This document shows positions 1 through 64,000 of a stretch of DNA of 64,000 nucleotides, piece after piece. A model generated the notes under the pieces. It searched no databases, was not told where the DNA came from, and saw only the letters and a list, made by a program, of their open reading frames with translations. Made by a program: the position numbers and the translations under genes. The stretch is from Arenicola marina. Its lineage: Eukaryota > Annelida > Polychaeta > Arenicolidae. Within the stretch, counting starts at the first letter, position 1, and every line of letters begins with the position of its first letter. The DNA is taken from assembly GCA_964019135.1 (NCBI GenBank), contig OZ025264.1, forward strand, positions 2,666,001 through 2,730,000, read 5' to 3'.

Positions 1-245
1 CATTTATGATGAAAAAGAGCGAATATTTTAAAACTTGCGAGGGGGGGGGGGGCTTTGAAAATGTGCGTTCATATAGCGGATTTTGGCGGTGAAAAAAGGG
101 GGGCTTTACCGCGGAACCCCGCAAACCCAGCAATGTATTAAATACCCCCCCCCCCTCCCCCGCCGCAGGGGCGGATCCAGAAAAGCTGGATAGAGGGGGC
201 CGGTTTCAGGGTCGGATCCAGATATGCTTGATAGGGGGGGCCGGT
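1..245 (+). repeat. Dispersed repeat family R1, copy 1
   Basis: The stretch with a 'ttttaaaacttgcga' block, G-rich tracts and a 'ggattttggcggtgaaaa' block recurs at about 27,710-27,990 in the same orientation and at about 37,150-37,440 in reverse. A 50-base unit containing 'ggcggatccaga' is repeated twice at about 163-240. No coding potential is seen. The family is defined only within this window and I cannot assign it to a known class. Confidence 0.6.
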
Positions 246-354
246 TTTGATTCTTATATGGTAAATGGTAGAAATTATATAAATTTCGGCCCTAAAAAGG
301 GGGGCCGGGGCAGTGAAAGCGGAAACAGTCTGACTACTAGAACAAAGCTGGATG

Positions 355-530
355 ATATTGATAGAAATGAGGATTGCACGATATTGTAATGTGGATTGAA
401 CGATATTGTAATGAGGATTGAACGATATTGTAATGAGGATTGAACGATATTTTAATGAGGATTGAACGATACTGTAATGAGGATTGAACGATATTGTAAT
501 GAGGATTGAACGATATTGTAATGATGAATA
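355..530. repeat. Tandem repeat, about 21 bp unit
   Basis: About eight copies of a unit reading 'gaacgatattgtaatgagg' lie head to tail with few changes. The array then decays into a looser 'aatgatgaataaatgata' pattern to about 610. The short period and low divergence suggest recent slippage. Confidence 0.9.
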
Positions 531-828
531 AATGATATATGATGCATAAATACTATAGCATTTATGAAGGAATGATGTAAAAATGATTAATGAATGATAT
601 GTGAATGATGAATATAGGTTTAGCGAGCTACTGTTACTGAGACCTACTGTTTGTTTTAGAGTATTTCTCAGAGAGAGCCGGAAAAGAACCGTTGTCTACG
701 ATTCTTTGTCAGGTTTATAGTTTTCGAGCGGTAGCTAAATCTAATTTTAATGTTTCCAAAGTTATCAAAATATCATCTCTTTACACATGACACCCCACTC
801 TACATGGGAAATGATAAATAGTGAGTTG

Positions 829-893
829 GAAATAAGCAACCAAACCACGCGCAATGGGAAATAAGCAACCAAACCACGCGCAATGGGAAATAA
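829..893. repeat. Tandem duplication, 29 bp unit
   Basis: A 29-base unit beginning 'gaaataagcaaccaaacc' occurs just over two times without change, starting at 829, 858 and (partial) 887. Confidence 0.9.
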
Positions 894-1254
894 ACTTCAT
901 ACCAGACTCCCAGGATGTTTTCTTCTCTTTCCTCGCGTTTTTAATATTGATTATTCATTTCTAGGAAAAAAAAGTGACCCTGACAGACGAAAACCAATAT
1001 CGTGTTTGCCTCTCTACGGAATGTGTTTATCGCCTGCCGCGTCCTGATGCAGCCTCCGTGCAGTCGACATATCTTCAAATGAACAGGCCAGAATGAATTA
1101 TGGGATGAACCGGCCAGAGTGAAAATTTATATATCGATTCAGCGTCAGCGATAATTGGGATTTAATTGAAATGAGGCTTCAACCTATTAATCACGTTCTA
1201 GTCGGTTAACCTCCGAGACTAAATGTCATCTCTTGGGGCGGTTGCTGTGGCACT

Positions 1255-1605
1255 TGTAGCCGGCTGATATGTGGTGTCCCCTCCCCGGCTAATAGGTGGT
1301 GCCCCCTCCCCGGCTAATAGGTGGTGTCCCCTCCCCGGCTAATAGGTGGTGCCCCCTTCCCGGCTAATATGCGGTGGCGCCCCCTGGGTGATATGTGGTG
1401 TCCCCTCCCCGGCTAATATGCGGTGGCGCTCCCTAGGTGATATGTTGTGGCGCCCCATGTGTGATATATGGTGGCGCCTCCAGCGTGATATGTGGTGGTA
1501 CCCTTGGGTGATATGTGGTGGTACCCTTGGGTGATATGTGGTGGTACCCTTGGGTGATATGTGGTGATACCCTTGGGTGATATGTGGTGGCGCCCCCCGG
1601 GTGAA
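1255..1605. repeat. Two adjoining G/T-rich tandem arrays
   Basis: The left half repeats a unit of 'ggctaataggtggtg' plus a C-rich tail. The right half repeats a related unit of 'gggtgatatgtggtgg' plus 'taccctt'. Transitional units in the middle show the two arrays share an origin. The open frames running through them on both strands are by-products of the repeat. Confidence 0.9.
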
Positions 1606-1704
1606 AAAGGGGATGGTCACGTGTCGTGCGTGTGGAAATGGCCCACCACGACGGACTGGTTTGAAAAACTGGACTTGAAACGCCAATCAAAACACCGGCC
1701 TAAA

Positions 1705-2215
1705 CAGTGGTTCCATGTGGTTCCACGTGGTTTTACGTTTTTACACTGGTTCTAAGTGGTGCCACGCGGGTCTATGTGGTTCCAAGTGGTTCCACGTGGT
1801 TCCATGTGGCTACATGTGCAACCACATGGTTCCATGTAGTTCGAAGTGGTTCCATATGGTTCCACTTGGTTCCATGTGATTCGACGTGATTCCATGTGGT
1901 TTGACGTGGTTCAATGTGGTTCCGTGTGGAACCATATGGTTCCATGTAGTTTGAAGTGGTTCATGTGGTTCCACGTGGTTCCATGTGGTTCCACGTGGTT
2001 CCATGTGGTTCAAAGGAGTGCCACGCGGGTCTATGTAATTCCACGTGGTTCCACAAGGTTACACGTGGTTCCATGTAGTTCGAAGTGTTTCCATGTGGTT
2101 CCACGTGGTTCCACGAGGTTCCACGTGGTTCCATGTAGTTCCAGCTGGCTCCAGTTGGTTCCATGTAATTCCAGCTGGTTCCATGTAATTCCAGCTGGCT
2201 CCAGTTTGTCCAGGT
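1705..2215. repeat. Degenerate 10 bp tandem array built on gtggttccac
   Basis: About fifty imperfect copies of a ten-base unit (gtggttccac, gtggttccat and variants) run for 0.5 kb. Because a ten-base unit cycles through all frames, several Val/Pro/Ser/Thr/Trp-rich frames stay open on both strands, and these are not genes. About eight units make an exact CACGTG palindrome. Confidence 0.9.
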
Positions 2216-2385
2216 CGAGGGCGCCGTTTAGAGTGAATATGTTTAAATCCTGACATTCTACGTGTCCTTGGTCACGCCCTAATCCCTGTTCTCGGACTCG
2301 TCATCGCTGAATTACGGAGCTCCCTAGCGGCGGAACTAAGCGTGATAGGCTAATATCGAAGGCGGATTCCACACTCAAGTCCACG

Positions 2386-2665
2386 TTTGCCCGCCTTTTG
2401 CAACCGGTCCCGACTCTCTAGTGTCGCTATTAAGCGAACGGCGGCCATCGCAACCCCGAAAGAGTGCCGGTCCATATCGCCGTTGACTCATAATGGGAGC
2501 GTCGCCAAGAGGGGTGCACCTCTTGCGAGCGCCCTGGCGGCCAAACTAAGCGTCCTAGAGCAATTCTATTGCCATTCACTAGTCAACCTTACATTTTTCT
2601 CTCCATTCATGCCAGATCTGGGCTCCCTAGCCCAAATATGAACCAAGTTATGGCCTTGCAAATTT
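2386..2665 (-). repeat. Dispersed repeat family R2, copy 1 (reverse)
   Basis: Read on the minus strand, this matches the blocks at 30,165-30,430 and 39,535-39,830: 'ggccataactnggtt', a 'cccagatntggcatga' block, 'attgcnctaggangcttagt' and a 'gcgacactagagagtcggga' block. A related right-hand part is also present at 18,180-18,420. Divergence between copies is substantial (rough impression 20-30%), so the family is old. The frame open across it is conserved by chance and not supported as a gene. Confidence 0.75.
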
Positions 2666-2849
2666 CAAAATGCCACTTGACCTACGTTGAATATGGGTCG
2701 GCCGATTACTCGAAAATCTTTCCAGCATCCGGAAAAATCTGAGCCAGTAATACGTCTTTGCCTCTGCCCGTGGAATACTCTCAAACGAACAGCCAATCTC
2801 TAGACCCAATATTAATGGAGTGGGAAAACCTGTTTCGTGACCTTGACCC

Positions 2850-3125
2850 CCTCAGATCCAGATTTTACATGCGAGATCCAGATTTGACATGCTAGACCCA
2901 GGTTGGACCCCTCGGATACAGATTTGACCCCTCAGATCCAGATTTAACCTCTCAGATCCGGATTGACCCCTCACAACCAAGTTTGACCCCTCAGATCCAG
3001 ATTTGACGTGTCAGATTCAGATGGACCCCTCAGATCCAAATTTGGCCCCTTCGTCCACATTTGACATCCCAGATCCAGATTGACTCCTCAGATCCAGATT
3101 GACCCTTAAGATCCCGGGGACACCC
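2850..3125. repeat. Tandem repeat, about 20 bp 'cccctcagatccagatttga' unit
   Basis: A dozen or so imperfect copies of a 20-base unit run head to tail. The same unit reappears at 63,705-63,810, near the other end of the window. Confidence 0.9.
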
Positions 3126-3359
3126 ATAGATGGACACCACCCAACGCCACACCGCTCTCTTCCCTCTCCGTCAATACACACACACACATTTGAGCAGTAC
3201 TCCACCCTAAAAGGCGGCACGGCTTATTGCTCACGATGAGTGGAGCTTACTGCTCAAATATGTAGCCTCATAGAGCGTCATGCTAAAGTTTTTTTTTAAA
3301 GTTAAAATAATTTATTTATTAATTAAAGTTGTTATTTAATTTCAATAATTTTTCGAAGC

Positions 3360-3740
3360 GCTAGCTCCAGAAATGGAAAAGTCGGTTTCGAACCCCCAAC
3401 TTCTCGGCGCTCTAGCATGTCTACGTTGCGCACCGCGGGTTCAAGCTAAGACCACTTTCCGTATGTGCTACATCACATCTGTCCATTAGCACAACTTTTG
3501 TGATCAAGTGTTTAATAGTTTTTCAGTTACAGCCAACCACTCGACATATGAGTGTGGTCAAAGTCGTGACCTTGACCTTTGACCTAGGTCGCTGGATTAA
3601 CGTAAACTTTGAGATATCATCTACGGTAAGACATGTTTCAAAGATGAGGCGCGTGGCTTATAGTTTTCGATGTATTTTGGATATAAGTCGTCGAAATCTG
3701 TTAAAAAACGTTACAAAAAGGGTCTATATTTGACGTCACA
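3360..3740 (-). repeat. Repeat family R3 with tRNA-like B box, copy 1
   Basis: On the minus strand the left part reads like a tRNA-derived head: an exact B-box match GGTTCGAAACC near 3,388-3,398, preceded by 'tagagcgcc' and 'gtgcgcaacgtag' blocks. The same module and its flanks recur at 52,490-52,900 and, in the opposite orientation, at 26,690-26,900. The rightward body contains 'gtcaaagtcgtgaccttgac'. I infer a SINE or a composite element that captured one. Confidence 0.6.
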
Positions 3741-3934
3741 GACAGCGCGCGCTCACCTCCAGAAACAACCATTAAGGGTACAACGCGTCAGCGGGTCCCT
3801 GTACTTTACTTTGGGCATCAAACTAGACTGGTACTGGAGCCACGGTGGTCCGCCGGGTGTCCCCGGCGGGGGCCTGGCGTAGTAAGGAGGGGCAGCGTGG
3901 TGGCCCTGTCCAGATTCCCGCGAAGTGGGGAGGG

Positions 3935-4215
3935 GCAGCGGAGTGACCCCGGCCGGGATCGAACGTAGTGGAGAAGGACCTCAGGGTCTGCGGAGTGACC
4001 CGGCCGGGATCGAACGTAGTGGAGAAGGACCGCAGGGTCGGCGGAGTGACCCGGCCGAGATCAAACGTAGTGGAGAAGGACCGCAGGGTCTGCGGAGTGG
4101 TGGAGAAGGACCGCAGGGTCTGCGGAGTGGCCCCGGCCTGGATCCAACGTAGTGGAGAAGGACCGCAGGGTCTGCGGAGTGGCCCCGGCCGGAATCCAAC
4201 GTAGTGGAGAAGGAC
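3935..4215. repeat. Tandem repeat, about 48 bp unit
   Basis: About six copies of a unit made of 'ggagtgacccggccgggatc', 'aacgtagtggagaaggacc' and 'gcagggtctgc' lie in tandem; one copy is internally shortened. The length is a multiple of three in most units, which keeps Gly/Arg/Pro-rich frames open on both strands; I do not treat these as genes. Confidence 0.9.
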
Positions 4216-5830
4216 CGCAATTCGTTTAATGTTCCTAACGTGAGGTTAGATGGTTGGTCAGTCAACACTCCAAAACTCGTTATCCAGTTCACAGCAGCAA
4301 AATACATTATTTGATCAAGGACGTCCCCTTTTCTTTTCTGGAGTTCATTGTCGAAACCACACATACTTTCCACAGGTGCATTCACCATAGAGGTAGAAAC
4401 CTCTCCCTATCTGCTGGCCTCTATTTACATGCACATACATGTAAGGCATCATAGTGACCCGCATAGTGTTCTTGCCCCGGGGGGGGGGGGGTGGGGGAAT
4501 TAATTATAAATAAGTTTATAAACAAACGCTTACTGCGCAGAACTGATACTAAATTAATTGACGAACCTCTTATGAAACCAACCCGAACATTCAGACTAAC
4601 CACTGCCCCAAGCCCATGAGATCCTACTGATTTACTAGACTAACCAAGAGCCCACACCAAAGACCTCCACCACCACCACCCCCCCCCCCCCCCCACCACC
4701 ACCACCCGGCGGCCAAATGAATCGCCGGCCAGATCGATTGGCGGCCACGCCGCACGTACACCATTTATCCAACGTATACAGGATACCTCTGAGAGGGGGA
4801 GGATCCGTCACCAACGCAGTGCCATATTGTGGTATTAGTTATAGCCCACAAAAAGCCGTTTGCCGCTCTGGACTTTGCAGGGATATGCCGTATGATAATA
4901 TATGACACTAAGTCACTTATTTATCAGTTTAAGGTACTCGCTCAGGCTATGTAGCACTTATGGCATATTAAATTTCATAATATTGTGACCGTACGTAATG
5001 AATAACCATGCAGGTGAAGATTAGTCCATATTGTGAACCGTATCTATTTTGCCAAAGACGTTTTGATATATAGTCCTACATTTAGATGGAATGATTGTGG
5101 AAGGCCTGCATTTCATTGTTGAACACAGACTAGAGAGTTTAATAACTAATCAATCATTAATTCATTTCACTCTCCCCCTAGGCGACCCCAAGGCGCCACC
5201 CATGGGGGCAGGTGGGTGAGGAGGGTAAACACCCGGTCGACCAAGCTCCCCGCAAGGTGGCAAGCTAGCTTTTACCGCTGCTGTCGGTCGGGGACAAATT
5301 TCAAGATTCTTGAAAAACAGGTCAAATCAGCTGTAACTTGTTGCAACATTATAATTTTCAAGAATAAATCATAACAATAACGAGTTGTGTGTATTTCATG
5401 CAGCAAAAAACATCTTGTACCCTTTCGAAGAAGTTATAATTGTGACAGAACTCTTTTTATTACCTGGTTTTATGTGTTATTAGCCTTAGGCTGGGTCCCA
5501 GCACTAATTTGTAGAAATGCGCGACGCATTTTTCCTATCAATTTGCGCAGCGCCGCCCTGGCGAGTGAGTGTGAAAATGCATTGAGGACGTAGGCGACAA
5601 CAGAGATATAGTGGAGCCCTAGCGGAGTGAGTCGAAGGCAGATAGAGCCGGTCGACGTCACAGAATGACCAGGCGCTGCGCCACTTCCATTGTGACGTCA
5701 CAACTGACGTCACGAAGCCAGTGCTGTGCAGCGTACAGTCTTTGTGAACGACGGGTGTCTTCCAGCGTGCGGTTAGATTGAAGCTGGGTCCCTGCTTAGG
5801 GCCCCACAGGGGCTTTTTCGACACGGCGAC
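4216..5830. other. No gene recognised; low-complexity and old repeat sequence
   Basis: This holds long G and C runs (about 4,475-4,495 and 4,675-4,705), a block at 4,520-4,560 also seen at 53,660-53,700 ('cagaactgata.taaattaatt'), and two TGACGTCA-type palindromes around 5,692-5,715. I see no exon with convincing splice sites or codon bias. Confidence 0.5.
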
Positions 5831-6045
5831 ACGGGGATTTTTAAAATCGACAACGCGACATTGGGGTTGTCTTAGAATCGACATGCGACATAAGACTTAG
5901 CGACACGCGACATGGAACTTTTCTTAAAATCGACACGCGACACATACTTTTTCTTAAAATCGACACGCGACATGGACCTTTTCTTAAAATCGACACGCGA
6001 CATGGACCTTTTCTTAAAATCGACACGCGACATGGCTACCCCCCC
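5825..6045. repeat. Tandem repeat, 30 bp 'cgacacgcgacatgg' unit
   Basis: Five to six copies of a 30-base unit containing 'cgacacgcgacatgg' and 'ttttcttaaaat' lie in tandem. A diverged single stretch of the same kind is found at 45,050-45,190, beyond the receptor gene. Confidence 0.9.
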
Positions 6046-6955
6046 TCAGGGGCATTCTGCTTGTGTGTGTCAAGAGATTGCTTGACGGTAGAAGGCGCCA
6101 CGTGTCTTTATGTTTCACTGTGTGTAACAATGCGTATCCGAAAGTGCTGTTTTTTGATGATTCTACCGGAATAAATACTTGATGTAGGTGTAACTTAATG
6201 AAACGGTCACAACTATTGATCAAAGCCAAAGGTTGGGCTTAGGGTGAAAGTCTATAATTCTATGTGTTATTCATATAATAGACATCTATGCAAATATAGT
6301 ACTGGTATATAAGTCATAATATGTGTGGACGGAGGCTGTTCATATATAAACCTGACGACAAAAAATCCGGCAGCGCCTTATTCCCCGCCAGATTAGCATA
6401 TATTGATATTAATGATGATATTAACCCGCCCTCTGTTTAGCAAACCTGGGACCACGTGCACAGGTCACGTGACTCGTGACGTAGGACGCTGCATGACCCG
6501 GGAATAACGGTCGCTGTCGTGGCCGGGTTGGCCGATCTCTCTGCCTGGTCCCAGTCTCTTTGTGTTGTTGTGTTTCAACTGTTATCCGGTAATACGACGG
6601 CTGATGAGCGGACATGTACATATGTACGAATGTTACATCTACAAAGGTATCAATATAAATTAATCTATATCCATATGACGAATGTTCAGCTTAAGAGAAA
6701 GTCCGATGTACATATTACTACAATTGGTGAGAGGGTGTGTTTGTTTTCGCACGAGTAATGGAATGTAGTGTGTTTGGGTTCGCCAATATAATAATTAATT
6801 AATATTAAAAGACTAATTGAAACCCACCTCCGGTTCGTATACAACAGCAATATTCTTTGCCGTGTCAAGTTGTTTCTCTGGCAGCGGCTCATCGCCATAC
6901 TGACATTACACGAGTTTTATTGTTCCATTGACAAGAGGTTTTATATGTCTCGATA
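6046..6955. other. No gene recognised
   Basis: AT-rich sequence between two tandem arrays. Short frames exist on both strands but show no recognisable domain, no codon bias and no paired splice sites. Confidence 0.5.
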
Positions 6956-6956
6956 T

Positions 6957-9900
6957 GAGGCTGGTGGTGATGTGTGAAGTCATTGTCATCTCAGGCTGGT
7001 GGTGATGTGTGAAGTCATTGTCATCCCAGGCTGGTGGTGATGTGTGAAGTCATTGCCATCTCAGGCTGGTGGTGATGTGTGAAGTCATTGACATCTCAGG
7101 CTGGTGGTGATGTGTGAAGTCATTGTCATCTCAGGCTGGTGGTGATGTGTGAAGTCATTGTCATTTCAGGCTGGTGGTGATGTGTAAAGTCATTGTCATC
7201 TCAGGCTGGTGGTAATGTGTGAACTCATTGTCATCTGAGGCTGGTGGTGATCTGTGAAGTCATTGTCATCTCAGGCTGGTGGTGATGTGTGAAGTCATTG
7301 TCATCTCAGGCTGGTGGTGATGTGTGAAGTCATTGACATCTCGGGCTGGTGGTGATGTGTAAAGTCATTATCATCTCAGGCTGGTGGTGATATGCGAAGT
7401 CATTGACAGCTCAGGCTGGTGGTGATGTGTGAAGTCATTGTCATTGCAGGCTGGTGGTGATGTGTCAAGTCATTGACATCACAGGCTGGTGGTGATGTGT
7501 GAAGTCATTGACATCTCAGGCTGGTGGTGATGTGTGAAGTCATTGTCATCTCAGGCTGGTGGTGATGTGTGAAATCATTGACATCTCAGGCTGGTGGTGA
7601 TGTGTGAAGTCATTGTCATCGCAGGCTGGTGGTGATGTGTGAAGTCATTGCCATCTCAGGCTGGTGGTGATGTGTGAAGTCATTGCCATCGCAGGCTGGT
7701 GGTGATGTGTGAAGTCATTGTCATCTCAGGCTGGTGGTGATGTGTAAAGTCATTGCCATCGCAGGCTGGTGGTGATGTGTAAAGTCATTGCCATCGCAGG
7801 CTGGTGGTGATGTGTAAAGTCATTGCCATCCCAGGCTGGTGGTGATGTGTAAAGTCATTGTCATCTCAGGCTGGTGGTGATGTGTGAAGTCATTGACATC
7901 TCAGGCTGGTGGTGATGTGTGAAGTCATTGACATCTCAGGCTGGTGGTGATGTGTGAAGTCATTGTCATCTCAGGCTGGTGGTGATGTGTGAAGTCATTG
8001 CCATCGCAGGCTGGTGGTGATGTGTGAAGTCATTGTCATCTCAGGCTGGTGGTGATGTGTAAAGTCAATGCCATCGCAGGCTGGTGGTGATGTGTAAAGT
8101 CATTGCCATCGCAGGCTGGTGGTGATGTGTAAAGTCATTGCCATCCCAGGCTGGTGGTGATGTGTAAAGTCATTGTAATCTCAGGCTGGTGGTGATGTGT
8201 GAAGTCATTGACCAGGCTGGTGGTGATGTGTAAAGTCATTGACCAGGCTGGTGGTGATGTGTGAAGTCATTGTCATCTCAGGCTGGTGGTGATGTGTGAA
8301 GTCATTGCCATCGCAGGCTGGTGGTGATGTGTGAAGTCATTGTCATCTCAGGCTGGTGGTGATGTGTAAAGTCATTGCCATCGCAGGCTGGTGGTGATGT
8401 GTAAAGTCATTGCCATCGCAGGCTGGTGGTGATGTGTAAAGTCATTGCCATCCCAGGCTGGTGGTGATGTGTAAAGTCATTGTCATCTCAGGCTGGTGGT
8501 GATGTGTGAAGTCATTGACCAGGCTGGTGGTGATGTGTAAAGTCATTGACCAGGCTGGTGGTGATGTGTAAAGTCATTGACCAGGCTGGTGGTGATGTGT
8601 GAAGTCATTGCCATCTCAGGCTGGTGGTGATGTGTGAAGTCATTGACCAGGCTGGTGGTGATGTGTGAAGTCATTGACATCTCAGGCTGGTGGTGATGTG
8701 TGAAGTCATTGACATCTCAGGCTGGTGGTGATGTGTGAAAGCATTGTCATCTCAGGCTTGTTGTGATGTGTGAAGTTATTGACATCTCAGGCTTGTGGTG
8801 ATGTGTGAAGTCATTGTCATCTGAGGCTGGTGGTGATGTGCGAAGTCATTGCCATCGCAGGCTGGTGGTGATGTGTGAAGTCATTGTCATCTCAGGCTGG
8901 TGGTGATGTGTGAAGTCATTGTCATCTGAGGCTGGTGGTGATGTGTGAAGTCATTGCCATCGCAGGCTGGTGGTGATGTGTGACGTCATTGCCATCTCAG
9001 GCTGGTGGTGATATGCGAAGTCATTGCCATCGCAGGCTGGTGGTGATGTGTAAAGTCATTGCCATCGCAGGCTGGTGGTGATGTGTAAAGTCATTGTCAT
9101 CTCAGGCTGGTGGTGATGTGTAAAGTCATTGCCATCCCAGGCTGGTGGTGATGTGTAAAGTCATTGTCATCTCAGGCTGGTGGTGATGTGTGAAGTCATT
9201 GACATCTCAGGCTGGTGGTGATGTGTGAAGTCATTGACATCTCAGGCTGGTGGTGATGTGTGAAGTCATTGACCAGGCTGGTGGTGATGTGTGAAGTCAT
9301 TGTCATCTCAGGCTGGTGGTGATGTGTGAAGTCATTGTCATCGCAGGCTGGTGGTGATGTGTGAAGTCATTGACATCTCAGGCTGGTGGTGATGTGTGAA
9401 GTCATTGACCAGGCTGGTGGTGATGTGTGAAGTCATTGCCATCTCAGGCTGATGGTGATGTGTGAAGTCATTTTCATCTCAGGCTGGTGGTGATGTGTGA
9501 AGTCATTGACATCTCAGGCTGGTGGTGATGTGTGAAGTCATTGACCAGGCTGGTGGTGATGTGTGAAGTCATTGCCATCTCAGGCTGATGGTGATGTGTG
9601 AAGTCATTGTCATCTCAGGCTGGTGGTGATGTGTGAAGTCATTGACATCACAGGCTGGTGGGGATGTGTGAAGTCATTGACCAGGCTGGTGGTGATGTGT
9701 GAAGTCATTGTCATCTCAGGCTGGTGGTGATGTGTGAAGTCATTGTCATCGCAGGCTGGTGGTGATGTGTGAAGTCATTGACATCTCAGGCTGGTGGTGA
9801 TGTGTGAAGTCATTGACCAGGCTGGTGGTGATGTGTGAAGTCATTGCCATCTCAGGCTGATGGTGATGTGTGAAGTCATTGTCATCTCAGGCTGGTGGTG

Positions 9901-12900
9901 ATGTGTGAAGTCATTGACATCTCAGGCTGGTGGTGATGTGTGAAGTCATTGACCAGGCTGGTGGTGATGTGTGAAGTCATTGCCATCGCAGGCTGATGGT
10001 GATGTGTGAAGTCATTGCCATCTCAGGCTGGCGGTGATATGGGAAGTCATTGTCATCTGAGGCTGGTTGTGATGTGTGAAGTCAGTGTCATCTGAGGCTG
10101 GTGGTGATGTTTGAAGTCATTGTCATCTCAGGCTTGTGGTGATGTGTGAAGTCATTGACCAGGCTGGTGGTGATGTATGAAGTCATTATCGTCTCAGGCT
10201 GGTGGTGATGTGTGAAGTCATTGACCAGGCTGGTGGTGATGTGTGAAGTCATTGCCATCTCAGGCTGGTGGTGATATGGGAATTCATTGTCATCTCAGGC
10301 TGGTTGTGATGTGTGAAGTCAGTGACATCTCGGGCTGGTGGTGATGTGTAAAGTCATTATCATCTCAGGCTGGTGGTGATATGCGAAGTCATTGACATCT
10401 CAGGCTGGTGGTGATGTGTGAAGTCATTGTCATTACAGGCTGGTGGTGATGTGTGAAGTCATTGACATCACAGGCTGGTGGTGATGTGTGAAGTCATTGA
10501 CATCTCAGGCTGGTGGTGATGTGTGAAATCATTGACATCTCAGGCTGGTGGTGATGTGTGAAGTCATTGTCATCGCAGGCTGGTGGTGATGTGTGAAGTC
10601 ATTGACATCTCAGGCTGGTGGTGATGTGTGAAGTCATTGACCAGGCTGGTGGTGATGTGTGAAGTCATTGCCATCTCAGGCTGATGGTGATGTGTGAAGT
10701 CATTGTCATCTCAGGCTGGTGGTGATGTGTGAAGTCATTGACATCTCAGGCTGGTGGTGATGTGTGAAGTCATTGACCAGGCTGGTGGTGATGTGTGAAG
10801 TCATTGCCATCTCAGGCTGATGGTGATGTGTGAAGTAATTGCCATCTCAGGCTGGCGGTGATATGGGAAGTCATTGTCATCTGAGGCTGGTTGTGATGTG
10901 TGAAGTCAGTGTCATCTGAGGCTGGTGGTGATGTTTGAAGTCATTGTCATCTCAGGCTTGTGGTGATGTGTGAAGTCATTGACCAGGCTGGTGGTGATGT
11001 ATGAAGTCATTATCGTCTCAGGCTGGTGGTGATGTGTGAAGTCATTGACCAGGCTGGTGGTGATGTGTGAAGTCATTGACATCTCGGGCTGGTGGTGATA
11101 TGGGAATTCATTGTCATCTCAGGCTGGTTGTGATGTGTGAAGTCAGTGACATCTCGGGCTGGTGGTGATGTGTAAAGTCATTATCATCTCAGGCTGGTGG
11201 TGATATGCGAAGTCATTGACATCTCAGGCTGGTGGTGATGTGTGAAGTCATTGTCATTACAGGCTGGTGGTGATGTGTGAAGTCATTGACATCACAGGCT
11301 GGTGGTGATGTGTGAAGTCATTGACATCTCAGGCTGGTGGTGATGTGTGAAGTCATTGTCATCTCAGGCTGGTGGTGATGTGTGAAATCATTGACATCTC
11401 AGGCTGGTGGTGATGTGTGAAGTCATTGTCATCGCAGGCTGGTGGTGATGTGTGAAGTCATTGCCATCTCAGGCTGGTGGTGATGTGTGAAGTCATTGCC
11501 ATCGCAGGCTGGTGGTGATGTGTGAAGTCATTGCCATCGCAGGCTGGTGGTGATGTGTGAAGTCATTGACCAGGCTGGCGGTGATGTGTGAAGTCATTGA
11601 CCAGGCTGGTGGTGATGTGTCAAGTCATTGTCATCTCAGGCTGGTGGTGATGTGTGAAGTCATTGTCATCTCAGGCTGGTGGTGATGTGTGAAGTCATTG
11701 ACATATCAGGCTGGTGGTTATGTGTGAAGTCATTGACCAGGCTGGTGGTGATGTGTGAAGTCATTGACATCTCAGGCTGGTGGTGATGTGTGAAGTCATT
11801 GACCAGGCTGGTGGTGATGTGTGAAGTCATTGCCATCTCAGGCTGATGGTGATGTGTGAAGTCATTGTCATCTCAGGCTGGTGGTGATGTGTGAAGTCAT
11901 TGACATCTCAGGCTGGTGGTGATGTGTGAAGTCATTGACCATCCTGGTGGTGATGTGTGAAGTCATTGCCATCTCAGGCTGATGGTGATGTGTGAAGTCA
12001 TTGCCATCTCAGGCTGGTGGTGATATGGGAAGTCATTGTCATCTGAGGCTGGTTGTGATGTGTGAAGTCAGTGTCATCTGAGGCTGGTGGTGATGTGTGA
12101 AGTCATTGTCATCTCAGGCTTGTGGTGATGTGTGAAGTCATTGACCAGGCTGGTGGTGATGTATGAAGTCATTATCGTCTCAGGCTGGTGGTGATGTGTG
12201 AAGTCATTGACCAGGCTGGTGGTGATGTGTGAAGTCATTGCCATCTCAGGCTGGCTGTGATGTGTGAAGTCATTGTCATCTCAGGCTGGTGGTGATGTGT
12301 GAAGTCATTGTCATCTCAGGCTGGTGGTGATGTGTGAACGCATTGCCATCTCAGGCTGGTGGTGATGCATGAAGTTATTGTCATCTCAGGCTGATGGTGA
12401 TGTGTGACATCATTGTCATCTTAAGCTGGTGGTGATGTGTGAAGTCATTGTCATCTCAGGTTGGTGGTGATGTGTGAAGTCATTGTCATCTCAGGCTGGT
12501 GGTGATGTGTGAAGTCATTGACCAGGCTGGTGGTGACGTGTGAAGTCATTGTCATCTCAGGCTGGTGGTGATGTGTGAAGTCATTGTCAACTCAGGGTGG
12601 TAGTGATGTGTGAAGTCATTGTCATCTCAGGCTTGTGGTGATGTGTGAAGTCATTGTCATCTCAGGCTGATGGTGATGTGTGAAGTCATTGTCATCTCAG
12701 GCTGGTGGTGATGTGTGAAGTCATTGTCATCTCAGGCTGGTGGTGATGTGTGAAGTCATTGACCAGGCTGGTGGTGATGTATGAAGTCATTATCGTCTCA
12801 GGCTGGTGGTGATGTGTGAAGTCATTGACCAGACTGGTGGTGATGTGTGAAGTCATTGTCATCTCAGGCTGGTGGTGATGTGTGAAGTCATTGCCATCTC

Positions 12901-14042
12901 AGGCTGGTGGTGATGTGTGAAGTCATTGTCATCTCAGGCTGGTGGTGATGTGTGAAGTCATTGTCATCTCAGGCTGGTGGTGATGTGTGAACTCATTGCC
13001 ATCTCAGGCTGGTGGTGATGCATGAAGTTATTGTCATATCAGGCTGATGGTGATGTGTGACATCATTGTCATCTTAAGCTGGTGGTGATGTGTGAAGTCA
13101 TTGACCAGACTGGTGGTGATGTGTGAAGTCATTGTCATCTCAGGCTGGTGGTGATGTGTGAAGTCATTGCCATCTCAGGCTGGTGGTGATGTGTGAAGTC
13201 ATTGACCAGGATGGTGGTGACGTGTGAAGTCATTGTCATCTCAGGCTGGTGGTGATGTGTGAAGTCATTGTCAACTCAGGCTGGTGGTGATGTGTGAAGT
13301 CATTGACCAGGCTGGTGGTGATGTGTGAACTCATTGCCATCTCAGGCTGGTGGTGATGCATGAAGTTATTGTCATCTCAGGCTGATGGTGATGTGTGACA
13401 TCATTGTCATCTTAAGCTGGTGGTGATGTGTGAAGTCATTGTCATCTCAGGTTGGTGGTGATGTGTGAAGTCATTGTCATCTCAGGCTTGTTGTGATGTG
13501 TGAAGTCATTGTCATCTCAGGCTTGTGGTGATGTGTGAAGTCATTGACCAGGATGGTGGTGACGTGTGAAGTCATTGTCATCTCAGGCTGGTGGTGATGT
13601 GTGAAGTCATTGTCAACTCAGGCTGGTGGTGATGTGTGAAGTCATTGACCAGGCTGGTGGTGATGTGTGAAGTCATTGCCATCTCAGGCTGGTGGTGATA
13701 TGGGAATTCATTGTCATCTCAGGCTGGTTGTGATGTGGGAAGTCAGTGACATCTCGGGCTCGTGGTGATGTGTAAAGTCATTATCATCTGAGGCTGGTGG
13801 TGATATGCGAAGTCATTGACATCTCAGGCTGGTGGTGATGTGTGAAGGCATTGTCATCTCAGGCTGGTGGTGATGTGTGAAGTCATTGTCATCTCAGGCT
13901 GGTGGTGATCTGTGAAGTCTTTGCCATCTCAGGCTGGTGGTGATGTGTGAAGTCATTATCGTCTCAGGCTGGTGGTGATGTGTGAAGTCATTGTCATCTC
14001 AGGCTGGTGGTGATCTGTGACGTCATTGACATCGCGGGCTGT
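6957..14042. repeat. 7.1 kb minisatellite, 35 bp and 31 bp units
   Basis: About 200 head-to-tail copies of 'ggctggtggtgatgtgtgaa' followed by 'gtcattg' and a short variable tail. Two unit types interleave: 35 bp, with a tail such as 'tcatctca', and 31 bp, with tail 'acca'. Variants (tgtaaag, tatgcgaag, gctgatgg, cttgtgg) recur in the same order in blocks, for example near 7,340, 10,325, 11,150 and 13,755. The array therefore has grown by duplication of multi-unit blocks as well as single units. No open frame of any length survives, since neither period is a multiple of three. There are no spacers, so it is not a CRISPR. Confidence 0.98.
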
Positions 14043-14045
14043 TGT

Positions 14046-14950
14046 TCTCGTGTTCAACTACTGCTGCACATGTTCGCGGTTCATTAACAACTGGCATTGT
14101 CTTTCTCTGGAATTATCACTTATTAACAATGTGTAGGCGTATTTGAAGAACGGGGTCGGATGTTAACTCACTTAGCACCTGACCGTGGGCCACTTCACAA
14201 GTTATATTCAATCACACAGGAAGCCACTGTAGCAATGCAAGATTACCAACGAGAATTATGAAGCCACTTACAATCTGCGTTTTCGTTAATGCTTGTTTGG
14301 AGAAAATTAACAGGTGTATGTAGCTAAGTGACCAAGCGCTGGACAACAGTTATTCTAAAGTTATATTAAAAATTACAGGAAGTAGAAAATAGCAGAACGA
14401 AACAGAGACATTGCAACTTTAACTTTACGACGATGATACGTCAGTTGCGTTTCCTTTAATGAGTGGTTGTGGGGAAAATATCCTCAGCTTGTTAGATTTT
14501 GTTCCATTATTTAAAGAGAATAGGTAAGTAACCATTGCATGAATGAATAAAACTCAAACTATTCAGTCTGTCCTCGTTTGCTGTTCTCGTTCTCATAAAG
14601 CCGTATGATATAGCATATGTATGATATGTTGAGATTCTCTGTATAAACAACATAAACAACAATGTTGATCTGTTTTTCCGGGTAACTTAATTATCTCATA
14701 TCATTGGAATAATTGGCCAATTGTGAATCAGTTGCTCGATTTTTTGGAAACCTATCCAGTGACAGTAATAAGTTTGCACTACGCCTTGTCAACGGGCAGA
14801 CCGCCAACACTGTATATGTTAAAAATCACATGCAAAGGTTTTTAAAAAAAATTGTACAGAAGCCTTGCGCCATAAACATAATGGTTATAATTTTTTACAT
14901 TTTTTTCGGGTCTCAAATTTTATTACTGAAGGCTTTTTGTGACATCTGCT
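14046..14950. other. No gene recognised
   Basis: Mostly unique AT-rich sequence to the right of the minisatellite. Short frames only; nothing in them looks like a known domain. Confidence 0.4.
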
Positions 14951-15092
14951 AGCTAGAGTACCTTTCCACCGCTCGTTCGGTATTTTCCGGCAATTTCCGT
15001 GCGTGACGTCATTTGAGACACTCGTTGTTCGTTACTCGCAGTCGTCAGCTTGGCAGCGCTGCGTCTTTCGACACAAACATCAGTTGTGCTGG

Positions 15093-15245
15093 CATATCGC
15101 GAAAAAGGTGTACTGTCTTGCCTTTGGATGCACATATGGTTCTCGAAAGAACCTAAACAAAAGTGTGTTCCTAGTTATCTCTAACAAGTCACAGAACTGG
15201 CACCAACTCCACACTGACAGTGACAGGTGTCACAAAACCGAGTAA
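15093..15245 (+). pseudogene. THAP-like zinc-finger fragment
   Basis: An open frame contains KKVYCLAFGCTYGSRKN, the usual beginning of a THAP domain (C-x4-C followed by a basic stretch). The residues after it (WHQL) are compatible with the early part of the fold, but the C-x2-H half of the zinc site is not found before the stop at 15,245. No methionine sits at the usual start just before the VYC motif, though the frame is open upstream to about 15,003. It may be an exon of a split gene, a relic of a THAP-bearing transposon, or coincidence. No partner exon was found. Confidence 0.35.
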
Positions 15246-16552
15246 GTCACAGTGACACTGACAGTGTCAGTGACAGTGTTGTGGTCATCCGCCAAAGCCG
15301 TAGGAAGAGTTGTATGATCAAACCAGCCTTTATCGACTAAAGATCCTGCATCGGCTACAGCCTAACGTCATTGACACTGAAGCCGAGACAAATTCGAACC
15401 ATGCTTTGATCGAAAGTCGAAGCAAGACAGCATCGAAAGCTCACGAGAAGATGGAGAAACCGCAAGTACGTCTGGGCGATAATGCACGCAAAACATCTCG
15501 TTGACAATGACTCAACGCCACTGCTATACAGTACTGAGTTAGCCTGAAAATTCAGACGGTACGGTCTTGGTTATATATGGTATATGGTTATATAAGCTTT
15601 TGTGTATACTGTGTGTCATTGGGAACAAGACAACCACTCCCAACCTCCACCCATAGTTCTCCATAAATATACCCTTTTTCAGATGATTCACCTATGGACA
15701 ACGCCCCCCCCCCCCCCCCGCCCAATTTGCATGCAAGTTTTTGCTCGATCAGGGGCGGATCCAGGAATTTGAAAGGGGTGGGGGGGGAGGGGGTTTCAAA
15801 CATATGACCAGATAGCAACTGGGGGGTCCACCTTTGGTGTGCCAAAGAGGGGGCGGGTGGGGAGGAGGGGGGGCAAGCTGCCTCACATAGTGTTCTTCCT
15901 CAAAAAAAGAGGGCGGGGGGGGTCCACACCTCAGCTGCAGTGATTCTGATAGGTATGTAAGTATGCCAGGGTCCCAGGGTCCCAGTATCCCAGAGCTCCT
16001 GAAAATGATGGGACATTAATTTAACTGAAATGTTGTGTAGTCTGCTTATATATATTTATAATGCACCACCATGTCTCCTCACGGCTCAATGAAATGCATC
16101 ATTTGAAATTTTTGTGCGATGTCAGCTAGGCTGATCTGAGTAGAGGAAAATGAAACATTTATCATCCACATACTATGATTCTCCCAGAGATTTATTAATA
16201 TAAATTTGTTATGTCCATGAAGAGCTTTTAAATTTGGATATTTCTCCTCATGATAATAATCTTTAGTCATACCCTTCAGGCTATGAGCCCATGGTAACAG
16301 TTAAATTTATGGTGCAGTACATGAGCACATTTAAAATTAGCAACTCCAATAATTTAGCAAGGAACTACTAAAAGGTAAATCAGCTGATCAGAGTAAAAGA
16401 AAATGGAAAACAAATATCTGTTAAATAGCTCATATTCTATTACTGTTAGTACTAAAATAATAGTACTACTCTTTATATATAGATCTCTATTAGTTTTTTT
16501 TAGCTTAGATACAGTGGTCAATAAATTATTGATCACCCTCTCTGTTATAAAG
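15246..16552. other. No gene recognised; G/C runs
   Basis: A 'cacagtgacactgacagtg' simple repeat lies at about 15,248-15,280. G-rich and C-rich runs fill 15,700-15,930, including a 'ggggcggatccag' block like that at 163-180. The rest is AT-rich and shows no supported exon. Confidence 0.4.
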
Positions 16553-16877
16553 CAGGGCTCAACCATAATATTTAGAGACAAGCGATTTTGCCTGTTGGAC
16601 AAGCAAACACATCTCTGTACTTGTTTGACAGAACAAGTGCTTTCTGGACAAGTGCAAAGTGTTCCAAACTCCTGTGACCTTCTTTTGTCGGCTTTCACTG
16701 GTTCATTTTAGACTAGGGTAATACTTTGCCTTGTTATAGATTTTGTTCGAGGAAGAGGGGCGGGGGGGGGGGGCAAGACAAAAATTAAAGTTTGTTTGGG
16801 GGGACAAGTAAATATCAGGTGAGACAAGTAATTTTCCTAAAGGACAAGTAAATGTTAGAAGTTAGTGTAGAGCCCTG
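16553..16877. mobile_element. MITE, 325 bp, CAGGGCTC...GAGCCCTG ends
   Basis: The element begins CAGGGCTC (16,553-16,560) and ends GAGCCCTG (16,870-16,877), perfect 8 bp inverted ends; the similarity extends weakly inward. The interior repeats 'ggacaagt' several times and has a poly-G tract. The CAGGG/CCCTG termini resemble hAT elements, but I could not find a clear 8 bp target duplication. There is no transposase. Placement in hAT is an inference. Confidence 0.6.
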
Positions 16878-16886
16878 TAAAGGATT

Positions 16887-17315
16887 GTTTTTTTGAACTT
16901 AATTATCCCTAACAGATAGAAATAAAAGATCCTCAAAGAGAATACTACTTTAGAATGCTCCTTTGTGTCTCATGTCCTGTTTTATCATCAAACTATACAT
17001 GTATTTTGGCATGAATACTTATAAGATAGTTATAAACTGGAAATATGCATACATAATTATTCTATGTTAAAATGTGAATATTTGAATAATATAATAACAT
17101 TGTTTTTTGAACTTAATTATCCCTAACAGATAGAAATAAAAGATCCTCAAAGAGAATACTACTTTAGAATGCTCCTTTGTGTCTCATGTCCTGTTTTATC
17201 ATCAAACTATACATGTATTTTGCCATGAATACTTACAAGATAGTTATAAACTGGAAATATGCATACATAATTATTCTATGTTAAAATGTGAATATTTGAA
17301 TAATATAATAACATT
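16887..17315. repeat. Tandem duplication, 214 bp period
   Basis: Two nearly identical copies of a 214-base AT-rich segment starting in 'gaacttaattatccctaaca' lie head to tail, the second offset by 214 bases. Only a handful of differences are visible, so the duplication is recent. Confidence 0.9.
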
Positions 17316-18120
17316 TATGAAATTTGTGTGACCTTATTGCAAACACATGTCTAAGTATGCAAATATAAGATATTTATCATGTGTTGCACCTTAACTTAGT
17401 TTTGGTATCTGTAACTGTTTTCAGTTCCATGGTTATAATTTAAACCATATGTTGTCAGCCAATATACTGGTGTAATAGAAGGAAACCCAGCAGTGAATCA
17501 CGGAGGGCGGTAAATTGAGGATTTTCCGATTTACGGTTAGATCTATGTAATATTAAAATTCCCAGTTCCCAATGAATCAAAATCCTTAATCTGGAGGGTC
17601 GTTTAATGCTCCAATTTCAGTTCACGATGAATTATCACTGTGAATAAGAAGCCCATTCCGCTTGCCCTACCCCCCCGCCCCCCCACCTTCGGCCTGCTCT
17701 CCGATTCTTTCTTGGCCTCTAACTTTGGGTCCTCTAACGGTTCAAAGCTGTATGCTGTCACAGCACGCGAAGTAAATACGTTTTCTTCCCCCGAAGAGTC
17801 CATTATATACAATAGAGATCTCTAAATGAGAGAACTGTTCGTCTTGCCGTCGTGTTCTGCCTTGCGTTTTGGAGACGTTATATGTTTATGTCTCAAATGA
17901 CGTCACGCGCAGCGATCCTCGCGATCGCTTTAGAAACTACGACACGTCAAAACGACTTCGGGATTTGTCTCGCTGAACGGGACATTTTGGTAATTTATGA
18001 ATGAAAATAATTCGTTTTTGCAACTGTCTTGTTTTGTTTATGAATAAGTATGGATAATTTCACCTGATAATGTCGTAAACAGAAAAAAATCCTTGCATGT
18101 GATTTTTAAAGTACTATTTC
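17316..18120. other. No gene recognised
   Basis: Unique-looking sequence with a C-rich run near 17,670-17,690 and a TGACGTCA palindrome near 17,899. The Pro-rich short frame at 17,640-17,825 has no recognisable domain. Confidence 0.4.
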
Positions 18121-18132
18121 AATAACCTGTAA

Positions 18133-18212
18133 ACAAGCGAACCGGGAATTGAACACCCAATCTTATGATCAGAAGTCCGCCGCTTTACCGACTCTGCGGC
18201 CGTCGTTCGCTT
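18133..18212 (-). repeat. tRNA-like SINE head or tRNA relic
   Basis: Read on the minus strand, a stretch of about 74 bases begins AAGCGAA and ends TTCGCTT, a perfect seven-pair acceptor-like stem. Inside are a D-arm-like GCCGC...GCGGC stem, 'ggacttctgatcataag' resembling the arginine-type anticodon arm, and 'gtgttcaattccc' as a weak T-arm/B box. The T stem is damaged and spacing is off, so I do not call a working tRNA gene. The sequence to the right belongs to repeat family R2, so this may be the head of a SINE. Confidence 0.45.
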
Positions 18213-18420
18213 AATATCGACGCTACAGAGTCAGGACTGGTTGCAAAAGACGGGATTTGTGGACTTGGGTAAGGAATTCGCTTTTGCTTTAGCACGCTTA
18301 CTTCTGGCGAGGGAGTAACGTGTGACCACACGTAGAACGTCGGGATTCGAACCTACTCATTCGAAATGGTGCCTTCTTATTCGATAAAACAGTCCACGTT
18401 GAAGAAGCAGCTAGGCTCCC
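18190..18420 (+). repeat. Repeat family R2, right-hand part, copy 2
   Basis: The blocks 'gtcgttcgcttaatatcgac', 'gacttgggtaaggaat' and 'cacacgtagaacgtcgggat' match 39,745-40,010 in order and orientation, at moderate divergence. Confidence 0.65.
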
Positions 18421-18798
18421 GTCCTATGTATTTTTTGGCATGGCAGCATGGAGTAGTTAATTGGAAGCGACTTGCTATACGTCACATATGTGGATAGTTC
18501 CCCGGTTTATCACACAGTTTGAATCAGTGATTTTAAGTGATAAGAATAGATAATTATTACATTAATCAGGGTGACTGTGGGTGTTGGGGGGGGGGGGGGG
18601 GGTGTTTGATTTACGTGACCCAACAATCCATTTTTTTGCCATGTTGTTTTTGGCACCAGAATATCTCAAGTATCGCCTTCGCAGTCTCGAGTAGATCTAT
18701 ACATGTGAATTTGTTATTCCCCGAAACAATTACTAATCCGTTAATCAAATCAATGACCTACATATTTGCAGGCATTGGTGTTAATGTAAGTTCTGTCA

Positions 18799-18806
18799 TG
18801 ACGTCA
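18799..18806. promoter_or_regulatory. CRE palindrome upstream of the receptor gene
   Basis: An exact TGACGTCA lies about 190 bases upstream of the receptor's ATG. This is the known binding sequence of CREB/ATF proteins. The palindrome is common in repeats elsewhere in this window, so a role here is only a possibility. Confidence 0.35.
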
Positions 18807-18928
18807 GCGTATACGTTTGCACCTGCCGTGCACAATACAATGTCAGTCACAATCGTTGTGTATAGTCGTCCCCGCCGTAACGTATGCAAGTCAGTCATCA
18901 GCTCTAGTAGTTCTCGCGTGTAGTTTAC

Positions 18929-18937
18929 AAAATATAG
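18929..18937 (+). promoter_or_regulatory. Possible TATA-like element
   Basis: The sequence 'aaaatatag' lies about 55-60 bases before the receptor's ATG at 18,992, a plausible place for a core promoter with a short 5' leader. Weak evidence on its own. Confidence 0.2.
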
Positions 18938-18991
18938 ACTTGTGTACTTTGCCCCAACGAGCAGCAAGGCAGAACTCACTACGCCGACACA

Positions 18992-19178
18992 ATGGCGAAT
19001 GTTACTCCAGATTCGACAGGTCTGAACCAGACTGGAGTCTCTACGTCTCTGGGTCTCGCGTCGACCTTGTTGAGTTGCTGCCCTCTCTACGTCTTGGCCC
19101 TAGCGACCGTAGGGTTGAACGGACCAGTCCTGGGCGCCGCAAGCGTCCTTGTGAGGAAGAGAAACAACCGCACTGCTC
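18992..19178 (+). CDS. GPCR exon 1 (N terminus and TM1)
   Basis: Starts at the ATG in 'acaatggcg', encodes the glycosylated N terminus and TM1, and ends in phase 1 at 'actgctc' before the strong donor gtaagt. The final C plus the first two bases of exon 2 give arginine, the usual basic residue after TM1. Confidence 0.85.
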
Positions 19179-22100
19179 GTAAGTACACCACGCAGCGCCC
19201 GCGTCAACTTCATTCAACATCGAGTCAGTCACGCTTGGGCGTTCCTGGTTTGTCGAAATGTAACGCGAAATCGGCCCAAACGCCTGTTTTGTTTTCTATT
19301 TGATTAACATATGTAGAAAAATTAACGTACTTGGGCCGAACTGGCATAGCGACAAATCATTATCTAACCGTGGTTGAACCGTTATATTAATAACGTTGTA
19401 TTAATGTTTACTATTTAACGTTAAATGCTAACTCTGCATGGTTGAACCGTTTTATCAATAACGTTATATTAATGTTCAAATTTCAACATTAAATGTTAAC
19501 CACTATCTAACCATGGTTAAACCTTTATACTTATTTTTAAAATTAAATCTCGTGTAATGCTCCTGCGTACTCGTTATACAGTAGAAATAGTAATTAAGCC
19601 CAGGCGAAAAATGTTGTGTGCTTTTTTGTGACTTTTCCCAAGTGTTTACCAAGAAGATAGCAAATTTACCACTGATGTTTACAACGCCCTTACACTACTT
19701 TCACGGCCAAGTTTGAAAAGCTCCGCAGCGAATGCTGAAGGCAGTGTCAGTGGCGATAAAAGACACAAAATGATATACATCTATTATATTTACAGATGTA
19801 AAACACTTTATGTTATACAACAGTTCATATACTACATTACTCACAATAGATATGATCTCTAAACAAATTTTATCTCCATAATTTTGCCCTTTCATTTAAT
19901 TGTTTTGTTAACTATTTTCTCCGACCCTGGTTTGTTGTCAAACTGTACTCTAACGTTAAGCTAACGATCTCGAAGCAATATTAAAATGCCAACGGAGATG
20001 TAATATTGCCACAACGATCTCGATGCAAACGTTAATATGCGAATTGTTATTTAAACTTGTGAAAACTTTCTCGATGCAAACGTTAATATGCAAACTGTCA
20101 TTTAGTGTTGTGATAACGCTCTCGGTGCAAACGATAATTTGGAAACTGTTATTTAATGTTGTGGCAAGGCTCTCGATGCAAACGTTAATATGCAAACTGT
20201 TATTTAGTGTTGTGGTAACGCTCGCGATGCAAACGTTAATTTGGAAACTGTTATTTAATGCTGTGGCAAGGCTTTCGATGCAAACGTTAATATAAAACTG
20301 TTATATAATGTTGTGGCAACGCTCTCGTTGCTAACGTTATCATGCGAACGGTTATCTAATGTTGCGGTAACGTTCTCGATGCAAACGGTAATATGCAAAT
20401 TGTTATCTAATGTAGTACTAACGTTAGCATGTTAACGTAAACCCAAAAGTAACCAATCAAACCTTGATAAAACGTCACACTAACGTTTACATGCTATCTG
20501 GGTCATGAATCTTCAAAGCAATAATCCTGCGGTATTTTAGGTCCAATACTTTTGCGCGATATAGTAGTTTGCTCGCGTGGGTTACTATAGCAACCACAAC
20601 CGTTATCGGATTTGGTAACTTGGTTTAATTGAGTTTAAGGGTTTAGTCGTTCGAGGGCGAACGTTTTAAAGGGAGGGGGAATGCGGTATTTTAGGTCCAA
20701 TACTTTTGCGCCATACTGTAGTTTGCTCGCGTGGGTTACTATAGCAACCACATCGGTGATGTCACCGCTTGGGTTGAGTTTTAAGTCAGTTAGTCAGTCA
20801 GCGGCGTTGCGGGAGGACGGGCTTTAGCCAACCAGCTAGGAGGGATTTCAGTTGGATGCACCGCCCTGCGGAGCAAGGGGCTGGCAGCAGTTTCACCAAC
20901 TGCTGCCAGGTAAGTTACTCACCGTTATCGGATTTGGTAACTTGGTTTAATTGAGTTTAAGGGTTTAATAAATCATTGAAACTTACCCACTTCGTTTCGC
21001 CTCAATGCTTTCGCCACCACGTGTAAACTTAAGACCGATCTCGGAGCGAACACCCAGTTGGGGTTGTCAAAATTATGCTTTAGAGATATTAGATCAACAC
21101 AACGAGAAGTAAAAGTAAATTAAGTCAGTAGACTACCTACTTCCTAAAATATCACATTTGGTGCCGTGAACCTGCGGTCTTTTCACGTGGTTGAGCGACA
21201 GGTTGCAAAATGGCGAGCGCACTGCCGCTTAATGTTTAGACTAGATTTTATTCTTTTGGATAGGGGATTAAGCGAAGACTCATTTGGGATAAATTTTAAG
21301 ACTTTAACAAGTGTTAACGTAACTAGAGTTGGCAGGGATCTGTGATTTGTATTGTTTGCAAAGATGGCGGACCTTCGGCCTGACTATACTACCCCCCACC
21401 ATTTTCGGCTGTTTCCTATGTTTTAGAATATCTTTATTACCATCCATTACCACCTTTCTGGGCTGTTTTCCATGTGTCAGCCTACGGTCTTTACCACCGT
21501 TTTCATGTATCAGCCAACTGTCTTAACCCATCGCTTTACCAGCATTTTGCTGGTTAATGGAGTGTTACTCTCGTATCTTTACAATGAGGGAACAAACCAA
21601 CGTACATGTACAAGCTTAGGTCACTGCTTGGTCTCGAACCGGCTACCTTACGCACGCCAGCCCGCATGCTTAACCAATGCGCCCCGGCGACTTGCACGAA
21701 AAACAATGTTTGGAACTTTGACTGTATGAACAAAGGAATCATTCTCTCATAAATGTCGCTACTTGTCTTTTAATAACTCGCTAGATGGCGCCACTTGTAT
21801 CATAATCAATCGCCAGATGTCGCTGCCCTATTTCGGCACGTGCCATTTCGCGGAAATTTCCATTTGTCACTCGCGCTGTCTTCATGACCTCGAACGTGCT
21901 ATACGTGAATCCAGACATGACATAGACAAGACAAAAACAATGTAACCAAGGAAACCAACCTACTAACTTTAGTCGAATAATAGAAATATATAGCAAATAG
22001 TTCTTTAGGAATATTGTACTAGTTTCAAGGAATATTATACCTTGTTTTTAAGGAATATTATACCTTGTTTTTAAGGAATATTATACTAGTTTTAAAGGAA

Positions 22101-25100
22101 TATTATACTAGGTTTTTAAGGAATATTATACTTTGAAGGAATATTATAAGTACTTACTACGTTTTTTAGGAATATTATACTAGTTTTACAGGAATATTGT
22201 ACTAGTTTTTTAAGCTTTTTAAGGAATTCTAGACTAGTTTTATGGAATATTATACTACGTTTTAAGGAATATTAGACTTTTTGAGGAATTTTAGACTAAT
22301 TTTTTCAAAGGAATATTATACTACCTTTTAAGAAATATTATATTAGCTTTTTAAGGAATTCTAGACTAGTTTTACAGGAATATTGTACGAGTTTTTTAAG
22401 CTTTTTAAGGAATATTATAATAGTTTTTAATGAATATTATAATAGTTTTTAATGAATATTATAATAGTTTTTAAGGAATATTGTACTATTTTTAGGGAAT
22501 ACTAGTTTTTAAGGTATTACTCGCTACTATTCATCACGGCATCGAGTGTGTATAGCACGTTCTCACACCTTGACACGAGGCAAGCGCGCGACAGTATTCG
22601 CCATGCTCCCGGCATCCAAGGCGTCACTTTTGCATTCAAAGATGGCGACCGACAACAACATTGCATCAATCGCTAAGTCACTATGTTTTGCCGATTAACG
22701 GAACATTATAAACCTGTAAGGACATAATTTGACAAAAATGACATAATTTTACACTTTCAGACAGTCTCTTTTTATTCTTGGGACTTTTTAGGCCTTTTTT
22801 TAGACAGTTTTTTTACAGGCGATTTTTCAATTTTGGTGGTGGGGTTGTGAAGTTGGTCAAAGTTCTAGAATGTTCGACAGGGTGAGGCTGTCACGTGATC
22901 GAAATGCCGGTCTCTGATTGGTCGATGAGTGCATGTTCGCGCCAAAACTGGTTTTGGGCGGTAATTTTTTTTTGGAAGATGTGGCCCCGGTTTCGAATAC
23001 ATGTTGATATGTAGTGTGACACTAGATGGGATCGTACTCGGTTGATAAAGGTCTTGTGGGTTTCCATTGTGCATAGGGTGTAGTGAGGCACAGTTTTTTT
23101 TTTTTGTGGTTTTGCGGGGCACAGATTTGGTGCCAAGGGTTCCACGCACCCAGGGGTACGCGGTGGAAGAAAAGGTCTTGTGGTTTCCATTGTGCATTGG
23201 GTGTAGTAAGGCACAGTTTTTTTTTTGTGGTTTGGCGGGGCACGGATTCGGTGCCATGGTTTCCCACGCAGGTATAAGCGGTGGATGTGTTTTTGTTATG
23301 ACGAAAATTGAAATTTTCAATTTTCGGAATATGTCGGTTGGTCGTGTTTGTGTGTATGTATGTATGTATGTATGTATGTCTGTCCCACTCGAAAACGGGA
23401 AGTCTCTTTGTGGCCTAACTGCTACATGTATCGTTTCGCAATCTTTAACATCTTATAGGCAGCTAATAGGGCTACAACATTCTCGTCACGCAGGTCGAAA
23501 GGTCAAAGGTCAAGGTCACAGCGATTTTTTGAAAAAATAACTAAAAACGCTTATATCTCCGTTAATATTAAAGCTAGAGATCTCGAATTAGGTTCAAAAT
23601 GTGCCCCTCTTTTAGGTGCAGTTTTTGGATATTGTTCACTTTTTGATGCGTAATACTCATTTTCGAGGAAAACGAGATCATAGGTTTTGCGGAAAACGCA
23701 CTAAATAACCTCTGTCAGTTTTTTCGCTTTTTGGCACATTTGCCATCAAGCTATCGCTATTATGTTTAAATATGTCATAGAAATATGAATTGAGATAAGT
23801 TGTGTCAAATCTTAGAGTTTCCAGATACGTCACGTGACGTCACGATGACGTCATTTTCGGTACTTACAAAAAATCATCGAAAATCAGAAAAAAATCACAA
23901 AAATGCGAGAGTAGCATTATATTGTAGGAAAAGTATTTCCTCGTATAGCTACAAACTAAAAACAATACGTTCCTATCTTACTTCCGGTTCCAGGGCCGGG
24001 GGAATTTTTCTATGGGACTTCCCATGTTAAAAGGGCTGTATCTTTAGGCTGGGACAAAATGTTTTGTCGCGTATTTCACAAGTGCCTCCAGCAAACAACA
24101 CCGCGATTTTTTCGTTAGTTGAACATGACGTTTAGTAGCCACAGTGCTTACTATATGCAATTAGAGCAAATAGTGACGTTACAGGATTTTTTTTACATTT
24201 GGCCAATGGTGAAAGATACGGCTTTTCGGTGTTAGCAGAGGCTCCCACGGGTGTCTTATTCAAGCCATCACTCAATGCTTGCAGCTGTGGATGGATAATA
24301 CTAAGCTGAGTCATAATCTGTCAACATGGTTCCATAGCTACATTACTTTTCGGTATATAGTCGAAATCGTTTAACATGGGATCCTATGGGGAAAAATGAA
24401 CTTGATCGAATATGACCTACTTTTGCTCAAGCTATTTCAGTCTCCTTCGCCACACAGTGCGGTAATATCATCTTAAAGCAAGTTATATGAAAAACACGGC
24501 GATCTCTGTATTACTTTTTGTTTCCATGGCAACGAAGCCACTGGCCCAATGATAAATATATAAATTCTGGCATGTTACAGAAAAATCGTCAGAAATCAGA
24601 CACAAATGCTAAAATTGCAATCTTTTCGCCAACTAGTTACCAATAAGCATCTTCAGATCACTTAGTGCTTTAATCCGGCGGATGTTGTCTAGTTATGGCG
24701 CTAGAGCGCTCCGAAGTGGGACGACACCTTTGCGGGGCCGCCAATGATGAGTGAATGGAGATTGTGTCCATCTTGAAAAAATCGTCAAAAATCAGGAAAA
24801 CAAGGTAGAGCTGTGATGTTGATGTCAAATGGTAGGGAACATTGATGGTCAAAAAAATAGTGAAAGAAACAAATTAGTTGCAATATCACTTCGCTTACAG
24901 TGTTCTTTGTTCTTGTCGTCGGTCTCCGTGTTTCCGCAATGATAAGCTAATGCAATTTTTGACCATTTCGCCAAGCCATAGCTGAAGGACTAATCTTTCT
25001 ATCGCCTAGCTCTTTAATCGAATAAGTTGTGGCAGTAAAGGTTGGCATATTGCTGCTTGGACGTTGTCGTGCGTCACGTCATAACGTCACCGTGACGTCA

Positions 25101-28100
25101 TGACGTCACATATCTTACGTAGGCTATTACTCAGCTATTACAAGGTATGGCGACTTTCGGGTTGCTTGACGTTGCAGGTCGTGTTCAGGGACAGTTTGTG
25201 CCGTGTGTAACTTTTTAGGCGCAGGGGATAAGTATGCGTCAAAAATGACGTCATAGCTAACGTGCTCCTACGAAATGTTAGGTTTGCTTTATTTTCAGCC
25301 ACTTTGGCAATAGCTGTCATAACCCGAGTTGATAAGTAGGTACATTAAAGAAATAGAAGCCGTCTTGAGCATTTTCGCGCACGTAAAATGACGTCATGTC
25401 TCGTTAAGACGAAAATTTTCAATTTTCGTCTTATGTCGGTGTGTTCGGTTTGTCTGTCTGCGTGTCTGTCTGTTTGTAACGTAAGACATTATCTTTCGAA
25501 TGCCTTAAGATATCGACTTCCAAATTCACAGAAACATGCGGAATGGCAATTGTCAGGCTAAGTTTGTAGATGGGCCATGTAGGTCAAAGGTCAAGGTCAC
25601 AGGAATTTGTTGAAATTCGCTTAACCATTGAAAGATAGAACCAAAAAACGGGAACATCGCTATAACGTTCGCAGTTTCCATTCAATCATGCTGCAAATTA
25701 TTTCACGTATTGGGCCCATTAGTACCTTCTATATCGTTTTTCATTTGTGCAAATCTCCCGAATAGTTTTCCTGCTAAAAATTCCCAAAGTTTAACATGGG
25801 ACCCTATGAGAGCATTTTGGCGGGAATCAGGCCTCCTTAATTTCTCCATGAAGGGTACATGTCAGACAAACCACACCTTGCGTGAGATATGACATTAGTA
25901 TTTGGGCGTAAAATATTATAAGTGACCAAGGTCACGCTTCCAAGGTCAAGGTCACCTCAAGGTCAAGGTTACGAAACATGTTTTCCCGCGTAACTTTGTT
26001 AATATTTTATATATAGTTTTCGAGCAGTTAATATATAGTTTTCGAGTTATTGGATGATCAATTTTGACATTGCAGACAGTGCAAAAAAATCGCTGTGACT
26101 ACATAAATGCAGGTAGATGACTCATATGTGGTGGAATATGCCCCCATATTACTGACATCATGTATGCCAAATGCCATCGAAATACCAGTAGTTTCGACGC
26201 TGACAAATAATCACACTTTAACATTGCCAAGCCCATTATAAAGCCTCGATACGGCTTGGCAGGGACATTCGGTCCGCCACCCAGATAGACTATGCCAAGA
26301 ATTACGGCGATCGAACTGGCAGTATTCGTTCTGAATATTTCTCGCTATCGCTATTAAATTTTACGTAGGAACAATAGTTTTCACGCGACAGGCTCTGGAA
26401 ATTTCAAAATTTTCCACAACAATTTTTTCCTTTAAATCTCCATGCGATTGACACGAGACTTTGAAGGGACATGAAGGGTTCCACTCAAGTACCCTATATC
26501 AAAAATTATCCCGATCGGACAGTTACTTTTTGTTTCCATGGCAACGCAAAAATTGCCCAATGGTAAAAGATAGGACATTTTTGAAATTTACTAGGAGCTC
26601 AAAACATAGACATCTATAAGCCACGTGACTTATCTTTGACACAACGATTACTTAAGGTCGTATCTTTAAATTGGTTATATTTCAGCAATCTGGGTCAAGG
26701 TTCAAGGTCGTGACCTTGACTATTGTAAATGTCGAGTGCTCGGTTGTAGCTCGAAAACTAAATAACACCTGAGCACCAAACTTACCCTGGCGGATAGGGG
26801 TGACGTAGCTTATGTCAAATCCAATCTCAGCTCGAACCCGGAGTGAGAAACGTAACGGTGCCAGAGCGCCTGGAAGTTGGGGGTTCGAACCCGACTTTTC
26901 TCGGCGGGCCGACGCCCCCAAGCCCGTCACGGTCTGCCTCCCCCCAAAAAACATTCATTTTCACCCCTTTGTGCTGGGGTCATTAATTATATGGCGCGGA
27001 CGGCAAAAGTCGGGCGACGGTTTGTGGTGAGGTATGTCAGTCAGTGAAATAGGCGCCTGGAGCGATAGACGTAATAAATAAAGCTTTCGTAGCTCGGCGG
27101 GCCGACGCCCCCAAGCCGTCACGGTCTGCCTCCACCCAAAAAACATTCTTTTTCACCCCTTTTGTGCTGGTGCCATAAATTATAGGGCGCGGACGGCAAA
27201 CGGCGGGCGACGATTTGTGGTGAGGTGGGGTAAGAGGTACCTTATCGCTAATAATATATGTAGCGAACCTATCGGCCATGCATGTTGTCGCCGCACTTTC
27301 TGCGTATAAAGTTTCTCATATCGGGTCATCAACAACACTGAGTCATGTATAGTACAAAGTCAGACAAATAAATAAACAAGACCAGGAATTTATATTACCC
27401 TTTTTACAGGGTCGCTATGGTGTAAATATTCTTCAGGCGTACTCACACAACCTATTTGGACATAAGGTTTTTCTGTCATGGCTGTCCCCATCCCCCTCAC
27501 ACGTCTCGCCATAATGATCCTATCGTGTATCACGTGTCTGTATGACGTATATCGTGTCTCGTATCATGTTTTATCACATGCTCGGCGGGCCGACTCCCTC
27601 AAGCCGTCTCAGATTAGGGGTGCCCGCCCGAAGAACACGAGCAGCCAACCGCCCCTTCCACACCGGGTGCCAATTGATGCCGGACAGAGCTGACATTTGT
27701 GGTGAAAGAGATATACCCCTATTGAGGAAACATTTTAAAACTTGCGACCGGGGGTTGGGGAAGAACGTTCTTTCAAAGAGCGGGTTTGCCGTGAAAAGGG
27801 GCTCTGCATGGAACTGCAACATTTTGAGGGTAAAACACCCCTTCCGTGCGGATTTCGGCGGTAAAACGCCTTTTTCGAGCAGATTTTCAGGGTGAAACGC
27901 CCCTAAGTGCGGGCGCGCGTTTCGGAGGTGAAAAAGATAGGGGCTTTACCGCGCGCCACCTCCACCCCCCCCTCCCCCACCCTTCCCCGCTCGTAGTTTG
28001 CGATTATCTAGATAACCGACCGATACCCTAATCAACTGCTATTTGCAGTAAATTTATTCCACTCTCCTCATTTGGGTGATTGGCAGATAAGGGCACATTG

Positions 28101-29436
28101 CGTCGCCTAGAATACACATATCACCTTCAGTCTTGCACAAACATTTCGTCTATTATACCAAATCTTAAGATCATTACAAGGCACTATTTTACAAACTGGC
28201 GAATCAATTCTGTCGTGTTCAATCAGCCGCAGGGCGCATATCTGTGTACCGACAGATTCATTAATTTAAATGTTTGGGCCCTGTAGTACAAATAAAATAC
28301 ATAGATACATGGCAAGTGTTCATTGGGTAAATCAATTGGTTCAAATTGAAGATATTTCATTACAGTAACATGTGAATATTTACAGGGTGTATAGGCCAAC
28401 ATACAGCCACACATATCATGAGCTTTTTTTATCGTCAGGCCGTTTTGCGTCACATCTAATGATCGATCGTTCTCGGTACACTTAAGTAACAACTGAGAGG
28501 GCGGGTTAGGGGCTTTTACCCCCCCCCCCCCCGCCCTCCCTCACACACACACTCGTATACGCACACGTCTGTGGCGCCCTTTAAGCGCCGACACTAATGT
28601 ACATAGGCAAACAAACATACTAAAATAGACTATTGTCAGTTGCAACGCTTTACCATCAATACTGCGCGAGCGGTGGTTCGTCTAACCAAGAAAATGCACG
28701 TAGTCGATTTCCCCACTCACTTATGATGGGCAACGGCAACTGACCTATGAAGGTACCGCTCTCTGTAGTGACCGGGCGCCCACGCCAAGCACACTGTCTG
28801 AATTCTGCGCAAATGCCTTTTTATCCATGAATGATCCCCACTAAGTGCCGCAAAGATCGCAGCTCTAGCTTGCTTATTTTTGACGTGACGTCATAAGACG
28901 TCGCCGACGCTTACCAACACGTAGCAAATTGGCTTCTAATTTGCCAGTTTAATTACTTATTAACTGACAGTGATGGAAACTAATACTAAAGTAAGTGAAC
29001 ACGAAACGAGTCCACAATGACGTCGGCTCACTTTAATTACGACGTCATTTTTTACGCACACGTTTAGGGACCGCAAATAAATTTACGAATGGCAGTACTT
29101 GTCCCTGGGTATAATGTACAAGGTACAAATAAACCGAAGTCACTATAACGTATAGCCGAGTAATGGCCATTGTAAAACACATCATGATGACGTCATGGCA
29201 TGACGGCAAAGTCAAAATAATAAGAAGCGAACGTTTTGCCCGACAACCCCAAAATGTTGACCAGCACGGCGGTATGCGCATCAGCCTTTCAGTTATGGAT
29301 TGACGAAATTACGTTTTCCTTTCCTAGTTATTAGCCGCAAAGATTTCAGGTCTAGCTTGTTTTTCCGATTTTTGACGAATTGTCTAACTTATCCAGAATC
29401 TCTATGCTTTATCATTGGGCCACTGTTTCGTCAGTC

Positions 29437-29485
<49 letters not shown>

Positions 29486-32400
29486 TGTCTGTGAGCACGA
29501 TAACTGTCGAACACTTGCAGCTATCGTTGTCAAACTTCGCCAACAGATGCCAGTCTAATCTCAGGTCAAGTTCGTTGCCAGGTGAAATCGGTCAATCGTC
29601 AACGTCACGGTGACGTCATACGTCCAAAACACATTTTCCGGTCTAACTCGCTCAGTATTACAGCTAGAAACACGAATAAAAACGCTCTTATCTCCGTTAA
29701 TATTAAAGCTAAAGGTCTCTGGTAAGTTTCAGAATGTGCTACTAATTAGGGCGCAGTTTTCATGTATTGTCCACTTTTTGATGCGTATATTAATTTTCGA
29801 GTAAAATGAGCTGATCAGTTTCGAGGAAAACGCACTAAATGACCTCTGTCAGTGTTTTCGCTTTTTGACCCATTTACCTTTAAGCTACCGCTATGACTTT
29901 CCAACATGTCATAGAAATATGAACTGAGATGACTTGTGTTGAATCTTAGAGTGTTCTAATGCGTCACCTGACGTCACGATGACGTCACTTTTGGTACTTA
30001 CCAAAAATCGGCAAAAATCGGAAAAAAATCATAAAAATAGTAGGTCAGTTGTAGGAAACGAGGTTCCCCTTATAGCTGCAAAGTAAAAACGATACGTTCC
30101 TATCTTACTTCCGGTTCCAGGGCCGACGGCATTTCTCTATGGGACTTTTGTGGCGTTTCGACGTTCAAAGGGCCATAACTCGGTTAATAATTGAGCTTGG
30201 GAGCCCAGATTTGGCATGAAGCGAGAGAGGGATGGCAGTTGACCCGCGGAAATCGCGATATAATTGTTCTAGGACGCTTAGTTTGACCGCTAGAGCGCTC
30301 GCGAGAGTTGCACCCCCCTTTGGCGAGGTTCCCATTATGAGTGAACGGCGATATCGACCGGCATTCCTTACTCGTCGATGGCCGATAGCGACGCTAGAGA
30401 GTCGGGACTGGTTGCAAAAGACACGCTCTTTGACCCAAAGTCGATTTTCGTCATCATCAGTGTCCTCACTGACTTCTTGTTTTTTTATCAAGTGGCTGTT
30501 CTGAAGCACTGGGTGACATGCTGAATCCATGTAGGTCACTTCGGTGACGCAGTCCAGCATCACTCCCCAGCTGTGAAGTAGAGGGCGGTTTACGTCACAG
30601 CCAGGTTGCCTCAGGTCTTCATGAGCCTGTTGCGTGATAGAATATTCCGTTTTTTTAGCCATCTTTGGATTCGCCGACCACGGTGTGTCCTCACAGGGTA
30701 GTTGGCCTGGTACGGGCTGGAAACCAAGACAATGGGCTGCAAAGCAGGAGATTGGGCTGGCAGAGGAGTTACGTCCACAGTGTGTGTTTGTGTCAAGGTA
30801 TCGCAGGGGACGGATTTTGGTGAAATTCTATCTGATATAGATTTAAGTTACCAGTGATTGTGTGTGGTTTATTGGGATATCTTTAGATACTTTGTTGTAG
30901 CTGCTATAGTAAATTTGTGGGCTTTTCAGCATTTTAGGGAGTAAGACTTATTAACTTAGTTTAAACTATGCTTACGAAGTAACATGGGTTAGAAATTATG
31001 ACCTGTTGATTAAGTCGCTTGGAGTTAAAAGTGTAACACCTGAGGACCTGTGTGTCATGTGTCAGAGTGTACGGTTGATGACTACACCAATACCTATAGT
31101 GCTTATGTCGGTGAGGAAGTGTGTACCAATTGGACTGGATGACCTCATTTATTCAACGGCTGCTTGCTGAAGTGCTTGACGGGACAACAGAGAGCGCCAG
31201 AAGGGCGCTACTTCTTGCTGATCTTACGGCAGCCTCGGCGCCCGACACAAGAGCGGCATCAGCGGTGACCGCGGCATCATCGGCCGAACTAACGGCTGCC
31301 GCGGGCCCCTACACAAGAGCGGCGTCCCAGGCACCAGCATCAGCGGCGTCATCGGTATCATCGTTGACCGCGGCATCATCGGCCGAACTTACGGCAGACA
31401 TCGGCGGCAGCATCGGCGTCCGCGATAACATCGGCGGCAGCATCGGCGTGCGCGACAACACGGCGTCGGCATCGGCGCCAGCATCGGCGTGCGCGACAAC
31501 ACGGCGTCGGCATCGGCGACAACATCGGCGTCCGCTACAATGTCCGCGACATCATCGGTGACCGCGGCAGACAATGGCGGCGTCATCGTCAGCATCGGCG
31601 TGCGCGGCAACACGGCGTCGGCATCGGCGGCAGCATCGGCGGCAGCATCGGCGTCCGCGGCAGCATCGGCGTCCGCGACAACATCGGCGTCCGCGACAAC
31701 ATCGGCGTCCGCGACAATGTCCACGGCAGCATCGGCGTCCGCGACAGCATCGGCGTCCGCGACAGCATCAGCGTTCGCGACAACATCGGCGTCCGCGACA
31801 ACATCGGCGGCAGCATCGGCGCCCGCGCTAGCAGCGGCTGCTACTGCAGCTGCGACAGTCACTGGCTGCCCGGATGGCGACAACATCCATGACGACGTCG
31901 CTACCTGTGTTCGCTACAGCCGCAGACATCCTGGCTGCTGCGGCAGCCGACACTAAACTTTGCTGGTGTCGGATCCGGCCCAGCCGGCATTTGTGACAGC
32001 TTCAGCGGCGTCCTCGGCGTGCTTGGCGTTACCATGTGGTGGCGTCAATGCCGTGGAGCCTCGGGACGAGGCCCGGGCGCCAGCACAGAATCACTTCGCG
32101 GTCGGCTACATCGGTGACCCAGTGACAACTCTGCGTCGTGGCACGATACAGACTTTGCCGGAAACGACTATTGTGTGATTGTATATTTCTGTTTTGCTCT
32201 CAACGCTGACATAGCAATTTGTTTGATGTGTGGTCATTGCTGGTAATTTTCAGGTTATATGACATCATGTTTGCTTTGGGTTTATAATGGTTCAACTTCG
32301 CTGTCATAATGTATGTGATTTGGGTTTAGTCGTTCGAGGGCGAACGTTTTAAAGGGAGGGGGAATGCGGTATTTTAGGTCCAATACTTTTGCGCCATACT

Positions 32401-35400
32401 GTAGTTTGCTCGCGTGGGTTACTATAGCAACCACATCGGTGATGTCACCGCTTGGGTTGAGTTTTATGTCAGTTAGTCAGTCAGCGGCGTTGCGGGAGGA
32501 CGGGCTTTAGCTAGCCAGCTAGGAGGGATTTCAGTTGGATGCACCGCCCTGCGGAGCAAGGGGCTGGCAGCAGTTTCACCAACTGCTGCCAGGTAAGTTA
32601 CTCACCGTTATCGGATTTGGTAACTTGGTTTAATTGAGTTTAAGGGTTTAATAAATCATTGAAACTTAGCCACTTCGTTTCGCCTCAGTGCCTTCGCCAC
32701 CACGTGTTAACTTAAGACCGATCTCGGAGCGAACACCCAGTTGGGGTTGTCAAAATTATGCTTTAGAGATATTAGATCAACACAACGAGAAGTAAAAGTA
32801 AATTAAGTCAGTAGACACCCTACTTCCTAAAATATCACAATCCAATATCATTGTTTTCACTTTTAGAATTGATGTGTTGACGATATAATGTGATGCAGGT
32901 GTCTGGATCATCAACTTGATGGCGGCTGACTTGTGTCGAGGCGTTCTGGATACGCCCTGGCTGGGCTCCTTGTTTCTGTATCAATCCCGCAAGGAGCCTC
33001 ATCTGGAGCTGACTGGGACGCCGGTGTCTAAGCTCTACACCGTGGTTTTCGCCATGCTACAGCTTATCACCCTCCTCTCTACCCTCATCTTAGCAACTGA
33101 CGGGTAATTACCATCTTCTAATATTTCTAGCGACCTTATCTGCCTGCGTCAGGTTTAGACCCCCTGCAGGGTCATAACTGCTACATTTAGGTATCTATAA
33201 TTAGGTGTTTTATTTGAGAAGGCCAAGAAAAGGTTGCATTTGTGTCTATTTCTCGTTCATTTTCTCTTAAATAAAATAAAGTCTTTAATATTTGATATAA
33301 ACAGGTATTGACAATCGTTTACACAGTCCTTTAATCGCCGATTAGAAACTGATGTTGACTTTCACACCGAGATTTATTTTTATAGCGTACCGATTCCAAG
33401 CAATAATTACATAGTTTATGGCGATTTTACAGGTTGGTTGGATCGCTAATTACACCATTTACGCATTCACGGAAGACAGCGCACTTTGCCAAGTACTGCT
33501 GCCTCGCCATGTGGGTGGCGGCATGTAAGTCTTCTTCTTCTACTATTAAATTATTATCACTATAATATTGCCAATATAATTATCTTACTGTCATTATTGT
33601 TTCACTGTCATTGTTATTTTATTGTTAATATGATTTATTCTAACACTCATTATTAGCGAGCGCAAGCGAGCTCTTAAGGTAACACCCATGCATATTCAAA
33701 ATTCAATTAATAAGAATCTAAAGTTATGGGGTAAGCAAACTGAAGACAAGTGTACACATTGTGGTGGATTACATGATATCATGCACCTCATTTATGACTG
33801 CCCTCATGCACATGCAATGTGAGATATAACTAGAAGATCATTAGGTCGCAGTATTAATATTCGTGATGTTATAATTGGAGTCCCAGAAAGTGATTACAAC
33901 GTTTTGTTTTCGACGATCGCGTATTTATTATATAAAGAATGGCTTCTCTCGAACACTGGTAGGCTGGAACACCAAATAGATTGCCGGACTTTCTTTATCA
34001 CGGAATATTATTACTATAAAAGTTAAATACTAAAACAAATAAGAAAGAGCATTTCTGCTGCATCTTTACTCACAACAGTTAAAACGCCTTGATATAGAAC
34101 GTGCTGATATATTTTTCATATGTTGCTCTTTACTCAGTGAATATATAGATTACTTGAATGTATTGCATGAATTTTGTACTTATGTATGACCTCTTGGGAA
34201 TAAAGAATTAAAAAAAAAAAATAAAAATGCATATTCAAAGTCGATTTCAAGCATAGGCTTAGGACTTTCATTTCGCGTAACAACCCCATGAGACGTTTTC
34301 GAGTTCGGGGTAAATATCAGCTGTACATAAATATATTCAAGCGAAGAGAGGTCGAAGCCTATTATGTCATGTCTTTAGTAATTCAATTTGCTGCTCCACA
34401 AAATTAACCAATACATTATTCAATGTTAGCACTGGCTGCATACTTAACATTAAAATTAATTTATCAGTGACGCGCTAAATGTCCGTTGCCAATCTCCAAG
34501 CAGAGCAATCTTGGTGATCACACATCGGTTGCTAGACTGGTGCCCTGCCTGCGCGGACCTTTCTGGGTCCGTTCTGACTGACTGCTTGGTTGCCGCACCC
34601 AAAACGTGCTACGTCAAGCGCCACCTTGCGAATGGGTTCGCAAACTTATCCGCGTTTCGATCGTTGTTATGACGAAAATTGAAATGTTCAATTTTCGGCA
34701 TATGTCGGTCGGTCGTGTTTGTTAGTTTGCAACATGTCTGTTTCACTCGAAAATTAAAAGTCTCATTGCGTCCTTTGTAGTTGTTTTTGCCTAATAGCAA
34801 CGCAATAGGGCTACAACATATTCGTCACGCAGGTCGAAAGGTCAAAGGTCAAGGTCACAGCGATTTGTTGACAAAATAAATAAAAACACTTATATCTCCG
34901 TTAATATTAAAGCTAGAGATCTCTGGTCACTTGCAAAATGTGCTACCCTTTAAAGGGGAGCTGAAACGCTGTACCACAGTGGGTCATAATAAATGAACAT
35001 AAACCAGCAACGTCAAATCTGTTCTTAATAAAACTGCCTTCTATGCGCACTGGTAGCATGACAGAGTTTAAAATTCCCCCGCACGAGTATGGGCGCAGCC
35101 ATTGGTTCTTCAGTTGTGGGTCACCCGGATGCATGACGTCACGGGAATGAGTAAACAAATCCTGGATCATGTAAACATGGCGGAATCACGAAAAAGCCAG
35201 GCCGTCCGAAAGAAAAAATTAAACACATCGTGTACGGGATCGCATTGTATGGCACCAGGATGTACTAGTTGGTATTATAAATGTCAGTGGAAACGTTGTC
35301 ACACATTAACGACTGATCTCAAGCTCAGGAAAGAGTGGCTACAGGCCACGAACGTTGCTGATCCCCCACTTCACTGGAGACCGTGCAGCGACCACTTTCT

Positions 35401-38400
35401 GGATTCTAACTTTGTAACTAAAGGCGGTTTCGGCAGTGATGGCCGGTTTGTTTTTGAGAAAACAAACAAACTAAAACCTAGCTACAGCAGGCTACAGCAG
35501 TGCTTTCAGTTTTAGACTTCTCAAGTTATCAACTGGGAGAAACGGACCCACCAGCAACCTCTGCCAGGATTAAAAATTCCTTATGTACTTTGTAGCAAAA
35601 CATTAAATTAAATGTAATTTTTCTTCAGATAATAAAATATTTAATTTAACATAACAATGTTCCTGTCATTACAATATTACTGTTATAGCCATGACATATC
35701 TTTATCTGTGAATATTTATATATTAATATGCCAATTCTGGATGGTCAATTGTATAGCTTCATACATAGTATAGTAGTAGTTGTATTTCATATATGTCATA
35801 CATAGTCTCATACAATATATGTAGGAGTTATAAGTTTCACACTTCAGATTTCTTTGATAATATATTAGATACAATCTTCAGATACCTTTAGAGTGGATAA
35901 GTAAAAGATTAATCGAATTGATTATGGAATATATGGCATTCTGGAATACCGGTGCATGTTAATGGCTATCTAGTTTGTGTACCAAAATGGCTTTAGCTTC
36001 AGGCAATACAAGAAATCATATTAATGTTTGGAAAATCTGATACTTCAACAATAGGCTTTATAATTGAGACATTTTTGATTCACTGTAATACATATAACTA
36101 ATTGTTGAAATTTATAGAGATACCCCTCTGCTGTTATGAAGGTTAAATGTCATTAGCATTTTGTTTAGATAGCCTAATCCATGTTGTATGATATTGCCAT
36201 GTAAATGGATACACACATTTTATCTAGTAATTTAAACATACATACTTTCCAGGTTTGTTGATGTTAAGTAATCATGTGAATCATACTCATATCGGTTATC
36301 TCAGAATTAACTTCAGGTAAACCCAAAACTTATATCTTTGTTTGCAAAAAGCAGATACTTCAACAGTAGGATTCATAATTAAAACATTTTTGATTTAATC
36401 TATTACAAATAACTAATTGTTGAAATTGATAGAGATAGCACTCTGTTGTTATGAAGGTAAAATTTTAGTAGCATTTTGTTGAGATAGCCTAGCCCATGTT
36501 GTATGATATTGGAGTGTAAATGGATACACACATGTACCGGTACTTAAAATTCCTATACATACTACTTAGCCCATGGTCTAGCAGGATTAAATAAAAAGCT
36601 AATGATTGATATAACTAATTAGAAATATATATAGTTTATAAGTATAGGGCTAACGTTGGATTATAGAAATTTGTAACATTCCAGAATACATGGCATTGGC
36701 TTTGAAGGTCTATGCCAGCCCTCTTTATGTAAATTTGTTAAAATTACTATGTTATCTACTAATTTAAATATACATACTTTCAAGGTTTGTTGATGTTAAG
36801 TACTCAAGTAAATTATACTCATATTTCTTTTCTCAGAATTCGTTATCACTAGTCATATATTATACTTTTCGTTAACTATGTAGTTCTGCATATCCACATT
36901 TGTGTAATCATCACATTTGTCTTGACAAATATAACTCTAATATATGATTTGATGATCTGAGTTACAAACTACATAAATAAAAGCCCAGATATTCAATTTG
37001 ATGATTTATATGATCTAGCAATTTATATATTTCTCAAAATGTATGTATATAAACGTGTCAAATAGGTTCAAAAGCATGAGCAGTGGGACCGCTGATTTAT
37101 TCAGTGCATCTATTACTGTCAACAATATCTTCCAACGTCTATATTTCGCCCCGTGCGTGTGTGGGGTGGGTGGGTGTATACTTAACACACTGCTGGGTTG
37201 GGGGGGGGGGGTGGTGGGGGAGGTGTCCGCAGTAAAGGCTCCCTCTTTTCACCTCCAAAATCCGCCCTGAAGGGGCGTTTTTTTCCGTTGACCCCTCTAT
37301 GAGACCCTGTCGCAGTTCCCTATTTTCATCGCAATTTTTGTCACGGCAAACCCGCTCTGAGCACCCCCCACGGGTAGTAAGTTATAAAATATCAAGGGGC
37401 ACCCGCGGGACCACTGCCCCCGCGGGATACATGGCTTGTAACTCCCGATATGCTGGAGTTCGCCATAGGCTCTGGATCGCGGATGAATCACCACTACTTC
37501 TCGTGACGTCAGTGCGCGGAGGCCTCATAACGCCCTACACACAGCAAAGAAATAGTCCCGTCTTTAACAAGCGTTTTTCAAGCTATCGTTATACCTAAAA
37601 ATATATAGTTTTCGCCAAAAAATAGTATGATTCATTATAAACTCCCATAGAATATTGTGTCCATCAATTCCCTTTCCCTTTAAGGCGCAGTTTTTGGGGT
37701 TTTGTTCACTTTTTGATGCGTATTACTCATTTTCGAGTAAAATGTGGTCATAAATTTTGCGGCAAACGCACTAAATGACCTCTGTCTGTTTTTTCACTAT
37801 TTGGCACATTTGCCATAAAATTATCGCTATGATGTTGTAATATGTCATAGAAATATGAATTGAGATGAGTTGTGTCGAATCTTAGAGTTTTCTGATACAT
37901 CACGTGACGTTACGATGACGTCACTTTTGGTACTTACAAAAAATCGTCAAAAATCAGAAAAAAATCACAAAAATGCGAGAGTAGCATTATATTGTAGGAA
38001 AAGTAGTTATCATATAGCAGCAAACAATAAAAACAATATGTTCCTATCTTACTTCCGGTTCCAGGGCCGACGGCATTTCTCTATGGGACTTCCCGGGTTA
38101 AAGCGCTGGATCTTTACGCTTGGAAAAATGTTTTGTTGTGTATTTCACAATTGCCTCCATCAAACAACACAGCGATTTTTCCTTAGTTAAACATGGTATC
38201 TAGTAGTCACAGTGCTTACCATATGCAATTGGAGCAAAAAGTGACGTCACAGGATTTTTTTGAAATTTGGCCCATGGTGAAAGATACGGTTTTTTGGTCC
38301 AAGCAGAGGCTCCCACGGACGTCCTATTCAGGCAATCACTCAATGCTTGCACCTGTGGATGGATAATACTAAGCTGGGTCATAATCTGTCAACATGGTTC

Positions 38401-41400
38401 CATAGCCATATTACTCTCCGGTATATAGTCGAAACCGTTTAACATGGGATCCTATGGGGAAAAATGAACTTGATTGAATATGACCTACTTCCGTCCAAGC
38501 TTTTTCAGTCTCCTTCACAAAGCAGTAAGGTACTATCATCGCAACGCAAGTTATAAGAAAAACACGGCGATTTCTAAATTACTTTGTGTTTCCATGGCAA
38601 CGAAGCCATTGGCCTAATGATAAACATACAGATTCTTTCCATTTAAAGAAAAATCGTCTAAAATCAGATAATAATGCTAAAATTGCAATATTTTCGCCGT
38701 CTAGTTGCCAATAAGCATCTACAGATCACTTAAGTCTTTAAACAGACAGATGTTGCCTAGTAAGGGCGCTACAGCGCTTCGAAGTGAGCCGACACATTTG
38801 CGTGGCCAGCCAATGATGAGTGAATGGAGATTGTGTCCCATGTTGAACAAATCGTCAAAAATCAGAAAAACATGCCAGAGCTGTGATCTTTGCGCCAAAT
38901 GGTAGGAAAAATTCATATTCAGAAAACTAGTACAAAAAACTAATTACTTGCTATATTACTTTGCCCACAGTGTTCTTTGTTCTTGTCGTCGGTCTCCGTG
39001 TCTCCGCATTGATAAACTAATGCGATTTTTGGCCATTTCGCCAAGCCATAGCTGAAGGACTAGTTTTTCGATTGCCTGGCTCTTTATAGCTAATGAGCTA
39101 TGACAGTAAACTTTGGCGCATTGCTAATTGTACGTTGTCGTGGGTCACATCCTGACGTCACCATGACGTCATAGTTTTACAAAGGCCATGACTCGATTAT
39201 TAAACGTCATGGCGACTTCCGATTTATTTGACGTTGTATCTTATATCTAGGGTCAAATGCTGCCGCGGGTAACTTTTTTCGCGATACCGAAACGTGTGCG
39301 TCAAAAATGACGTCGAAGTTTACGTTACCCGACGAAATTGTGAAATCGTTTCATTTTCATCTATTTAGCCACTAGGTAATATCACTATAAGTTCATAAGT
39401 AGGTGACATGAAAAGTAGGAAAGCCAATTTGTTTCATTTGGTAAGCGTCAGTGACGTCATGTGTGCCAATGGCATCGATGCGACAAGAATAGTTGACGTC
39501 CACCTGGCGTCAAGTGGCGTTTTGACGTTTAAATGGCCATAACTCGGTTAATATTCAAGCTAGGGAACCCAGATGTGGCATGAAGCGAGAAGAAGATGTA
39601 AAGTTGAACAGCGAAAATTGCGATATAATTGCTCTAGGATGCTTAGTTTGGCCGCTAGAGCGCTCGCAAATGGTGCACCCCTCCCCGCAGACCCTCCCAT
39701 TATGAGTCAACGGCGATATCAACCGGCACTCTTTCGAGTTGCGATGGCCGCCGTTCGCTTAATAGCGACGCTAGAGAATCGGGACGGGTTGAAAAAGACG
39801 GGCGAACGTCGACTTGGGTAAGGAATCGGCAATCGCGTTTGGCCTAGCAGGCTTAGTTTTGGCGCTAAATGGCTCCGTAATTTAGCAGTGATGAGTCTGA
39901 GAACAGGGATTACGGCATGACAAAACACACGTAGAAAGTCGGAATTTAGACGTAGTCACTCGAAATTGCGCCCTCTATATGGATGAACAACCCGTGTTGA
40001 ACAGCAGCCGTTAGATTGTGCTCATCCAGCATCCGCATCCTAGGGGTCTAATTTGGGCTAAATTGCGCTCTCAGCGAGCCGAATACAGCTTTTAGTGGAT
40101 AATTTGGGCTCGAATGCCTTCAGATATCGACTTCCAATTTCATCACGAGTTGTGGAATGGCCATCTGAATAATCAAAACAGTACGTTCCAATCTCACTTC
40201 CCGTTCTAGGAGTGACGGTAGTAAAGCACGCTTTTACCAATAACATTATGTTAATATCGGCTTATACAGTGCACACATGGCTCAAAGTAGTGCCTGCAGC
40301 GCCCAATTGGCCATTCATAACGTTTAAAGCGCGTACGTTGCCCATTGAAGGCTTTACTGAGCCCAAATTGGCAATTGAAGACCATTTTTAGCCCAAATTG
40401 GCCGCAATTATTCCAATGTGCCCATCTACTTAGGCGACCGCTACCATCACTATGACTCCATAAGGCGTTATAATAAGACAAAAAGGGCCATTGGTAACAC
40501 CGTTCACCAATGCCGGTGATAGAATTCCTGGACCACGGTTTGACGCCAAAACGACCCTGTTTGCATGTTTCAAAAGACACACTCTTTGACCCAAAATCGA
40601 TTTTCTTCATCATCAGTGTCCCCACTGACTTCTTGTTTGTTTAGGCGTCTGCTACTACAGCTTGTCAGGCAGTAGCGGCTCACTTTTGTCTAAGGATGGA
40701 TTGAGAATGTTTTCTAAAGAGCTGGTGCATCACCTTAGGCTCATTCTTTTCAGAAATGCAGCCTCTGTTCATGTGTAGCAAACTTGATCATTCTCCGGCA
40801 CCAACCTGTCTAAAATGGTCAATGTTGTAGGGTTCTGTATTAGGCAGTAACGGATCACTTTAGGCAGTAGCGCATCACGTCATCTGGCGGCCTGTTTTGA
40901 CAGTAAAGCAGGTATCATATAAATTGACTGTCTCAAAGATACGAAATCAGGTTGTCGACGATTTAATATGGCATATAGTTTATAGTTTGGTCAAATAATT
41001 TCTAGCTTATTTAGATATTTTCGGAGCCGTACTGCAAACGATATGGGACCAATGATTCATGCCAGGCCACCTGGCGCTAGCTTGCCGGTATAGCTTGGCG
41101 GCAAAGACGTGCGTCACTGATCCGCTACTGCCGAGAAAGCAGCTAACCCAATTTTGATGACAGTAATTCTGCTTTTTGGAGGAATCTGATTATTTTTTAT
41201 GAAGCTTCACATGGTATATACAGCTATGAAAAAATTGAGCACGAGAGAACTCGCGGAGCAAAGAGCTCGCTACCGGAAGTGCATTTGAGGTAAAAAAGAG
41301 TGTAAACACTGGTAGAACCTCGCGTTTTTGGACTTATTTCAAGTCAGTGGTATCTTGAAATAAGTTCAAATTTTTTGCATTTAGTGGCTTGTAATAGAAA

Positions 41401-44400
41401 CGATATGACTGTGAACAGCGGAGTGATCCGCTACTGCCTGTGATCCGTTACTGCCCGACAAGCGGCAGGCCTAGCTCACCGACTTCCAATCATCGTTTTC
41501 AACAAAATTCACCGAAGAATAATAAACAGAACTCAGCGATAAGTGTTATTAAATTGATTTACACCAGTTCTTTATTCATTTACGATTTTGACAGCTGATG
41601 ACAATGATATCACTTGTCCGAGAGTGTTACTGTCAGTGACCAGGTGACAGTGTACTGGTACTGGTATACTGGTACTGGTACCGTGCACAATCACAAGCAT
41701 GAAAAATCCAATGAATCATATTTGACAAAACTGTCCAAAAAAAAGTGTTTCATTTGTTTACTACAAAATTATTCTTTTGTTAGATAACAAATTGCCTTTG
41801 ACTGAAAGTCAACTTTATTAGCTTTTCCTTAGCTTAATTTAGAGGGAGTTATTTAATTTTTCTATATTTCACTATATTAATTAGGCCACACGCATGTTAT
41901 TTCCTCTCCCTATACACATTTTGGAAATACTAAGGACAATTACATCTATAATATCTCATATAGGCCTACTGAATTCCCTTGGTACATGTACATCTAGAAA
42001 ACTAATTTTGGGGGAAGAAGATATGGCAAGATTTCTAATACAGCTCCTCTAAAATACCGGTAATCGTTGAACTATTTTCATTCATGATGCATAACTCAAC
42101 AAGATTGGCACTCAGAAAGGTAACTATATATATGGGAGTTTAAATCTGTAATTGAGGTGGATACACATAAAGTGCATAAAAGCAAACGAAAATGTAGGCC
42201 TGTATATTTATAGTTTGCTTTATGATTTTTACAGACAGTAGCTGTCACACCCAACTCAGTCAATTTCCATGCAAGCGTTCATTTGTTATTACTAAATCTA
42301 ATTGACTTTGCTAATTACATTCAGCATGTTCAGGGTTTATTATTCTTTTGGTCTGAGATTTGGTCAAACTACATGTACTGGAAATAACATCATCTTAAAA
42401 AAAAATTGTTTTAATTATTATACATAGTCTACATGGTCTAAGAGGGATAAAAAATAGTGTTATTGGCAATTGCAACAAATAAAAATAATTACCACCAGTT
42501 TGACATTTGTTTCACCCAAAAGTTTTTATTTTTGTCAAAGTGTCCATTTTAGCCTGACTTAAATGTGAAACATACCCATGTTGTTAAGTGGTGCTTACAT
42601 TCAAGCCTTGTCATACTGTATCATAGTGACTCAATTTTCTTTGTAAATGTTATACATTAAATATCAATGGAATGGGTCAGGTGCAAACTGGAGTCATGCC
42701 TCAAAATCTTAGGGTTACTTTTACCATGTAAAGGATGTCATATCAAAGAAAGGTGTGAGATATCTATCCTCCATAAAAATACAGACATTTAACTTTTCTT
42801 TTACCTTCAAGGTTTCATCATTTTAGTCTAATTTAGTTTTGGTTCAAGTGGAATATTATCACGATGGTTCAATTATGGGGCATTGTGATAAGATAACCAT
42901 TCAGCGAAAATACAGTTATGAATTCCATATTGTTAACATATGAAGTGTATCACACAATCTGCTATTGACCTTTTGGATAGAATATTGGCTTACTCTGCCT
43001 GTAGTTGTTGCATGCCAGTTTTGTTTTATTAATGATCATAGGACCGTCGTCAGTATTTCATTACTTAATTATCACTTCAATCTGTGTTGTTATTTGAATT
43101 AAACATACAGGCCTACATTTTCATTTGCTTTGACATGCAGTTTATGTATATATTACAGATTTCTGTATGAGTAGCAATTTTGTTGAGTTATGCATTGTAA
43201 ATATATATATATATTAACAGATTATGTAGATGAGCTGCCCCAGAAATCTGCAACACTTCCTTTATTAGTAGAACTTTTTTCGACCAGAAAATAATTGCGC
43301 TCGCACTACTAGGTTTTACCTATAGGACATATTATTTATTATAACAGTCATTATTATTATTGTTTTGTTGCTATTGTTATTATTACATGATTCAATATAC
43401 ATGTACATGATACACGGCTTCATTGGTAATAAGATATCTACATGTAATATTTCAACCACAATACAACTGCTTCTCCAGTTCGTTTTACATCAAGTGCATC
43501 TGAAAGATATTGTTGTATGATACGATTATACGGAAGCCTTGAATACATCAATACATAATTCCAATGATATATACATTTGAATTTGTTCACTATGGCAGTC
43601 CTGTTTATTCCATACCATTCTATGTTGGCCCAATTCCCAGGCTACGTGGCCACTATGGCAGTGCTGCTGGATCCCATGCTGGTGCTGGAGCGGTGTCTGT
43701 CTCTGCCCGGCCTGGGGGAGACCTACTGGGCTCAGTGCGAAGTCTTCCATCTGGGCCACGCGGGGTTCCTGACCGCCGTGGCCATGGTGGCTCTGCTGGC
43801 CGTCAGCCTGCTGGGACTCAGCCTGACTCAGAGGGTGTCCCTAGCGAGGAAGAAAGACTGCAACCTGCCGTGTCAGGGACGCGGGTGCCGTTACCAGGGT
43901 AATGTAGCCGCTGTCGCGGCCGAAAGGCACACCGCGCGTTCACTGATACATCTACTTAGTCTCCAGGTGGCGCTGTGGCTGGTCCAGGTGGCGCTGTGCG
44001 TTACAGGGGGATATTTGAGGATGTCCGACCTGCACCGAGCCGCTCGGCTGGTGGATTATTTAGGGCCTGTCATGAGACCGTTGTTGCTATTGGTTACCTC
44101 ATCGCGCCTGCGCATTCAAGTGCAGTCGATGCAGCGGTGGTCGAGCTTGAGCAGGAACCGAGTGAGGCACGCCGGCTTGAACGCGTGGGAGAGACCCCGC
44201 CCTAGCCTGCTGCCCCGCAGCCCAATCGCCGCCAACCTCAGCCAGCTGACGGTGCCCCCAGCGAGTCCCAATATCCCGCTGAGTCGCTTCCTGTTCGAGC
44301 ACTATAACTGCGACTCCTCATGCCGCACGGAGCTCGCGTGTCCGTCAGTCACACGACCGCTGACGTCGATAAGTCTTCGACTCCCTTCCCCGATCTCAGC

Positions 44401-44488
44401 GCACCCGTTAGACGCAAGTCCTGCCCCACGCCGGCTCGCCTGGCAGCCGACGCTGAGCTGCTCCGGGAATCGCTTACCGCCCAAGTGA
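18992..44488 (+). CDS. Orphan rhodopsin-like GPCR, four exons, 443 aa
   Basis: A seven-transmembrane receptor of class A type, expected in the plasma membrane; the ligand cannot be told. Four exons (18992-19178, 32899-33103, 33433-33524, 43641-44488) have GT/AG introns and join in phase (1, 2, 1). The N terminus has NVT and NQT glycosylation sites. TM1 is about residues 29-54 with GLNG; TM2 64-89 with NLMAADL, where D73 fits the conserved TM2 aspartate; TM3 106-128; TM4 150-172 with W158; TM5 203-224; TM6 262-287; TM7 294-315. Oddities: ATDG at 128-131 replaces DRY, NPxxY is replaced by RPLLL, and no cysteine is seen at the top of TM3. The tail is long and Ser/Pro-rich. GC-rich coding in AT-rich introns supports a real gene. 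I do not recognise the subfamily. Confidence 0.85.
19950..20410. repeat. Tandem repeat, about 48 bp unit, in receptor intron 1
   Basis: About nine copies of a unit reading 'ctcgatgcaaacgttaatat', 'gcaaactgttattta' and 'tgttgtggcaacg' lie in tandem. The period is close to a multiple of three, so a frame stays open for 90 codons; this is not a gene. Confidence 0.9.
20682..21156 (+). repeat. 5' LTR
   Basis: Begins TGCGGTATTTTAGG and ends CCTAAAATATCACA, so its ends form an imperfect inverted repeat with TG...CA limits. It holds a perfect hairpin with 12 bp arms (CTGGCAGCAGTT, 20,881-20,892, and its complement to 20,909) directly followed by a donor-like gtaagt, and an AATAAA at 20,967-20,972. 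Confidence 0.9.
21157..21175 (+). promoter_or_regulatory. Primer-binding-site-like sequence
   Basis: Immediately after the LTR's terminal CA comes 'tttggtgccgtgaacc', the TGG-type start and position expected for a tRNA primer site of LTR retroelements. The tRNA partner was not identified. Confidence 0.6.
21625..21692 (-). repeat. tRNA-derived SINE head
   Basis: On the minus strand the sequence contains an A-box-like TGGTTAAGCATG (21,665-21,676) and an exact B box GGTTCGAGACC (21,630-21,640) at the spacing of an internal RNA polymerase III promoter. The stems are not those of an intact tRNA, so a SINE head is the likely source. It lies inside the LTR element. Confidence 0.55.
22020..22515. 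repeat. Degenerate AT-rich tandem repeat, about 20-25 bp unit
   Basis: About twenty imperfect copies of 'aaggaatattatactagttt' fill the segment, with length variation between units. Confidence 0.9.
23045..23285. repeat. Tandem duplication, about 120 bp unit
   Basis: Two copies of a unit containing 'tttccattgtgcat', 'gtgtagtnaggcacag', a T run, and 'ggcggggcac' lie head to tail. The open frames on both strands here follow the duplication and are not treated as genes. Confidence 0.8.
23299..25412 (+). repeat. Mosaic repeat family R4, copy A
   Basis: Starts with the near-palindrome 'gacgaaaattgaaattttca' and runs about 2.1 kb. The order of blocks is the same as in copy C (34,667-34,953 continuing at 37,684-39,490): a DR1-type AGGTCAAAGGTCAAGGTCA, 'atatctccgttaatattaaa', 'cactttttgatgcgta', a CRE-rich block, 'cttacttccggttccagggc', 'gatcctatggggaaaaatga', and a second CRE-rich block. 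Non-coding. It sits within the LTR element's interior. Confidence 0.8.
25413..26690 (+). repeat. R4-related repeat, copy A2
   Basis: A second unit begins with a hairpin (arms TAAGACGAAAATT and complement around 25,408-25,437), has its own 'tgtctgtctgtttg' run and an AGGTCAAAGGTCAAGGTCA at 25,581-25,599. It then diverges from copy A into a body with further 'caaggtcaaggtcac' blocks. Non-coding. Confidence 0.6.
26690..26900 (+). repeat. Repeat family R3, copy 2 (opposite orientation)
   Basis: Contains 'gggttcgaacccgac', an exact B box, with 'gccagagcgcctggaagttg' before it and 'gtcgagtgctcggttgtagc' further upstream. The order matches copies at 3,360-3,740 and 52,490-52,900 read on the other strand. 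Confidence 0.65.
26900..27245. repeat. Duplicated segment, 193 bp offset
   Basis: The block 'ctcggcgggccgacgccccc' with its following 150 bases occurs at 26,900 and again at 27,093. A short third piece lies at 27,580-27,615. Open frames across the duplicates on both strands are not supported as genes. Confidence 0.85.
27705..27995 (+). repeat. Dispersed repeat family R1, copy 2
   Basis: Matches copy 1 through 'cattttaaaacttgcga', 'gcgggtttgccgtgaaaa', 'ggatttcggcggtaaaa' and 'ggtgaaaaagataggggctt', and ends in C-rich runs. No coding potential. Confidence 0.6.
27996..29440. other. No gene recognised; LTR-element interior
   Basis: Contains C runs near 28,510-28,530, CRE-type palindromes near 28,888 and 29,190, and short frames with no recognisable domain. 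Confidence 0.4.
29442..29484. repeat. (GT)n microsatellite
   Basis: About 21 uninterrupted GT dinucleotides, followed by 'ctgtctgt'. It stands at the left end of R4 copy B, where the other copies have their own GT/TCTG-type run. Confidence 0.95.
29485..30160 (+). repeat. Repeat family R4, copy B
   Basis: From 'atctccgttaatattaaagc' to 'cttacttccggttccagggc' it follows copies A and C block for block, including the CRE-rich 'gacgtcacgatgacgtcac'. It runs straight into family R2 at 30,165, as copy C also does at 39,535, so R2 is probably a part of the same composite element. Confidence 0.8.
30165..30662 (-). other. 165-codon open frame of unknown nature
   Basis: An ATG-started frame on the minus strand. 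Its second half is the R2 repeat. Its first half is not, and contains the acidic segment KKQEVSEDTDDDENRLWVKE. The DNA coding this segment (about 30,417-30,487) has a close counterpart at 40,568-40,637. I recognise no domain. It lies in the LTR element's interior and is best read as repeat-derived. Confidence 0.25.
31200..31850. repeat. GC-rich 18 bp tandem array
   Basis: Dozens of imperfect copies of 'gcatcggcgtccgcgaca' and shorter relatives. The 18-base period keeps several frames open on both strands: Ala/Ser/Thr-rich and Arg/Pro/Gln-rich on the plus strand, and Asp/Ala/Val-rich on the minus strand. No one of these is favoured, and it lies just upstream of the right LTR. Confidence 0.9.
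32351..32364 (+). promoter_or_regulatory. Polypurine tract before the 3' LTR
   Basis: A 14-base all-purine run, 'aaagggagggggaa', ends exactly where the 3' LTR starts, the expected plus-strand priming site of an LTR element. The same run precedes the LTR at 20,682. Confidence 0.75.
32365..32839 (+). repeat. 3' LTR
   Basis: 475 bp, the same length as the 5' LTR and about 98% identical by hand count. Has the same hairpin (32,564-32,592), donor-like sequence and AATAAA (32,650-32,655). Followed by ATCC, matching the left flank. Confidence 0.9.
32899..33103 (+). CDS. GPCR exon 2 (TM2 and TM3)
   Basis: Follows 'tgatgcag' and ends in phase 2 before gtaatt. Encodes VWIINLMAADL, a typical TM2 start, an extracellular loop without a cysteine, and TM3 up to ATD. 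The acceptor and branch region lie within the 59 bases left between the LTR element and the exon. Confidence 0.85.
33433..33524 (+). CDS. GPCR exon 3 (intracellular loop 2 and TM4 start)
   Basis: Follows 'gcgattttacag' and ends in phase 1 before gtaagt. The frame set by exon 2 reads LVGSLITPFTHSRKTAHFAK then CCLAMWVAA, giving the loop-2 proline and the conserved TM4 tryptophan. The other two frames lack this pattern. Confidence 0.8.
33701..34226 (+). mobile_element. L1-like LINE, 5'-truncated 3' end
   Basis: Flanked by a 13 bp target duplication ATGCATATTCAAA (33,688-33,700 and 34,227-34,239) and ending in a poly-A run at 34,211-34,226. It encodes a C-terminal knuckle reading CTHCGGLHDIMHLIYDCPHA, the CxxC...H...C pattern found after the reverse transcriptase in L1/Tx1-type LINEs; a stop follows soon after. 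Only the last 0.5 kb was copied, as is usual for target-primed insertion. Lies in receptor intron 3. Confidence 0.85.
34667..34953 (+). repeat. Repeat family R4, copy C, left part
   Basis: Starts with 'tatgacgaaaattgaaatgt' and carries AGGTCAAAGGTCAAGGTCA at 34,839-34,857. It is cut at 34,953 by a transposon insertion and resumes at 37,684. Confidence 0.85.
35177..35515 (+). CDS. THAP-domain protein, 112 aa
   Basis: A zinc-dependent DNA-binding THAP domain, likely a transposon protein. The ATG in 'aaacatggcg' is the best start. After a basic N terminus comes CMAPGC, then 40 residues and CSDH, which is the THAP C-x4-C...C-x2-H zinc site; a tryptophan (KEW), proline (WRPC) and phenylalanine (DHF) sit where expected. 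The protein ends about 35 residues after the domain, whereas transposases continue for hundreds. The frame is unbroken. It could be an independent accessory THAP protein of a Kolobok-type element, or the first exon of a longer gene. Confidence 0.7.
   Translation: MAESRKSQAVRKKKLNTSCTGSHCMAPGCTSWYYKCQWKRCHTLTTDLKLRKEWLQATNVADPPLHWRPCSDHFLDSNFVTKGGFGSDGRFVFEKTNKLKPSYSRLQQCFQF
36020..36540. repeat. Imperfect duplication inside the THAP transposon
   Basis: The segment from about 36,024 to 36,235 ('agatacttcaacantagg', 'taactaattgttgaaatt', 'cccatgttgtatgatattg') is repeated at about 36,340-36,530 with moderate divergence. Another block ('ggtttgttgatgttaagta') occurs at about 36,250 and 36,783. 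Confidence 0.8.
37150..37440 (-). repeat. Dispersed repeat family R1, copy 3 (reverse)
   Basis: On the minus strand it gives the R1 blocks in order: 'gcgggtttgccgtgaca', 'ggattttggaggtgaaaa' and 'ctttactgcgga', next to G/C runs. It lies inside the THAP transposon and so inserted after it, or was part of it. Confidence 0.55.
37684..39490 (+). repeat. Repeat family R4, copy C, right part
   Basis: Resumes at 'ggcgcagtttttggggt' exactly where the left part stopped, then follows copy A through every block to 'aaaaatgacgtc' near 39,300 and beyond. Non-coding; short frames mirror those of copy A. Confidence 0.8.
39535..40020 (+). repeat. Repeat family R2, copy 4
   Basis: Begins 'ggccataactcggttaat', continues through the 'ctaggatgcttagtttggcc' block and into 'gacttgggtaaggaatcggc'. 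It is the longest R2 copy and joins what is seen separately at 2,386, 18,190 and 30,165. Confidence 0.75.
40660..41463. mobile_element. 804 bp inverted-repeat element with subterminal motifs
   Basis: The left end begins GCTTGTCAGGCAGTAGCGGC and the right end, read on the other strand, begins GCTTGTCGGGCAGTAACGG, an inverted repeat of about 24 bp with three changes. The motif GGCAGTAGCGGATCAC recurs near the left (about 40,845 and 40,865) and, inverted, near the right (about 41,110 and 41,425). Such clustered subterminal motifs are typical of transposase-binding sites in DNA transposons. No protein is encoded. No clear target duplication was found, so the superfamily is open. Confidence 0.65.
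41464..43640. other. AT-rich intron sequence, no gene recognised
   Basis: The right part of receptor intron 3. Contains a 'tactggtactggta' simple repeat near 41,652-41,690 and long AT-rich unique sequence. No exon-like stretch with codon bias was seen before the acceptor at 43,640. Confidence 0.5.
43641..44488 (+). CDS. GPCR exon 4 (TM4 to C terminus)
   Basis: Follows 'ccaattcccag'. The frame fixed by exon 3 completes TM4 and encodes TM5-TM7 and a long tail, ending at TGA 44,486-44,488. The loop between TM5 and TM6 has a Cys-rich stretch (CNLPCQGRGC). An upstream in-frame ATG at about 43,592 lies in the intron and is not needed. Confidence 0.85.
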
Positions 44489-44826
44489 CGGGCGACGCCG
44501 CACGGAGGGGGTCCAGGCACGGCAGCGCGTTGCTGACAGGTCACGGGGCTCGGCTGGCCGCCACATACAAAGAGTCACTGGCGGGGGATATCCCCTCAGT
44601 CGGCGACCGGCTCACAGCATGGTCCGCGTTTCCGGTTCCGGTAGTCGGCGAATCCGTAACGGAAACCGAGGATCTTTTGTCGGCGAGGCTCGGAGATCTA
44701 CAGAGGAGACCGGCGAGCAGGTCTGCATCGGTGGTCGCGCGTCACGAGACAAAGACTGCTAGGCCCCGGGCTCGCAAACGCTTTTTGTCCGTGCCGTTCA
44801 TTACATGTAGCATGGCTGATGGGTAA
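44320..44826 (+). other. Overlapping open frame, possible true receptor tail
   Basis: A second frame overlaps the end of exon 4 and continues 338 bases past the receptor's stop. Codon choice stays GC-biased and the product has charged, helix-prone stretches (TETEDLLSARLGDLQRR) and a basic end (RPRARKRF). One base of insertion or deletion near 44,320 would swap the receptor's tail into it. This could be a real alternative, an assembly error or chance in GC-rich sequence. Confidence 0.4.
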
Positions 44827-45049
44827 ACCGACATCACCATTCCGATGTCTCCAAGGGAATGCGACAACATGCGATAGTTACACCCATGCAAGTTTCACAT
44901 TTCGGCATGTCCTGTTGATGGCCTGGTTTGAGGGCCGTCTTCAGGGGACGTAGCACTCGCCGACAGAGAGCGCTCGTGAGCGCTGCAGCTGGGGAAGTAG
45001 TTCACGAAAGGGAATGCGTGATATTTTTCCGGCCAGCAAAGTTTACACT

Positions 45050-45190
45050 AGGGGTCTGGAAGCGACATGCGACACAGGTATATTTGAAAAATTGACATTC
45101 GACATTGACCCCCAAATTCCGACACTGCGGATCTGAAAAAGCGTCATCGACACAGATTTTTTTTACAAACGACGCTGAACTGTCGTGCAA
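45050..45190. repeat. Diverged 'cgacatgcgacac' repeat
   Basis: Several loosely spaced copies of 'cgacatgcgacac' and 'gacattcgacattgac' resemble the 30 bp array at 5,825-6,045. Confidence 0.5.
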
Positions 45191-45469
45191 AATCGACATT
45201 TTGAATTCTTACACTGGGATTACATATATACTATAAGATGAAACGTCTATAAATAGTTGATCTATTATTATCGGTATCGGGCGCTGCTTTATTGTGTACA
45301 AATCATCCCTACGGACAAAGCAATGGGCAATAAGAAGAAACAATAAGAATACATTTGTAGATAAGTTTATTGACGGTCACCTTATATATTTAGACAAAAT
45401 CGTTAGACTATACTGTTAATATTGTCTAACTCCGGATCTATTCTCTTTGATTGAATCGATCAAACATTA

Positions 45470-46102
45470 GGTCAAAGGAGTAGCATTCACAGTGTTGTGA
45501 GCGTGGTTCACTGAGGTACGCGTTGGCAGATCTATAACGATGTATGCAGGTCAAAGGAGTAGCATTCACAGTGTTGTGAGCGTGGTTCACTGAGGTACGC
45601 GTTGGCAGATCTATAACGATGTATGCAGGTCAAAGGAGTAGCATTCACAGTGTTGTAAGCGTGGTTCACTGAGGTACGCGTTGGCAGATCTATAGCGATG
45701 TATGCAGGTCAAAGGAGTAGCATTCACAGTGTTGTGAGCGTGGTTCACTGAGGTACGCGTTGGCAGATCTATAACGATGTATGCAGGTCAAAGGAGTAGC
45801 ATTCACAGTGTTGTGAGCGTGGTTCACTGAGGTACGCGTTGGCAGATCTATAACGATGTATGCAGGTCAAAGGAGTAGCATTCACAGTGTTGTGAGCGTG
45901 GTTCACTGAGGTACGCGTTGGCAGATCTATAACGATGTATGCAGGTCAAAGGAGTAGCATTCACAGTGTTGTGAGCGTGGTTCACTGAGGTACGCGTTGG
46001 CAGATCTATAACGATGTATGCAGGTCAAAGGAGTAGCATTCACAGTGTTGTGAGCGTGGTTCACTGAGGTACGCGTTGGCAGATCTATAACGATGTATGC
46101 GC
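45470..46102. repeat. 79 bp satellite, eight copies
   Basis: Eight head-to-tail copies of a 79-base unit beginning 'aggtcaaaggagtagcattc' and containing 'gagcgtggttcactgaggta'. The copies are almost identical; only two or three single changes are seen. The array is therefore young or strongly homogenised. Confidence 0.97.
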
Positions 46103-47685
46103 CGAGGTGGAAATCTAAAATATGTTGTTGTTGACGTCTGCTTATTATGCTGAATGTTTGATCCCCCCCCCCCCCCAAAAAAAAAGTAATAAAAGCTTTA
46201 AAAAATAAGTCGATTTTTTTTTCTGGGAGATATATGGTAATTCTATTCTGGCAAATGGTAGCATAATCATAGGGACGACTAACACCAGACAAAAAAACAA
46301 CAGGTTGCAAGAATTACTGGCACTGCTGCTCTTCGAATAATCGACCTCTTATAAATGAATCAGATGTAAATAAATTTCGTTGTGTAACCACTTGGTTGTT
46401 TCGGATTTGCTATGCACGCTCTGTATCGAAGTGTATTTCACGTGTTTCCGTGTAACAGGGACATTCGAGGGGTGCTCACAACCCCCTACTGAAAACAAAC
46501 CCAAATCGACATCCACCCCGAACCACAAAGAGAAAAAAGAAGGCTTCATATGTATTTAAAACGCGTTCGTGTGTTGTTTAGAACAAACTAACAGTTACAT
46601 TTGATGTTGCGATCCTACACAATCTGCCGATATGAAACCGCGATACGCGCGTTTTGTAGCACTTAGTTAGCGATATTCGAATAACAGTAAGGTTTCATGA
46701 GAAACTGGGGAGGGGGGGCGGGGTGGGGGGCGGACGTGTGAGCTTCAGTATGGGAACGTTGCGTAACAAGGCACGGATAAGCGTTAGCAGTACTTTACAG
46801 CCTTGGCCTCATTGCTCGTTATGGGACTTGTCACACCCTCCAGACGTAGATCTACCAATTAAACAAATGTTTATTGCGAGATTAGGAGGGTATGAAACAA
46901 ATCTGGGGACAGATTTATTCTTTGATGATCGTGTTGTGCTTGGACAAAAATCAGCGTCTAACTGTGCATTATGTTATAGGTGTGAAAGTCATGATCCTGG
47001 CCCGTTTTGGGCAGTCGGACGTTTTGGGTTCTCACAACGTTTTTGTTTTGTTCTGAAGTCATGGTGTCCTGCGTTGAAGTGAGTACAGCTCAAATAACTA
47101 GGCCAAACGTGTCCGTATTGTTTGGGATTGCCCGGACCACTCACAAGGTATGTAGGTAAAACTCCGGGCCTTTTTGTCACGATGTGTCCCAGACCCGTGT
47201 GTACCGGCACTATGAATTGGGCAGTGTTAACGTGCATAATACCTACCGCTTCAATCACCCTTTAATCCTGATTATAACCGCCCTGTCTGTTTCGATAATT
47301 ATGCTTTAGCCCTGTCTCTAAGACACTTGACAAATTAATATGAAACTTTAATGAACGGTAACTTGTATGCTCGATAATTGATATTCTGATGAACAATCGC
47401 CCTTGTAGTTATTGGCATCTGTTTGTTACATCACGCTGACATTAAATGCCAGAGCAATTGATGTCATGAGACCCCGTCCGTCATGATGACTGATCTCTGA
47501 CAACACAGAGATTCTTGTTTTTTTCTCGTCTCGTCTCTGACGTATCATTGACCCCTCCCCAACTCTACCTCACGTGTTTCAACGTTAGTGTTATAGCTTT
47601 CTCGTCGCTTCCATGCACATACATCACCTCTCTTCACTCTATCTTCCAATGTTTTCCTCACGTCTTTCTTTTTAGTTTGCACATA
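46103..47685. other. No gene recognised
   Basis: Holds C and A runs at 46,164-46,188, a G-rich run near 46,710-46,732 and a 119-codon frame at 46,723-47,082 with many cysteines but no known domain and no splice or codon-bias support. Left unassigned. Confidence 0.4.
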
Positions 47686-47689
47686 TGTT

Positions 47690-50600
47690 GCCTTGCGCTG
47701 TTACAAATTTCACCATAGCTTACGAACAAAGTATATGGTATCCCGAATCTGAAAATGACTGTACTGCTGCAAATATGTACTGCTGTTTATTTGTATCTTC
47801 TGGCTGCATCCCGCCATTATATGCTACTCTGATGAAATGGCGGTATCCCTACAGGAAAAGGTATTAAAACACCTTGGTGGTCTGATGAAAAACTCTCTGT
47901 CTGACTTGCTGAATTCTGCTGGGGAAGGAGGTGATGAAATCTCTGCTGAACCAGATTTGTTTAAATGCTCTCCTTATTATAACAATGATGATATAATAGA
48001 GGGTTTAACTGGCTGCAGAGGCCGTTTATCTATTCTAAGTTTAAATTGCTGTTCATTAAATGCAAAATTTGATGAGATTCAAATAGTCCTGGATACTCAA
48101 CGTTAGCAGGGAAATGAATTTGATATTATTTGTTTACAGGAGAACTGGCTTTCATCAGACTGTGACATAACTCGCTTTATTTGGCCAGGCTAGAATGCTA
48201 TATCACAGGGTAAACTGCCGTCCGATCACAGAGGTCTTGTAACTTACATGCTTTATGACTTTGTTTATAATACTGTGATCTACCCTGGAGAGGGTACCGT
48301 ATGGGAGTCGCAGTTTGTTAAAATGACACATGAATCCTTCAATAAGAAAGTAATTGTAGGCAATATCAACAAGCCACCTAGAGATGTGAACGAAAACTAC
48401 AGAATCTTCACAGATGAATTTACCCAAGCAGTAAAACACATTTTGAAAAACAAAATGCCGAGGTAATAGGTACTGGTGACTTCAATATAGATTTACTAAA
48501 GTTGAATGAAAAACCAACGGTAGCAGATTTCTTTGATGCGGCTATGACGCATGGTTTTATACCAAAGATCACTCTCCCAACTAGGTTGGCTTAGAACTCG
48601 AGCATCACTGATAGATAATATGTTTTGCAGGGTCTCCCCGAAGATTATAGAATCATTTGGTGGAATATATCTAAATGCCATATCTGATAATTTTCCCTAT
48701 TGTATATCCATGAACGTTACTCTAACCCAGGCGCAGGCTCCTAGGTTCATAAAATTGAAAACAACAGATCCAGAAGCGCTAGTTAATCTATCCCAAGATA
48801 TTTACGGCAAACTTGATAAGACAATGTTATTAGATCCTAATCTAAACTACCAAATCCTAGAAAATGAGATAACACTGCTCAAAGAGAGCATCTACCATTA
48901 AAAACAGTTAAATACAATAGACGTAAACATAAAAAAGCCAAGTGGATAACGAATGGAATCATTAAATCGATATCATTTCGTGATAAACTATACAAAAACA
49001 TACACGTATAACAAGATACTGAAACGTAACATCAAAATTGCCAAAACAAAATACTCTTTTGGAATATTTGAATCTTGTAAAACTGACATGAAGCAAACTT
49101 GGAATCAGTAAGTCAACAAATAAAAGGAAATTTCCTGAATGTTTCTTAATTGATGGCCAGCTAACAAGAGATAAATCAATAATAGCTAGTGGCTTGAATA
49201 ATTTCTTTACCAATATCGGCCCTATTTTAACCAAGACATTAAGCAAGCAGACCAGTGGCTCGTTTAAAACTTATTTGATGAACCCCTGCTTGAATCAACT
49301 GCATTTAAAACCAATCGATATATCGGAGACGAATAAAATAGTTAATGCTGTAAAGCCTAAAACAAGTTGTGGTCATGATGATATATCGGTGAAGTTGCTC
49401 AAAGCTATCAAACAGGAAGTTAGTGCCTCCCTTATACTAATAATTAATCAAGCGTTGTCAACCGGTATTTTCCCCGATGGTGGTTTCAATTTTTAAAAGT
49501 GGGGAAAAGGATGTATTTAATAACTACAGACCTATATCAATACTACCAGCCTTTTCTAAGATTTTTGAGAAAGTTATTGCTAATCGACTTTATTCACATT
49601 TTGATGATAACAAATTATTTAATAACAGCCAATACGGTTTTAAACCAAAGCATTCCACGGAACTTGCCTGCCTTGAACTAATTGATCAGACTCTACAAAA
49701 ATTGGATAACGGGGAAATTCCGATAAATATATATCTGGATTTGTCTAAGGGATTCGATACAATAAGTCATGATATACTTCTACAAAGCAACTAAAGCATT
49801 ATGGCCTGAATTCAACCTCTTTAAAGCTCATGAAAAGTTATCTCTGCGACAGAAAACAATACGTGCAACTTGAAAATACCAGGTTTAATAATTTAAATAT
49901 TCATATTGGCGTTCCACAAGGCTCTATTCTAGGTCCTCTTTTATTTATAATATACATAAATGACATAACCTCCGCCAGTGACATTTTAAAATTTATTATA
50001 TACGTGGATGACACAACCCTTTAAGCACACTGAACGCAAAGTTACAAATATCATCTCAACCAGCGCGGAAATGTTAAATGGAGAATTGAGCAAAATTGGC
50101 CAATCGCTGGCAATAAATAAATTGGCTCTGAACCCAAATGAATGTAATTATATGCTCTTTTACATGCCGGGAAAAAAATAGATATTCCCAATCTTGTGAT
50201 TAGTACAACGTCTATCGAATGGGTGGGCGAATTTAATATGCTCGGGTTAACTATAGAGAAAACCTAAAAATGGAATAGCCATATTAATAAAATAGCAATT
50301 AAAGTATCTAAAGTAATTGCAATCATGAGCAGATCTAAGTATATCCTTCCGCAACATACGCTGTTATCAATTTATAAAACGCTTCTGTTACCACACTTAA
50401 ACTATTGTATCTTAGCCTGGGGTTACCAAACACAACGATTAGAAAAGCTACAAAAGAAAGCAAGCTGTGCGGATCATAACCGGCAGCAAATATAACGCAC
50501 ACACGAATCCTCTGTTCCAAGATCTTAAACTACTAAAAGCAAAAGATATTCATCGATTGCAAACGTTAAATTTTTATTATAAACTAGTAAATAAAAAACC

Positions 50601-51185
50601 TCCACTATACTTGGAACAAATACCACTGGTCCAGCATTCAAGTGTACACTCATACAACACCAGGGGTAAACATCGGGTTCAAACAACCCGTGCACACCAT
50701 CAATATGCCACTAAATGCATAAGACATAGTCTAGTATATGTAATAAATTCTGAACCTAAATCCATCTTAGATAAAATCTACACACATAGTCTACAGGGAT
50801 TCTCTCAATTTATTAAACAAATTATGATAAATGACTACCCAATAGAGTGTGACATACAGAACTGTTTTGTGTGTCAAGCATAGGGGGTTCTATTTTGAAA
50901 TTATGTACCAAATGCTTTTGTACGTTTTGCTTTGTATGTTTGACCATCAAATAGCGCAAGTTGTTATTTTTGTTTATTTTTTTTCCTAGCTTAATCCCGT
51001 CATTCTGCTTTTTTTTCACTTAAATAGGGTCCTTATTTACCAAATTTAATTTATTATGTGGCTCTAGTGCCAGCGGCCTAACACGGCCTTAACTAGAGTC
51101 TCCTCGACAAAGTGTGATCTATACTTAGACAAACATTGTTCGGTTTATTTTATTATGTAACACTTTGTTGAATAAACGAATCCAT
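47690..51185 (+). mobile_element. Decayed CR1/jockey-type LINE
   Basis: Encodes an apurinic-type endonuclease (LSLNCCSLNAKFDE near 48,040; ICLQENWLS near 48,130; GDFN near 48,480) and a reverse transcriptase (NNYRPISILPAFSKIFEK near 49,520; YLDLSKGFD near 49,730; GVPQGSILGPLLF near 49,915; YVDD at 50,001-50,012, where YADD or FADD is usual). The C-terminal region follows (HSYNTRGKHRVQTTR near 50,650). The 3' end is AATAAA followed by a (TCCA)n tail, as in the CR1/L2 group. The open frame is interrupted by at least five frame changes and stops, including in-frame stops near 48,104 and 48,193, so it is dead. The 5' limit is uncertain. Confidence 0.85.
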
Positions 51186-52490
51186 CCATCCATCACATAC
51201 GTGGCTAGCATAGGCGTCGCAAAGTGAGAAACATAGGATTGTCTCTATGGGAAACTATCTTTGGAAAATCCCGCCCCTCCCCCCCCCCCCCCCCCCCGCT
51301 TGAAAGAAAACATCCGCCCCCCATACGGCATCCACTGGTTACTGCATGCTTGTTCCTTAATATTGAGGTTAAATGCGCTGTAGGCTCAATGACATTGACA
51401 TCATCATTTAAAAAAGTAGGCTGCACATGCACACAATTTATGTGACGTCATAGGCGGCGGCTGTCTTTTTGAAGGGTATTCCTGGGGATCGAGAACCAGA
51501 TCCAATAACACAGGATCATTAGCTTTCGATCGAGAAGGTAAAAAGCAACATAGACTGACAATCCTCATTCCGTTATCTATTACAACCACACAAGTACTCC
51601 AGTTTTCGGTTCGAAATGAAGTCTTAAAGTGTATGCAAGGGTTCTCTATTAATAGTGGAACACGTTAAGGAACCAATTAAGGAGTATTCACTCTGAATTG
51701 GTTTCAATGGGGCTCTACAGTTCTCGCGGTTTCTATTTCCAGTTTATGTCTTTTGGGGACCAACAAAAACACTCGTGCTCTTAGAACGAGTGCGCATTAC
51801 GCTGGTGCCTTGCTACAGCTGCGTGTCGCGCACTCATTGTAGTCAACGTTTGAGTGTTGGGAACCGGCCGGCTGCGCGGTTTGGGCGTGAACAATTAAGT
51901 GGCTGTGAAACTAATTTTTGTTTGCTTTGGTTCAGGCGTCTCTCCATAATGCATGTGGTCCGTTCGATGAGACTGTTGGAAGCCTTGTATCTTGAGACAA
52001 TTCATCGATGTTTATCTTTCTGGACAGACACGCAAATCCAGCAATACAAAGAGTAGGGGTGTAAGGTACGGTGTGGGTGTGCATGAGGGCTGGAGTATGC
52101 GTTAGTGTAGCGCATCACAGCCTCAATGCGTGTGTGTATTGCCGGGCACGGAGAAGGCCGGGGTGGGGGCGGAGGTAGGGTAGGGGGGAAGGGTGTCGCG
52201 TTAGGAGAACGACAACTCCGTATAGTTTACCATTACAATGGCCTTTTAATCGATTTACACAAAAGTGCTAAAACGGCGAATTTTAACCATATCTTTTCCT
52301 GACGGGCAACACAATTCCACAGTGTTCTATACAATTTTGAAGTTTATACGGTCAATATTGAGGGCACAGTGAATTTCGATAATGTTAAATTAAAATGACC
52401 CGTTGCGTCATAACCGCTAATCCGATTTTAGCGACATTTTAAATATAAGGTTCTAACTTATGCCCCAGTTTGTTGTAAATATCTGAGGGC
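51186..52490. other. No gene recognised
   Basis: C run at 51,277-51,297, then unique sequence. A 93-codon frame at 51,775-52,056 has no known domain or splice support. G-rich runs lie at 52,150-52,195. Confidence 0.4.
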
Positions 52491-52900
52491 GATAGCTTTA
52501 AAAAGTCGGGTTCGACCCCCAACTTCCAGGCGCTCTAGCACCTCTACGTTGCGCACTCCGGGTTCAAGCTGAGATTGGATTCGGTATAAGCAATATTACT
52601 TGTATCTATCAGGACAACATTGGTGTTCAGATGTTGTCTAGTTTTCAACTACAGCCGAGCACTCGACATTTAAAATAGTCAAGCTCACGACCTTGAACTC
52701 TGACCGAAGTCGCTGCAAAACGGTCACTTTTCAGATATTTCCTTGTGCAATATTTTTGTTAAAGATGGGTTGCCTGGCTTATAGGTTTCTATGTGTTTTT
52801 GGCAGATGGTTGAAACTTGAAAAATGTCTTTCAGCATGGGCCAAATGCAAAAAGAAATCCTGTGACGTCATTGTTTAGCCGAATTGCACATGGAATTTAT
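52490..52900 (-). repeat. Repeat family R3, copy 3
   Basis: Matches copy 1 (3,360-3,740) in the same orientation: 'gcgctctagca', 'tctacgttgcgcac', 'ccgggttcaagctgaga', 'actacagccgagcactcgac' and 'ggcttatagg'. The B box is one base short here. Confidence 0.65.
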
Positions 52901-52914
52901 AGTCTCTGCTGACT

Positions 52915-53260
52915 ATCTTCTTACACAACGTAAATTATTATGGGACTGTTTGAAGAGGGCACTTCTGAAATATTCGAGAAATGTCGCCGTAATGATGAAA
53001 GATTTTACCATGGGGAGTCCTGTAGGGAATTCTCCGTCAACTCTGGAAGCGGAAGTAAGATAGAAACGTACTATTTTTATGTTACGGTCAAAGGGGGGAC
53101 CATCCTTGCCACATAAGGACGTCATTTGCTAATTTTTGTTATTTGTTTAAAAATTATGGCGATTTTTAATATACCGGAACTGACGTCATCGTGACTCCAT
53201 CTGACGCATACGACAAATCTCAGATTTCGCATACCTCCTTACTATTAAGCTACAAACCCC
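52915..53260 (-). repeat. Repeat family R4 fragment, copy D (reverse)
   Basis: Read on the minus strand it has 'taagatttgtcgtatgcgtc', a CRE-type block and 'tatcttacttccgcttccag', in the R4 order. Strongly diverged and shortened. Confidence 0.55.
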
Positions 53261-53774
53261 CCCTCTATGACGGAGAGTGAGCAATAAAACAGCGCAACTA
53301 GCGCCGACGTTGTGAATTTCCCACACCCAAAACTTTTGTAAATGTTTCGCGAATGTTCGTAGAAGGCAGGCATGTGATTGATTTGGAGATTCAGCCATTT
53401 AGTTTTGCAAATACAAGGCGTTGAAGCGGGTGTTGACGCTCAGTGGCAGCCGTTGAGTCGTATAACCTGTTCTTATTTAGTACGTCGCAGCGCATCCCGG
53501 GCCTTCAACATAGCTTTCTCCTATTGGCCTGACGCAAAAAAACCGTGGGCTGGAAAGGCCGAGGGCGAACATTCTAGAAACCCATTCTTGGCTAGATCAG
53601 GGCCTCCTCGGTATAACCCCATAGTAAGGTATAGGCAAATATAATAATGTTAAAAAACGAACGCTTTGTGCACAGAACTGATAGTAAATTAATTAACTTG
53701 TTTTCAAAGTCTGAAAACGTTAACTGATATATTCCTTGATCTCGGCTTGATTATTATTAACAACGTATGGTTAA

Positions 53775-54392
53775 AGGGGCAGCCAAGACCAGCGACCAGC
53801 GATGAATGTTTTCTTAGTGAAAATATGAAACCAAAGGTATTCATCCCCAGTGGGACATATTTTTAATTAATCGGATAACGGAGCAATTATCGATTGAATG
53901 CTGCATAGCAGCTAATGATGACGTCACCGAAGCTGAATCCGATGTTTCGCACCTCGCTCGCCCGCTGTTGCAGCTCGTCACCAGGGCCAGTAAATTCAAA
54001 CGGCGGGGGCCAAATATTTCGCCCCACTCCATGATAATTAATATTTTATTCTAAGTCGAAATAGTCGGCCCCGGTCGTTTTCAACTTGCGGGCCCAGGCC
54101 TGAATTATTGGACCCCTTGCGGCCGGAATAGACCGATCCACACTCCGACACTAAGCCCCGCCCATGCGTGAGTCCTTTCACCTTACTCGTGAGTGAAATT
54201 GACAATCATAGCTGATGGTAGGTACAAGTGAAAAGTACTCATCTCTGAAAATGACAACAAAGTGGCATGCTGCTTTGTTTGTCCGGCTTGTTTGTCCGAC
54301 ATTACGCACTTTTTTCATCACATGATTGGATAAAGGCACAGGTGACATCAGTGAATTATTGACAGCCGGGATCGGTCGATTGGTGTTCCCCT
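53775..54392. mobile_element. 618 bp MITE with TTAA target duplication
   Basis: TTAA flanks both sides (53,771-53,774 and 54,393-54,396). The left end AGGGGCAGCCA matches the right end AGGGGAACACCA (read on the other strand) imperfectly. No protein. The TTAA target and AGGGG ends are like those of the THAP transposon at 34,954, suggesting a Kolobok-type or piggyBac-type source. Confidence 0.6.
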
Positions 54393-54899
54393 TTAATTAA
54401 CAGGAAAGGGTATTCCTCATAATACACAAGAAGTGTGTCTTAGAATGATACTTCTTACCCACAAATATCCAGCAGCATAGATGTATTAAAATACAATTCA
54501 TTAATGGCACAGCTGGTTTGGCTGATCTCTTTGGCAGAAACTTACAGATGTAACGTGCCGAGGGGGTGGGGTGTCGTAGCGTGTGTTCCGTGTAATAAAG
54601 ATAGGCCACCGAGGCTACCGTGTAATGAAATGTACGCCTAAGCTAAGCAGAGCCGGTTTCTTCTCCAGGAGTCAGCAGCAGCATCTCCCCCGAGGCCCCG
54701 CGGCAGCTCTATTTATACAAGCCTAAGCCCCAAGCGTCGCCTAAGCCTAACGCTCATACGGACAAAATCAATGTTTCTTAAACTTTAAAATTTATACGAC
54801 ACGAAACACAGCAGGCACAATGAAACAAAAGTAAACAATAATAGCCCGGGGCAACGCGGGACCGGTTATTGCCGGCTAGATCACGGGGATCGATTGTTA

Positions 54900-57800
54900 A
54901 CTGAATAACGTAGTGGCGTAACCCGTTTTTCTTCTTCCTTTTAAAGCTTAAAGTCAAATATACATAAATAACAGCACTTTAATTCCCAATGATCGCCATA
55001 ATCTGGTTTAGCGACGAGGAATCTCGAATGTCCATGATACAGTCCTTAATAGACGAATATATATAATGTCATTGTATTTCCCAAACATCGCTAGATAACC
55101 AATTGGATTTTCGCTTTGATCTGGTCGAGGGACGAGGAACCTCGATGGAGGTGTCTGTGGGCTGCAACAGGATGCTGTCCGTAGGGATGATATCATCTGT
55201 ACCACCCGGTAACAGTACGTTCATACCACGCCTGGGAGGCTCGTCAGAGTGAGAGCCCTGGTGCAGCGAATAAGGATCCACTATGTTGGATGGCGATGAC
55301 GGCGTATCCATATTCATGAAGATAACCCCTTGGTTATCAGGAGCAGGGGGATCCACTATACCGGATGGCAACGGGGCGCATCCATGTCGGTTGGTGGAAC
55401 AGTTATGTTTGTAGGAACTTGTAGTTCCTCTTCACATTGAGGTGGTTCACTGCGGTAATCCACAATATCATCAGATAGAGTCTTGGGTAAGATTGGGCAG
55501 TCGTCAGTGTTATAGTTTCCGACATCAGGAATAACCGTGTAGCAATCTCTGATATTCACATCGTAGGTTTTGGATCTGAAATGATATTTCGTGAACTTTC
55601 GCAACTGACACTGTTGATCATCAGTGATGTTGGTCACCAATTATGTATCGCGAGATCGAGTCTTATCCCTTTCTCCCGTCAGGAATACTAAATCACCAAC
55701 TTGTATTTTGGGAACGTTGTCGGTGATAGTACCACACTTAGAGCGAGCAATATGTTGGTGGTTGCCAATACATGCTTGATACTGCGAAACGATCAGTTAT
55801 CGGTCATCGATCGGAAGTTGTTCTCCTGTCAATTGATCGCGCTGGGTCCACAATTCCTTGGAAAAGAGACCGGATGCTCTTATCCGGCTATTTAGGTTGG
55901 CGGTTAATAGAGCGAATGTGACTGAAGATAGTGGTCCGCTTTCAGGGGGAAGTTTCAGGGATTCATTACCTAGTTCTTGGACAGCACACTCTGCAACAGG
56001 GTTTTTGTTAGGATTTTTGACATTTCCGACAATGAGCTGAATACCGTTTTGTTTGAGAATATGGTCTTTGGCAATGGCTGTCAGTCGTATATTGACTCCT
56101 CCATCAAGGACACCAGCGCAGAGTTCAATAATAGCGTTCCGCAGGTGGTCATGACGTTCACTATTGATGATCTTGCTGAGGGTGAAGGATGTTGATGTTT
56201 CACGAAGTAATAAGATGCATTGTTTGTATCGTCTCATGACGTCTGCTGCGAAATTGGAGCCGACATTCTCAGGTATACATGTAGTCGATTGGGGCTTGAA
56301 GTAGGAAGGGAAAGTCTTTAAGGAGCTGCACTGGTGGCAACTGTCGGTGGTGGTTTGTGCCTCCCGTTGACTATCCGATGCGAAAAAAAAACTGGTTGAA
56401 CAAAAGTTTCAGCTGGTGTCGTAGGATGATTGAAACACAGATGGAGAGCTGCGAGGAGACCTGAGATCACAGATCTTGGTATTACGATGCGGTCACGTGC
56501 TTAGGGGAACTGCTTGACCTCATGCACAACCAATAGTCCGTCGTTGGACTTTTTACTTTTTACTTGGTTTTGTTCCCTGTGTAAGATTGGCATGCATTCT
56601 TCTGATGTCTGGGCACTCTCTTTGAGTAGCAAGCTACGCGAAACGGCTAGTGAAAGGCATATTTATGGATCGTTCCATTATTTCTTGCGCGTTACTATGT
56701 GGAACCACGCATTCCTTGGTGTCATTGGCAAAGGTACAAATTTGACAATTGATCTTAGTACACTCCAGGGTAGCGGTTAGCGGTAGAGAGAAATGTGCTG
56801 AATCATGAACTTGCTGAAAATTCCCCTTGCATAACTTGCACACATGGTCTACTATCCGTAAGGATTTGAGTCGTATGCTTTCACTGGATAATGTAGGGGG
56901 AGAAATGTTTTATTTCCGATGGGATACATAGGGCTTCAATTTCGCATGGGAGCCATCTTACTTGAGTTGATTTAGTCTTGGTATTGAAGCATCTGGCAAG
57001 TGAGAGTTTACCTTCCCTTTATAACGTAGAGAGTTGCCCCTATGCCTCTACATTTCAGGGTGCCATTGGTTAATATCCATAGCACGTCATCAGTTTTGGG
57101 TAGTGTGATGGATTTACAGTTCGAGAATGCTTTCTGAGCTTCACGGTAAGCACACAGAAAGTCGTCAGACCATTCAATGAACTCCCCGGATTGTCGCGAA
57201 GCAGTAGTCAGTGCAAGAGGAAGTAATAGGTCAGCGTAGTGTGGGAGCACTCTGCTCAGGACTATGTAGGCTCCTATAAAGGAACGAAGGCCTTTTACAA
57301 TCTTAGGCGGATCGACGGCAGCCAATGTTGAGACTCAATGGGGACTGACTTTCAAAGATCCGTCAGACGAGGCCCATCCTAATATCACAGCTGATCTAGG
57401 ACAGATGATCGCAGCAGCATATAATCGTAAGTGTTTTAGTGCTGTTTTGTAGTGCTGCAAGTACAGTAGTCCAGTTATGCTTCTTTGAAAGTGTCACCAC
57501 CGCAGTATAATCACCAGCTATTTTGGCCACACGGCCACTCTGTATCATTTCCCCTAGCACTCTACCCATCAACTCCTCCAGGCATGTCTCGAAGCCGGGC
57601 ATGCCCATGGCACATCTGGTGAATATACGTATTCTTTTGTACGGTGTTGCTACGCCGCAATTTTTCATGGAGTCCTTGTTTAATGGGATCTGGTAGAAGG
57701 ATTTAAGAACGTCGGTGATAATGAGATATTTTCACTTGCCGTTTTGACGGAGAACAGAGTCGCAGTTTGGCATAACTGATGGTTGTGGTTTGCTGTACTG

Positions 57801-60050
57801 GCCGCGTTAATTCCTTCGGGGAAGTCGCGACTTCCCCGAAGGAAGTAACGAGTCTGTGGTTACCGTTTCCTTTTTTGATCAGAAAAGACACATTGAGGTA
57901 TTCGACAGACGCTCCAACTGACTCCGGTTTTGCAAATACATCCATGTCTTCGAGTTCATCAAACTTTTCTTGAAGACGGTTCACGGTTTCTTTGCTATAA
58001 GTTGGGAGTCGTCCTTTACGCTGAGGAGGGAGTGTCGGTCCCATTTTTACAATAGCCTCGATATTGCCGCTTACTCCATTATACTTCGCGATGCGGGGAC
58101 AAAACACTTCATCAAATTTATTGTTGACCTCAGCAAACTTGTGTCGCATGCTGGTTGATAAACAGTTGTCTGGATCAACTGACACGGCGGTTGAGTATGG
58201 CCTTGGTAGGAGCTTGTTTGGGGCTGTACATGGTTGTACATGGCTGTGCATAGGTATTGCGGTCGATATCATCAATGCTGGTCAGCTCAAGTGCTTGGCA
58301 GATATGTTCATTCTGTCTAACACACATTGGTTCAATGGTGATGTTGACCAGTCGGATGTTTGAGTTGACACTGTGAACCTCTTGTGAGAGAGAATATCAT
58401 TTATTTAACCAATGCCATGTTTCAAGGAATACATGATGATAAACAGTGCATGATAAAAAAAAGAGACGCATATATGGGAACAAAATAATGTTACACTAAT
58501 ACCGGATACAAAGTGGCATTGGCCGAGGAGAGTCCCATTAAGACATAAATGTCGCTGGCATGGAACCCACCTCAAAAAAACAAAAAACAAACTTAATTTT
58601 GTATGATAAGGTATGAAAGAAATAACGAAACATAAATTAACAACCGCAAATCATTTAGCATAAGGCATATAACATAAGACTACTGTATTTGTGTCCCATT
58701 ATAGCTAAACATGTTGTGAACAAACATAACAGTTCTGTATGGTACATTCATAGGTGTATGTTTCGATGATGTTCTTCTTGATATACTGTGTGAATCCCTT
58801 TAGAGTATGAGTTGTTGTTTTACTTAATATAATTTGTGGGGTATTATTCATGATTTCTGGCATTGAGTACCTGAGGCAATGGTGGGCAAATTTATGTTTG
58901 GTTTTCGTGGTTTGAAAATTGTGCTTTTGTCTGGTGTTGTGGTGATGTATGTCGGATATCATTTGAAACGACCAGGTTTGGTGGAAATATACGGAAGTTC
59001 ATTATTTACATATTTATGGTAAAATTTCAGTTCTTGCAGTTTGTGTAGGTCTCTAAATTTTAGTTGCCGCAAATCCTTAAACAGCGGTTCTGTGTGAGAG
59101 TTTATTTTGCTATTTGTTATTATTCTGATAACTTTTTTCTGCAGTTTACTTAATCTTTCTATTTGGTGACCCCATACAAGTATACAATAATATAAATGTG
59201 GTATAATTAACGAATTATAGATGGTGCTTAGAATGTGGAGCGGAAGAATGTTCTTTAATCTAGAAAGTACGCCCGTAACCTTATTTATTTTTGCTGCAAC
59301 TTTATTTATATGGCTATGCCAGTTAAAAATGGGCTGAGGTCATGGCTGTTTGCGATTGTCTGTAGGACTGTCTGTACGAGGCTCAAGAGCTAGGGGACTG
59401 TCTGGTGGTAACGTGTCCGGTATTTGAAGGCCCAAATATTCTCCAGGCAATAGAACTGTTTGCATATCTGGAGCTCCGATGAGTAATGCCTTAGCACGCC
59501 TTACAGTAGTTTTGACCGGTCCGTCTTTGTAATACACTATTTCTGCTCCTTGTATGATAATCATCGCGGGATGGTCTCAGACCAATGTCATTGTTTTTCA
59601 GAAACCGATTTCCCGCTACTTCTCTCTTATAAGTGTGCAGTGAATCTCGCCCAACTCTTTTAGCGTTGATACTCCATCTGCCTGTTTGACATCTTGGGAT
59701 GCTTCTGTGATGGGCATGCCGACTGCTTTTGCAAAGGATGCTCCAGAGTCCAAGGTTAGGCGTACAGAGTTTGCTTTGAAGTAGGCATACAGATATGGTG
59801 AATAGAGGACACAAAACGTCGGGTAGCTGGATTATCAAATAATGGGTTATTGCCCTCATCAGTGACGTAGTGTTCAGGTTTGTCATCTGCATCATCCTCA
59901 TCCTCAGCTTCACATAGACGTAACCTGGCTAAGGCACGTCGATCAGCTTCGGGAAGCAACTTGCATTCTGATAGGTAGTAATTAGAATAGTTCTGTCTTA
60001 CAGCATACGGGTTGTATACCTTTACTTTGGGAGAAATTTTTAACCAGTAT
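54900..60050 (-). mobile_element. Ty3/gypsy-type LTR retroelement fossil
   Basis: A broken element on the minus strand. Parts seen in order along that strand: an aspartic-protease motif region (about 59,740), reverse transcriptase (about 58,275-57,400), RNase H region (about 57,325-57,008), the spacer/zinc region before integrase (about 56,840), integrase core (about 56,240-55,800) and an integrase C-terminal tail (about 55,640-55,080). It has roughly ten or more interruptions and contains an inserted LINE. The limits are approximate and paired LTRs were not found, so it is old. The family resembles the gypsy-type pol genes common in marine animals. Confidence 0.75.
58395..59337 (-). mobile_element. 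CR1-type LINE 3' fragment nested in the gypsy fossil
   Basis: Minus-strand frames give LSRLKNILPLHILSTIYNSL, then PHLYYCILVWGHQ and the same C-terminal end type as the plus-strand LINE: HHNTRQKHNFQTTKTKHK and CTIQNCYVCSQH. About 0.9 kb from the thumb and C-terminal region is present. The last frame is open for 85 codons to the stop at 58,705; a stop interrupts just upstream of it. It ends near an AATAAATGA-type tail at about 58,400. It splits the gypsy pol region and so is younger than it. Confidence 0.8.
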
Positions 60051-61420
60051 TGGTGTAAAAAGATTTGCTGTCATCAATCCAGCAGTGAGGATAGAGCCCG
60101 AGATATTTCAGGTTTTAACGATAATACTGTTCTATTTCGAAGTTCTGCATCATAACGCTGTTTAACAAGTTGTGGAAGGATTGCGTGAATTAGCCCAAAG
60201 CATTGAGTTAATTATGGTGAATGTCTGACCTACTGGATACTGCTACTACCTTCCGTCCTCTAGTGTTAGATATTATGAGTCACCATGGAAGGACTGATAT
60301 GTAGACGGCTGCAGCATGGACGTCGAAGAGGTCACCCCCAAGTTAACCGCATGGTGTGTTTTTGTCTATAATTTATGCATCGTCAACGTTTCTTCAAACC
60401 ATTTCTGACAGGGGAGGTTTAACTGGACGCAAGTGAGGAAAACCCTGGCAATGGTAAGAGACGAAAACGCCAAGAAAGGAACTGAAAAAGAAACACGAAA
60501 GAGAGTGGGGTTCATTTATTTATTAATATATTCACTACTGTCGGTGACATAAATATATTATCAACACTCGTGATATTTCCCAAAGTTTATCTTATTCCAC
60601 TGCGAGACCTCGACTTGAACACTTAAAGTTGTTCTTTGGAGACCTTCTGCTCCTGACCAACTGACAGCGGCTGAAGATACCACGATTAATACAGTCGTAG
60701 AACACGTAGAAGGGGGCGTTCTGGAGGGGGGGGGCGGGGGCATGCCTAAAGATACGAAACAGCAGAAGGCATGCTAATGGCCACAGTCACGCTCGAAAAA
60801 CAGCTGCGTGAAGTACTAACGTTATACTTATAGATAACTTGCATAAGACAAAACACGAACTTGAATCTCGGAAAGCGCACGTTTTGGTCAGAGATTTTCT
60901 CATGATATCATGATTTTGTTTCATACAGGGTCCCTTAATTATAGCTGCTCTGAAGCAGTATTTAAAGGGTCTTTAAAGGGCTTGAGCCGACAGCATGCCA
61001 CCAAGGAACTTCCTCTTACGCTCCTGCAGAATATGTTACTGTCGCTGGTTGCCCAAATTGCATGTTTCCCATTGATGAATTCTTTGATTTCATGCAGAAT
61101 CAGAGTTGGACTTTTCGAGATTTAGCTGTTCGATTTAAAAGCTTATAGGGAATGATCAGTCGAAAACTGGTGCCAAGAGCAAACTTTCTGTACATCATGA
61201 TTGTTTCGATACCAATATGTTCATCCAGTCAAAGTATCAACCGTATGATTCACTAAGTTGGTTATTACAGTCTCAACTAAGTTATTTTTGGTCTCTATAT
61301 TCCTGCCATCACTACGATACATCTGACATTTTCATTGTTCAAAGTATGGTGGCGATGATCCAGTTAACTGTTCGGTACTGAAGTCAACTTGCAGGACACA
61401 TGAGATTTAGTTCAAACTCT
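60051..61420. other. No gene recognised
   Basis: Unique AT-rich sequence. A 30-base block ('taattatggtgaatgtc' near 60,210) recurs near 63,100. A G-rich run lies at 60,722-60,740. Short frames lack support. Confidence 0.4.
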
Positions 61421-61426
61421 TTATTG
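61421..61426 (-). terminator. Polyadenylation signal of the minus-strand gene
   Basis: AATAAA on the minus strand, about 540 bases beyond the stop codon of the gene ending at 61,963, at a plausible distance for a 3' untranslated region. Confidence 0.4.
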
Positions 61427-61489
61427 TTATTGATAGTATCACAGAATATACCTCTGCGGTCACACCCTGTATCTGTCGATCTCCACAGA

Positions 61490-61735
61490 AAGCGTCGGCC
61501 ATCTTGATCACGTTGTCCAGTATACTATGGCGGCAATCTTGGTCAATGGCGGCCATCCCGGTCACGTCGTCAAGTATACCATGGCGGCCATCTTGGTCAT
61601 TGGCGGCCATCTTGGTCACGTCGTCAAGTATACCATGGCGGCCATCTTAGTCACGTCGTCAAGTCAAACAATGTGGCGGCCATCTTGATCACGTTGTCAA
61701 GTAAAACATGGCGGTCATCTCGCTCACGCCCCCTA
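61490..61735. repeat. Tandem repeat with YY1-like motifs
   Basis: About eight imperfect copies of a unit containing 'atggcggccatcttggtcac' and 'gtcgtcaagtatacc'. It lies in the predicted 3' untranslated region of the minus-strand gene. The 'ggccatcttg' core is the known YY1-type sequence. Confidence 0.85.
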
Positions 61736-61962
61736 CCCTCCCACTTTCGCTGTAAATACGTATATACACGAGGTAAATTTGTTCATATTGTGCAATATGC
61801 CATTGCGGTCACGTGGGTAGAGACGGTCTCTCTACCAATGTTCCACCATCTACGGTATCTGGCTCCGCCCGCAGTGTCTAGGACTTACATGTGTACAATG
61901 CCTAGCGCCTTAGGGTTCCCACCTCGAGTGTGCGACTGTCACGTTGAGCCCGGAGCCTCGTG

Positions 61963-62571
61963 TTAGCGAGCTGGTGGGCTAAAGACCCTTCGTTGTATGG
62001 TGGTGTCATTCTCCAGACCAATGAGCCCCCCCTTGTCGTGCCAGATCCCCAGCTTGAAGCCGCTCTCCCGCAGTATGGCCTCCACGGTGGCCGGCACGGC
62101 CAGGGTATGCGGGTAGTAGTAGATGAGCTCGACGTTGAGGTCGGGGTTGGAGTACAATTGGCCGCTGCCCAACATCTCAATGGCCTTCAGGACGTGCTGC
62201 GTCAACCGGAAGTCGTCGCCGCCGTAGACGGCCACGTCAAAGCGGACGCCGGCTTGACACAACACGGGGGCCACGAAGGACACAGCGTCGCACTCTCTGC
62301 CCCAGGTGGCGCCACTCATCTGCACGATGGACTCCCCATATAGGCGCTGGCCCCCCATGGGTGTGGCGGGGTGCGGAATCCAGGAGGAGATGATGTAGTA
62401 GTGAGGAAACACTTCAGCTATTCTGTCCGGACACTGGAACAGGTCCTGAACTTGGTCCGCATTCGCGCGACCTGCCTGATCCAGGGCAAAGTCCTCCTTC
62501 AGCTGCTGGAATTCCGGAGACTTAGCCCATCGAAGGATCTTGTCGAGCGGTGCGCTCAAACTCTGGAAGTG
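61963..62571 (-). CDS. Last exon of an unrecognised host gene, 202 codons
   Basis: A GC-rich exon with clear codon bias. It follows a good acceptor ('tttgtccctggtcttggtga' then 'tccag'), starts in phase 0 (HFQSLSAPLDKI) and ends with PPAR and TAA. The product is soluble-looking: a helical, charged start (SPEFQQLKEDFALDQ), then HYYIISSWIPHP, GGDDFRLTQHVLKAIEMLG, and a mixed alpha/beta end (NVELIYYYP, LAVPATVEAILRESGFKLGI). I do not recognise the family. No ATG suitable as a start exists in the exon, so upstream exons should lie to the right, possibly past 62,600 or outside the window. Confidence 0.7.
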   Translation of the reverse strand, partial: HFQSLSAPLDKILRWAKSPEFQQLKEDFALDQAGRANADQVQDLFQCPDRIAEVFPHYYIISSWIPHPATPMGGQRLYGESIVQMSGATWGRECDAVSFVAPVLCQAGVRFDVAVYGGDDFRLTQHVLKAIEMLGSGQLYSNPDLNVELIYYYPHTLAVPATVEAILRESGFKLGIWHDKGGLIGLENDTTIQRRVFSPPAR

Positions 62572-62599
62572 CTGGATCACCAAGACCAGGGACAAAGGT

Positions 62600-63700
62600 A
62601 AATATTGATATAACTAGTTTACAGAAAGCTGATATTAACAATTTATATATGTAAATAATAATGTTATTCCGTTGTTAATGGAACGGAAACGGTCGGTCGT
62701 CTTCAGATAACTGTTCTAAAAGGTTTGTTATTAACAAATCAACAGAGGATGACATGGTGATATGAATAAAACTAAGACTATTGCATTGTAATTTAGAATG
62801 GGTAGATCCCTGAACCAAAATTAGAAATTGTTCTACAAAGGTAAGCCCCTTCAAGCTGTGTCTTACTATTAATATCTCTTTATCACATTTCTTCCATGTC
62901 CTAAACGGGCAAACCAGCGGTAGTTATTACAGAAATTTTACAAAACTGTGGACAGACATTTTTGACAAACCTACAACTCCCTATACTTACAACTACCTAT
63001 TCTTACATACAGTGCCGACATTAGGGGTTAACATGTCAAAGATTATATAAAACGTAAAAATACGGCACTTTGTAAGTATGTTTTGGGCGTACCATTGAGC
63101 TAATTATGGTGAATGTCCCTGATTAACTTCAAATGCAAGATGTAATTACTTGCGTTGGCTTAAATACTGAGTAAAATAGTTAAGAAGGCCTGAAACCAGA
63201 CGTACGGAATGTCCCAAGATCTCTCTTATGACTTTGGCTATGCCTAGTCTTAACAACAAGTTGTAAATCCTGATGACTTTATTGAACACATTGTCCAGAA
63301 GAGTACTCGCCTGCATAATAGAAAAGGATCATTTTTATATTCAGAGGGGGAGGGGGGCGTTTTATTTTTGGGGACAAGATCGGGCTCCGATTTTATCTTT
63401 GCCTGTTAGCGATAAAAAGTTGTCCTCTATTTCTTTTTCTTTCACATATCATGCCCTCGCGCTAATAAACTAAATACATTTTGCAGATCGACAAACAAAT
63501 CCAGCCATCACCAAAACCTGAAAGAAAACAATTCTGACCTCCCCATGGCTAACAAAAAAATCCAGCCCTCGTCGAAAACCAAAAACGAGATTGCGTCACC
63601 CGTAGGGTGAGAATGACGTAAAATGTAAAATCCGGATTATGTCTTTGGCCCACTACAATGACTTTGACCTTAACAATTGACTTGACTGTGACTTTATTTG
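62600..63700. other. No exon recognised
   Basis: AT-rich sequence to the right of the minus-strand exon, probably its intron. A G run at 63,343-63,358. I could not identify an upstream exon here. Confidence 0.4.
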
Positions 63701-63704
63701 TGAC

Positions 63705-63810
63705 ATATTTGGCCCCTCAGATCCAGATTTGACACCTTAGATCCAGATCGACCCCTCAGATCTATATTTGATACCTCATATCCATATTGACCCTTCAGAT
63801 CCGGCAGCTC
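63705..63810. repeat. 'cccctcagatccagatttga' tandem repeat, second locus
   Basis: Five imperfect copies of the unit also found at 2,850-3,125. Confidence 0.85.
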
Positions 63811-64000
63811 TAAAACTGTCGCTCTAGTGAGCATCCTCTCAATTGTTGGCCCCATCCCAGAAGTAAAAGTCGCTCTTTAGTTTCGCCCCCGAGCTCAACG
63901 ACCTCGCTCGGACAGCTAAAACCAAACTACCCGTTTGTTTAATTTCGGTCTGCATTTCTAGTTTCTACATCCCTACCATGCACATTTTGATAGCAACCGA

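What the first reader, a model, noticed from the sequence alone, without database searches (positions are those of the whole stretch)
18992..44488. A complete four-exon GPCR gene scattered over 25.5 kb
Four separate GC-rich exons join with matching phases (1, 2, 1) and strong donors (gtaagt twice, gtaatt once) to give seven transmembrane segments in the right order. No single exon would be recognised with confidence alone. It is probably missed or fragmented by automatic annotation because introns 1 and 3 exceed 10 kb.
Basis: partly seen in the sequence, partly recalled or inferred. Interest (0 to 1): 0.75.

Follow-up and report, generated by a model that had tools for sequence, protein, structure and literature searches.

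The report
Divergent receptor gene, transposon-stretched, three copies
This is a real but ordinary-looking four-piece gene for a seven-helix cell-surface receptor in an annelid-like worm genome, spread out by mobile DNA in its introns; it is the best preserved of three copies found, and its tail end appears to have slipped out of frame.

Summary
The four exons are present as described: phases 1, 2, 1, three GT-AG introns, 443 codons. The product matches Pfam 7tm_1 (E 8.6e-5, 22.6 bits, below the curated 30.5). No exon matches alone; none of four reversed or shuffled controls match. New evidence: the same genome holds two further copies, on contigs C1 and C8, aligned over exons and introns, with intron 2 splitting the DRY-position codon in all three. 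The 25.5-kb span is secondary: intron 3 is 0.4-0.5 kb in the sisters and intron 1 about 0.2 kb (C8) to 2.1 kb (C1). Here intron 1 holds an LTR element, and both introns hold high-copy repeats. "Complete" is not supported: a 25-bp length difference from both sisters puts the last 50 residues out of the frame that C1 keeps to a shared stop. Canonical switch residues are replaced in all three copies. C1 and C8 are broken. Selection evidence for this copy is mixed. Verdict: divergent class A-type receptor gene, expression unproven.

The parts
18992..19178 (+). Exon 1: start codon, N-terminus, TM1 (N1.50); ends in phase 1
   Evidence: start codon is the first ATG of an open frame 18938-19303; aligned in C1, where it is interrupted
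32899..33103 (+). Exon 2: TM2 (D2.50) and TM3; ends inside the codon at position 3.50, phase 2
   Evidence: aligned in C1 and C8; 1 change specific to this copy against 10.9 expected at the intron rate
33433..33524 (+). Exon 3: second intracellular loop and TM4 (W4.50); phase 1 at its end
43641..44488 (+). Exon 4: end of TM4 to TM7 and C-terminal tail, stop at 44486-44488
   Evidence: DNA search with 43600-44900: 83% over nearly all of it in C1; 87% and 91% for two pieces in C8
44338..44826 (+). Tail frame kept by C1 to the same stop codon; open for 162 codons here but out of frame with the 443-residue reading because of a 25-bp length difference at 44337/44338
   Evidence: a composition shuffle leaves this frame open in 42 of 5000
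19179..32898 (+). Intron 1 (13.7 kb; about 0.2 kb in C8, which lacks exon 1, and 2.1 kb in C1)
20639..21156 (+). 5' LTR (518 bp) of an LTR element inside intron 1
   Evidence: 98.3% identical to 32322-32839; dispersed family
32322..32839 (+). 3' LTR of the same element; the alignment to C1 and C8 resumes at its end
33104..33432 (+). Intron 2 (329 bp), interrupts the codon at the DRY Arg position; conserved in all three copies
33525..43640 (+). Intron 3 (10.1 kb; 489 bp in C1, 418 bp in C8); 33654-43329 has no collinear counterpart in C1 or C8 and holds high-copy repeats
4948..51937 (+). Block with collinear fragments in C8 (and, for about 5.0-44.9 kb, in C1): a segmental duplication that carried the gene and its flanks; in C8 the gene body is inverted between the flanks

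Best explanation
This is one of three paralogous copies of a four-exon gene for a divergent class A-type (rhodopsin-like) seven-transmembrane receptor in an annelid-like genome. A genomic block carrying the gene, about 11 kb long as it now stands in C8, is present on three large contigs (shown). The copies on C1 and C8 were later broken (shown). The copy in this window kept an open seven-helix frame and all splice sites (shown), has an LTR element and other high-copy repeats in introns 1 and 3 that the sisters lack (shown), and its cytoplasmic tail went out of frame (shown as a difference from both sisters; that this copy is the changed one is inferred from the shared stop in C1). If made, the protein would be an orphan plasma-membrane receptor. 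Because Arg3.50, Pro6.50, Asn7.49 and Tyr7.53 are all replaced, I expect it to signal through G proteins weakly or not at all, and to work, if at all, by a non-canonical route such as arrestin coupling, ligand uptake or pairing with another receptor (inference). I put the chance that it is expressed and functional at about one half.
For: Frame, phases and splice sites. Only Pfam hit is 7tm_1, E 8.6e-5, with 0 of 4 controls hitting it. Local alignment to chemerin-like receptor 1 places N1.50, D2.50, D3.49 and W4.50 in register, though at E 0.047. Two sister copies with the same exon borders. Intron 2 splits the codon at DRY-Arg after its second base, a placement that PMC3151243 (passages read) describes for a number of rhodopsin-like GPCRs. 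Past purifying selection on the C1 and C8 branches: pN/pS 0.38 and 0.36, p 0.0007 and 0.0008 (0.37 and 0.34 in the recount). In this copy, changed amino acids avoid the helices: 4 of 24 changed codons lie in TM segments that make up 44% of codons, p 0.005, or 0.010 after merging neighbours (4 of 25, p 0.003). TM replacements are 4 against 16.2 expected at the intron rate, p 0.0003.
Against: The Pfam score is below the curated cut-off. No PDB sequence matches better than E 0.047. The same paper notes that DRY introns may have arisen more than once, so the intron position is not proof of descent. Over the whole frame, the branch of this copy shows no purifying selection: 27 replacement and 7 silent changes, pN/pS 1.37, p 0.56 against neutral (28 and 7, 1.42), and differs from the sisters (Fisher p 0.004). 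With silent sites as yardstick the TM depletion is not significant (4 against 8.5, p 0.075). No stop in the frame is weak evidence, since only 1.2 would be expected from 34 neutral changes, P(0) = 0.31. The tail frameshift itself suggests decay. Signature residues are absent. The fold of the exon 4 piece was too poor to use (mean pLDDT 44).
Confidence: 0.78

Rival explanations
1. A decaying pseudogene: this copy too is no longer under selection; the open TM frame is merely recent, and the frameshifted tail and repeat-filled introns are stages of decay.
For: pN/pS 1.37 on this branch (1.42); tail frameshift; sister copies are dead: C1 has a 2.6-kb inverted-repeat insertion in coding exon 1, a lost acceptor AG before exon 4 and an 8-bp frameshifting length difference; C8 has lost exon 1, has its gene body inverted, a 0.68-kb insertion in exon 4 and small length differences in exons 3 and 4.
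Against: All six splice sites intact, no stop in 393 codons; replacements depleted in the helices (p 0.003-0.010); exon 2 with 1 change against 10.9 expected.
Confidence: 0.4
2. An active receptor that lost its long tail: the 7TM core is kept while the tail was truncated and now evolves freely, changing desensitisation or coupling.
For: Region contrast: TM dN 0.013, loops 0.043, tail 0.077 on this branch; tail replacements exceed the silent-rate expectation (13 against 4.7, p 0.001).
Against: Part of the tail excess is one cluster at codons 325-340, possibly one event; only 34 changes in all; the branch is unrooted, so some changes may belong to the common stem of C1 and C8.
Confidence: 0.45
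3. A chance chain of open stretches with no gene.
For: No exon alone is recognised; Pfam match is below the cut-off.
Against: Two further genomic copies with the same exon borders; coding-type pattern of changes between C1 and C8 (32, 16, 51 by codon position); frame open in 0 of 5000 shuffles.
Confidence: 0.02

Closest known systems
Class A (rhodopsin-like) GPCRs, Pfam 7tm_1 (PF00001)
   Same: Profile match over residues 52-276; hydrophobic segments in order; N1.50, D2.50, D3.49, W4.50, W6.48, P7.50; intron in the DRY-Arg codon, phase 2
   Different: Score under the curated cut-off; C3.25 is Ser, R3.50 is Gly, P6.50 is Gln, N7.49 is Arg or Ser, Y7.53 is Leu in 3 of 3 copies
Chemerin-like receptor 1 and other PDB receptors (closest PDB sequences)
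   Same: Weak local similarity over TM1-TM4 (residues 43-170)
   Different: E 0.047 at best, not significant; no subfamily can be named
Atypical receptors with an altered DRY motif, such as some atypical chemokine receptors (recalled; abstracts in the listing describe ACKR3 as recruiting arrestin without G-protein activation)
   Same: Expected to be poor at canonical G-protein activation
   Different: No sequence relationship shown here; the comparison is of presumed working mode only

Membership tests
Class A GPCR | Match to 7tm_1 above the curated score | tested here: inconclusive
   E 8.6e-5 but 22.6 bits against a cut-off of 30.5; 0 of 4 controls match it
Class A GPCR | Seven transmembrane helices in order | tested here: inconclusive
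   Six hydropathy peaks; TM2 below the threshold, placed by motif
Class A GPCR | Most conserved residue of helices 1, 2, 4 and 7: N1.50, D2.50, W4.50, P7.50 | tested here: met
   Present in this copy and in each sister readable at that place; C8 lacks exon 1, so N1.50 was read in 2 of 3; numbering by motif, recalled
Class A GPCR | DRY arginine 3.50 and cysteine 3.25 | tested here: not met
   Gly and Ser in 3 of 3 copies; both are also replaced in some accepted class A receptors (recalled)
Class A GPCR | CWxP Pro6.50 and NPxxY Asn7.49, Tyr7.53 | tested here: not met
   Gln in all; Arg, Arg, Ser; Leu in all (this copy, C1, C8). So I call it class A-type or class A-derived, not a canonical member
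Class A GPCR | Intron in the DRY-Arg codon after its second base (frequent, not universal) | tested here: met
   3 of 3 copies; literature placement in passages of PMC3151243, which also calls its common origin debated
LTR retrotransposon (intron 1 insert) | Paired direct LTRs, dispersed family | tested here: met
   518 bp, 98.3%; 45 matches from 40 scored of 763 candidates. No clear target-site duplication recognised by eye; described only

The most novel reading that the evidence does not exclude
A small worm receptor family lost nearly all canonical class A activation switches before its block was duplicated, yet stayed under selection, so it worked by a non-G-protein route; today one intact seven-helix copy survives with a freshly replaced tail.
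Probability: 0.15. Interest if true: 0.4.

Novelty: new member of a known kind. Interest (0 to 1): 0.2.

Why it matters
It is a clear example of a receptor gene that exon-by-exon profile searches miss and that sister copies in the same genome can validate without RNA data. It also gives a three-copy case in which the loss of receptor switch residues precedes duplication. Beyond that it is an orphan, unproven receptor gene.

Tried and rejected
Other GPCR relatives in the genome: a TM-core search at E up to 10 listed 14 matches, 12 in the three copies and two at chance level (E 0.995, on C9, where the reverse strand of L028 holds an LRR-bearing receptor-like frame by my reading; and E 1.29). A 7tm_1 scan of the genome reported 154 matches from 147 scored of 1272 candidates; the printed list was cut, and this gene is not among the printed rows, as would be expected if its exons do not match singly.

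A transposon-carried gene was considered because the upstream edge (18.2 kb) carries a dispersed repeat of about 105 bp. It was dropped because collinearity with C8 and C1 continues far past that edge.

No Rfam match at the gathering threshold and no tRNA in the window. No subfamily from PDB sequences. The AlphaFold model of the exon 4 piece is of low confidence and was not searched. Literature searches on annelid GPCRs and DRY-less receptors were seen as listings with abstract beginnings only (12 of 63 and 8 of 23,547 papers shown); none shown names this gene, which is no test of whether it is in print. For annelid mitochondrial order I saw the listing and passages of PMC7682095, which discuss the Pleistoannelida pattern without listing it in what I read. 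PMC3151243 was found through the listing.

Correction made on checking: the few C8 bases next to its exon 4 insert were taken from one side of the insert; one search repeats the counts with the other side (window copy 28 and 7 instead of 27 and 7), without change of conclusion.
Full report
Observation. The four exons are in the sequence at the stated places. Lengths 187, 205, 92 and 848 give phases 1, 2, 1; donors are GTAAGT, GTAATT and GTAAGT; all three acceptors are AG; the joined frame is 443 codons followed by TGA. Pfam gives a single family, 7tm_1, residues 52-276, E 8.6e-5 and 22.6 bits, below the curated 30.5. Hydropathy shows six peaks, with TM2 below the threshold. The closest PDB sequence is chemerin-like receptor 1 at E 0.047, not significant, but it aligns TM1-TM4 in register.

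Genome. The window lies at G000:C19:2666001-2730000 of an unnamed 867-Mb assembly of 762 contigs. Contig C762 is a mitochondrial genome: COX1 by Pfam, other genes recognised by me from the translations. The order COX1, COX2, COX3, ND6, CYTB, ATP6, ND5, ND4L, ND4, rRNA-sized gap, ND1, ND3, ND2, as I read it all on one strand, is that of most annelids; this is recalled, not from a call. I therefore call the genome annelid-like.

Sister copies. A protein search found two further copies, on C1 (within 31271952-31276617, minus strand) and C8 (within 38940119-38942767, minus strand). The exon 4 DNA search gave 4 matches, all in these three places. Exons and introns align: 82-91% identity in the main pieces for C1 and 81-93% for C8, with the same splice positions. 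Collinear fragments extend from about 5 kb to 52 kb of the window in C8 and from about 5 to 44.9 kb in C1, so a block was duplicated, not only the gene. In C8 both flanks keep their order but the gene body is inverted between them and exon 1 is missing. In C1 coding exon 1 is interrupted by a 2.6-kb insert with terminal inverted repeats (40 of the first 41 bases match), the acceptor before exon 4 reads AA, and an 8-bp length difference shifts the tail frame. C8 exon 4 carries a 0.68-kb insertion, and exons 3 and 4 have small length differences. Both sisters are thus broken.

Introns. Intron 3 is 489 bp in C1 and 418 bp in C8; intron 1 is 2.1 kb in C1 and about 0.2 kb in C8, where exon 1 is missing and the start is taken from the aligned intron sequence. 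In the window, intron 1 contains a pair of 518-bp direct repeats, 20639-21156 and 32322-32839, 98.3% identical. They belong to a dispersed family (45 matches from 40 scored of 763 candidates), and the alignment to C1 and C8 resumes at the end of the second. This is an LTR element, probably younger than the block duplication (intron differences between this copy and the others are 7-19% by piece). I recognised no clear target-site duplication. A repeat of about 1.7 kb is shared by introns 1 and 3 and is very common in the genome (40 matches from 40 scored of 3764 candidates). So the long introns are secondary.

C-terminal tail. Both C1 and C8 have 25 bp more than the window at 44337/44338. In the window the frame used by the sisters remains open for 162 codons from 44338, and in C1 it ends at the same stop codon; in shuffled sequence such a frame is open in 42 of 5000 trials. 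In C8 the tail is cut by the inversion breakpoint. So the last 50 of the 443 residues are probably the result of a frameshift, and the ancestral protein was about 560 residues. With three unrooted copies, an insertion in the common stem of C1 and C8 is not formally excluded; the shared stop and the long open frame argue against it. A cytoplasmic tail can be lost without loss of the helices, so this does not by itself kill the gene.

Motifs. D2.50, D3.49, W4.50, W6.48 and P7.50 are kept in 3 of 3 copies and N1.50 in the 2 that have exon 1, while 3.25 is Ser, 3.50 Gly, 6.50 Gln, 7.49 Arg or Ser, and 7.53 Leu (numbering by recalled motifs). These losses therefore precede the duplication. Intron 2 falls after the second base of the 3.50 codon in 3 of 3 copies, the DRY intron position described in PMC3151243, of which I read passages; the paper also says that the common origin of DRY introns is debated.

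Selection. Counting changes unique to each copy over 318 of 393 codons (73 dropped for gaps, mostly exon 1, which C8 lacks, and 2 for three-way differences): window 27 replacement and 7 silent, C1 27 and 25, C8 22 and 22; pN/pS 1.37, 0.38, 0.36; p against neutral 0.56, 0.0007, 0.0008; window against the other two, Fisher p 0.004. With the C8 bases beside its insert read from the other side: 28 and 7, 26 and 25, 21 and 22; 1.42, 0.37, 0.34. So C1 and C8 were constrained for much of their history, and the window copy shows no overall constraint. By region, however, its replacements avoid helices (4 of 24 changed codons in TM, which hold 44% of codons; p 0.005, or 0.010 after merging neighbours; 4 of 25, p 0.003), and exon 2 has 1 change against 10.9 expected at the intron rate. 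TM replacements are 4 against 16.2 expected by introns (p 0.0003) but 4 against 8.5 by silent sites (p 0.075). C8 shows no such avoidance (11 of 22, p 0.79), and C1 does weakly (5 of 25, p 0.012 raw, 0.095 merged). The numbers are small and the two yardsticks disagree; I hold function and decay about equally likely.

Conclusion. The finding is a real four-exon class A-type receptor gene or very recent pseudogene, one of three copies found, with repeat-enlarged introns, degenerate switch motifs and a frameshifted tail. As a gene it is ordinary; its orphan status and missing motifs are of modest interest.

Noticed in passing
window 6958-14041: 35-bp minisatellite of about 206 copies with strong GC skew, upstream of the gene; it lies inside the duplicated block, since 6424-8393 aligns at 86.6% to C1 31285706-31287681.
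   Followed up: partly
window 45469-46100: Eight 79-bp tandem copies, 99% alike, downstream of the gene; about one unit stands at the corresponding place in C8.
   Followed up: partly
window 35072-35512 (+): THAP-domain reading frame (Pfam E 1.1e-5) inside intron 3, probably of transposon origin.
   Followed up: no
window 49444-49791 (+): Reverse transcriptase fragment (RVT_1, E 2e-14), a retroelement remnant; further retroelement-like frames by eye at 48-51 kb and 55-59 kb.
   Followed up: no
window 61963-62613 (-): 216-codon open frame without Pfam match at E 0.01, gene-like to the eye.
   Followed up: no
G000:C1:31276616-31279242: 2.6-kb insert in exon 1 of the C1 copy with terminal inverted repeats of about 40 bp and an imperfect 8-bp target-site-like duplication, resembling a hAT-type DNA transposon (family recalled).
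   Followed up: partly
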